DNA of 64,000 nucleotides, taken from NCBI GenBank assembly GCA_030144725.1, contig JASKMD010000029.1, forward strand, positions 9,432,358 to 9,496,357. The letters are read 5' to 3'. Both the position numbers and the translations under genes were made by a program. Each line of letters begins with the position of its first letter. Positions within the stretch are counted from its first letter, which is position 1. The notes beneath the pieces were generated by a model. It saw only the letters and a list, made by a program, of their open reading frames with translations. It was not told where the DNA came from and searched no databases. Below are positions 1 to 64,000 of this stretch, one piece after another. The DNA comes from Haematococcus lacustris (Eukaryota > Chlorophyta > Chlorophyceae > Chlamydomonadales > Haematococcaceae).

Positions 1-167
1 CAATGTCATGAACAACCGTGAAAAGGGTGGGCCAATACAAGGGTACACAAGGCGCATAGACAGGCAGGCAGGCAGGCAGGCAGGCCCTTCTTTGGTGCCC
101 AGTGGCATGCACTTGAATCACTACACAGTGCCTGGCTGAGCACGCTTGCATGTGTGACCTCACTCAC

Positions 168-3100
168 TGTGGCCACATGGTCCCAGGGCGTAAACATGGC
201 CTCCATGCCTGAATGCACGTTCAGCCACACATGGGGTTGCAGCATGCGCGCCAGGCCAAGGATGATCTGCGCCTCCGGCTCGCTGCAGGCAGGTCACCAC
301 CCCTTGCCTGTCACAACCATCAACACCTTAAACATGGCTGGAACCACTGTCACACCAGCATCACCACCACCTCAGCCGCCAGCAGCAGTGTCATCAGCAG
401 CTCAGCGGCACCAGCACCATCCTCCCCTTGTTCACTGCAGGGTCTGGATGAGGGCGCGAGAGGGGAAGAAGGGGTTGGGGGGGTGGATAGGGTGAATAGG
501 GTGGTCCCGAGTGCAGAGGCAGCCTTAGCAAAGCAAGCAAAGGCTTGGACGAGGGCGCGTGGATGAGGACGGGGGCAGGGGCAGGGGGGAAGGAGGAGGA
601 GGACAGGGGTTGCTGATAAGACAAGGTCACGGACATTGACAGAACAAGTGTGCAGGAGCAGCAGCGCATGCAGGGATGGAATGCAGCTAGCTGGAAGTGC
701 AGAATGGGTCTGCAAACATGCACATACTGGAGCCTCAGTCTAGCCTAGTGTGGGCACTGATGGATGACGACGACCAGGCAGGCAAGCAAGCACAGCCTGA
801 CGCAGACGCAGCGGGTTCACTCAATGCACGCTGCTGCTCCTGGACTGCAGGGCTGCAGGGCTTACAGCTGCCAGTGGCTCAAGCAGTGAGGTGCCGCAGC
901 CAGGCTGTCACCTCACCTCATTGCTACACTTGGCACATGCCTTGCCTTGCCTGCACCTGCGCCTGGCCAAGCCCCACCTGACCTGGCCTGCCCTGCCCTG
1001 CCTGAGTGTGCCAGGCCCGACCTGAAGGGCCCGGCGCCAGGGAACTCCTCAGCTGGGTCGTAGTCCGGCTCCTTCTTGCCCCAGTCCACTGCCCAGTTGC
1101 GGTTGGTGTCCACCCCGCGCCCGTTCTTACGCTCGCACAGCTTGCCACCTTCCACACGGTCGCGCCCGCCCACATTCTCCAAGGGAAGGATCTGAGTGGG
1201 GCGAGCAGGGGGTGGGACGGGGGGTGGACAAAGGGGCAAGTTCAGGGGATGAGGCAAGGTGGGGGGGCCCAGAGGTAGGGTAGGGAGGGGTGGGGAGCAG
1301 GGGGGAGGGGCAGGGGGTGGGGTAGGGGGTAGGTGAGGGGCAGTGCCTGCCTAGCTGCACCTGCCCTGACTGGAAGGTGGGCTGCCCAGCCGCCAGCCCA
1401 CCACGCACCACAAAGACCACGTGTTGCAGCTGCGCCATCAGGGCATCCCCTCGGGCACCGCCACCCAGCACTGCCTTGACTGCCTCAGGGTCTGCCAGAG
1501 TATGAAGCAGCTGCAGGCCCAGCTCAGAGCTGATGTACTCCCGTCCGTGCTCCCCAAAATCCTGCACAAACAGGACAAGAGGGGTAGGAGAGTAGGAGGC
1601 GAGTAGGAGTGGAGTAGGAGAGGAGTAGGAGGGTAGTAGAGAAAAGGGGGTTAAAGTGAGGAGCCAGCGTGTTTGACACTGTTCCTGATGGAAGAGCAAG
1701 AGCATTGGCTAGAGCAGAGGCATTGGAGCTGTGAGAGTAGGGGTGTGGCTAGGTGGACATGTGAGGTGATGAGGTGCAGGGTGTGCAAAGGCAGATGGTG
1801 GGCATGGGTACATGCCAGGTGGCCTGCTTGCATGCTCACAACCATTGCCCAACTGCCCCGCCCATGCATTTGCGACAGCTGCCTGCTTGCCTGCTTATCA
1901 CCATTGCCCAGCTGCCCGCTTGCATGAGTACTACAGCTGCCTGCCTGCTGCCTGAGTAGCACCCGCTGCCTGTGGGCTCACCATGAGGATGCGCGCCCTG
2001 CTGCTGCTATTCGTGTCTAGGCCACCCAGCGCCACTGTGACGACCTGCAGTCGCAAGCCGCAGTCAAGCCAGGGGCTGCCCAGCAGCCTTCTGGCACTAC
2101 ATGCTCCCAGCTGGCAGTGGGCAGCAAGCTGGTGCAGGGCTGCTGGCAGGGTACTGTGTCACCGTTTGCGTCTGTTGTGCAATCCAGGATTTGTGCCATT
2201 TTTGCACAAGCTGCTGGCGCCTGCAGGGCGCTGTGCTGGAGGCAATGTGTTTCATCAGCTTTTATCAGACAATTGAAAGGAACACGCCCTGGATATGAAG
2301 ACATGTCCTGCTGTTTGCTGGCTTGCTGCTTGACTGCTGCGGGCAACTGCACTGGCCGAGTGCGTCTTGTAGCGTGCCACGATGATGGTAGCAATGGATG
2401 CAGGCACTGTGAGGGTGGCAGCTTCAGAAGCTGCCGGTCTATTTGTGGGTTGAGACAGAGGGGGGCAGGGTGGAGTCCATTGCCATCCACAGAGATGCAG
2501 GGCGCAGACCCTGTCCTGGCCCAATCAGGTGAACCTCCAGACTGCCGCTGCTCCTCACACCACAGCAGCTGGCACCTTGGACTCACCCTGCAGTGCTTTC
2601 GACTTTTTCATGATTTCATAGTCTAATGGGTCAATATCCTGGGTGACAGTGCAGGGGTGCCAAGGAGGTTGTGCCTGAAAGGCTCAAGTGCCTACCAGCT
2701 AGCCGGGGGACCTTGCCCAGGGTGAATACTGCCCCTAGCACTGGGTCCTTGCTGTGTGAAGATGCTGAGAAAGGAGCTGTCAAGCCTACAGCCAAGGCCT
2801 TGGATGCTGCCTGTATTGTCTGTTGCCTCTCCTGCCTGGCCACAGCTGGCTACCAGGCACTGGTCACCTGCATGTCGACTGCGTAACCCTTGTCCTCTGC
2901 ATGCTTCACTTCGATCTGCACCAGCCACATGCAAGGTACGAGTAAAGGTTGCACATGCAGTGCAGCAGCTCAGCATCTTTGCCGCCGTGAAGACTGCCTG
3001 CCTTGGGCATTCCCAATATACACCTGCATTGTCTTGGGATTTGCTGCCACAATATCCTGGACTTCCTTCAATAGCTCAGCCCTGCAAAGGATGGGCGCGC

Positions 3101-3324
3101 ATTCCAGTCAGGAGCAACTTCGCATAGCAGCTGTCGAGCAGCTGTCGGACTGTATCGCACTTGTGATGATAAATGCCATAGTTTGGCTGCGTAACCTGGT
3201 GTTGAGCTCTGAGCCTCCGTGAAGCTTTGGCATTAGCAAGTGGCGGGCTTGAGGAAAGGCAAAGAAGTACTGCCAGAATGCTGCTGAGTGCAGGCCAGGG
3301 GGCAGGTCCTCGAGCGCGAGGCAT
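168..3324 (-). CDS. M14 zinc carboxypeptidase, 5' part (gene continues off the left edge)
   Basis: Secreted or vacuolar metallocarboxypeptidase, predicted to remove C-terminal residues from peptides using one zinc ion. Exons read on the minus strand, with matching phases: 3161-3324, 3024-3081, 2868-2915, 1982-2044, 1409-1561, 1022-1191 and 168-282 (257 codons). The start at 3324 gives a hydrophobic signal peptide (ALSSILAVLLCLSSSPPLANA region). Family motifs seen in order: IYHHKAELLKEV, GEHGREYISSE with the zinc-binding HxxE, ENVGGRDRVEGG, GRGVDTNRNWAVDWGKKE with the substrate-binding NRNW, PFSEPEAQII, and QPHVWLNVHSGME with the third zinc ligand His. These match the plant M14 family closely. 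The catalytic Glu and C-terminal third lie outside the window. A possible extra 52-bp exon sits at 2587-2638 (see findings). Confidence 0.85.
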
Positions 3325-3740
3325 TGGGACAGGCTCTTTCTGATTAAACCGGCAAGTGTGCTCGCATGGCGAGGCGTCGGTACGGCGGTACGGTCTATGG
3401 GTTGAGCACGACTCGGTGCATTAGGAGGTACACGCACACCCTCACCATCGGGAGGTGCACTTATTGTCCATGTGCTGTCCATGTGTTGTCCATGTAGCCA
3501 GGCGTATCCTGTATCCCTATCCTGGGGAGCCCGTACACTTCTCCACAACAGGTAGTGACTGGTGGTTATGTGACCGCAACCTAGATGTGACCCCAGGAGT
3601 GCTCGAGCCCTACCCTAAGCATGCTTTCGCTCTCACACATCCCCTCTGTCCCCTCTGTCCCCTCATGTTTCTTTGCTTGTTTCATGGGACGTTACTGCTA
3701 TGATACTACTGCTCCCGCTAGTGCCGCAGCTGCCATTCCA

Positions 3741-4240
3741 NNNNNNNNNNNNNNNNNNNNNNNNNNNNNNNNNNNNNNNNNNNNNNNNNNNNNNNNNNNN
3801 NNNNNNNNNNNNNNNNNNNNNNNNNNNNNNNNNNNNNNNNNNNNNNNNNNNNNNNNNNNNNNNNNNNNNNNNNNNNNNNNNNNNNNNNNNNNNNNNNNNN
3901 NNNNNNNNNNNNNNNNNNNNNNNNNNNNNNNNNNNNNNNNNNNNNNNNNNNNNNNNNNNNNNNNNNNNNNNNNNNNNNNNNNNNNNNNNNNNNNNNNNNN
4001 NNNNNNNNNNNNNNNNNNNNNNNNNNNNNNNNNNNNNNNNNNNNNNNNNNNNNNNNNNNNNNNNNNNNNNNNNNNNNNNNNNNNNNNNNNNNNNNNNNNN
4101 NNNNNNNNNNNNNNNNNNNNNNNNNNNNNNNNNNNNNNNNNNNNNNNNNNNNNNNNNNNNNNNNNNNNNNNNNNNNNNNNNNNNNNNNNNNNNNNNNNNN
4201 NNNNNNNNNNNNNNNNNNNNNNNNNNNNNNNNNNNNNNNN
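3741..4240. other. Assembly gap, 500 N
   Basis: Exactly 500 Ns, a usual placeholder for a scaffold join of unknown size. The 3' end of the neighbouring minus-strand OPR gene, where a RAP domain could lie, is probably hidden in or near it. Confidence 0.99.
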
Positions 4241-4579
4241 AGCATGTGGACTATGCCACTTTTGTGTGTTGTGGATGGCCGCGGAGACGAGGACTCGTCC
4301 ATTATTCTCGCATACTGTCCTCGCCCCGCTTATCGATTGATTGTCCCATAAGCATACAACTAGAACTACAACATCCAGTCACGCCACGAAACATACTCAC
4401 CACTGCTCTCTGCTCTACCCCTATACTATGAACGCTAAACCACCTGCCTCCCCTGTCTCACCACCCTCCTCACCACCACTCCCCTGCCTGCCTCTCCTCC
4501 TGCCCCCCTCCAACCCCTGGCCACCCCCTGCCCTTTCCCTACCTCTTCCAACCACACCTGCCCCCTGCTTTCCACTCAC

Positions 4580-12059
<7,480 letters not shown>

Positions 12060-12479
12060 AGTTTGGCAACTCTGGCAATGCTAATGCATGCAAGTAGATT
12101 GCATGCCGCCATGCAGATGAAGCATAACTCTGTAGCATTCATGCGTTGGTACTAGAATTGTTGCAGCAGTGGTGCTAGCATTCTTGCGTGCAATGGATGG
12201 AATTTCAATGCAAGAATGCAAGATGTAAATGCAAGAATGCAAGAATGCAAGATTGCCCAGGCGTCGCGACAGCCTCAGCCATCGGCTCTACTAGTCTGGT
12301 CTATATGGTGCTGCCAGGTGCTGGGGGCTACCAGCCAGCAGCGGCCGCCGCAGCCCAGCAGCCGGCCCCTCTGGCAGCAGCCCAGCAGCAGGCCCATCTG
12401 ACAGCAGCAGCAGCAACAAGCGCCAACCGGCTGACATAGGCAGCGGCCTGGCTGACGAGCGGGCGTTTCAGGTTGACCC

Positions 12480-12715
12480 AGCCACTCTTCCTGGCTGCTG
12501 TGCGGGGCCTGTGGGGGCTTGTGGGGGGCCACTACCGGGCACCACATCAGGCCCCTCACACGCTGGTCACGCTGCTGGCTCCAGGCTGGGCGCAATAGGC
12601 GGAGGTCCACCTGCCCTGCTGGGGGCTTCCAGCCTGCACGCCTGGTGGGCTGCTCAAAGTCCAGTCACAGGGTTGCTGGCCATTCACTGCTGAGCTGACC
12701 CGGGTGGCTGCAGCA
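12480..12715 (-). mobile_element. Fanzor/TnpB-like relic, subfamily 1
   Basis: Minus-strand reading frames retain RVSSAVNGQQPC and, after a frameshift, LRLLRPAWSQ and VRGLMWCP, the signature of the subfamily seen at 31783-33329. The RuvC-III block and 3' non-coding end are missing, so this is a truncated remnant. Confidence 0.65.
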
Positions 12716-13857
12716 GCTGCTTGCTCTCCTCTCTGGCTGCAGCCTATTGCTGGTGAGCAGCCAGGCAGTGTGGTTAGGCTGCAGCCAGAAAGGAAGAGCA
12801 CGGTGGGACGAGAAGGTACCCTGATGCAGTGTCTCCTGGGTTAAGTGATGCCCTTGGCCTTCAGGTCCCCTGCCCTTGCCTTTGCCTCCGGGGGTCTTGG
12901 TTTACGAAGGAGCGCTGGGCCCTGGCTCTGAGGCTGCAGCCTGCGGGAGAGGGCTGTAGTAGCTGGCGTGGGTCCATGCTGACTGTTGTGGTGGCCCCAG
13001 GGTGAAGTGATGCCTTGTGGTAACCCCCTCGCAGCCCTGCTAGTCAGGCACCTGGGCACCGCAGCTAGGCAGGTGGCTAGGTTCAACAGGATGCTGGCAA
13101 TGGACTGGGGCTTGCTGGTGAGGTCATGCAGCGGCTACTGCAGCTGTGGCCCTGGCCTGCCTGACCTGCAGCGTGTCGCTCAGGTACTGGGGAGCCACAG
13201 GCAACACGAGGGGACAGCAAGCTATTGCTTGGCTGGCTGCGCAGGGTCCAGCAGCAGGGGCTTGGGAGGAGCAGGGGCGAGCTGCAGATGACGCACAAGG
13301 GATACTGAGCCAGGCCATGTCAGTAAACTCCAGCCCACCTATGCACAGATGATGTGGCTGGACTGTGTTTGTATTCAGTACGGACATCCAGGGTGCAGGC
13401 GAGCGAGTCATTACGTGCAGGTAATTACAACAATGCAAGGTTTGGTTCTGCATAGGGAAAGAAGGTATCGATGATGAGGAAAACATACGATCTCAACGGC
13501 ACTGCGACAAAGTCGTGCACATGAACTAGGATGACGTACGAACTGCTTTGTAAGAGAATGGTGAAAGCGAACCGTCAGCCATAAAGAGGGTCGCTAACGA
13601 TATATGAGACTGGGCTTGGCCTGGGGCTCGGCTTGGTCTCCGAGCTGAGCTTGGCTCTGTACTGGCGCTAGGGGCAGGGAGTACACCCTGCAAGGCGATT
13701 CCAATAAGCACCAGACGAGGCTGAACCAGGCCATGAAACACGAGGCTAGACCAGGCCATGAAACACAAGCACCACCTAGCCATAGCACCCTGTGCCTGGT
13801 CTAAAGTGCTGACTTCCAGCAGCACGGTCTATTGACACTGAGACCGCCATCCGAAAA

Positions 13858-14176
13858 TCCCACCAGCACAGGCACCTGCACTCAAGCACACCCATCACTC
13901 CCTCACCCCATCCAGTGCCAGCAAGTCCTTCACTGCCTGGAGCCATTTCTCTCGGCAGCTCAAGAGCACAGCTTGGGCTGGAGAGCCGCTTTGTCCCTCA
14001 AGATCGCCTCAAAATAAGCACAACCATACAATGCCACCAGCACAGGCAATGGGCACTCAAGCACACCCATCACTCCTTATACCCACCCACTGCCAGCAAG
14101 TCACTGCCTGGATTCACTGCATGGAGCCATCTCTCCGAACTGCTCAACAGCACAGCCTGAGCTGGAGTGCCGCATG
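13858..14176. repeat. Direct duplication of about 140 bp
   Basis: 13858-13992 and 14032-14176 share ACCAGCACAGGCA, CTCAAGCACACCCATCACTC, the TGCCAGCAAGT and CTGGAGCCAT blocks and a closing GGAGWGCCGC. They lie directly 3' of the last recognised exon of the chitin-binding gene, with about 40 bp between the copies. Confidence 0.8.
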
Positions 14177-14267
14177 CCCCACATCACCCCCCTGCCCTCA
14201 GCTGGCCCCAGTATGCTTTGATCCCTCTTCCCTCCTACAGCTGCCTCCAGGCTAGCCAGCCACTCAC

Positions 14268-15195
14268 AGCCGCGTTCATTGCAGCAGCCGCTCGAGCACC
14301 GGCCGTTGCCTCTGAAGCCACTGCCACACATGCGGTTGCTGGGCACGGTGATCTTCTGGCCGCAAGGGCCGCCAATGCAGTTGGCCCCGCACCACTCATC
14401 AGTGGGCCCACAGACTGCAAGGCAGCACAGGGGCAACTCACAAAGCAAGTGACAGGCAGGTTGGGGCTCTAGGCAGATAGGGGTGGTTGCGGCTGCACAA
14501 GAGGGTGGGGAGTGGGGCAGCAGGCCGGGCCGCAAGCTGGCTGAGACTGCATGCAGTGTGGCTGGGCCCCTCTAGGGTCGGGATAAGGTCAGCCAGTGTG
14601 GGGCATCACTCACATCCAGATGAGCTGCAGCAGTCGATGGACCAGCCGCACAGCCTGTTGCCCACTTTGCCGTCCTTGCAGGTAGCACAGTTGTTGACAG
14701 TGTAAGGGATGCCATTGGCGGTGAAGTAGGTGACCCCATCAGTGCAGGCAGAGGGGGTTTGGGTAGGAGGGGATAGCTTAGGTGTCGCGGGGAAAGGAGG
14801 AATAGGGCCGGTCCAAGGGATGGCCGTGGTCAGTGCCTGCAGCGAGCAGGCTAGGCATCAGTGGGCAGAGCCACGCAGGGGAGGTGTTCTGTACCCTGCA
14901 CCTGCTGACTTGGCCTGCTTGCTAGCGCCGTTGTGTAGAAAGCAAGCGTTGGGGATCATACAAGTACGCAGCGCCAGGGTGAGAGCCCTTGTCCTACCCA
15001 CACGCACCTCTACACACAATGTACCGCTGGGTGGAGTAAGGCACACAGCTCTTGAGCTCACATTCCGGCATGATGCTGCAGCAGCCCGGGCGCGACCAGC
15101 GTAGCGTTGGCGGCAGCGCTTTTACCAGCAGATACTGCGGTCAGCAGCTGGCCGCCCAGCAGCAGCAGCGCCAGAGAGAAAAAGCGCTTGCTCAT
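14268..15195 (-). CDS. Secreted hevein-type chitin-binding protein (3' end not found)
   Basis: Exons with consistent phases: 15126-15195 (signal peptide MSKRFFSLALLLLGGQLLTA), 15008-15075, 14614-14836 and 14268-14414. After a Pro/Thr-rich linker the spliced product reads NRLCGWSIDCCSSSGFCG, then PTDEWCGANCIGGPC. That is the CC-SSxGFCG-x-x-E-W-CG-x-x-C pattern of chitin-binding type 1 (hevein) domains. The next exon ends inside a second unit (NRMCGSGF, CSSGCCNERG). The two module junctions are both phase 1, so modules can be added or lost without breaking the frame. A secreted or cell-wall role is inferred. No exon completing the second module was found below 14268, where a direct duplication begins, so the gene may be 3' truncated. 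An alternative donor at 15062 for exon 1 exists. Confidence 0.68.
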
Positions 15196-15949
15196 TGTGC
15201 GACCTGCCTGCGACATAATGCAGCGCACATGCTATCGGCGGTCGCCGACATTGCACGAGGTCCGCTCAACAGCGCAGCGCTCTGCAGTTCTACAACAGTG
15301 GCGCGCACCTCGGTAAGATGGGACAGCGGTGTAGACAGCAGTGTGTTCACTGCAGTGGTGTATGGCTCGTTGTGAGCCTGCGCTCCCAGTGTTCACGGGC
15401 ATGACAGGTCACACCCCAGACCGAAGCTACCCTGCAGTTGCACCTGATTGAGAACCTGACTGAAAAAACGATTCACATGGCATGCCGAATCTAGTGATTG
15501 AAACTGCTCAATGCAATTGTTGATCCCTACATCCTTCCTGCTATTCTCAAAACCAATAACAACGCGACGCAACTCCAATAATAGAAATACTTAGATTTCT
15601 CACACATGCCCACACATGCCCACATGTCCACATGAACAACATTAGACTGGGCTGGGCTTGGCTGACTTGACTATTAACACAATGCAACTGCTCTATGGCT
15701 TGAACCGTGGCCGTTCAACAGGCTGGCTAGCAGCGCGTCAGGGGTGCGTTGCTGCTGCTGGTCTCCCCCGCCATCGACCCGCTCGTCACTTTGCGACCGG
15801 ACCTGTGCCATAGGGACTCGACCTGCGGGTAAGCTTGATACCCAGGATGACCCAGCAGAACGAAGCAAGGAAGGAATGCCCCATGACTGGTCGCTCACAG
15901 AACGAAACGCCACTACAGCAGATTGGTTTTGTATCTAGGGCAGGGTGGA
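15196..15949. other. Upstream region of the chitin-binding gene, no gene recognised
   Basis: No exon recognised. A stretch near 15715-15780 loosely resembles 21238-21295 (AGGCTGGC, AGCAGCG and CCCCCG-CATCG blocks), suggesting an old dispersed repeat. Confidence 0.4.
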
Positions 15950-16505
15950 GCTTGTAAATGAGCCCCCTCCCCTTGCCCAGGAGCCCCCTCCCCCTGCGCA
16001 GAATTCATGTTCACCTGCCCAGGCCCAACCTCCCCCTGGCCAGGACCCTTCTGCCTAGGAGCCCTTCCCACAGCCCATGCCCCACCTTCCCCAGCCCAGG
16101 CTCCCACTGCCCAGGAGCCACCTCCCCCTGCCCTGGTCCAGGCCCCTGCCGCACGTGGCCTGGTCCCACCACCCTAAGCCCCCACATGGGGCAGGTGGCT
16201 GGATCGGGACACCACCCCCTGCCTTACCTTCCAGCGCATTGGGGAAAGTGTCCAACGCCCCCTGGAGAGCTCTGTGCAAATGGGATGACCTCGAGTCTCT
16301 GCCTGCTCCTGGCAATGAGTACCAGCAGGGCTACAAGCTGGCCAATGACCGGCTGCCAAAGGGCAGGCAGAGGTTGCACCGGGCTGCAGAGTGGTGGTGG
16401 GGCAATGATGGCCGAGCTCACAACCACACATAGGGTCTAGTTGCCAAGCAGGCTGTTAACCTTGCAAGGCGACAAAGTTTTGATGAGCAGCCTAGTGGTC
16501 TTTGA
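15950..16505 (+). mobile_element. Fanzor/TnpB-like relic, subfamily 2
   Basis: A Pro/Gln-rich linker is followed by WLDRDTTPCLTFQRIGES and, after frameshifts, NEYQQGYKLANDRLPKG and LHRAAEW. These match the copy at 60990-61740 residue for residue over long stretches. The 3' non-coding part shares blocks such as AGGCTGTTA and TTTTGATGAG with 31020-31165 and 60990-61190. Everything upstream of the linker is missing. Confidence 0.7.
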
Positions 16506-16515
16506 AGGGAATGTG

Positions 16516-16623
16516 TAGGGATCGTCCCATCTACGTAGATCTACGTAGATCTAACGTTAGATTAGATGGTTAGACTAGATCTAGCAAGCCAATCGAACGT
16601 TAGATGGGTCGGGACGATCCCTA
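16516..16623. mobile_element. 108-bp inverted-repeat (MITE-like) element
   Basis: Perfect 13-bp terminal inverted repeats: TAGGGATCGTCCC at 16516-16528 and its complement GGGACGATCCCTA at 16611-16623. The inside holds further palindromes (CTACGTAG twice, AGATCT, TCTAACGTTAGA). No clear target-site duplication. Confidence 0.6.
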
Positions 16624-17214
16624 TCAATGCGGCAGGAAGAGCTCAATGCTTTACAAGGGTGAAAAGTTCCAATATGTAATCATCAGGATGCACCTGGGCA
16701 GCTATACGGCTCTCCGGCAAGGGACCGTATTCACTGCTACAAACAGCGGGCACACAACACAAATGCATAGTTTGTACCAAAGGTCACATTTCTAGTTGAT
16801 CGCTGACTTCTAGGGATCACCACCTACCCAGCTTGCCAGTTGCAATGTATCCACAGTACCGTTGTGCGCGCAGCCCTATCTCTTATGCGCGCCGTATGCT
16901 TGCAGCTTCATGCGTTGCTGATCTAACTGCCATCGACTGCCTGCTATGCTGCGCGGCTCAGCGCACCATCCAAGGTCTACGCTGCCAGTCCTATCCCTCC
17001 CCACTTCGCCCAACCCAGCTCGCTCTTCGACACCCCACCCCTCCACCCGCCCATCCCCACCTCCTTCGTGCTTTCATGCCCAACAGCAATGCTGGCTGGC
17101 AGGGTCCCTGCCGTGATGATGGCAGGGACAACCTAGCTTGATGCAGAGGGTCACCATGGGAGTAAAACCAGCGGTGCCATGCAGCGCCACGAGCCAGCAT
17201 CATCGGGTGCTAGC
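16624..17214. other. Intergenic, nothing recognised
   Basis: A plus-strand ORF at 16833-17141 has no recognisable family features. I see no conserved structure. Confidence 0.4.
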
Positions 17215-19130
17215 CTAGCGCCTGCCCAGGGGCCCCGCCAGGACGCCACCCAGGATGCCGCCGAGGAAGCCACCGCCCCCCAGGGATACAGTCTTGCTGG
17301 GGCTCACGGTCTGCAGTGGCAGGCGGCCAGGAGGCGGGTGGGGTGAGGCCTGGTGGCAGTGGTGTTGCTTTGATGATGCCATGGTGACAAGGTGATATGG
17401 ATAACATGGCAGGTGAGCAAATATTGGTAGCGTGGGGGCAGAGTTGTACAAGCGCCTGCAACCCACTGTTGACAGTGTTTGGCTCAACAGCAAAGTGGAA
17501 TAGATGCGGCTGCAGCTGCAGCATCTTCTTTCGGAAACATGGACAACGTGGACAACATCGACAAGGACATGAACAACATGGACAATTTAGTGATGATGTA
17601 CAATTTAGTAAATGTAAGAACGCCTTGGCCTCCATAACGTATGACAGGGGCCAGCCGGACAAGGGACCAGAGAAGACCCCGCCTCTCAAGTGAACAGGGA
17701 GTGGACATAGAATTAACCAACAACAGGTTGCATCAAAGCTAACCGAGCAGCGAAAAAGCCTCATGGATAGGCCCTGCTTGGCAGTGCCAAGTGCAGCAGG
17801 TCCCCCGACAGCAGGTGCCTTCAGAGCAGAGATGGGGTGCGGGTGTATGTGCTGTGGGGTTGTTGCTCTAATGTTGGCACCATAGTGACACCAGGGTGTA
17901 TGGCCACAGGGCTGGATGAGTGGCCCAAGAGCTGTGGCCGCCATGGCCATACCTTCGAGGGGTTGCTGATGGAGATGGGGTTGGAGGTGATGATGGAGAT
18001 GCCCCCGCTGCCCACCACGGTGGGTGTGAAGGGCCCTCTTGGAGCAGGTGTGGCAGCAGCAGCCACCTGCAGCACAAGGCCAGGGTCAAGGCTCAATCAG
18101 GCTCTACTCCTCCTGCCTAGCTGCATACTGGCAGTCGCCTGCTGCATACTGGCACTGCTGCATACTGGCAGTCGCACAGTTATGCCTCTCTGATGCAGTG
18201 ACAAGGTGGCCACGCTGCAAGTGCCTGGGCACTTTAGCCACTGCACTATGTGGGGCAGCTGCAGTGCGGGTGGCTAGTGGGGTTGCAAGGCTGTGTTTGC
18301 CTGCATGCTACGAGACAGAGCCAGATTGACAGGCTGGCATAGATTTCCTGCAGTGCCTGGCTATCACTCAATTCTCTGGCGACATGGCAGGATGCTGTGC
18401 ACTTAGTGTAGGAGCTCCCACACCCTAGCAACAGCTTGGCCACACTCCCTGTGCCGCTTTCCAAGCAAGATGGCTGTACATGGCCATCACCTGGCGGTTA
18501 GTATGTCAGCTGCCACCTGTCCCATAACCACACAACCCTGGCAGATCCTGACTGCCCAGCTTCGTCTTCTACCTGGGTGGGGATGGGTGCAGGTGCTGGC
18601 ACCACGACGACTTGAGGTGTTGCCTCTTGCTTCTGCTTGGCCAAGGCATGAGCCAGTAGCAGCCCACCCGCGGCCTCCACTTTGGGCTCGCCTGCACCGG
18701 CGGCCTGAGAACCTGGTGCTAACACAGACGGCGGCTGCAGCTGAGCGGGCGCAGCAGATGGTGCGCTGCCTGCAGGTGCGCGCCAGGTGTTGCCGTCGTT
18801 GTTGCTCGCCGCCTGCTGGTTTGCAGGCACGAGGAGGTAGGCAGCGCCGTCTGGCCCATACACGACAGCTGGCTGCGAGGCCGACCCGACTGTGGACCGC
18901 GTGTCGTAAGTGAGAGCGCCTGAGTTAGACTGCTGGGGCTGTGCAGCCTGCGCTGCTCCCGGCAATGCTGTTTGCGAGGACCCAAACACGGTGGAGGGAA
19001 GGGTGGGCACGGCAGCCGCACGCAGGCTGCGGCTAGCGATTGCAGGCCCGCAGAAGAAAGCTGCCACGCCGAGGCATAGCGCAAGAAGGGTGTAGCCGTG
19101 ACGGGAGGAGCGGAGTGTCGCGGCCGACAT
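17215..19130 (-). CDS. Secreted or membrane-anchored low-complexity protein, unknown function
   Basis: Three exons chain in phase 0: 18573-19130, 17953-18066, 17215-17310, giving 255 residues. The N-terminus is basic, then hydrophobic (GYTLLALCLGVAAFFCGPAIA), typical of a signal peptide or anchor. Next comes an Ala/Gln/Pro/Ser-rich region with one more ordered patch (PAVVYGPDGAAYLLVPANQQ), then Pro/Thr-rich sequence. The C-terminus is Gly-rich (VSLGGGGFLGGILGGVLAG), like a glycine-zipper helix. I do not recognise a family. The region 18080-18570 could hide another exon, but the phases already agree without it. Confidence 0.55.
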
Positions 19131-19720
19131 GGTTGCTAATGAGCGCGGTTTCTAGATGATTGCCAATGTTGCGCTCGTTTGCTGCTTTGCCTTTGACTTT
19201 GAGTAGTACTCTTCCGTGCGGGCGCGACTTCACCTATCATGCCGGGTTCGTTGCAGTAGTTGCGGGATTTGTTTCCCCGGCAAAGTGGCGAGAGCACCGA
19301 GCGATAAAGCAGCAGTGAAGTTCCCACGCACATCGTCGGTGAGGGTTGGCTAGCTTTTCGCTGTCACTTGTCGCCTACGTCGTCGCTGCTAACCCTGCCG
19401 TCCCAACCTTTCAGCCAAACCCTAGGCGTTCTGCTTGCCAGGCCCGTCGTCCACTGCCCACCACCACCCTGCACCTGTGGCCCTTACCCTAAACCCCACC
19501 ATGCAGCAGGTTGCTGGACCGGGCTGTGTCCCTGCAGTGTCACCTGTCCAATCATTATCAATCAATAGGATACCTCCTACTTCCTCCTCCGGCACATAAT
19601 CCCCCTACTAATGGGTCTGTGTGGGGCTGTGTTATCTGTAGTCCTGTTATAGTTTGTAGTGTTGTAGTTAACTGACCTACAGCCGGTACCAATACCTAGT
19701 TTTCTACCCCTCCCCCTGAG
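19131..19720. other. 5' flank of the 17215-19130 gene
   Basis: Probable promoter and 5' UTR; no exon recognised. Confidence 0.4.
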
Positions 19721-19790
19721 GGTCGGGCAATCGATGTTGGCATGAAACACATGCTCTGATGTAGGCAACAGCTTGAGCTTTGCCTGATGC
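19721..19790 (-). ncRNA. Candidate omega-RNA scaffold (conserved 3' end), subfamily 1
   Basis: Contains GTTGGCATGA, ACACATGC and TGATGTA blocks in the same order as in the copies near 30633, 31672, 42935 and 58541. Transcription is inferred, not shown. Confidence 0.35.
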
Positions 19791-20760
19791 ACACATGCTA
19801 CTGTGCTACAGGCTGCTGGGCTAGGGCCCTGGGGGCTCGGGTCTCGCAGCTTCTTGATGACCAATGATGGGTACTCCTTGCCCTGGGTAGGAAGCCTTCC
19901 TCGGTGTGGCCACCTGCACAGCTCCAGTGGGCGCCACTTGCTCTCCCCTGCCCGCTGTAGGTTGAGGGCTGCGTTGCAGTCCCTGTCCACCCAATTGCCA
20001 TGGTCACCAGGGGTGGCCTGGGCCAGCCAAGGGCACCACATGAGCCCCCGCACTGGCGCCTCGAACCGCTTGCTCCAGGCTGACCGCAACAAGTGGTTCT
20101 GCACCTGACCCGGCTTGGGCTTCCAGTCCTCAGGCCTGGTGGGCTTGCTGCTGTCCAGCTCCTCCTCACAGGGCTGGGGGCTGTTCATGATTGAGCTGAC
20201 CCTGCTGGTGCGGAACTCATCCACTGTCACCACCTTGCCTGGCACCCTGTTGCTTGGTTTGCCGCTGTTGGCCCTCTCCACCACCTTGCGGCAGGCCTGC
20301 AGCACAGCCTTGGCCCCCCACCCACCCCGGGTGCCAATGCCTGCCTTGCCAAGGAACACCACCAGCTGCTTGCGGGTCCCCCACTGATGCTGGGACACGC
20401 TGGCTGCCTCCTCCTCCAACTGCATGGCACACAATGCACACAATGCGCATGAGATCCTTGAAAGGATTGGGGACACATGTGGGACACACTAGCAGGTCAC
20501 ATGTGGGGCAGTCTTCTGGAAGTAGCGCTCCAGGACCTTCTCCTGCGCACCATGCAGCCTCATCTTCTGCTCAGCCCACTTGGGATGCAGGTTCTCCTCC
20601 CACACTGCATCCCAAGTGGCCAGGGTGACGGCCACATGCCGCTGGATGGCCACCAGGGAGGTGCCTGCTGGGGTGGCTGCTGCCAGGTACTGGACCTCCT
20701 CCTCTAGCACATCAGGGAGGGTGTGCAAAGCCTCCCGAAGATGAGCAGCTTGAAGGACAA
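19721..20760 (-). mobile_element. Fanzor/TnpB-like element, subfamily 1, 5' truncated; longest open C-terminal half
   Basis: The exon-like ORF 19577-20476 encodes, in order: QLVVFLGKAGIGTRGGWG, ACRKVVERA, VVTVDEFRTSRVSS, RGLMWCP, WVDRDCNAALNLQRAGES and WRPLELCRW. The VDEFRTS and DRDxNAALN blocks are hallmarks of Fanzor/TnpB RuvC nucleases. An upstream ORF (20489-20728) adds LVAIQRHVAVTLATWD and HPKWAEQKMRL, separated by a spliceable intron as in the copy at 31783-33329. The RuvC-I segment is absent beyond 20760. The usual stop is lost, so the ORF reads into the conserved 3' end. Probably dead, but it best shows the family. Confidence 0.75.
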
Positions 20761-23700
20761 CTAGTTACTACTGCATGACTGGCTGTACATGGCAGGTCAG
20801 GGGCCCCAATAACTGTAAATGTGTCCTGTGTTCAAGGGTAGTCATGTGTTCAAGGGTAGTCCTGTGTTTAAGGGAGGGAGCCACCGGGTCAAAGTATGTA
20901 CATGTTCTTCATCCTCAGCTGCCGCCCGCTGCTGCGCTTGCTGATGCTGTGAAAGGGGTTCTCCTGCTCCAACTGCCAGTGATGGGCACCAGCTGCCAGC
21001 CGATGCCGGAGATGAGAACCTGCCAGCTCTCCTCTTGTCAATAGGAGTCAACCAGGTGGTTGGGGTGGGCATGCCACTAGCTGTGCCCGGTAAGCAGACA
21101 GGTGGGTTGAGCTGGACATGCCTGTGGCCTCTGCTGCTGGGGGCACTGAGACCCACACAACAACAAGCAAAGGCTACTGCTGTGTGCCTACTGCACAGAT
21201 ACAGTGACTGCAACCGTTCTGTGGCCTGAGCCTCAGCCGCTCAGCAGGCTGGCCAGCAGCGCTGCATCTGGTGCCCCCCGTCATCGGCCCCGCTGATGAG
21301 GCAGGTGGGGGGGCCATAAAGATGTGGAGGGAGAGGGGAGGGCCAGAGGCCAGAAGAAAGGCAGGTCTGGGCCGTCGGCAGGGATGAGAGCGCCTAGATG
21401 GTGTTGGGAGGTGTTGCTAGGGCAGGAGTGAGGCTGGGAGGGGGTGGACATAATGGGCTGTGGCTATGAGGGGTTGAGTGAGTCAGGCTGGTGGATGGGC
21501 TCACTATACAGGACCAGTTGGACCTCGTTGCTATGACCACAATGGCCTCTTGACACCGTCTGCACCCGGTGTGCTCAACTATGTCGTAACGGCTTGATGC
21601 CAGGCACTGCTGACACTTCCCATGTGTAGGTGATGGTGATGGGTGGTGCTGCAAGGGGTGGAGGAGCACTTGAGCTGGCACCTTCCCACCGCCTTCATAG
21701 CCGACCCATGACGAACATCAGACGATTCATGGCATGACACACATCAGACGGTGTATGGCTGTCACGCTGTATGCCGGCATCCGCCAGAACTGAGTCGATG
21801 AGCATCTCTACTGCAAGTGGACACCTGTGACTCCACTCCACATCTGTCGCATGGGGCACTACTTTACTTTATGGTGACCGCAGTGTTGCGAGGTCTGTCA
21901 CACAGCACACATCCCTTGTCCTGCTCATTTGCTCTCTGCCGTTAATATCCCTGCTGTTCTATGACCCATCCCCTTCACTCTCCCCTGCAAACTGGGCTTG
22001 GCAAGCTGTCCAGCCCAGTACAGCGCTGTGCTCATGGCAGGGGTACTGGGAGGGTCATCAAGCAGGCAGTGCCAGAGAGTGTGTGGAGCTTTGCCCCATC
22101 TGAGTAAGCATCCCGGGGGAGGGAGGGGGCTTGGCTGAGGCATTGTTGATGCTGCGCAACGCCCTCTGCATGTGTGCCAGGCCATTACCCGGATCAATGA
22201 TGGGCCAGGGGTGTAGAGTAGGGCGTGTCTCGGCGTATTAGCTCCGAGCCAAGTTGCTAATATTAGCTGGTGGTGGTTTCTTTATTTCTGTGTCCAGGAG
22301 GCGGCCTCCGACCGCGCATCATCAACCAGGTGCGCAGGAGCCTAAGCGCCGCCAGGCGCAGCCATCAGCAAGAATCGGCTGCAAATATGAGCTAATATGG
22401 TTGGCTTGCTATTATTGCTATTATTGCTATTATGTATGTACCGTCCTAGTGTAGAGACCAAAGGGGCAAACCATTTCATGTGTTGCTTACCATTTGCATG
22501 CCAGCAGCAACACCCACAGCACCTCCTGCAAATGATGCACAGGTCAGGATTTGAATGCCAGAGCAGTGGCGGGTAACAGGCCCTCACCTTGTTATACCCA
22601 TTGCACACGCTTCTTGGCCTCGGCGACTACCACTGTCTCCTCCAGCTGCCCGTTATGAAGTGCATTAGCTGCTGCCTCGCATTGAGCTTTCATAGCCTCA
22701 AATACTTGGAGTTCGGTCAACCCTGCACACATGCACACGTATTTACTTCTCGTGGGTACATCTGTGCATCGACGTACGGTCATCTCGAGCACGAGGCGCT
22801 TAGGTCATGTCAGGCGCAAGGCGCGGCTCGGACCATGCATAGCTAGGCACCTTGAGCGATGACATGTCACACATGAGCAAACAGTCCACCATAGCGTAGC
22901 TCCGCATACCAATGCATCGCAGTCGACACGGCCCGACTGCTTACAACACACCGTTGCGAGTAGACAAAGCTATTTCGCCCCTAGCTCGCATCTGCCCACA
23001 GAAACTAGTTCAGACGCGCTACTAGCAAGGAAACACAATTGGTAGCATTGCACCAAGCGCGACCGGCGATGTAACGGCGATTAAACATTGCAAATGGCCT
23101 GTTGACATATACACATCAGGCCAGTAGACGAGGGCTTTGTTGAGCTGGCTTGCGTAGAGAGCATTTCTGCTTAGAATGCATGCTGGTATTGACCTTCGCT
23201 GCCCGCTGATGTGAACGATAACGCCGGCTCGCCGCATCACACGGTTACCGATGCCGAAGAAGAGCCCTAGCTAGCAACGCACATTAAAGCGAGCGCAGTG
23301 CTCAAGTCCGTCTGCATCGCCTACCAGGTCCCCTGTTCGTTGCCCGCTGTTCGTCGCGCACTGCGTTGTCTGCATGCTGCCTGCTGTTGTTGACGATGCC
23401 GCTGGAATCTTGGGCGTCTGCCACCTTGTCCACCAGCAACAGGTTGTGGCACAGCAGTGTGTGCCATGCTTTGGTTGTCCCGCCTTACATTAGTGCATGC
23501 CTGTCATGTCAAACCACCCTATCAAACCCCTGAGCGGTCAGCAAAATGCTTGGCACCAGGCTTGTGAACAGTGCCTCCCTCCATTCACGTTTGCTGCAAC
23601 AGAGACTGAGACAGCAGCTGCAGGCGTGGTCAGCGGCTTGCAGTATAGCGAAACCCTCGTGCTTGCGCTACCGCCGTGCTTGCTTGCAAAGGGAATGGAG

Positions 23701-24076
23701 GGGGAGAAAAGGGGGCTTGCTTGCAGCACTCCTCCCATCGTTGATGCTGCCACAGATGGTTCAGGACGGCTAGATGACCACAGACAGGCTGTCAGGTGGG
23801 GGTCTGCAGGGGGTGCTCTAGGACAGCTGCTGGTTCTACCACTGCTGCTTCTGCCGCTGTTGCTGCTGCCACTGCTGCCGCTCCTGCCACTGCTGCCGCT
23901 CCTGCTACAGCTGCTGCTGCTCCTGCTGCTTCTGCTGCTTCTGCTCGTCTCGCTATCACGTTGCCCGCCTCCACCAGCCGCTGCCACCACCTCCCCGCCA
24001 CCTCTTGACCTGGTCACCTCTGGGTCACTCTTCTCCTCGACACCCATCACACTCCGCCACATCTCACCCCGCCAAA
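20761..24076. other. Mostly uncharacterised region
   Basis: No convincing gene. A minus-strand exon-like segment at about 22595-22722 (GLTELQVFEAMKAQC, AKKRVQW) and a short one near 22490-22530 could belong to a small gene starting near 23240, but the chain is weak. 23790-24060 is Ser/Arg or Leu-coding low complexity. Confidence 0.35.
22595..22722 (-). CDS. Putative exon of an unknown small gene
   Basis: Flanked by a TGTGCAG acceptor and a GTATAA donor, with a helix-like amphipathic sequence (ELQVFEAMKAQCEAAANAL). Family not recognised; the neighbouring exons are speculative. Confidence 0.3.
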
Positions 24077-27000
24077 TTAAGCAGCCACCCCTTCATACAT
24101 CTTGACCAGCTGATGCAGCATGCGCTTGGGCTGTGCTCCAGACTGAGCCGCCAGCCACACTGGAGACATCTGGAACTGCTTCAACTGCTCCTGCAGCTCC
24201 GTGCGCTGGTTCATGGTGTTCAGCCAGGTGCGGAACTGGGTGATGCTGCAGGGTCCCTGCTGCTGCCCCTCAGGGTCCAGGTACAGCCAGGCCTTCTCAG
24301 ACGCGGGGGGCAGACGGCCCACAATGGGGCCCCCCCTGCCTGCTGCTGGCCCCCCCGAGGAGCCTCCACCCCCGACACTGCCAGCCTGGCCTGGGCGGGT
24401 TGCAGGAGCAGCTTCAGAGCTTGGGCCTCCTCCACGACCTGCTCCAGCTGGCTGCTGAGAGGGGCCGGTGCTGCGCTGGCTGCTGTTGGGAGGTCCTCCG
24501 GAACCCCCAGGCCCCCTGCCCACGCTTTGAGAAGGGCCAGGTGCAGGGCCACGATCACCCCCCCGCTGCTGCTGCTGTTGCTGGGGGGAGGCCAGGCTGG
24601 AGGCTCCACGGGTCCCTGCTCCTCCGGAAGCTGCAGGGTAGCTGGGACCTCCACGCGAGGGGGCCTGGCTCGGGGGACCATCCATGCGGGTGCGTTTCGA
24701 GGAAGGGGGTGGAGACAGGTCGCGCTCTCGCGGCCGCTCTCGGCTGGGGTTGAACCCCGGACCTGTCGCGCCTCGAGGGGGGGGCACCCCTGGACGGCTC
24801 ACCTGGGGTGGGAGGGAGCGTGGGGGCGGAGGCCCGTGGGGGTCCAGGGGGGGGGCCCGTCGCGGGGGAGGCTCCAGGGGTGTGCCAGTGTTGCGGGTCA
24901 TGGGCACTGCGGATGCAAAGATCACAGGTTCAGTGTGACCAGATGTGATCAGATGTGCGCAGCTGGCTGCAATAGCATGAGGTCACATTGGATACATCGT
25001 CAAAGCTGCAACATGTGGTTGGGGTCCCATGCGAGATCAGCGGTTACAATGTGCTATGCCAGGACATGTGATCAGTTGCAGGGGCTGTGCATGGGGGATG
25101 GGGCAGGGAAGGGGGGAAGAAAAGGAGGTGGAGAAGGGAGCGAGGAAGAAGGTGCGGGTAAGGGGTGGCATTGCCAAACAGTGCTGGGACAGGAGGCGAG
25201 GGGGCAAGCAGGTGCTTAGGAGTCCAGTGCACCTGGCCTGCTTCCCTCAGGCCCCCTCCTGGAGTCCATGTAGCCGGGCGGGCCATCCCCACCCCTGTGA
25301 CCAGCATGCGGGGGGGCGGAGGAAGCTGGAGGGTAGCTGCGGCTAGGGGGCCCGGCCCTGTCCCTGTCATCAGGCCGTGAGGGCGCGGTGCCTGGGCGGG
25401 GGCCGGGGGGAGGCCCCCTCAGATCTGCTGCCCGCTCCCGCATGTCGCGCATGTCACGGCTGTCACGGGGTGTGACCCGAATGTCACGTGAGCCGCGGGG
25501 GGGCAGGCTGGGGGGGCCCATGCTGCCAGCGGGGGGTGGGCGGTGGGGGGTGGGGTCACGGCCATCGCTTCGTCGAGGCACTGGGGATGAGACGTTGGGG
25601 CGGCCACTGCTGCTGCCGGCGGGGGGTGCCCTGCTTGCTGGCAGGGGGGTGGGGCGGGACGGCTGGGCATGGCTGGGGTAAGGGTCAACCCGGCGTGTGC
25701 TGCTGCTGGGGGGAAGGGAGGAGGAAGCTGGGGGGTAGCTGGGGTTGCGGCTGGGTGCGCTGCTGGGTCGAGTAGGGATCACACGGCTGCGGTCCGAGCT
25801 TGATGTTGGGGGCAGGCTGCTGGAGCTAGGTGGTAAGCGCGAGGTGCTGCAGAGGGGCAGGGGGGTCAGCATGGGGGTCAGCAGGGGGGGTCAGCAGGGG
25901 GCAGGGGGGTCAGCATGGGGGTCAGCAGGGGGGGTCAGCAGAGGGGCAGGGGGGTCAGCATGGGGGTCAGCAGGGGGGGTCAGCAGGGGGCAGGGGGGTC
26001 AGCATGGGGGTCAGCAGGGGGGGTCAGCAGGGGGCAGGGGGGTCAGCATGGGGGTCAGCAGGGGGGGGCAGCAGGGGGCAGGGGGGTCAGCATGGGGGTC
26101 AGCAGGGGGGGTCAGCAGGGGGCAGGGGGGTCAGCAGGGGGGTCAGCAGGGGGGGGCAGCAGGGGGCGTCAGCAGGAGGGAGTGAGGAGATGGTTGAGTG
26201 AGGAGCTGTGTGCTGCACCTACCATTCCTACCTCAGCCCTCTGCTTTTAACACCCGCTTGCATACGGCTATCACCAGCAGGCAAGAGCAAGACGTTCCTG
26301 AGGATGTTTGAGGGTTATGATGTGACATGCCCTTTTGCACACCTGGCGGGTGTGGTGCGGGGCATAGAGCCAATGGAGGCCCTGCGGTCAACGCTGCTGG
26401 ACACCAGCCCATCCAAGCTTGTCCGTCCGCCTGGCAGGCTGCTTCGTCGGTCCACTGCCGTGGAAGACCCGGGTCCCACGACCCTGCTGTGTGTGGGCGG
26501 CGCGCTTGAGCGCGGCGACACAAGCCCACTGGTTGAGCTTCGAACGGTGTCGCGGCTCCGCGGGTCGCGTGGGTCGCGCAGGTCACGTGCGTCCCGCGAA
26601 GAAGACGCGGGGAGGCTGGGCCTCGCGGTGCTGCTGGCGTGTACAGTGCGAGATGAATAGCCTGGCGGTGACTGCACCACACTCGCACGCTCTCGCTCGC
26701 GCTCGCGGACACGCTCCCGCTCACGAGCGACCTCACGCTCACGAGCTAGCTCACGCGCCCGCACCAGCTCGCGCTCCGCGGCCTCGCGGTCGGCCAGCAT
26801 CTGACGAGCCAGGAGGAGCTCTCGCTGCACGGCGGGAGAGAAGAACAGGAAGGGTGCGGGTGAGGGCGGTAGGGTGGGAATGGGAAGGGTAACGGCGGGA
26901 TGCGGAAAGGCAAGGGCGGCGATGAAGGAGAGCAGCAGGGCTGCTGAGATGTTCTGAAGTGGGTGCGACGGGTGAAATGGCGGCATCATAGGCAGGCGTC

Positions 27001-28306
27001 GGGGTCGCGAGCTGGCTGTCGCTGGCACTACGAGTACCGCCTTCACAGCCCTTCCGTCATCGCTCATGATACCACACCCTTGCGCACCTCCCGCGCCGCT
27101 TCAAGCTCCAGCTGCATCTCACGCTCCCGTATCATCTCTCGCGCTCGAAGTTCCTCAGCCTCGCGCTCCCTCTCCCAGAGAGCGCGGTCTCGTGCCGCCA
27201 GCTGCCTCTCACGGAGCTCCAGCTCCCGCCTCAGTTCCCGCTCGCGCTCCCGGAGCATGATTTCCCGGTCGCGCTCCCGGTCAGTGCGCTCCCTCTCCCT
27301 GGCCTCGTATCTCATCTCCGCGATGCTGTGGCGAGGAGGAGGCGCTCCGCGCGAAGGAGCACTTCTCGTTGTCGCAGACGCCGGGCGGCTGCTCTGTCCC
27401 TTCATGCTGCCAGCAGATATGGGGGCGTTCTTCGAGGCAGGAGCCGCAGCTGGGGCTGAAGCTGGCGCCGGGATTGCTGCGCGGCCGGGGGCGTCAGCGC
27501 TGGACTTTTGGCTGGCGGCGTTTGCCAGGCTTGATGGCGCCTTGCTTCCCGCAGCGGCTGGCGCGGCAACCCGCCCAGTGGCCGCACTGCCACGGGCAGC
27601 CCCAGCCCCAGGGGTGCCCTTGGGTGCTGCCCCTGATGCTGCTGGCGTCAGGGCCTTGACCGCAGCAGCGCCGGTGGGCTTGCTGGCAGGCGTGCCCTTG
27701 TCAGCTCCAGCAGCAGAAGGCGTGGCATGTGCTGCAACAGAGGGCACAGCTGCTGCCGCTGCCGCTGGCTGTGCTGCTGAACTTACCCCTGCCCCTTCCC
27801 CCTTGCCCACGGCTGTGCCCTTGGTCACCGCAGGCGTCTTTGCACCTGCCCCAGCTTTGCCAGCAGCAGCAGCAGCAGGGCTGAGGGGGAGTTTGGCTCC
27901 TGTCGCCCCTGGGATGGCTTTGGCGCTGCCAGCTTGCTGAGCGGGGCTGGCGGTCACAACTACCTTCCCGCCTGTGGTGGTGGCCTTGCCGCCAGGGGTT
28001 GTGGTGGCGGCTGACGCAGGCCTGGCTGCTGCAGTGCCATTGGCACCTGGCTTGGCAGCTGCGCCAGGTGGTGCTGGGGTGCCTCCTGCCACTGCTGCCG
28101 CCCCTGCTTTCCTCACTGCCGCAGGGGTTGGCTTAGCTGCTGCTGCTGCTGCTGCTGCTGCAGCCCCGGGGCCAGCCTGGGTGCCAGCTGCCTTGGGGGT
28201 GGCCCCCTCCACCTTCCTGGCAGCTGCCTGAGCTGCCCCAGCAGCCACAGGAGGAGAGCTGGATGAGGCAGCTGCCACTGAGGAGCCAGGGGCAGGAGCT
28301 TTAGGG

Positions 28307-28337
<31 letters not shown>

Positions 28338-29860
28338 CCCCCCCTAGTGCCTCAGAGCCTGTAGCTTGGACAGCAGCTGGCCCTGCGGCTGTGGCTGCAG
28401 CAGAAGGTGCTGCGGCTGCCTCCTGCACGCTCCCCTGCTCCAAGGGGAGCCTGGCACCTGCAGCTGTGGCATCATCAGCACTGCCTGCCGCAGCTGCCTC
28501 AGCATCAGCTTCCCCACCCTCGCCTCCCATTGCCTCCCCCTCCTGCAGCCCCTGCCCCTCCTCATTCTCCTGCCCTGGCTTGCCCTGGTCTTGCTCCTGC
28601 TGCTCCTGCTCCCCCTGCTCCCCCTGCTCCCCCTGCTGCTCTACGTCAGCCAGCTCGTCCTGCAACTGATCTTGGCTTGGGTCCACGCCGCCCTCCCCTC
28701 CCTCGCCCCCCTCCAGGTCATCCAGCAGCTCACTGCCACCTGCACTATGCAACTGCCCCTCCCCCTCCCCGCCCTCCCCCTCCCCCACTCCCTCCTGTAG
28801 CAGTTCCTCGCCTGCCAGCTGCTCCCCCCCCTCCTCACCCTGACCCTCTCCGCCCCCCTCCCAGCCCTGCTCCTCCTGCTCCTGGTCATGCGCCTGCCGC
28901 TCCTGCTGCTCCCCACCCTCCTCACCCTCAGGAGCCCCCTCCTGGGATAATGGCGGCAGCACGTGGCCATCCTGCTCCTCACCTTCCCCATCGCCCTTGT
29001 CATCCACCTCCTCAGTATTCAACAGCCCATTCCCCTGCCACTCCCCCCCACCCCCGTCCGCCTCCATAGCTTGCTCGCCTTCTACACCCCCCTCTTCACC
29101 CTCCTGCACCTCATCAGCATACTCAGCGTGGCCTGCCTCCTCACCCTCCCTGCATTCCACCTCAGCATCAGATGGATCAGCATCAGATGGATCAGCGGCA
29201 GCTGCTTCCACCATCCCCTCCCCCTCAGGTTCTCCCTCTGCCTCCTCCTCTGCTCTTCCCTCTTCCATTGGCTCTTGCCCAGTCGCGCCCTCCTCAGCCT
29301 CGGCCCCGTCCACTGCCATTGGGTCAGCAGCGTCTTGGTGGGTGGCAGGGTTGAGCACTGCTCCGTCCTGCTGCTGCTCCTGATGGTTGGGGTGCGAGGG
29401 GCTGGAAGCTGCGCCTGCCAGCGGCTGTCTGAGGTGCAGAGGCAGGTCCATGTCAGGGTCATGGGGTCCATGCACATCAGCTAAGGCTGAGTCAGGCACC
29501 GCATCAGCATCTGATGCTTGCAGGTCATGCTGCTCCTGATCTGGCTCATGCACTTCATCGGCCACATGCGCTTGCTGCTCTGTTGGTTGCTCATCAGCAA
29601 GCATGGGATCCTGAGCGAGACCACCTTCCTCCTGCTGTTCTTGCTGCTCTTGCTCGGCCTCAGCCCTGATGAGAGGCAGCATGAAGCACAGCCAGTAGCA
29701 GGTTGAAGAGCATCGTCATTATGCGATGTGAGCTATGCACCATGGACAAGGAGCGGAGCTCTGCCCCGCACCGCAAGCACAGAACAGCAGCACACCAAGC
29801 CGCACAAGGATGCTCTTACCGCGCTGCTGCCTGCTCGCCATTGCCTGCATCCTCGACCAT
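24077..29860 (-). CDS. 1514-residue acidic, RE-rich protein with C-terminal GYF-like domain
   Basis: Five exons join in phase: 29820-29860, 27088-29665, 26343-26824, 25233-25846, 24077-24906 (4545 nt including the stop). From the N-terminus: about 390 residues of Glu/Gln/Gly-rich acidic sequence, an Ala/Pro-rich stretch, a long charged RERERE helix spanning the exon 2/3 junction (about residues 760-920), an Arg/Ser/Pro-rich region, then a GYF-like domain at about 1442-1490 (KAWLYLDPEGQQQGPCSI, followed by FRTWLN). GYF domains bind proline-rich peptides and occur in splicing and mRNA-control proteins, so a nuclear or mRNP role is inferred. The GYF tripeptide itself is not conserved. The start at 29860 is chosen because its frame alone splices in phase. 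Confidence 0.72.
25852..26175. repeat. Minisatellite in an intron of the GYF-domain gene
   Basis: About six copies of a 50-odd-bp unit made of GGGGGTCAGCA and GGGGCAGG blocks, lying between exons 26343 and 25846. The Gly/Ser/Gln ORFs across it are artefacts. Confidence 0.92.
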
Positions 29861-30540
29861 GCGAACAAATGGGCTGAAGCTCGCTTCAGGCCGGAGTACA
29901 GATATGCGCGTCACAAATCACCTAAGTGCAACAACAATAGCTTCAGCGCAATCAGCGACAGCGAAGCCCTGGCGGCTTAAGAGTGAGGAGGAAAGCCCTG
30001 GGTTGCAAATTTTGTGTACCGACCTAAACGAGCATGCCCTAATCATAAACATGCTGATGCGAGCCGCGCTCTTCGCGCGATCACTGCCCAGCCTTCCCAC
30101 GCTTTACTGCACGGTACCCTCTATACTGCACGGTGCCCTCTGGGAACTGTGCGACCGCAGCTCAGTAGCATGTCCCACCCCAGCACCTGGTTGCAGCCAT
30201 CATCACCTTCACACCTCAGCGCCCGCATGGGGCAAGCACGACTTCCGGACAAAGCGAGGAAAGGTGAGGTCATGCAGAAGGCCTCAAAAGGTAGAGCTGT
30301 TCCCCTGGCTGGCATGAACACCTTCAGATGTATCCGCAGCTAGTTGAGGGACCGCAGGTCAGCATGGGGTCTGGCCAGTGTAGAGGTACCAGGAACTTGT
30401 GGTGCAAGGCTTAAGATCATGTGCTAAGCGGCAAAGGCGTCAATTGACTGTGATGACCTGGGTACTGACAGGCAGTGCACACAACACTGAGGGTGGAGCA
30501 AGCTACCAAACACCTGACATCACGGCTGGGAAAGGATGTG
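29861..30540. other. 5' region of the GYF-domain gene
   Basis: Probable 5' UTR and promoter. The minus-strand ORF at 29918-30100 stops before the start codon. Nothing else recognised. Confidence 0.4.
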
Positions 30541-30544
30541 CTAC

Positions 30545-30720
30545 AGCACCTTAGCCTTCACTAGGACTGCATTGTTGTGAACCACTACATTGGCGCGTTG
30601 TACACTCAGTTCCATGCACATGGCATGGTCACCTACACCATTGCCTGACCCCTGTGATAGGGCTACAGCCTAGAGTTGACATGACAAACCTGCGCTGATG
30701 TAAACTCACAACAGCTCACG
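30545..30720 (-). mobile_element. Solo 3' end of a subfamily-1 Fanzor-like element
   Basis: Only the conserved 3' non-coding end is present, with the palindrome-like GCCTTCACTAGGA at 30553-30565. No ORF is attached. It shares about 30 bp around the palindrome with the copy at 37085. Confidence 0.6.
30633..30716 (-). ncRNA. Candidate omega-RNA scaffold, subfamily 1 (solo copy)
   Basis: Plus-strand order CACCATTGCCTGACCCCTG, AGGGCTACAGCCTAGAGTTG, ACATGACAAAC, TGATGTAA, ACAGCTC matches the other copies. Confidence 0.4.
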
Positions 30721-31019
30721 GCCTTGCCTGGCATAAACAACCACCACGCTTGTCTGCCCCCTTGCCACTTGTATCGTCTGAGTGCAGAGGTGGAACGGTT
30801 CCCACGGCTTATCTAGGCCCACCCAACAGCAGGCTACGCAAGAAAAGATATTTCTTGGCCGGCTGGTCATGCAGCCAATAGCGATACCCCAGGCCAAGAC
30901 AGGTCCTCCGCCCAGCACTTCATCGACGTCTTTTCGCAGCCCACCGTCGGTGAAGCCATACCTTAGAAGCTCCGCTGCCTCTAGCCACTAGCCCTGTCAT
31001 GCCATCATCGGTGAGGTTG

Positions 31020-31165
31020 AAGGAGCATCAAGCTGTTAGTTTTGGTGAGGTGCCCAGTGGTCTGTGGGAAAGAGTGCCACCGGTGTGGGGGCTGCAGTCA
31101 TCAAGGGTGCGACTGAGGATGCTTTAATTTGATTGGAGTAGCTGAGTGTGATCACCTACATGCAA
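31020..31165 (+). mobile_element. Solo 3' end of a subfamily-2 Fanzor-like element
   Basis: Shares AGCTGTTAGTTTTG, GAGGTGCCCAGTGGTC and CATCAAGGGTGCGACTGAGG with the complement of 61060-61180. No ORF attached. Confidence 0.6.
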
Positions 31166-31539
31166 ACATGTTATTTTCATATTGAATGGGTTTTGTTTTC
31201 TGGGAGGGATAAGGATAATTATTGGCAGTAGTTTGTGAGGGATAAGGATATAGCAGATAGGGTGGCGAGTGGGGAGCATAGTGACCACTGCGCTTATTGG
31301 GCAGTTGCTCTGCGTTTGAGGGGCCTCCTGGCACAGCTGAGGCGTGAGGGGCCAGAAGCTGTGCCGGGCAGTGGCAGTATGGGGTGCAGGAGGCGGGTTT
31401 GTGTCAAGGCCGTGAGGGCCATGCACACAAGCCGACTAGATTGGAAGGGGGGTGTGATGACGCAGCGTCCCACGCAACCAGCCAGTGCCTCTGCTATATT
31501 GTGCTGAAGCTTCAATGTCCACTGCTAAAGGGGTCATTT

Positions 31540-33330
31540 CAGCCCTCTTGTCCCTCGCTAGGGCCTCCATTTGAGCCTACTAGCAGCCACTAGCAACCAC
31601 TGACTAGATCCGACTCAGACAGTGTTATTGGACTGTGTGGAGTAAACCCAGTGCACATGGCACATGAGCCGCCTACCACCTACACTATTGCCTGACCACG
31701 AGGGCAAGGTGTAGAGTTGGCATGACAAAACATGCACTAATTGTAAGCTGATGACAGCTCAAATGGGGGGGGGGGGCACACACTACTGTGCCTCAGCAGG
31801 CTGCTGCTGCTGCTCCTGGGCCATGGGGGGCTTGTCTCGCACCCGCTTGTAGCCCAGGCCAGGGTACTCCTTGCCCTTGGCTGGCAGAGCTCCCTGGTCT
31901 GGCCAGTAGCACAGCTCCAGCGGCCGCCACCTGCTCTCCCCAATGCGCTGCATGTTCAATGCTGCATTGCAGTCCCTGTCTAGCCACCTGCCTGGCTGTG
32001 GTGCTGGCTTGGCTTTGGCAGCCTTGCCCTTGCCCTTGCCCTTGGTGGGCTCAGCTGCCGGCTTGCTGCGCTTGGCTGGAGGGGCTCCTGGCTCCAGGCT
32101 CCTGGCTCCAGGCTGGGCGCACCAGGCGGGGTTCCACCTGCCCTGCTGGGGGCTTCCAGCCTGCAGGCCTTGTGGCACTGAGTTTGTCCAGCTCCTCCTC
32201 ACAGGGCTGCTGGCCATTCACTGCTGAGCTGACCCGGCTGGTGCGGTGCTCATCCACAAGCACCACCCTGCCCCGCAACTGGTCTGTGCCCCTGGGCCTG
32301 CACACTACCTTGCGGCAGGCACGCAACACCGCATCAGCACCCCACCCTTCCGCTGTGCCAATGCTAGCTGCTCCAAAGAACACCACCAGCTGCTTGGCAT
32401 GCCCATGGCGCTTCATAGACACCTCCGCCATGTCCTCCTCCAGCTGCAGCCATGCACACAAGGCACATGGTGGCTGACATGGTGACACCAGGTTAGGCAT
32501 GGCACAGTCAAGTACTCTTTCGTTTCGTGCCCAACCCACCACCTCTCAGTCCCTTACCCTCCCTCCCTCCCACCTACCCACCCACCCTCACCTTGTTGAA
32601 AAACTGCTCCAGCGCCCGGTCCTGGGCTCCGTACAGCCTCAGCCGCTGCCGTGCCCACTTGGGGTCCAGGTACACCTCCCACACCGCATCCCAGGTGGCC
32701 AGGGTGACGGTGATGTGCTTCAGGTTGGCCTCCAGGGAGGTGCCGGCTGAGCTTGCTGCTGCCAGGTGCTGGAGGTGGGGCTTGATCGGTGCTAGCCACC
32801 GCTCTGTGTCACGGCGGGCATTGTTCAGGCCGCTGGCATGCTTCACCTGGCCTTGGTCAGCTTCCACCGGCGCAGCTGGTCTGCCATCAGCTGGCCTGAC
32901 TGCGGATCCCACACCCCAAAGGCTGCGCTGACTGCCTGGGTGACGCCGGGGTCGATGCCCACCCCAATCTGTGTGTCTGGGTCAAACACATACTCACGCG
33001 TCTCAGCTATGCCCTTGCCTATGTGGGGGAGTCCCACTGCATGGGCGGCTGCTGCTGCTGCTGCTGGCAGCTGGGGGTGGGGCTGCAGGAGGAGGAAGGG
33101 GGTGCGTGTAGTGCACGCACACGCTGACACCGTCAGTGTCCACCGTCCTCTCAAATGCAAATTCCTTGTTACGAAGCTTTTTGGTGTCGAACCACCTGGC
33201 CCAGTGATGGCTCTGTGCTGGCTCTGAGGTGACTGCTGCCCGAGTTTTCTTGGTCAGGCCCAGCTGCCTGCACACCCCATGCAGTACCCTGCTGTCCACC
33301 TTGATGAAGTGCACCCCCACCCTGGCCATG
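31540..33330 (-). mobile_element. Longest Fanzor/TnpB-like copy, subfamily 1 (frameshifted)
   Basis: Minus-strand pieces in order: HHWARWFDTKKLRNKEFAF and TDGVSVCVHY (33130-33329); the RuvC-I block IGVGIDPGVTQAVSAAFG with the catalytic Asp (about 32920-32975); ITVTLATWDAVWEVYLDPKW (about 32650-32710); QLVVFFGAASIGTAEGWG, VVLVDEHRTSRVSS; then RWLDRDCNAALNMQRIGES, WRPLELCYW and the C-terminus. GT-AG introns are plausible between blocks (donor near 32594, acceptor near 32445). A frameshift near 32855 and a deletion and shift near 32100 that removes VRGLMWCP make it non-functional. The 3' end carries the candidate scaffold and the palindrome CCCTCGCTAGGG (31552-31563). Confidence 0.75.
31672..31761 (-). 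ncRNA. Candidate omega-RNA scaffold, subfamily 1
   Basis: Begins about 22 bp past the stop codon of the attached ORF. Plus-strand blocks: CTACACTATTGCCTGACC, GTAGAGTTGGCATGACAAAA, CATGCACTAA, GTAAGCTGATGACAGCTC. Confidence 0.45.
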
Positions 33331-33424
33331 GGGGTGAGGGTGAAGGGGGGCGGGCAGGTCAGGGTCCGGGGTCATTACAGTGACTAAGCTCAGCTCCAAC
33401 CCCTCATTTCATTTCATTCATTTC

Positions 33425-33700
33425 AGCCCAACCACCCTACTTAAATATGGCACATGGTGTTGTCTGTGGGTGTTTTCAGCTACAATTCAATATCCAACTG
33501 TGGCTTCATCAGTCGCACCCTCGATGACTACTGCAATTAAACAGCTTTACGCTTGCAAGGTTCACAGTCACAACCTGCTTGGCTGCTACTAGTAGGTCCT
33601 ATGGGTTGTTGCGGCCCCGACCAACAAATAGCTGACCCGGCTGGTGTGGAACTCATTTAAAGGCTCAACCCTGCCCTTGCCTAGTCTAGACAGAGCTGTT
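33425..33700 (-). mobile_element. Fanzor-like relic, subfamily 2, internally deleted
   Basis: The complement encodes LNEFHTSRVS (a decayed VDEFRTSRVSS block) near 33640-33685. Next to it, toward 33430, is sequence like the subfamily-2 3' end (CAGTCGCACCCTCGATGACT; GTTGTTGCGGCCCCGACC). The RuvC-III part is lost between them. Confidence 0.55.
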
Positions 33701-33823
33701 AAGATGCAGCAACCCAATATGTTCAAAAACATGGACCCTCCCCTGCCTTACCACATAAACACGAACAGAAGAGTTGTCCCTTGCATGTGTGGCCGCTGTG
33801 CTACAAGTCCACGACGCCACTTT

Positions 33824-33834
33824 TTACAATTACA
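33824..33834 (-). terminator. Likely poly(A) signal of the HROB-like gene
   Basis: Two TGTAA motifs on the minus strand 40-50 nt past the stop at 33874. TGTAA is the usual poly(A) signal of chlorophycean algae. Confidence 0.55.
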
Positions 33835-33873
33835 AGGGCATGAGCTGCCCAGCCCTGGCAGCTGGAGGATGTG

Positions 33874-36388
33874 TTAGGAAAAGTCCAAGTCTGCCAGCTC
33901 TGGACCATCCTCCTCCTCATCGCCCATCAGCCGGATGCTAGGACGCAGTTGGCCCCCCATGACTGCCGCTTTGCCGGCCACGTCCCATGGTGTCCGCTGC
34001 CCCTGCAGCTCCTTTCCATGCCCTTGCGCCACGCCCTGGCCAGGACTCAACCCCAGCCCCTGCGCCGCCTCCCTCTGCTGCTGCGCCTGCTGCCGCATCA
34101 GCTGCAGGCTGCGCACTGTGTCAGGCTTCAGCAGGGGCTTCAGCACTGGCTTAGCCACTGGTGTCTTCGTGGCAACAGGTGCAACACCAAGGCCGGACAC
34201 CGCAGCTGCAGCTGGCGCCCCTGACGTGCCTGATGCTGCTCTTTGACGCTTGACAGGCGGGGCTCCTGCCGGAGCGTGGCCTGCTGTGTCCAGCCCAGCC
34301 TGGGGAGGCATAGCCCCAGGGGCCTGCTGCCGCCCAGGCAGTGGTCTAACAGGCCTGGGGGGTGGGGGGTCTATGGCAGGGGAGGCAGGCTGTGCCCGGG
34401 CTGGCCCTGGGTGCTGAGGTGTACCTGCAGTGCCTGGTCTCATGTGGGTGGGAACTGCAAGGGGGTTACTGCTGCAGGCGGTGGTGTTTACGGGAAGTGC
34501 AGTTGTGGCAGTGCAGGTGGCTGGGGAGGCAGTGACTAGTGGTTGTGGTGGAGCTGGGTCAGGGGCCTGAGCAGATGGGCCAGGCTTGGCTGGGAGCACT
34601 CCAAGAATGTCAAACTGGCCCAGCTCTATCTCGCCCCCGTCATCCCCCTCCCCATCATCCTCCAGGAACACGTCATCCTCATCCTCATCACCACCTGCAA
34701 AACTTCTGGCAGCGCTGACGGAAGGGCGCTGCGGCAACCGCATTGCGGGGACACCAGCCCAGGGTCTGGGCTGCTCCAAGGGCTGAACAGGTGCAGGCTG
34801 GGCAGGCCGCTGGGAGAAGAGTCCAAACAGGCCCAGCAGCCCAGGGGCCTGCGCTCCCGACCCGGTGCTAGGCCCTTGCTCCATGCGCTGCTGCTGTCCG
34901 TAGGTGCCAGCCAGGCCCGGCTGCTGGGCAGCGGCTGCAAGCCCCTGTGTCTGCTGCACATGGGGCCCTTTCTGCGCTGTGTGATTTGAACCTGGTTGCT
35001 GCGTGTTTGCAATGCTGGTGTGGGCGTTCTGAGGGCTGGCTGCATCCCCTGCAGCTGCAGTACCTGGCCTGCCATGTCCCTGCCCTTGGTGCCGGTGTTG
35101 AATGTGCTGAGGCTGTGTCCCAGTCTGCATGATGTTTACAACTCCTGGCCCGCCTTGCTCGTCTGCATGGCGTTGGGTGTTGGGGGTGTGCCGCACGCAG
35201 CCCGTTCCTTTGGCATGGTTGCCATGAGTGGCAGCGGAGGGGGGCAGCAGGGCCAGCGAGCGGCTGTCAAGGCCTGGCACTCTTGCACCCCTTCCTGCCA
35301 TGATTTGTCCAGTAGCATGCAAGCCAGGGCCCTGGGTGGCATTGGACACAGGAGCTGGCCACACCTGCAACCAGCGCCGGCAGCAGCATTTCCATTCAAA
35401 ACCAGACACCAGAACTGCTGCGATCATGATGACTCCTTCACTACTCTCCATCCTCAGGGGAGCATCACATGTGTGATATGTTGTGCAAGGCAAGGGGTAA
35501 AGTGTGACGCACCTGGGTGACATTTTCAGGAACGATGCACAGGTACTGAATGGAAGGCATGGGGCAAATGAAGGTCACCTGCAGACAAAAGGCGCACACT
35601 CCCTTACGACCACACACTAACACATTGCCAGAGATAAAACATGTACCTTTGTCTACTGGGACTCATGAACATCAGTCACATGCTCATGTTGTTCATGTGC
35701 TGCTTGCATGCTCCAGATGACGCATGGTGCGCGCATTGTCAGGTGCAGTAAGGTTAGGTGAGCCTGACCTGCTTCAATGCCACTGTCGCTCCTGGGCAGA
35801 AAGCAGGGTGCTGCTGGAGTACTTTGGGGGACACCGCAGCTTTCACTTCGCCGCTGGGGTCACGCAGCACAACCATTGCATCTCCTGCAGCGCTGTGCAC
35901 CAAGCTGCAGATGACGGCAAGAAGCTGCGTGCGGCGAACAGCAACTGTTGTGGACAGTTGTTTACATGCAAGCTGTGCCCTGCAGTGCCATCACTGTGCA
36001 TAACACCCACATTGGGGACCTTGCAGGTTGTAGGGTCCCTTCGTATGCTGGCAACATTGTTCTTAAGCAGTGGATGCGTGGCTGCAAGGCTTGCCGAGGA
36101 CACAGATATGAGGCCTGTTCAAACATCATGCGGCTAAGGTCTAAGGTCTAAGGTCTAAGGAGACTCACGGTCCCATTCCACAATGTCCAGACAATTCAAA
36201 GCCAGCTCCCACGACGCGCATTGAAAGTTCGTGTTTTGCTGTGTTCCCAGCTGTCGCCAACTGCCGCCACCCCGTGGCGCTTGAATGTCTGCCAGAAGAG
36301 CGGACACTGCGTCGTCGGGCTCATTCCGAGCTCGTAGAGCTTGCAGAAGGCCAGCTGGGCCTGGGATGAGCCGCTCGCCATCGGCCAT
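33874..36388 (-). CDS. HROB: HROB-like protein (MCM8-MCM9 partner, OB fold)
   Basis: Five exons join in phase: 36169-36388, 36020-36081, 35769-35972, 35513-35578, 33874-35364 (680 residues). Near the N-terminus is IPGPAGLLQAL, the GPAG motif of HROB/C17orf53. The OB-fold region follows: AVRRTQLLAVICSLV, AMVVLRDPSGEVKAAVSPKV, CPGATVALKQVTFICPMP and QYLCIVPENV, matching the family's conserved K/DPxG, LxLKQ and Y-L-N/I-V pattern. In animals and plants HROB loads or activates MCM8-MCM9 in homologous recombination; the same nuclear role is inferred. The C-terminal 496 residues are one large Gln/Pro/Ala-rich, probably disordered exon with an acidic patch and an acidic end (LMGDEEEDGPELADLDFS). Head to head with PARN across 192 bp. 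Confidence 0.72.
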
Positions 36389-36580
36389 GTCAGCGGTACA
36401 ACTGTGGCTATGTTCGTGATGTGTTTTGAAAGTGCTGACAGGATGACTGTAATGCAAAGCACAGGTTCTAATGAATAACGTACCATAGCCATGAGCATGA
36501 TGAGACAAGACATGAACTTCAGTGCACGACTCATTACCTGATCAAATATCCCAAACTTTTTTAGGTTTGCTTGATGGTAA
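36389..36580. promoter_or_regulatory. Shared divergent promoter of HROB-like and PARN genes
   Basis: Only 192 bp separate the two start codons, so both 5' UTRs and core promoters must fit here. It contains AT-richer patches; no clear TATA box assigned. Confidence 0.55.
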
Positions 36581-39500
36581 ATGTTGAAAACTGCAGCAAC
36601 TGCAGCCGTACGCTTCTGGCTCTCTGTCGTGGTGGCTCCTCTATTCCGGCCGCTGGTGCGGGCGGCGTGCTACGCCAGGCGCACATTGGTGTGCCGCGAG
36701 CCACGCCGCGCCATGGCAGCCAGATCAGGGGGCGACGGGTGAGCGTTCATGCTAATGTATGGTAAACTGGGATGCTTGTTTGTGGCGCCCTGGCTAACAG
36801 GCCAATCGATCAAGGTGGTTGAAGTAGACAGTACACAATGCTTACTTAGGCTTGTTTGCACTATGTGCAGGGCTGTGGAGCTATGCATGGACATCACTGA
36901 CGTCACACGCGACAACTTTGATGTTGCTCTACCCAAGATACAGAAGGCCCTGTCTGAGTGCACCTACTATGCATTCGATTGCGAAATGACAGGCCTGTTC
37001 ACTGACAAGGCAAGGCAACAAGGTTGCTACGTAGCATGAGGCAGTAGGCTGGGCCTAACGACCCCAGGGCCTAATGTCTCCCAGTGACAGCACCTTGGCC
37101 CTCACTAGGGCCTACATTGTCGCTGATTGTAAGCTAATAACAGCTTAAGGGAGGGAGGCACACAGTACTGTGCCACAGGCTGCTACAGATGCAGCTGGGT
37201 CTTGGGTGGCTTGTCTCACAGCCACTTGTAGCCCAGCTCAGGGTACTCCTTGCCCTTGGCTGGCAACCACCTTGGCTGGCGAGGGGGTGTTGGGTCCAGG
37301 CTCTGGGGCTGTTGGCTGTGGGGTTGCCTGGCTGCATGGGGGCAGTGGCAAGACGAGTGGGGCCAACACCAAGCACGACATCAGGCCCTGCACTGGCTGG
37401 TCATACTGCTGGCTCCATGCTGGGCACAGCAGCTGGTGGTGCACCTGCCTTGCCGGGGTCTTGCAGCCTAGAGGCCTGTTCTCACGCAGTCTGCTGGCCT
37501 GGTGGCCCTGCGCTTGTTCCGCTGGCTCTCACAGGGCTGCTTGTTATTCACTGCTGAGATGAACTGGCTGGTGCGGAGCTCATCCACTAGCACCACCCTG
37601 CCCTGCCGCTCGTGTTACAGCACCAGCAGTAGCCTACACGGCTCGTATTCAACTTTTGCTCAGCTGCACCACACTTGCAAAGCCCAGTGTCCGCTAAGAC
37701 CCTGCCAAGGGAGTGATGGGCGCTCTGATTGCAACGCTGAGGGCCATGCTTGCGTTGCCATGCTTGCTATGTAGGGCAGTGATGAGTACCTTGATGACAT
37801 GCAAGCCCGGTGGGTCAGAGTGGTGCGGACACCTGCCAGCACTATCCCAGCTCTCAGCCTCAGGAGCAGGAGGAGTCCTTAGCAGGGAGGCAGGGCCGCA
37901 GTGCCCCTGGGGCCTGCCTGCATATACTGCCCAGCCAGCAACCAGGGAACCTACATAGCTAACTCCCAGCCAACACCCAGCCAGCAACCAGCCAGGGTTG
38001 GGTGCAGGACCAGGGTGTGCGGCATGGTCACGGTCAGGGTTCGCTGCTGTCATGCAGCACATGTAGGTCAGGCCTGCATTGGGGTCAGGGCTTGGGTCGA
38101 AGCTAGGGGTAGGGGTAGGGACAGGTCTGGAAGGGGCCTGGAATGGGTCCAGCCCCCAGCAGCAGCAGCAGCAGCAGCAGCATGGAATGCACAGCCCCTA
38201 GCAGCAGCAGCCAGCAGCAGCAGTAATTGCAACTAACAAAACCTCCAACTGCTGTACCGCGGGTTAGAACCAAGTACCAAGTACCAAGTGTTGCCGCCTG
38301 CAGGTACAGCCGAGTCAGGGATGCAGCCGCCTCCTACACCATCACCCAGTTTGGTCTATCCTGCTTCTCCCTCAGCTCCGGACCCCCCAACAGCAGCAGC
38401 GCTGCTCACAACCCCACCACCCCTCAGCCCTCCCCCGCTGTGCCAGCAGCAGCAGAAGCAGCAGCCACACCAGACACTTCAAGCATCACTGCACAACAGC
38501 CAGCAGCTGGCCCTGCAGCTTCCCAAACTGCTCAGCAGCAGCACTTTGAGGTGAGCAGCACACACACTGGCCGGCTGGGTATTGAGACGCAGTCAGGGTG
38601 GAAACAAAACAATTGCATGGGAACCTAGCAAACCACTGTCAATGCCATGTAATGCTCATGCCCATGCCAGTCTGTTGTTGACGACTTTTCCAACCTAAGC
38701 AGGGAGCAGGGATTGAGAGCAGGGAATCAATAGGGAGAACATTACAACCCGCCATGTAACATTACAACCCGCCATGTGCCAACTTAACCAACCTATTAAA
38801 CTTAATTGTGTTGGCAGTGTGCACAAGCTTCCCGTCAGGACGTGGTTACAATTGAGCACGAGCTGCAGCCTGGCCAAGACTCAGCCACCAGCCCCCTGCC
38901 ACGGGATCAGGCTGGTAGCTCCTAGTGCTCATGGCAGCCCTCTTGTCCCTCACTAGGGCCTCCATTTGAGCCCCCTACTAGCAGCCCTACCTACTAGCAG
39001 CCACTAGCAGTGCTCATGGCAGCCTACATGAGCTGGTCTTGGGATTTGAAACCATGACATGTAGTGCTGGCTGTGCCACTGCCACCTTCTCAGGTCACTA
39101 CCTTCAACGCCTACATCTTCCCTGAGCCGCTGTCCTGGGAGGTCTCGGGTTCAACTCCCGCCCGCCGCTTCCTTGTGGATGCTGGGTCACTGTCATTCTT
39201 GTAAGGGGGTCCTCTCTGCTCGCCCCGCCCTCTTAGCCTGTGAGCTTGCCCTCCTTGGCACCTCTGCCACCTTGCACCTCCACTTCACACCCATTGTGTG
39301 ATCATCACATGGGCTCCCCATCTACCCATCATACTGATTGTGTGCGCATCATGTGTGCTTCCCATGCGCCTTCCTTGCCCCATCAGCGTGCCTGCCCCCT
39401 TCCACTGCATGCTCGTGTGTTGCCCTAAACCCTGGCCCCACTCAACACCTCCCCCTTCCCTCCATGGTCCGTGTCTTTCACCACTCCATATCCTTGCATC

Positions 39501-42500
39501 ACACATCAAATGTGACACGCATGCTAGGGCACACGTTCCTGACTCCTGGCCAGTATGTGATGGTGGCACATGGGGGGCCGGGCTTAGGGGCACCCACCTT
39601 CTACTCAGCTTCTCCCCAGCAGGCTGACTGTCAGCTGCACCTCCCTGCCCTGCCCTGCACCTTCCCACCCTGCATGCCTGGCAGCCATACCGCCTGGCCT
39701 ACTGCCCCTGCTGACAGGAGCGCCAACCACTTTGACTTTAACAAGTGGGTGGCTCAAGGTGTGCCTTACATGGCTCTGCGCGAGCATGCCAAGAAAAAAC
39801 AGGTGGGTGCGAGGTGCTCCCTACGGCATTCGAACAGAGTAGCTATGGGTGTGAGGCTGATTGTTTACTTGGTGTGTAGAATGACTGGTCATGACACATG
39901 ATGTGGGTGACTGCATGGCTGCATGAGCGGTGCACCCTGCCGCTGATCTTGATTATGACTGATGCTTGATTCCTGGCTATGTAACAGCTGCCTACAGCTT
40001 AGTTTGGGCTATGCTGACTGGCTGAGCAGCTGGCAGCTGGGTTAGTAGCAGCGGCAACAACATCAGCGGAGGGGCTGGCTGGCCGTGCCTGTGCCGTGCA
40101 GTCTGGGGCCCGCCAGTCTTCTAAGACTAACCCTGTGGTATTGGAGAAGGAGGAGGACCTGGCTTTCGTGGCAGCGCTGTTGGCTGAGGTCAGGCCCATT
40201 GTAGCCTGACCTTGACCCCGACCCTGACCCTGACCCTGACCCTGACCCTGACCCTGACCCTGACCCTGACCCTGACCCTGACCCTGACCCTGACCCTGAC
40301 CCTGACCCTGACCCTGACCCTGACCCTGACCCTGACCCTGACCCTGACCCTGACCCTCACCAAGTCAGTGCAGATGTAAGTGCACTATGACCTGCATGCT
40401 CATGCTGTGCTGCACTGCTTGATAGTGTGCCTGCTGGGTCTATATGCCCAGACACCCCATGCCTTGCATGCACACAAGAAGGAGCCAGCATGTCATGTCA
40501 TGTTAATGCCGGCCTCCCAGTTTGTCATCTTGCTGGGCTCACCACTCAAAACAGGTCAAACAGTGGCTGGTGGCTGAGCCAGCACTGCCCTCGCTGCTGC
40601 TGCCCCGCTACAACTCCTTCCAACGCCTTTTAGTCCACCAAGTCCTGGCCCAAGTCTCACACTTTGCTGGCCTGGAAAGCGTGACCGACACCCATCCCGG
40701 CTTCTACATCACCAAGGTAGGCAACCAGGGCGTCCGCACCATCCTTAACCAAACGTCAACCACCAACTGCCAACCGCCCACCAACCGCCTACCAACCGTT
40801 TGGCATGGCGGGTGGAAGTAGTGGATGACTTTCCTGGCCCCTGGCTCACCCTGCTTGTCCTCATTGCTGGCCCAGGTTGACATGGATGGCTGGCCGCGCC
40901 TGCGCCTGGTGCGCGGCAGCCTGGCTGCCAAGGTGGCTCACGAGGTGGAGGAGGCAGCACTCAGGCAGGAGGTGCTGCGGCAGGCGGCTGGCTTCAGCCA
41001 AGTGCTGCAGGCCATGAGGGACAGTGGCAAGCCGGCTGTGGGCCACAACTGCTTCATGGACCTGGCGGTAAGGGGAGGCCAGGGGCGGGGCCAGGGGGCG
41101 GGGCCAGGGGAGAGACCAGGGCCGAGGGCGGGGCCGCTGCCTTGCACCGCCATGCAAGTCCTTTGCGTGTCACTCCCACACCCGGCTACGCATGTCATGG
41201 CATGCCTTGCAGTATGTGCTGGCCTCCTTTGCCACCGGGCCCTCTGCTCTACCAGAAAGCTGGAGGGACTTCAAGGAGCTATGTGGCTTCTGGTTCCCTG
41301 CTGGCCTGTATGACACCAAGCACATTGCCTACCAGCTCCCCGCATCCCTCCGCCCTGAGGGCACTGGGCTGGGCCAGCTGTACCAGGAGCTGGTGGCTGA
41401 AGGTGCGTACCAACAGTTCTCACGCCCTGTGCCCGACCCACAACATTTCAAACAATTCAAAAGTCAAAAATTTACCATGCTGCTCCCAACCGGTGCCATG
41501 GACCCACCGCTCCTCATAAAAGCTACCACGTGTTGTCGTCATTGCTTCTTTGCTGGAATTGCTTGTTGGTTGCGGCCCTGCTGGATTCAAGGCCCTCAGG
41601 GCACTGGCATTCAGGCCCTGAGGGCACTGGCACCCCCTTACAGAGCCATGCCACAACGCCAGGCTCCTGTGACAGTGCTGGGGGGTGGAGCACTAAGGAG
41701 GGGCACCCCTCTCATGACTTTGCCCGCAGGGGCCTGACTTCGTGCCCAGCTCCACTGCAGTCCTGAACCCTATAATGCAGGGAGAAGGTGGTCCACTTTG
41801 CCTCACACTTTGCCTTACTTTGCCTGTTGCCATGTTGCTGAGTGCCAGTGGTGACAGTGGTGGTAGTGCTAAGGTGTGTGCGGTGCCTACTTCATGCCCT
41901 GTACCGCTGCAGCCCTCTTGTCCTTCACTAGGGCCTCCATTTGAGCCGGATCAGAAGTACCTACTAGCAGCTACTAACTAGATCCGACTCAAACAGTACC
42001 GCCCTGTACCGCTGCAGTCCTGGTCCTTGCTGTGTGCGTTAACTGGTGTGCAACACAGGCAACAACATAAGAGAGCCACAACACCTCCCTTCTTGCCATG
42101 AGTCAGTGCAGCCCATTAAAAGCTGACCCCAATCCATGCCCTGTTGCACAACCTGATGCATCTCATCAAGGCATGCCATTTGCCAAACATGGCGTTGCTG
42201 CAGACTCAGCGCCACTAGCACCAGCACCAGCCCACCATGCCATACCTAGCAAAGGCACCACCCTGTGCTGCCCTGCCTTGCATGACTGCACACAGGAGGA
42301 TCTGCCCGCCCTGCAGCAGCCCAGCTAATGCAGCAGCAGCTAGGCTTGGGCCTGCCTACCATCAAGCACCATCCCCACTGCTCCAAGTACGAAAATGTTG
42401 CCGCCGGGGCTGCTGCTCACGAAGCTGGGTACGTTGTGTTGTAAGCATGCGCTGTGGCCACTGTCACACATCGTGTGAGGTGTGACGATTTGTGTTGTGT

Positions 42501-44005
42501 CACAGGTATGACGCTTACATGACAGGCGCAGTGTACGCCTTCCTGGGGGGCCTGGCTCGCGCCGCCCTCGGCCCCCCGCCCCGCCCACAACCCATTGTTG
42601 CACAAGACCAGCAGCAGCAGCAGCAGGCTCCCCCTCAGGAGCAGCAGGCAGGCTCGGAGGTCTCAAGGCCCACAGAGGGCACAGCAGCCAGTCAGCCGGG
42701 TGAGGGGTTAGCGCCTGGCCAGGTGGTCCCAGTGGGGCCTATTCAGGACGTGGCCCAGCCACTGGCGTCACCGCAACCCCAACTGTTGGAGTGGCTGTCA
42801 CCGTTCGCAAACAGGCTCAACATTGTGAGTCCTTGAGGAGCAACCCATCATCAGCCCAGCGGGCAAAAAATGCCACTGCAAAGGCATGATCAGGTCCCCT
42901 CACTAGGGGCGGTGATTTGTCTATATGGAGTGTCCACCTCAACTGTTGCCTGACCCCTGTGGCAGGGCTATAGCCTATAGTTGGCATGACAAACATCCAC
43001 TGATGTGAGGTGGTGACAGCTCCGAGGGGGGCACATTACTGTGCCCAGCTGCTGCTGCCGGGCCTGGGGTGGGCGGTCTCGCAGCCACTCGTAGCCTAGG
43101 CCTGGGTACCTGTTGCCCTTGGCTGGCTGAGCTGGCAGGTCTGGCCACCAGCACAGCTCCAGCGGGCGCCACCTGCTCTCCTCAATGCGCTGCATGTTTA
43201 GCTCTGCATTGCAGTCCCTGTCTACCTACCTGCCTGGAATGCCATCGGGCTGGGACAAGCAGCTTTGCCCCTGCCTTTGCCTTTGCCCTTGGCAGGCTAG
43301 ACAAGCTCAGCCGCCTGATCAGCCCTTTGTGTGCTCGGCTGACTCTGGCGTAGCAGACTGACCCTCGCCTTTGCCTTTGCTCTTGGTGGGCTGGATGGGC
43401 TCAGCTGTCTTCTCAACCTGGGTGCCCCTGGTGTGCGTCTGACTCATCCATTCTCAACCTTGCTGCTGCATGGGCTGTGCTAGCCTTTCTCAGCCCCATG
43501 TGTATGCCTGGCCATGGCTGCAGTCTCGCTCTGACATGCCCTTCATCGCGCTGGGCGGGCCAGACCTCCTGCTGCTGCGCCCCCATGTGCTCCACCTGCA
43601 TGGGCCCGCTCCTGGCATGCGCTGCATGGACATTGTGCGCAAGCTGCAGAGCATGGGCGTGGCAGGCAGGCCCCGCGTCACTGCCCTGCCCCCAGGTGGG
43701 TTTGGTGACCAGCCTGCAGGGCAGGTCAGGCGGCTGCAGGCTGTGCAGGTGGATGCATGGCTCCATGGTGTCTATGTTGTCCATGTGGTGGATGGCAGCA
43801 AATCGCCTCCTGGTCAGGGTCCACCCCCATCCCAGCCACTCTGGTCTGTGCGGCGCATGTGCTGCTGCTGATGATCGTGATGATGTTGGCCAGGCTGCTG
43901 CTGCTGCTGCTGGCCAGGCTGTTGCTGCTGCTGCCGCTGCTGCTGTTGGCCAGGCTGTTGCTGCTGCTGCACCGCTCCTTCGCTGCTGCCGCTCCATTTG
44001 TCCTC

Positions 44006-44048
<43 letters not shown>

Positions 44049-44751
44049 TGCTGCTGCTGCTGCTGCAGCGGGGCCCCAGTCCATAGGGGGCTACTTGGTG
44101 GAGTGTGACGTGCCCGCTGCCGCCGCCGCCGCTGATGCTGCCGCCGCCGCCGCTGATGCTGCCGCCGCCGCCGCTGATGCTGCCGCCGCCGCCGCTGATG
44201 CTGCCGCCGCCGCCGCTGATGCTGCCGCCGCGGCTGCCAACAATTCCTCAGCCACTGAGGGCCAGGCAGACGGCACCCCTCCTCCCACCGCCCCCTCAAG
44301 TGACCATCCCGCCGACCCAGCTGCCGCAACGCAGCCAAGCGGGACTGCCAGCATGGTGGTGGATAGTGAGGGGCCGACAGGCGCAGGGGGTCCACCAGCC
44401 GCAGCGGCACCTGTGGCCCAGCCAGCAGTGCTCCCTGTGCTCCCCTCCCGCCCCCTCACTGATGTGGACGCTGCGGCGGCGGCAGCCCAAGCGGCAGTAG
44501 CCATTGCCACTGCGACCTCTGGAGGTGATAGTGCCAGCAACGGCAATGGTGATGTGGCTGGGGGAGCGGCAGCAGCAGCAGAAGGGCAGTGGGTCACCCA
44601 GTCGTGGGCCAGCTATGCTGCTGCCAGGATGGCCATGCAGTCAGTAGCACCAAATGGGCCGGAAGGAGAAGAGGGGCGGTCTTCTAAGCGCCAGAGGTCG
44701 AGGGGGGCTACTGCAGGGGAGACTGCTGCCACAGCGCCTGTGGACCCATAA
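36581..44751 (+). CDS. PARN: PARN, poly(A)-specific ribonuclease (DEDD deadenylase)
   Basis: Removes poly(A) tails 3' to 5'. Exons: 36581-36738, 36871-about 37030, 38304-38550, 39094-39200, 39718-39802, 40030-40188, 40555-40716, 40876-41067, 41213-41402, 42344-42428, 42506-42824, 43524-43695, tentatively about 43749-43818, and 44080-44751. From 38304 to 43695 phases agree. All four DEDD acidic residues are visible: YYAFDCEMTGL (Asp, Glu), GHNCFMDLA (Asp) and HEAGYDAYMTG (Asp). Other family blocks: TITQFGLSCF, NAYIFPEPL, FDFNKWVAQGVPYM, FQRLLVHQVL, DTKHIAY, WLSPFANRLN, GPDLLLLRPHVLHLHG. A small exon between 37030 and 38304 seems missing. The N-terminus before MDITDVTRDNF is an Arg-rich, acid-poor extension like an organelle presequence. 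The C-terminal exon carries a 21-bp Ala-rich repeat and an SSKRQR basic patch. Two Fanzor-like relics lie in its introns. Confidence 0.85.
37085..37615 (-). mobile_element. Fanzor-like relic, subfamily 1, in a PARN intron
   Basis: The complement encodes VVLVDELRTSQFISAVNN, then PAWSQQYDQPVQGLMSC, then frame-shifted remnants of the KGKEYP C-terminus. The DRDCNAALN segment is deleted. The 3' end keeps only the ORF-proximal part of the scaffold (37121-37150) and the palindrome CCCTCACTAGGG (37099-37110). Confidence 0.68.
38946..38958. repeat. Solo CCCTCACTAGGG terminal motif
   Basis: Embedded in CAGCCCTCTTGTCCCTCACT and GGGCCTCCATTTGAGCC, shared with 31540-31580 and 41909-41950, without an adjoining ORF. 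Lies in a PARN intron. Confidence 0.5.
40206..40360. repeat. TGACCC hexanucleotide array in a PARN intron
   Basis: About 25 units of TGACCC directly after the exon ending at 40188. It is the complement of the GGGTCA units found in the OPR intron 33 kb away. Confidence 0.95.
41909..41998. repeat. Solo element-end repeat
   Basis: Shares the TCACTAGGGCCTCCATTTGA core and the downstream CTACTAGCAG and ACTAGATCCGACTCA blocks with 31540-31620. No ORF nearby; in a PARN intron. Confidence 0.5.
42890..43430 (-). mobile_element. Fanzor-like relic, subfamily 1, in a PARN intron
   Basis: The complement encodes VDRDCNAELNMQRIEES, WRPLELCWWP and YPGLGYEWLRDRPP, ending at a stop near 43000. Upstream only a Lys/Gly-rich linker remains (to about 43430). 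The 3' side has the candidate scaffold and CCCCTCACTAGGGG (42896-42909). Confidence 0.72.
42935..43022 (-). ncRNA. Candidate omega-RNA scaffold, subfamily 1
   Basis: Plus-strand blocks CTCAACTGTTGCCTGACCCC, AGGGCTATAGCC, AGTTGGCATGACAAACAT, CTGATGTGAGG, GACAGCTC match the other copies. Confidence 0.45.
44112..44235 (+). repeat. 21-bp in-frame Ala-rich repeat in the last PARN exon
   Basis: Five copies of a 21-bp unit (GCT, four GCC, GCT, GAT) give DAAAAAA repeats in the C-terminal tail. Confidence 0.9.
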
Positions 44752-45373
44752 CTGGTGCGATGATCACACCTGTCACACAACTGGCGTGACAACGGTTTGC
44801 AAGAGGGTTCGCCTCACCCTGGCTTGCCCTGGTGAACCCATGGTATGGGAGGAGCTGGTGGCATGTACACAGATAAATGCCTAAGTTGAGCCAGTGTAAG
44901 TGTATGCAACTCGTCAGGCACGAGTGTCAAACTATATGGCAACAATTGGTGATGCATAGGGATGACGACAAGCTGTAACTTCTGCACAGATGTCAGATGT
45001 GTGACTGCTCAGTATTCGGTAGGTGTACCGGTGGTAACACATACATGTAGGTGTGCCGGTGGTCGCAGACGGAGCCCTGGCTAGAACATGGCGCAAGCCA
45101 GAGGTAACACTGCATGCCGGTCAGTATGATCCTGTGACATGTCGTGCTTGTTTCTACTACGCTTCCCGGTCCTTAACCAAACTGCCACGCGACCATTCTT
45201 GGCCCATCAATACTGTAGGCGTACTGTAGGAGTAGTGTAGGCTCATCCTTGGTGAAACATCCTGGCCTATCACATTTTGGCGGCACAGACACAGCTTCAG
45301 CTGTCGAGCAGGCTAGTGCAACCGCGATATCCAGAATTAATTAGGCATGTCACAGCTGAACCGTGTGCAGGGT
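44752..45373. other. Convergent 3' intergenic region between PARN and HACD
   Basis: No gene seen. TGTAA at 44895-44899 is a likely PARN poly(A) signal. Two similar GTAGGTGT-CCGGTGGT blocks lie at 45018-45062. Confidence 0.5.
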
Positions 45374-47607
45374 CTAGTCAGTTTTGCCATGTGAAGTCCC
45401 AAGCTTCTTCGCCCGCTGCTTCAACAAGCTAGCGTACAACTGCCACCAGACCGGCAGATACACGACCAGGCCGACCTACGTGAGAACAATCAATCACAAT
45501 GGCAGCAACGCATGCAAGCATGTCCATTATGAATCACGGCTCACGTGTGTGCACCCAGGCACACACTGCTGTATAGCAAAGATGCAGGACTCATACAAAT
45601 ACCAGCTGTGACACTGTCTCCTGTCAACCTGATGCCAGCAGGTCACACTCTGCTGCTATGCAATGGTCTAGCCTGTCCTTCTCATCTCCCCGGCTCACCT
45701 TGCTGAAAGTGTGATACGAGAACGCAAAGTTCAGGCGGTTGGGCAGGTGCCAGCTGTACATATCACGAGCAGCCAGCACTGGCAGAGCGGACCACAGCAG
45801 CCACATCTCACAAGCAACCCCTATCGGGTAGAGAGGGATGAAAGCGGTGTACCTGCATGGTTATGGAAAGCAGGGTGGGGTCACTGGCCAAGGCCTGGCG
45901 CTGACTGGCCTGCTCTGCCCTGTGCCAAGTCCAGCTCTGTCCCAAGGTAAACAAAGGTCCAGGCCTGGTGCTAACTGGGTCGAGATACTAGTGGGCTGGG
46001 CTGGGCTGGGCTGGGCTGGGCTGGGCTGGGCTGGGCTGGGCTGGGCTGGGCTGGGCTGGGCTGGGCTGGGCTGGGCTGGGCTGGGCTGGGCTGGGCTGGG
46101 CTGGGCTGGGCTGGGCTGGGCTGGGCTGGGCTGGGCTGGGCTGGGCTGGGCTGGGCTGGGCTGGGCTGGGCTGGGCTGGGCTGGGCTGGGCTGGGCTGGG
46201 CTGGGCTGGGCTGGGCTGGGCTGGGCTGGGCTGGGCTGGGCTGGGCTGGGCTGGGCTGGGCTGGGCTGGGCTGGGCTGGGCTGGGCTGGGCTGGGCTGGG
46301 CTGGGCTGGGCTGGGCTGGGCTGGGCTGGGCTGGGCTGGGCTGGGCTGGGCTGGGCTGGGCTGGGCTGGGCTGGGCTGGGTACTGACCTGAGCCAGGTGA
46401 GGGCATGTGGGCAGACGTCCAGGATGGACAGGGCATACCAGGGGTAGCGCACCACCTCTGATGCAGCCCAGACCGCCAGCAGCAGCGAGCTGGCAGGGGA
46501 AGCTTGGACCTGGGGCAGGGACAGAACACCCTGGTCTGCTGATGATCTGAGACATGACTTCGACATGGTTTTTGCATCAATACCCTCTGGTGGGAGGGTA
46601 GCAAGGGCACGCCCCTAGGCTACTCTCCTCCCTAGTCTTTCTTGCTTTCTTTGCATCAACACTTGGCCAGGGGTAGGGAGCTGAACCCAGCGTGAGGCAG
46701 TCAGGTGGTGGCGGGGTGGTGGGTAGCATCCAGCAGGGACATATTGCATGGCTTGCTTTGCCCCACCTCTTGGGGATGCTGTTGGGAAGCGTGAGGCTGA
46801 GGATGTGGTGTGGGGTCGGCAGGCCTAGAGTGAGCTGGAAGTCAGGCTTGGCATGGTCATGATAATCATCATCATCATCATCATCATTGCATTGTGGCAC
46901 TCGCCTGTCGGCATTGCTGAACACGTAGCCTCATGGACTCAATGTGTCAAGCTTGCATGTCAGGCCAGGCATGGTGATGGCGGATGTGTCTAGTAAAAGC
47001 AGTGTATGCAGGCCATCATTTCCTTTCTGTTGTACCACGCCATAGGCCCAAATCTGCATGCAGCCCAAGGGGCTGGCCGCACACTTGCGGACTTTCCAAT
47101 ATCCCTACTCACGTCAGGGATATTGGAAAGCACCAAGAACAGGATGTTGGTGCGCCCAGCCCATTGCAGCAGCGCCATGGCAGGGCTGGACCGCACAATG
47201 CCTAGGAGAGTGTGGATAACTTCTAGTCCTGACAAAAGCTGGAACACCCCTGCGGGAAAAGCACAGCACTGAAGCTGGCTGCAACCTTAGACAAAGGCAC
47301 TGTACATGAACACTGGGGGACAGGTAGGACACTGCAGAGAACACCATACGTTTACTGGATAAAGCTGAGTGAGATGAGCCACAGACAATACCCTGTTGGG
47401 TAGTTGGTATGTGTAAAGCTCAGGATTGCACCCTACCCCAGCCGACTTGCTTGCAGTGCCGCCAGCTGCATTAAAGACGTTCACATGGTTACCACCATTG
47501 GCCGCGTAGCTCGCGGCGACTGTCCAGAGGCACCATGCCCATCCGAGCGCCTGGGTCGCGTTGTATGCCACGAGATAAACATCTCGCAATTGCAAAGCTC
47601 CTGCCAT
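45374..47607 (-). CDS. PAS2: Very-long-chain 3-hydroxyacyl-CoA dehydratase (HACD/PAS2 type)
   Basis: ER membrane enzyme for the third step of very-long-chain fatty acid elongation (3-hydroxyacyl-CoA to enoyl-CoA). Exons: first exon from 47607 (start [16 protein letters not shown]) to about 47392, then 47113-47249, 46388-46509, 45699-45852, 45374-45475. Phases agree for the last four; the junction after exon 1 is unresolved. Family blocks: [72 protein letters not shown] and the C-terminal KQRAKKLG. The Tyr and Glu of YPIGVACE sit where the family's catalytic Tyr and Glu lie. Several hydrophobic membrane segments are present. A long GGGCT array fills one intron and a perfect hairpin encloses one splice donor. 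Confidence 0.83.
45990..46380. repeat. GGGCT pentanucleotide array in a HACD intron
   Basis: About 78 near-perfect GGGCT units between exons 46388 and 45852. The Ala-Gly-Leu-Gly-Trp and Pro-Ser-Pro-Ala-Gln ORFs across it are artefacts. Confidence 0.97.
47092..47130 (-). promoter_or_regulatory. Perfect 15-bp hairpin enclosing a HACD 5' splice site
   Basis: CTTTCCAATATCCCT (47092-47106) and its exact complement (47116-47130) flank a 9-nt loop. On the transcribed strand the loop is GACGTGAGT, exactly the exon end (GAC) and the GTGAGT donor. Confidence 0.8.
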
Positions 47608-47853
47608 CGCTGGGTCGAGGTTCTGCGAGCCCGCCCGCCACGCTGTCGCAAGCAGTCACACCTACCGGAAGCACTGAAAGCCTTGCTTTGTGCTTGTAAC
47701 ATATTAATACACTGAACTACAGTACTGTAGTACTGCTACGGATTCGGGGCTAGGTGGTCACAAACTTATCCGTGATGTCCATGCACTTAGCTAAGCCATG
47801 CATTAGGACGACTGCCGGGACGACTGCCGGAGCCCCGCCGGGCCTGTCAGGCT

Positions 47854-50800
47854 ATGGCGCAGGTCGAGACCCTCGGCATCGTGCCGGAGAGCAAGGCGGT
47901 TTTTGAATTGATCATGCGCTACTTGACTGCTTTGGTCGAGAGCAAAAGCCCCCCTCCCCCTCATCACCACCTTCATGAGGTGAAACACGTTTTGACACAG
48001 CATTGGCTTGATTGACAGTACATGGCTGGAGCACTTGGACCACCTGCAGTTTGATGATTGCCAGTATCTGGTGCATGGCGACAGTGCTGGTGGGCTACGC
48101 CTTAGCTTCGCACTGCCCTGCCTGGAGGACTGTTTTCGAGAGCAGCTGCTCACAGAGAACACGCTGGAGCTCATCCAAGGAGCTTACCAGGGAATGGCTA
48201 CAGTGCTGCAACCTCCAGAGCCAGGTTACCAGGTCCTGAGGCAGGGGCAGGGGCAGGGGCAGGGGCAGGGGCAGGGGCAGGGGCAGGGGCAGGGGCAGGG
48301 GCAGGGGCAGGGGCAGGGGCAGGGGCAGGGGCAGGGGCAGGGGCAGGGGCAGGGGCAGGGGCAGGGGCAGGGGCAGGGGCAGGGGCAGGGGCAGGGGCAG
48401 GGGCAGGGGCAGGGGCAGGGGCAGGGGCAGGGGCAGGGGCAGGGGCAGGGGCAGGGGCAGGGGCAGGGGCAGGGGCAGGGGCAGGGGCAGGGGCAGGGGC
48501 AGGGGCAGAGCTGTGACGTTGGGCAGGGACATGGGCAAGGGCAGGGGGCAGGATTTGGTGCTCCTGCTCATATCACAAGCCTTTTCAACCCCCATGTGGT
48601 GCAGGTGAGCCTGCAGCTGGAGGTGAGGGTCCTGACTCGCATCAGCCCAGCAGACCGGGCGTATTGGGTCAGGCTCATGGCCTCCATCCGCCAGCTGGTC
48701 ACTGGCCAACCCCTGAGGTCTGGCCGCATGGCAGGGCGGGGGGAGGCTAGGAGGGGCAGAGGGGTGGTCAGGGCTGGGGTGAGGCCAGGAGGGGCAGAGG
48801 ATTGGTCAGAGTCTCCAGGGTGTCAGGAGCGGGGCTAAGCAGCCAGGGCCCCTGATGGGAGAGTGTTCAAGCGTGCCAGCACCATGGGGCAAGCAAGCAA
48901 GGCTGGAGGGAGTCACTGCCCTCCACCCACCTGCCTGCCCACTGCCCTCTACCCACCTGCCTGCCCACAGCATTCTGCCCACCTGCCTGCCCACTACCCT
49001 CCACCCACATTATGTGTTGGTGAGACCTGCGGTGACCTGCTGACCGCAGCTGTCAGCGTGGGGCCATGCTGTCGCAGGTATCACTTCAGCCGGTTAGGGG
49101 AGGGACGCAGCGCTCCAGGGCCAGTGGAGGTGCACTGCAGCCGGCCAGGCAAGGTGCCTGCCTGCACTGCCTGGCTGCCTGGTCTGCCTGTGGGCCTGAC
49201 AGCCTGCTCCTAGCACCCTGCCCCTGCATCTCGTCCAGGTCTTGGCAGAGCAAACCTGCTGGCATGGGCGGGGACTTGCTAGTTGGGGCATGCTGCTACT
49301 GCTACCCTTGCTGCTACATCATGCATCGTCCTGCTGCTGCTGCTGCTGCTGCTGCTTCTACTGCTGCTGTCGGCGGTGCAGGAGTACTTTGTGAAGCCTC
49401 ATGCGCAGTCAGTCACTGTCATCTTGCCGGTGCGATTCTTGACAGTGCAAGACGCCGCCATTGGTCATGCAGTGCTCCAAGTGGGTGTGGAGTGGAGGGA
49501 GGTCAGTAGCACGGGGTAGGGGTAGTGGCAAGGTAGTGGCTAAGGTGCTGGGCCGGCAGCTGCGCCAGACACTGCCGGCCAGCGTCATGATGGAGGCGCT
49601 GACATCAGAGGGATGCAACTGGCACTCAGTGTATCACTCATGAGCAGGGCCAGGGGTTGGGAGAGCTCAGGGTCAGGAGGGCGAGGTCAGCAGCAGGCTG
49701 GCCAATGAGCTGCTCCCCTTGACTTGCATGCACAGCTGCTGTGCATGCCTGCAAAAACAGGCGGTGCCTGGGAAGGTCAGGGGGGCTAGGTCACTGCTTA
49801 TTGGCCGCATCCAGATTTCATACAGCCAACAACCAGGGCAGTCGAGCACACGCATCAAGCAAGCCCAACCCTGCAGCGGCTCCAACACGCTCCCCAGCTC
49901 AGCCATACCTCCCTTAGCCAATGGCACACTGAAAGCAGGCCTGGGGTCCAGGTGTGACCTGCGAGCTGTGACAGGTGTGACCTGTGAGCTATGACAGCTG
50001 CGGCGTGCTTCACAACCTTACCCCTGGCTTTCTGTTGCTGGTGACACTCCTGCTCATCCTCAGGAGTTTGCGGATGCCAGGCGCCAGGCATCGCTGGGTA
50101 ACGCTCCCAGCTGTGCTTACTTCCCAGCCAAGGTCAGTGGCAACTTCATCATTGCCGACTCAGGAGTAGGGCGGATTGTTCATGGTCTGCTGGGTCTTGA
50201 CCCATCTGTGTGCCATGCCCCAGCTGAGTGGTCACTCACTCGGTGTGAGTATGAACCTAAAATAAATCAAAGGTATAAAGTTGAATAAAAGTTTAACAAT
50301 ATACTTACTATTTTTGCGCAGATACTTCGTTACACTAGAGCAGGTGCCTAGCCCTAGGGCCACAAGGGTTCAACCAGCACATGAGGGGCTCCCTCCCCAG
50401 TTGGCTGGGACCCTTGTCACTGCACATGATGGTGCCTACAGCCTACAGCCGATGACTTGATGGCCACAGCACAGTGCAGCAGCGTCTACTACGACAGTGT
50501 AGATGCCCAGTTAAGCAGTGCATGCTGCGGAAGACAAGGTACATGGCAGTGGGGCCAGGCCCAGCCCAGCCCTAGCCAACACTGCATTTGGAAGGCATAG
50601 CTGTACTCTCCTCTTTTGGACAGCTATGGGTGGAAGAGGTTTCCTAGTAGGTAGGAAGTGAAGCAAGTTTGATCAGGCTCCTGGCTCCCAAGCTGTGTGA
50701 CAGACCCCAGCAGGCTCAAAAAGTCACTCCTGCAGTGGTGGAGACGTTCAGGTGGTCAGGGTGTTGCCAGGATAGGCTACCCTCCATCCGCACCCTGGCA

Positions 50801-51693
50801 GCTAAGCCAGGCTGATGACACAGGTGGTCTCAGCGCCGTCCACAACACTTGCGACGATGCCTGCGGACCGCTGCCCTTCGCATATGTGAGCGTACGCGCG
50901 CGGGCCCGGGATGTCATCCTCTCCCAACCTTGGCAGCCCCTCCTGTGCGTCCGCGAGCTCTGCGACCTGCGTGCTCCAATTTCCGCGCAGAGCCCGCCGC
51001 CCGAGGTGTTGCAGGTACCAGCCGCGCTGCTCGATGGCGTGTCGGGCTTCATGTCCTTTACGGTGACTGAACGGCATGTGCGTGCCGCCCACATAGAAGA
51101 GGTGGTGTGGAGCTTGCACACCTTCCGCATCCTGATCGGTTTTCATATCACATCATGCAAGGTAAGGCACTGCTGCTTTGCCACAGCCGAGCAGTTGTAA
51201 TGGTAGTGGTGCTGTCTCTACTGCATTGAAACACAAGAACAGGACATTCACACATGATGTATTTGCAGCGTCACAGCTGCTCATGTTGACTGTGACTAGT
51301 TTCGCGTTGTTTGTTGCAAACAATTGAGTGCAAGTTTCTGAAGCTCCCTGCATCCTTAGGCAAGCGCTGCATGGATTGCATAAGTCCGTCCATGATCTGC
51401 ATGACGTGTGAACACCAGCCACATGTGGATGCCGGTGTTCCCTTTCTTGCCCTCTTGCCCTCCACCTTGCAGTCATGCCTACCTATGCCATTGCTTATGT
51501 TTGCTGCCTTTGCTGCACGGCTTGGGCCATGCAGGCCATGATCCATGCACGTATGAGGGTGTGTGCTGACCGCCTGAGCAGCTCCCTGGACCTACGCGGC
51601 ACCCAGCCCATGCCCCTGGACATCAGTGCCCGCCAGCCTGTTGCCCTGACCCAGGCAAACCATCCCGCAGGCTGGAAGCCAGTACAGCCATGA
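47854..51693 (+). CDS. ARPC2: Arp2/3 complex subunit 2 (ARPC2/p34)
   Basis: Core actin-nucleation subunit. Phase-matched exons: about 48019-48232, 48605-48717, 49078-49153, 49382-49480, 50064-50132, 50811-51161, 51535-51693. Family features in order: an LRLSFALPCLEDC strand, LIQGAYQGM then PEPGYQVSL, YFVKPHAQSVTVILPVRF, AAIGHAVLQEFADARRQAS, LCVRELCDL, VSGFMSFTVTERHV, HTFRILIGFHITSCKAMIHARMR. The last is the conserved C-terminal helix before a short tail. The first exon (47854-47979, MAQVETLGIVPESKAVF) has a good donor but does not match the next exon's phase, so its junction is unresolved. A GGGGCA array fills the intron after GYQ. Confidence 0.82.
48236..48508 (+). repeat. GGGGCA hexanucleotide array in an ARPC2 intron
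   Basis: About 44 units, G-rich on the transcribed-sense strand. It lies between the donor after GYQ (48232) and the acceptor at 48604. The Gln-Gly ORF is an artefact. Confidence 0.95.
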
Positions 51694-52302
51694 TGATAGT
51701 CAACACCGCCCGACAGTGAAACTGGCAGCCATCAGGCCAGTTCAACGCCGGTCAACAGCCTCAAATCTAGCACCCTCCTGCCACCAGGGACCCCTACACA
51801 ACAAGGCTGAGCAGTCCACCCATTACAGTCCTGTGCTGGGTGTCAGGCACTGCTGACAAGCTGGTCCGCCTCTACCTGAACTCAAGGCTACTGCAATGTG
51901 CCGCCAAGGGAGCGGCTGTCTTCATGAGGCCAAGATGGTGAGGGGGAGGGGAGTGAGTAGGTGGAGGAGGAGCAGGGGCAGGAGCAGGGCACCTGTTCAC
52001 TGCCCTCCTGTCATAGCCAAGTCCCCATGTGCATGCTTGCTACTGCACATTGCATGGGTGCATGCCTGAAACGTATAAACCCAGCTTTGTAATGATGCAA
52101 GTCTAAAGGCGTTGTCGCCCTCTCTATCCTCACTATGACACTATCCCAGTGACACCACTATTCACACCAAGTCTGCTAACACTGCATGAAAAAGATCGTC
52201 ATTGTGCGGAGAGCTTGTACTAGCGAGCTTGTACCATGGCATGTCATGAGTGTGTGGCCGTTGCAGTTTTGAAATGTCACTGTCAAGACATGGTCTAAAT
52301 GA

Positions 52303-53050
52303 CCAATGGTCTAAACTGTCACTGTCAAGACTCCGCACTTCGAAGCATCCCATCATCGTCAATGAGAACACGGGCAACAAACCCTCTGTCAGCAAACCTG
52401 CTGCATGTAGTAGTGGGCAGGGTAGGATGAACAGAGGGCGACTGTCCCGATGAACAGAGGGCGACTGTCCCGATGAACAGAGGGCGACTGTCCCTGACTG
52501 TTTGCAGGGGATACTGAGCCACGTCGGTCGCGGCGGTCTCTCGCGACGAGGCCCGCATGAGCAACCAATGCATATATTTGCGCCGCCATAGCACTCAGCA
52601 CAGTGCACAGTATTAAATGATACATGTTTCACCGCATAGCTCACGGAGTCCGCTATCCAATGATGTGCGAAACATAAATAGAATCCAAGTGGCTGGAACG
52701 CGGCGTCGTTTTGATTACCAGGGGTCGGTTTCCTGTCATTTTCTGTTAGTTGGGGACACCTGAGAGGCCAAAACAACCATAAAAGTAGTGTTGAAGAGCA
52801 TGCCTTCTTGTAACGCACAAGTCTACATGCATTGCACGGTGTCCTCGTATCAGCCGTTATACTCCGACACAAGGGCTCCTTTCTTGGGGCAACTAGCTCT
52901 GGCGTGCGTTGCAGAAAGTCCCGATCAATGGTCTAGACTGTCATTGGCATGACTGTTCTGACTCCGCGCTTCATGCATCCCATCATTGTCAATGAGAACA
53001 CAGGCAACTAATCCTCTCTCAGCAAGCCTGCTGCAGGTAGTAGTAGTGGG
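52303..53050. repeat. Direct repeats of about 120 bp flanking about 500 bp
   Basis: Both copies share CAATGGTCTA, ACTCCGC-CTTC, CATCCCATCAT-GTCAATGA, GAACAC-GGCAAC and CAGCAA-CCTGCTGCA-GTAGTAG. The interval holds no recognisable element genes. Confidence 0.7.
52428..52492. repeat. Three tandem copies of GATGAACAGAGGGCGACTGT
   Basis: Unit of about 23 bp, nearly perfect, directly after the first copy of the 120-bp direct repeat. Confidence 0.88.
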
Positions 53051-53059
53051 GTGCCCAGG

Positions 53060-53180
53060 ATGTGCTGCAGACCTGCTGCAGGTGGTGGGGAGGCCCAGGG
53101 GCACGGACAGGCAAGGGGGCAGGGTGGTACTTTTTGGTTCCGCACCAGCCAGGTCAGCTCAGCTGTGCGCAGCCCCAGCC
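53060..53180 (+). mobile_element. Fanzor-like fragment, subfamily 1
   Basis: Encodes VVGRPRGTDRQGGRVVLF then a decayed APARSAQL, matching VVCRPRGTDQLRGRVVLVDE of the 31783-33329 copy. Very short remnant. Confidence 0.5.
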
Positions 53181-53647
53181 TGCACCTAGACCGCAGCTGC
53201 CACAGGGTGAGGGAGTGAGAAGGAGTATCAAGCTGGGATGAACACCCTGGAGCTAACCACCCGACAGAGCACAGCAGCAGATTATGCTGCTGCATGGCAC
53301 TGTCTCCTGGCCGCAGGTAGTGGAGGGCTGCAGGTGGTAGAGGTCAGGCTAGCATTGATCCAGCCAGTGCTCGGTTTAGTGCATCACGGCTGTACTGGTC
53401 TTGGCCATTTGCCCCTGCATGGCATTCATGATTGCATGTAAGCATGATAATGCTGACATGAGACAAGCAAGGCAGTCAGATGCGAGGCACACCGCCATTG
53501 CATGCATGAGGGCAGGAGCAGCAGCAGCAGGCTTTTTAGCCAGACTGCACTTAGCCATTAGGTTGTGTGGCTAGTGAGGTGTGGATGACATTCACAGAGT
53601 GGGACCAGGCATGCTTGCCAGCCACCTTGATGACCACCAGGGCGACC

Positions 53648-54410
53648 TCAACAAAGCATGTCAAAGCAGGTGGGGTAAGCACTGTGCCTGCATGACTGGC
53701 TGCCCATGGGAGTGTATGGGTGTGTTGCTGCTGCTGCTGCTGCCAGCAACACACCTGTGCTATGCAGCACCAGCTGTGATTGCTGGGTGTCCCACTCTGC
53801 CACAGCCTGCTGAAAGCCAGTGACAGTGTCCTGGCACTCTGACAGCACTAAGCCGCTCTGTGATGCAAGCTGGTGCAGGCGGGTTCTGTTGGACACTAGC
53901 TGCTGCTTGGCAGCATCCACCAGCTCCTGCACAGAAAGAAGCTGGGCATATCCCTAGCGGTAGTACTGGCCAGATGTCAGCAGTGCTGAGGTGTCATCTG
54001 CTTACCTGCTTTCTCTGAATCAGGGCTTCACAATCTGTCCGCAAGTCTGGGACCTCTCTGCAAATATGTGAGACTCATCGGGTACTGTGTGTATAGTCCA
54101 CGGAGCCCTTGCAGCGTCCTATAGCTTACGCCTGCAACTTTTGAATGCGTTTCACAAGGCTCATTGGGTTGACCTGCAGTCAGTCCGTGTGCGTTGTTCT
54201 TGACATTGTCACGGTTAGACAGCACCACAACGTGTTTACCCCTGCAGACTGGTAGCGATCCGCAAATTCCTCTTCAAGACGCCGCGCAACCCTCTCGAGA
54301 ATTGCCTCGGTTTGTAGAAGCTCCCTCACGAGTTCATCTGCTGCACTCTTCATGGGCGCTGACTCGCGTTGTGACAGCCACTGACTGTCAGAGACAGATG
54401 GGTCTGGCAA
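53648..54410 (-). CDS. SKA2: SKA2-like spindle and kinetochore-associated protein
   Basis: Exons in phase: 54240-54410, 54130-54173, 54006-54057, 53648-53926 (181 residues). Blocks match plant SKA2: LVRELLQTEAILERVARRLE, VNPMSLVKRIQKLQAEVP, DCEALIQRKQELVDAAKQQL, NRTRLHQLA and QAVAEWDTQ. SKA2 forms part of the SKA complex that holds kinetochores to spindle microtubules. The product is mostly helical and coiled coil. The last exon may instead end at a donor near 53755; without that splice a stop follows at 53648. Confidence 0.75.
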
Positions 54411-54714
54411 TTCGTATTAATGTTCATGTCGTAAACCCAAATAAAAGTACACAAATTATTACGTGCATGCGCCTTGTCAATGTTTTCTCATGTACAGCCG
54501 GGTGCACGTCAAGTGCAGATGTACTGCTATGTACATCATGCAACGTTCGACATCTGACGATGCCTAGCTAGGTGCCCGCCTGAGAGCCTGCCGGCTGTGG
54601 TTGCCAGAACTTGTGAATCCAGGCAGAGTGTGCCAGACTCGAACATGCCCGGGTACAGCAGCTCCAGCCGCTTGAGATTGGGACTTCCCTGCTGTGCAAA
54701 GTGACCAGCTGCTA

Positions 54715-57700
54715 TCATCGATACCCCAGCTTGGCCTCAAGCTGCACTCGAGTGAGAGGTACTTCTGCATCGCTGTCACTATCGCTGCTGGAATTACCGC
54801 CCCCATCCGGCCCGGGTACTGTAAAGGTCGCGGTGCTGGAGGCGTTTCCCACGCCCTTGGAAATGACAGACACACGTGACGATTGCTGCACCGGCCCGCC
54901 AAACCCATCCCGAGCACTGGAGCTTTTGGCTTTACTCAGCTTTGGAACCGTGAGACCCGTGGACGGCAGGCTGACGGGCGCGTTGCCTCGACTGGCAGCG
55001 GAATTAGAGCGCACCAATCCATTGGCTGCGCCGCTCTTGCCCAGGATGGTCGAGTACACGGCAACCACGGCACGAGCTCGCGTCTCAAAGAGACCGAGGT
55101 TCTGAGCGCAGCAGCAGGCCAAGGGCAAAGGAAGGTATGAAGCGGTGCTGAGTAAGCGTCCCATCCACAGTTCAGGCTGTCAAGCCACCCCACCAGCTAC
55201 TTGCTCGACATGTGGCTGTACCCAACCAACGTTCCAGGCACTGGATTGCCCAGCTGCAACATGCCCTGGTTTTGTCTCAGCATGGAGACTCAGTATTGCA
55301 ACATGGCGTTGCTCCTTCCTCACTCAGCAGGAGCAGCATTAGCGGCACCAGCACCAGCATGAGGGCAATACTGGCAGCTGCGTGATGGGGACTTCTGAGC
55401 TGCCACAGCAGCACACAGCTCCCATCAGCACTTACCTCCATGAGGGTGGCAAACACACAGGCTGGGTCTTGTGGCCTGGCTGGCTGCGCCGGCACCACTC
55501 CCAGCGCCTTCAGGGCAGCCGCCACCCCTGCCCTGACAAGTGCCAGCCGCCGCTCAATGCCTACTTGCTTGTCCCGGAGACCCTCCATACGCCTGGTAAG
55601 CAGCAGCAGCAGCAGTAGCAGCAGGAGAAGGACATCTTGTGCAGCAGCAGTGATGGAGCCATGCAGCAGGTCCTGGCCACCAGCAGTGGCAGCGGCAGGA
55701 GCAGCAGTGGCTACCCTGCATGGACGCCACTTGCTGCCATCCTCACAGCACTGCTTGCAGTCCCCAGGTTAGCAAGCACAGCAGCAGCAGCAGTGCCTGG
55801 TCCACGATGTCCACAGTCCATGGGGGGTGTTTTCCTAGGAGACTTGATGCACAGCGTAGCTGATGCATGGCATGCTTGGGAACGCCCAGCTTCCACTCAC
55901 TTGCAGGCTGCGTCCCTCTTGGCCAGTGTGGCCTGGATGACCTCCTTCTGCTGGGCCAGCGCTCCCTGGGCCTCAGCTGCAGCAGCTTCAGCCTATGCAG
56001 CACCGCCAAGGATCAGCAGCGTCGGCACCAGGGGTTGCAGCATGGGGTGCGGTGGGAATGCATGGGCGCAGCCTCCAGGTCGGGACGCAGTTGGCAGCAC
56101 CCCGTTGCTCCTGCCAACTCACCATGCAATCACCATGCAGCAGCCTACTGTGCAGCCACACAGCCCTCCACAGCCCCTGGTAGCTTGATGGCCCGGCCTA
56201 CCTGCAATTGCTCGAGCTCTTGTTGCAGGGCGCCCAGCTTCTCATTGGCCTGGTTGCAGCTGGAGAAGACCTCAAAGTTCTGGGCTTCCAAGCGGCAGCA
56301 GTATGCTACCAGCTGCTGCAGCAGTTCACTGGAGGTACGGTTTTTGCTGTTGGACGTCTTGGGCTGCCGCAAGTGTTGATCCCCGATGCCAGTGATGCCC
56401 AGCAGCTGGCTGATGAGCTGCTCACACTGGGCTGCACTGGGCAGCTGGGAGGCTGTAGGTGAAGAGTCGGCACTGCCTGCAGCAGTCATGGCTTCTAGCC
56501 GCTGGGCTTGGGCCTGTAGAGCAGGAGGTCGACACCACAGCCTCTACACCCTGCAGCATTCACTCAAACAGGCTTAGGACAAGGTGAGGTTTATTGCACG
56601 CTTAGCAGTGCAGTAACTCTCTACTGGTGCCGGGCTAGGAGAAGCAGAAAGAGGAGGGCAGCAGAACAGGTATATAACCTGGCTGTCAAGCAGGGGCATT
56701 TGCATGGAAGCACCATTGAGGCTTACCAGCAGCAGCTGCTTGTCGGCGCCTTGGCAGTCAGCTAGAGACTTCAGCACTTCCTCGGCTGCCCCGGCCTCTC
56801 GCTGGTTGGCAACTTGTAGCGCTGTGGCGCTACGACGGGCGCTGACACGCGCCTCGTCGGCGATTGCGATGGCTGCGCGCACGGCATCTAGCTCGGCCTG
56901 GCGAGACGCGATGTCGCGCTCCAGGCGCTGGCAGAGCTGCGGCAGAGAGGTGACAGCAAGCTACATACTCATAGTGGTCTTCCCTGGGACGCTGCTCGTT
57001 AAGGGTATCGTGGGCGACATGACGACGGTGGCGTCATTAGGGTGGCAGACCCACTCAGCCACCTTGGTTGGTGTTCAGTGCACTTGCCCTTACCTGCTCA
57101 AATGCCTCTCTGTCCTTATTGTGCGACTCAATCTCCGCCCGTAGCTCGTTGTTCTTGGCCAGTGTCTCACAGAAACGCCTCTCCATCTAAGGGCATCATG
57201 GCACACAGTCCCCACACTGTTACGCACTCCAAGGCACAGCTTCCAATGCATGTCGAGGGCAAAGTGCCTGTGATGCTGCCATTGCTCGATGCTCTGATGT
57301 GTGCCCGGGCTCAAGCTGACTGCCAAGCTGGTCATGCTCTGGCCTTCCCATGCATTGCATGCTGCCCTCACAAGGCATCACCTCATGCCAGCAACTAGAT
57401 GCAAAAGTGTCACGGTCACACAGCCTGCACGCACCTTCTACCACACTGCCTCGATCTGCTCTGACAGCTTCATCCCTATCCGCCCTGCCCCATTCCCTGC
57501 TGCACCACTACAGCTACACTGCTCCTCCACCACATCAGCTTGTTTGCAGCCTTCTCAACGCACCTGCTCCAGCCTGTTCTCTAGCAGCTGTCGTGTCTTC
57601 AGAGCCTGACGGGATGCCTCCACAGCTGACTGGGGTCCGCCTGTGAGCCGGCGCAGGTCAAGCACCTGAGGCCAGGGCGCAGGGGTGGCTCCTGTGCAGA

Positions 57701-59277
57701 GGTCTGACAACGGAGCTGGGATGACCCTTCCTTCTAGGCAGGAATCCATTGCCCCTGCCCATGTTTGACCAACACCAGCATGACAATACATACAGGCCAT
57801 ATTCCCAGTCAGGGTGTGGGAGTTGACAGATCTGGTACATGAGGCATCTGAGCTGCACCTGAGATGATTAAGTTCGCCTCAGCTGCCTGCCCTTGGGAGA
57901 AGTGTGGATCCCTCCTCTACATGGCTACAAACCCATGGGGCAGAAGGAAGGGCCAGCAAGTGCTCAGCAGCACACCAGGAGGCAGGGATTGGTGTGGGGC
58001 ACCTTAGGCTCATGCATCAGCCAGGTGCATCAGCAGGGATGTGGCGAGCCCAGCTTGAGCCTCAGACCCCAGGAAGGGGGCGGTGGCTTTGAATCATGCT
58101 ATGAACCTAAGCCATGGCTCTGTGTTATGGCAGTGCCAGAGCAAATCATGGGCCACTAGACACAGTGGCCCGGCAAGTGGCTTGGGTAAGCTGAGGCAAT
58201 TCAGGCTAAGCCCATGACCAGGCTGTGCACCTGATGTCTATTATGCTGCTGTGAGCAAATTGGAGCAAAGGCTGCAGACGCCATGGCCTAGGCCGTGGGA
58301 CCCAGCAAATGTTGTGGTGTGTTATGCTTCCCCATGTCTGTAGCATTCCTTTCACATCATTCAGCCCTTGGACTTGCATCCTCTATGGTGGTGGTGGTGG
58401 TGGTGGCTAGACCTGGACAAGTAAGCTGCCAGCCGAGAGGCAAGGAGTACCCCAACCTGGGCTACAAGCGGCTGCGAGACCAGCCACCCAAGAGCCAGCA
58501 GCAGCGGCAGCCTGTGGCACAGTAGTGTGTGTCCCCACTGAAGCCGTCATTAGCTTACAGCGCATGTCCGTCATGCCAACTCCAGACTATAGCCCTGTCA
58601 CAGGGGTCAGGCAATAGTGTAGATGGAAGGCGCCCCTGCCATGTGCATGGGAACATGTAAGCCCGTCTAATGTAAGCCCTAGTGAGGGACGCGGGGTCAA
58701 CCAGCCAGGGTTTGGTCCTGACTTCTACCTAACTGTCACCATCCAGCTTGTGCTGTTGCTATACCGCATAGCATTAATAGCAGTGCAGCGTCACCTTGGC
58801 TTGCGTGACCTCCAGCTCCTGGTTCATGGCTTCCACCTGCCGGCTCTCTACTTCAATCTATGGCGCAAGGCAGCAATCCTGAGGTGAAGGTTGCACATGG
58901 GAAGCTAGTAGGCATGCCTTCATACCCAGTGGACAGTACCTTACGGTTGTATGTCTCAATCAGGTCTTGCAGCTTCTCAACCCGCTCCTGCTGTGCTGAT
59001 CCCATGGCCTGCAACAGAGCGTGCTTTGTATGTAACAGGGCTGCAGCTAAGATAGCCTGTTGTGAGAGAGATAGTAAGGGTGCCCCAGCACCTGTGGGCC
59101 CTGACCAAGCTCTTCTTGCAACCTGGCATTCTCCTTGCGCAGTAGTTCAATTTGCTGGCGCTGGTGCGCCAATGTCTTCGCTTCCTCATCCACTTCCGCA
59201 TTGCGTACACCCTCCATTGCCTTGATACGCTGCTGCCATTCGCTGACTTGCTGCTCAAGCGCAGAGCAAGCGGACAT
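54715..59277 (-). CDS. 556-residue coiled-coil protein, ODA docking complex (CCDC63/CCDC114)-like
   Basis: Ten exons all join in phase: 59092-59277, 58940-59008, 58795-58857, 57564-57665, 57094-57186, 56727-56936, 56202-56513, 55901-55992, 55436-55592, 54715-55101. Almost the whole product is heptad-rich coiled coil. NNELRAEIESHNKDREAFEQ and LEAQNFEVFSSCNQANEKL resemble the conserved (N)ELREEID and NFxxFNYxxExN segments of outer-dynein-arm docking proteins (ODA1/CCDC63/CCDC114). The C-terminus is Ser/Asp-rich and probably disordered. An axonemal role is inferred from this resemblance. The start at 59277 is used; an in-frame ATG lies at 59340. The large intron 57666-58794 contains a Fanzor-like 3' end. 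Confidence 0.72.
58418..58690 (+). mobile_element. 3' end of a subfamily-1 Fanzor-like element inside an intron
   Basis: Keeps only the ORF tail (GKEYPNLGYKRLRDQPP, stop at 58524), the scaffold and CCCTAGTGAGGG (58677-58688, complement of the shared palindrome). Antisense to its host gene. Confidence 0.7.
58541..58625 (+). ncRNA. Candidate omega-RNA scaffold, subfamily 1
   Basis: About 17 nt past the ORF stop. Contains the complements of the blocks in the minus-strand copies (ATTAGCTTACA, GTCATGCCAACTC, CTATAGCCCTGTCACAGGGG, TCAGGCAATAGTGTAG). Confidence 0.45.
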
Positions 59278-59610
59278 GTCAATCAGCGGTCTTCCCCGCG
59301 ACAACCGAGGGTGGTGAGAACAGCGTGATACTCCTATCAAGTCAACCTTTAATCCCTAATTTTGATCCCTACAGCCCTCATGCAACACCAAAATAAATCA
59401 TGAGGTGTAATCAAACACAGGCTGCGAGATCATTATTGTAAAGGCTACTGACAGTGTGCCTAATGCCCACTTCAGCTCAGCCTTCTGTTGTGTGTGCCTC
59501 CAGGCTACTACTAGCAAGAGCTCTACCCCACTCTATAGCTCTTACTCACACACATCCCCTTTGTTAGGGGTTTGGTATCCTGGTTTCTTGGATTGTCTTG
59601 CTGTAGCTGG

Positions 59611-60766
59611 CTATTGCCGCCACTTGCGCCGCCACTTACGTAGCAGGGCCTTGTCACGCAAGTACACCCACTCCTGGCCTGGCTGGCCTGGCTTTGGCAA
59701 GGCTGGGCGGCCATCCCAGTAGCACAGCTCAGTGGGGCGTGGGCCTGGGCCAACTGCACAGCGGCGGATGTTTAGCGCGGCTGAGACGTCCCGGTCATAG
59801 AACCTGCACATGGGTGTGGGAGATGCATGAAGTCAAGTCATGTGCCATGTGTCATGTGTCACTTTATGTGGGATATGTCGCCATGCACATGTGCAGTGTC
59901 AGGCCATTGCTTACCTGATGTTGTTGCTTGTTGAGCACATCAAACCCCTGACTCGGGATCGCTTCGCCGAGCTGTACACTGGCCGCAGCCACCTGCATGG
60001 ACACATGCACACTTGTAAGCTTTTTCCTTACCTTCCCAATCTTGACCCTACCAAGCCACCTTGACTCCACCACCTCCCAGCACTACCCTGACCCTCCCCC
60101 ACTGACCCTCTCACCTGAAGGACTCAGGCGGCTGCCCAGGGAGGGCCTCACTGGGGTTGCTGTAGGGTGAGCTGACCCGGCTTATGCGGAACTCATCAAC
60201 CATCAGCACTCGCCCTGCTGGGAACTGCCTCAGCGCCTCCTTTAGCAGCGGCGGGCGCGGAGGTCAGGGTGCGCTGCTAGCACGGCAGCCACTGCCGCGT
60301 TAGGCCGAGTGTTCGCGCCGTTTCCGGGCGGGCCGCGGCACAGCTGCAGGAACAGGTTCCTGCAGCTGAGGTCCGGGATGGCTGCCTGGGAGACTGGGAT
60401 GTCTGTGTACACGGGCTGGTCGTGCAAGCCGAGCGGGTCGGCTACGTGAATGGCAAACAAGCCGCGCACGAGAAACCTGGCGAGCACCGCCCGCTCGCTG
60501 CAGGCCTCCACTCGTGGCTGCACCGCGTCGGCCAGGAAGGCATCCCAAAGCTCTTGCGGCAAGTGGTCGATGAGGTGGGCTAGCTAAAACTTCCTGCCGT
60601 GGTATGTGCTGTCCCTATCGCGGGCAGCGCGGGCCTCTCCGGAAACCTTTTTATTTCGCTGCGCTTCGGTGAGGTCCGGCTGTAGTGCCTCGTCGCGGTC
60701 CTCAATGTCACTGTCCGGGTCCTCTGGCACTGGCCTAGGCACGGGTCGTCTTTTTTTCTTAGCCAT
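59611..60766 (-). mobile_element. Fanzor/TnpB-like element, subfamily 3, with introns and internal deletion
   Basis: Downstream exons are intact and phase-matched: about 60115-60245 (VLMVDEFRISRVSS), 59915-59992 (WLRPVYSSAKRSRVRGLMC) and 59611-59803 (FYDRDVSAALNIRR, then a basic C-terminus KWRRKWRQ). Upstream, a start at 60766 gives a nuclear-localisation-like N-terminus (MAKKKRRPVPRP), then, after an in-frame TAG near 60588, a helical stretch (VEACSERAVLARFLVRGLFA). The join near 60245 skips the whole RuvC-I region, so this is a deletion derivative. Whether the N-terminal part is truly Fanzor is inferred. Confidence 0.6.
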
Positions 60767-60989
60767 AGAAAGCAAAACCGCTAAGCCGCCACAAATACGC
60801 GAATATTGTTGGTTTTGTTTGTTTGCAATAACTGTTTTTCCTGGATTTTCCTGTGCGTGGATTCCTGTCACCAGCAGAGGATGCACAGCGTGATACTCCA
60901 AGTCAACCTCGTCAGTGAAGCTGGCGGGGTCACAGCTTCTGTAATGCTTGAACTCGACAAGCTATAACTTGTGCTGGGTGTCAGTCAAA

Positions 60990-61740
60990 CAAAACTCATC
61001 CAACAAGGAACAACATGCCTGACTGTGGGTAATCTCACTCAGCTACTACAAACATGTTGTAGCATCCTCAGTCGCACCCTTGATGACTGCCAACCCCACA
61101 TTGATGGCACGTTCTGGGCAAACCCCATGACCACTGGGCACCTCATCAAAACTAACAGCCTGTGCAAACTACCAGGCCCTATGCGTTGTTGCGGGCCCGG
61201 CCATCAATGCCCCGCCGGTACTCTGCAGCCCGGTGCAGCTGCTGCCTGACCTTGGGCAGCCGGTCATTGACCAGCTTGTAGCGCTGCTGGTACTCCTTGC
61301 CAATGGGGGGTAGGGCCTCCAGGCCCTCCCAGCGGCACAGCTCCAGGGGGCGCTGCTTGCTCTCCCCAATGCGCTGGAAGTTGAGGCACGGGTTGGTGTC
61401 CCGGTCCAGCCACCTGCCCCATGGGGGGGCCTGGGGTCGCTGTACTGGGCCAGGTGGGGGCTGGGCAGGGGGCTGGTCCTGGGCAGGGGGAGGGGGCTGG
61501 GCAGGGGAGGGGGCTGGGCAGGGGGAGGGGGCTGGTCCTGAGCAGGTGGCTCCTGGGCAAGGAGGGCCTGGGCAGGGGCAGGAGGGTCCTGGGCAAGTGG
61601 AGCTGGGGGAGGGGGTTTGGGCGGCACCTCATGGCACCACTTGAGGCCCCGCACACACTTAGCGTCCCGCAGGCTCCAGGCTGGGCGCAACAGCCGGTGG
61701 TTGACCTGCCCTGCTGGGGGTACCCAGTCTGCCGTCGGAC
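60990..61740 (-). mobile_element. Fanzor/TnpB-like element, subfamily 2, C-terminal half
   Basis: The complement encodes LLRPAWSLRDAKCVRGLKWC, a long Pro-rich linker, WLDRDTNPCLNFQRIGES, RPLELCRWEG, KEYQQRYKLVNDRLPK and LHRAAEYRRGIDGRARNNA ending near 61187. The 3' non-coding part (60990-61187) recurs at 16441, 31020 and 33430. The 5' end stops abruptly at about 61740, next to a duplicated TCGA-rich repeat. Confidence 0.72.
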
Positions 61741-61741
61741 A

Positions 61742-61955
61742 TTTTCCCCCGGGTCGCCGAAACCTGTCAATTTTTGCAAAATCGATGGGGTCATCGAAAT
61801 AGGATCGATTGCGGTCGAAGGCGGTCGAAGCTGACCGAAATCTGTCGAGCGACCGATAGGCTGGCCGCCAGAGACTTCCCCCGGGTCATCGAAACCTGTC
61901 GATTGTGGCAAAGTCGACGGGGTCATCGAAATAGGGTCGATTGCGGTCGAAGTTG
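61742..61955. repeat. Two direct copies of a TCGA-rich unit of about 75 bp
   Basis: CCCCCGGGTC-CGAAACCTGTC, GGGGTCATCGAAATAGG and TCGATTGCGGTCGAAG recur at about 61747-61820 and 61875-61950. Confidence 0.8.
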
Positions 61956-64000
61956 GTTGAAAGAGTTTGGTTGGCTGAGACGGGCGAGACCGGTAAACAG
62001 CATGTCAGATCGTTGTTAACCCGTCCATCTATGCCACACGGTATGCCCCAAGGTTACACACTTACGGGTTGCATGTATGTTTCGCTAAGGAAGCGCTAAG
62101 GAAGCAAAGGGATCGCAAAGGACAGCACACTGCCACACCAAACACGCATCCGAGGAGCTGGCAGCCAGGAGGAGCCAGGAGCAGCCAGGAACAAATCGCA
62201 GCCAGAAGCGTAGCTACGAGCAAGCCAGGCGTCGCCAGCCAGCAGCCATAGCAAGCATGCGACCAGGTTGAGCGAAAGGAGCAAGAGGCTGCGAGGTGTA
62301 GAGAATAGTAAGCCAGGGGAAAGGTGCGCTGTGAGGAGCAAGGTGCGGCGCTCATTGATATTGTGGCTCATGTTGAGCGCCTTTTAGTTGAAGAAGAAAT
62401 CCAGTTAGACTAGTTTTAGTTGAAGAAGAAATCCAGTTAGAGGAGCTTCCACAGCCTACCGGGAAGGTACGATGAACAGCACCGGAAAGGTACGATGATC
62501 ATCGACAAATGCAAATCCTCTAATGAGCTGGCGAGATAGCAACTATTGGTAAAGGATGTGTGTCTCATGTTGCATGGGTTGCTTGCAGGTGAAGTGGATT
62601 GGAGGTGGAAGTGAATTGGAGGAGCCTTGAGCGCAGGAGCAGTAAGCCAGAATCTAAGAAGTGCAGCCAAGGGAAGCAGCTTGGCAGAACAGCCATGAGC
62701 AGCCAGGAGCAGCCAGGAGCAGTTGGAAGCGGCAGTGATGAGCGGCAGCGATGAGCAGCAACCTCCCCCCCTTGCCGCCGCCCCCCTCACCCCATACCAA
62801 ACCCCATTTCCCCCTCCTCACACACTTCACCTAGCAAATTGTGAGTGGCTAGCCCTTGCAAATGTGTGGCTCCATGTACCTGGTCTGACCGCTGTCATGC
62901 CCTTGTTTTTCTGCAGGTTTTCTGCATCAATAAACCTCTCACGCCCAGCCCAGCCCCAATTCAATGCTCCCCTCCTCTCCCCTCCCCTCCCCTCCCCTCC
63001 CCTCCCCTCCCCTCCCCTCCCCTCCCCTCCCCTCCCCTCCCCTCCCCTCCCCTCCCCTCCCCTCCCCTCCCCTCCCCTCCCCTCCCCTCCCCTCCCCTCC
63101 CCTCCCCTCCCCTCCCCTCCCCTCCCCTCCCCTCCCCTCCCCTCCCCTCCCCTCCCCTCCCCTCCCCTCCCCTCCCCTCCCCTCCCCTCCCCTCCCCTCC
63201 CCTCCCCTCCCCTCCCCTCCCCTCCCTCCCCTCCCCTCCCCTCCCCTCCCCTCCCCTCCCCTCCCCTCCCCTCCCCTCCCCTCCCCTCCCCTCCCCTCCC
63301 CTCCCCTCCCCTCCCCTCCCCTCCCCTCCCCTCCCTCCCTCCCCTCCCCTCCCCGAGGCAGCCATACAAGAAAGCGGCAGCCATACTGGGGCATGAGGAC
63401 GCAAGCAGCCAAGAGCCAAGGTGAGTGCACATGCTGTTGGGGTGTTTGGCCAGCCTGCCCACCTCTAGTCATGCATGTCCTTGTTTGTTGATCACAAGCA
63501 TGCCCCTGGCTTGCTGCAGGTCTAACCATCACACTCCAACCCCTTGGTTGCTTCCCCCTAACCCTACCCTGTCCCATCACCAACACCACCAGGTCTCCTA
63601 CACCCCCCTTCCCCCCTCCCCCTCACTTCCCCCCGACATCATAGTTCCCTCCATACCCTACCCAGCAGCCAGGAGCAAGACCCATCTTCTCCCTCTTCTC
63701 CCTGCTTAATCTCATTCCTCTTCTCCCTCTCGTGCCTGCCCTCTCTTCTCCCCCTTCTCCCTCTTCTACCTAACCCCTCTAAAGTGGCTAACCGCCTGCC
63801 GGTAGGTGGCTGACCCAGCTCAGCCCAGCCCAACTTGCCTCCTGACCCTTCCTCCTTCCTATCCCCCTTCCTCCTTTCCTCTGCTGTCCTCTGCAAGTCC
63901 GCCACCCGTCTACTTCCCCCCACCCCAGCGGGCAGCTTGGAGCGGGAAGCCTGGAGCAGGCAGCCCGGAGTCGGCGCTAGTAGTACATGGCGCTAGTAGT
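61956..64000. other. Right-end region without a confident gene
   Basis: Holds a 33-bp tandem duplication (TTTTAGTTGAAGAAGAAATC at 62382 and 62414) and the CCCCT array. A possible plus-strand exon at about 63355-63419 ends in a good GTGAGTG donor, but no family is recognisable. Confidence 0.4.
62964..63355. repeat. CCCCT pentanucleotide array
   Basis: About 78 near-perfect units with a few 4-bp interruptions; the Leu-Pro-Ser and Gly-Glu-Arg ORFs across it are artefacts. Confidence 0.97.

Follow-up and report, generated by a model that had tools for sequence, protein, structure and literature searches.

Fanzor1 elements of Chlamydomonas reinhardtii, i.e., CRe-1, CRe-2 and CRe-3, were described as non-autonomous Helitron2 transposons (Bao and Jurka 2013, PMC3627910). 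According to that description they show frequent 5' truncation with intact 3' ends, target-site duplications (TSDs) of ~7–19 bp and a 3' hairpin that follows a short repeat (PMC3627910). The same source gives the Fanzor1 motif as D-X(125,275)-[TS][TS]XX-C4 zinc finger-X(5,50)-RD (PMC3627910). For SpuFz1, an omega RNA with a 75-nt scaffold and a 14–15-nt guide was reported, which is located at the element 3' end and runs 14–15 nt past it (PMC10432273). A literature search over titles and abstract openings, with most subscription journals outside its range, returned no account of Fanzor elements in Haematococcus lacustris; the one work containing both Fanzor and Haematococcus is, by its description, on Auxenochlorella (PMC12636532). 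The published H. lacustris assembly is given as 151 Mb with 47.3% repeats (PMC7617258).

We analyzed a 64,000-nt stretch of H. lacustris genomic DNA (the window) in which Fanzor-like remnants are followed by a common non-coding block. Below we argue that the block probably, although by no means certainly, makes up the initial part of the 3'-terminal region in a Helitron2-like, non-autonomous mobile element that bears a Fanzor1-like gene and moved from its 3' end.

A non-coding block beside Fanzor1-like genes

The initial annotation had listed five copies of the block and a partial one. We refer to copies by short names, i.e., c1 (19.7k), c23 (23.5k), c2 (30.6k), c3 (31.7k), c4 (37.1k), c5 (42.9k) and c6 (58.6k). 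A profile model built from c2, c3, c5 and c6 was run against the whole window. It returned these four at 30718–30598 (−, E 1.8e-36), 31761–31636 (−, E 1.6e-28), 43023–42902 (−, E 1.4e-34) and 58540–58661 (+, E 5.3e-33), scores that are high by construction because the same copies had built the model. The count stood for four full copies and for c4, a surviving piece of 27 nt (37147–37121, −, E 0.0071). At c1 only half a block was present (19773–19714, −, E 1.3e-5), in which the likeness stops after GCCAAC and a different tail follows, and one diverged block, c23, had been overlooked (23473–23564, +, E 8.7e-6). The block is ~88 nt long. Pairwise identity among the four full copies was 75–77%, compared with shuffled means of 43–46%, and the likeness is therefore not due to chance.

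All six copies with an ORF tail carry an anchor, GCACAGTA (GCACAGCA in c23, where it lies directly upstream of the block), which holds the usual stop codon and starts 21–30 nt before the block. The initial annotation had placed the block within a few tens of nucleotides of the stop codon. Read by eye, this stop is altered in c4 and c23, and in c1 it does not share the reading frame of the long ORF. Beyond the window, the translated block was recognizable in 5 of 359 retrieved proteins (P0083, P0104, P0227, P0283 and, antisense, P0138); this is an undercount, obtained with few patterns read by eye in gene models that run into the block. A 16-nt block core also matched 27 loci in viral contigs and 35 in prokaryote contigs. 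These matches were taken as chance and set aside, the 20 best being 18–27 nt long and tblastn giving no Fanzor piece with them.

Of 1020 candidates, 872 were related to the C-terminal ORF beside the c3 block at E ≤ 0.001. With the c3 read-through (453 residues) as query, in a search that admitted proteins up to 1.75 times the query length, 1084 relatives were found among 8000 candidates scored. Among the matches listed, all in both searches were from Haematococcus lacustris, those of the first search were named hypothetical proteins, and relatives of the read-through reached 792 residues. Alignments of 17 and 18 rows gave a common motif order, i.e., GIDPG, then SRVSS about 190 residues on, then DRDCNAALN; in P0130 these correspond to D369 in GIDPG, SS 559–560 and RD 686–687. 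The catalytic D, a [TS][TS] pair 125–275 residues later and the following RD of the Fanzor1 motif were hence all present. The C4 zinc finger (PF07282) was not, since we found two conserved cysteines only (C568 and C613 in P0130). Two proteins, P0186 (27.6 bits) and P0227 (29.8 bits), passed the PF07282 cut-off of 26.3 bits; both are multi-copy gene models, in which the score adds up over the repeated copies. The other family proteins scanned stayed under the cut-off, and the window ORFs gave sub-threshold Pfam matches only.

A second H. lacustris family was homologous over ~420 residues (28% identity, E 2e-25), and in four of six proteins scanned from its search PF07282 appeared with E 0.0005–0.042, all under the cut-off. 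When both families were joined in one profile, a PDB search at a limit of E ≤ 10 returned SpuFz1 alone, with E 0.036, through two collinear stretches, each weak by itself, in which the TS and RD motifs lie. Single proteins and single-family profiles, when used as PDB queries, returned nothing relevant and no SpuFz1, and NCBIfam nothing relevant for five family proteins; AlphaFold2 models of the family, from shallow alignments, had mean pLDDT values of 31.9 and 35.6. From the motif order, the homology to a second family with PF07282 matches and the joint-profile match to SpuFz1, we call the block-adjoining ORF Fanzor1-like, in line with the first assignment of these genes.

Further remnants were seen in the window. 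The segment 60168–60901 (−) is a remnant of the second Fanzor1-like family, in which ORF 60242–60562 is 85% identical to residues 189–296 of P0259 and ORF 60584–60901, by eye, resembles its N-terminus. Two Fanzor-like C-terminus remnants, 16190–16441 (+) and 61171–61420 (−), carry no block as far as seen; they are 80% complementary over 170 nt and probably belong to a further subfamily. Comparison of 61169–61690 with P0002 gave no homology, in a reading frame thought unsuitable. Long arrays of short tandem units occupy 7095–7870, 9549–10250, 45892–46390 and 62960–63396, and are useless as gene evidence because they are open in several frames. Some H. lacustris gene models fuse Fanzor-like sequence to unrelated domains, e.g., P0177 (PF00011), P0198 (PF00153) and P0231 (kinase). 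These are probably annotation artefacts from transposon insertions, a warning that many public gene models of this alga contain transposon pieces.

The 3' end of the elements and their insertion

Downstream of the block end we found a palindrome, CCCTAGTGAGGG, at a distance of 25 nt in c5, 50 nt in c6, 61 nt in c2 (with two mismatches) and 110 nt in c3; it also lies downstream of the block piece in c4. With at most one mismatch the palindrome occurs at six sites in the window, all of them element ends (c3, c4, c5, c6 and two further sites, s38 and s41), compared with a chance level of 0.81 per shuffle, and none of 100 shuffles reached six. With two mismatches allowed, 12 sites were found against 11.07 expected. 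Because such sites are no commoner than chance, the c2 palindrome was accepted solely for where it lies and for its resemblance to c4. In the terminal stem, two of the six pairs were changed on both sides, which 24 of 500 shuffles equalled.

From about 10 nt past the palindrome onwards, mean identity of the ten copy pairs was 47% compared with 46% after shuffling, i.e., background; in one pair, c2–c3, it was 58% and just exceeded its own shuffled maximum of 57%. Directly after the palindrome c2 and c4 have AAGGTGCTGT, some ten bases, in common. The element does not end with the block, as the palindrome lies further out and homology falls to background past it. The 3'-terminal layout is a stop codon, ~20 nt, the block, a spacer, the palindrome and the element end 3–9 nt later; in these degenerate, 5'-truncated copies the block lies a short way inward of the 3' end.

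The sites s38 (38940–39008, −; palindrome 38947–38958) and s41 (41913–42000, −; palindrome 41922–41933, one mismatch), located by BLAST and a 3'-end model, carry the 3' end alone without the block and are of the same variety as c3. The model built from c3, s38 and s41 gave E 4.6e-20 for s38 and E 2.7e-30 for s41, both among its own builders; on the others it gave E 9.7e-5 (c4), 0.0065 (c6) and 2.9 (c2).

We searched seven insertions for TSDs, i.e., for a repeat that starts 3–9 nt after the hairpin and also at the homology start. The limits of this search were chosen once initial results had been seen, and for c5 and c6 the presumed 5' start was shifted by 12 and 11 nt, respectively. In five of the seven, flush duplications were present, four of them exact (7–17 bp) and one, of 13 bp, with a single mismatch, at single-copy p-values of 0.0005–0.026. 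The solitary ends gave the clearest repeats, exact over 16 bp in s38 (39009–39024 and 38924–38939, −) and over 17 bp in s41 (42001–42017 and 41896–41912, −), each with p 0.0005. Copy c3 (31543–33367, −), which runs from the ORF remnant through the block (31674–31761) to the terminal palindrome (31552–31563, one mismatch) as delimited by translation and BLAST, is flanked by the 13-bp pair CTGTAATGACCCC (33368–33380, −) and CTGAAATGACCCC (31530–31542, −) with p 0.003. A 12-bp repeat, GGGCTGAAATGA, had also been considered as the c3 duplication and was dropped in favour of the flush 13-bp pair, as it lies away from the homology start and 2 of 200 random windows were as good.

In c5 (42894–43315, −; ORF tail, block 42934–43023, palindrome 42897–42908) the 7-bp duplication CTGATCA lies at 43316–43322 and 42887–42893 (−, p 0.026). 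In c4 (37095–37616, −; internally deleted ORF remnant, block piece 37121–37147, palindrome 37099–37110) an 8-bp repeat, GGTGCTGT, lies at 37617–37624 and 37087–37094 (−, p 0.013); it is doubtful because the sequence that c2 shares after the palindrome overlaps it. All five duplications have CTG at or near the start. By eye, no T-rich tetranucleotide or TTTT precedes them. The flush-repeat test gave no duplication for c2 and c6 (p 0.70 and 0.91).

Against their common 3' end, the 5' starts of the copies are staggered in BLAST comparisons: c3 already begins ahead of the GIDPG motif, and c2 only within the block. A copy with the block but no ORF, and one with an ORF tail and the block, had been noted as separate cases, and both exist: c2 (30545–30718, −) consists of block, spacer and palindrome, and c6 (58415–58691, +) of ORF tail, block (58540–58626) and palindrome (58677–58688). 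We regard them as members of one 5'-truncated series. Together, the common 3' end, the staggered 5' starts and the duplications bear out the early suggestion that the 3' end is the mobilized part. No 5' end, no 5' hairpin and no Rep/Hel gene of an autonomous partner were seen within the window. Copy c1 (19714–20694, −; half block 19714–19773) is a Fanzor1-like remnant of another subfamily.

The hairpin might be a different repeat that happens to adjoin the block, whose end would then be the true right end. The spacer of variable length, 25 to 110 nt, and the two hairpin ends without block are in keeping with this. However, the spacer can be aligned among c2, c3 and c6, and in c3 the ORF, the block and the hairpin all lie between the two arms of the duplication; we therefore take them to have moved as one 1.8-kb unit. 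We consider a chance neighbourhood of two repeats very improbable.

In our preferred reading, that of a Helitron2-like element mobilized by way of its 3' end, copying would start at the hairpin end and often stop early, as was proposed for CRe-1, CRe-2 and CRe-3. By analogy with these elements, transposition may be of the rolling-circle, "one-ended" kind, for which the copying enzymes would come in trans. The blocks would then be alike because the copies descend from related source elements and decayed afterwards.

The main mechanistic rival is a LINE-type retroposition, in which the reverse transcriptase of a non-LTR retrotransposon would copy the unspliced element RNA into its targets from the 3' end; the resulting truncations and TSDs would be no different. 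Direct repeats of 7–17 bp with CTG at or near the start, 5' truncation and very short solitary 3' ends all agree with this process. However, c1 and c3, the two copies that extend across the intron site, each hold an intervening sequence there, for which the RNA would have to be unspliced. In c3 this intron-like sequence (GTGAGG...CTGCAG, 32444–32591, −), recognized by translation, is missing from the predicted family proteins; that of c1 is without a clear GT donor. Moreover, no A-rich tail was seen at the 3' ends of the copies. We regard retroposition as possible but rather unlikely. The copies themselves can be used to choose between it and rolling-circle copying.

The window also contains pieces of a CAF1-family ribonuclease gene (36749–41737, +), with PF04857 in three ORFs in order. 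The insertions c4, s38 and s41 are interspersed with these pieces in reverse orientation and presumably occupy introns.

RNA properties of the block

The block had initially been proposed as a candidate omega-RNA family. Stated for the whole 3' end, this means that the guide scaffold of the Fanzor-like nuclease would consist of the block and possibly also of spacer and terminal hairpin (together ~150 nt in c6), and that the DNA past the element end would be the guide. The place of the block directly after the stop and inside the 3' end is like that of the SpuFz1 scaffold as described (PMC10432273). By eye, most copies allow a GCATG/CATGY hairpin, and the read-through of P0104 is consistent with an intact CCCTG/CAGGG hairpin.

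The folding tests point the other way. On the sense strand, z-scores of five block copies were −0.8, −1.9, 0.1, −0.2 and 1.4, i.e., without any excess stability, and the four block-to-hairpin stretches gave −1.1 to −0.3. In a hand-drawn three-stem structure none of 18 pairs was changed on both sides, in four decayed copies with little power. This structure left 87.1% of cells paired, the same as the shuffled mean; slid versions paired 30–50%, which is expected because the structure was drawn from these sequences. RNAalifold, on four copies and likewise with little power, predicted 24 pairs, none compensated, with a covariation term of +0.88. The covariation check suggested at the outset hence gave no compensated pair in the window copies by either route, and Rfam gave no match at its gathering thresholds. 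Unlike the other copies, the antisense strand of the c3 block (31674–31761) was unusually stable (z −3.5).

Conservation was compared with the adjoining coding remnant. Block identity among c2, c3, c5 and c6 was 75–77% (mean 76%), and ORF-tail identity among c3, c4, c5 and c6 was 69–83% (mean 76%); adding the diverged c23 and also c1 brought these values to 69% and 71%, respectively. The block is therefore no more constrained than the dead coding sequence beside it, which, within the window, leans towards the outcome that had been named as refuting a guide RNA. In addition, the block ends 25–110 nt inside the element. Since the omega RNA of SpuFz1 sits at the element 3' end and runs past it, a counterpart here should reach the hairpin and not end at the block.

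With tests that are weak on four decayed copies, the window shows nothing that makes the block a guide RNA, and we consider this role unlikely, though still conceivable. It is compatible with a mobile 3' end, and both can hold together. More specifically, the 3' end from block to hairpin could serve twice, as recognition end for copying and as guide-RNA scaffold of the nuclease, which we judge distinctly improbable. If this were true, the family would have given rise to more than a thousand coding remnants in a single alga, through insertions anchored at the 3' end and truncated at the 5' end, with copying possibly by target-primed reverse transcription, and every insertion would gain a new guide that starts in its own target-site duplication. 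The true 3' end provides a handle here, as it allows one to ask whether the sequence past the hairpin is a guide or ordinary flanking DNA. Given its size (1084 relatives, many with long open frames), the family could help to explain the spread of RNA-guided nucleases in eukaryotes.

Comparison with described Fanzor elements

The H. lacustris elements are nearest to three described systems. Spu-1 of Spizellomyces punctatus, including its "ghost" copies, resembles them in a conserved stretch from the stop to the 3' end and in gene-less copies; its Fanzor1 protein, SpuFz1, is the one PDB match of the joint profile (PMC10432273). In contrast, Spu-1 is described with terminal inverted repeats at both ends, whereas the H. 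lacustris copies are 5'-truncated with no inverted ends seen, and the Spu-1 RNA was shown by sequencing (PMC10432273). The Auxenochlorella repeat, which we liken by its description, is an abundant green-algal repeat with a Fanzor gene, as here (PMC12636532).

The closest likeness in layout is to the CRe elements, again by description. The Helitron2 trait of a hairpin near the 3' end is present in the palindromic ends, and so is the CRe-type one-ended insertion, with truncation and with TSDs in five of seven insertions; the T-rich tetranucleotide is absent. Unlike the CRe elements, the H. lacustris copies have duplications with CTG at or near the start and not after TTTT, the zinc finger of their protein is reduced, and the window holds no 5' end. 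Like them, they combine an intron-bearing, Fanzor1-type gene in a green alga with 5' truncation, intact 3' ends, TSDs in the range of ~7–19 bp and a 3' hairpin.
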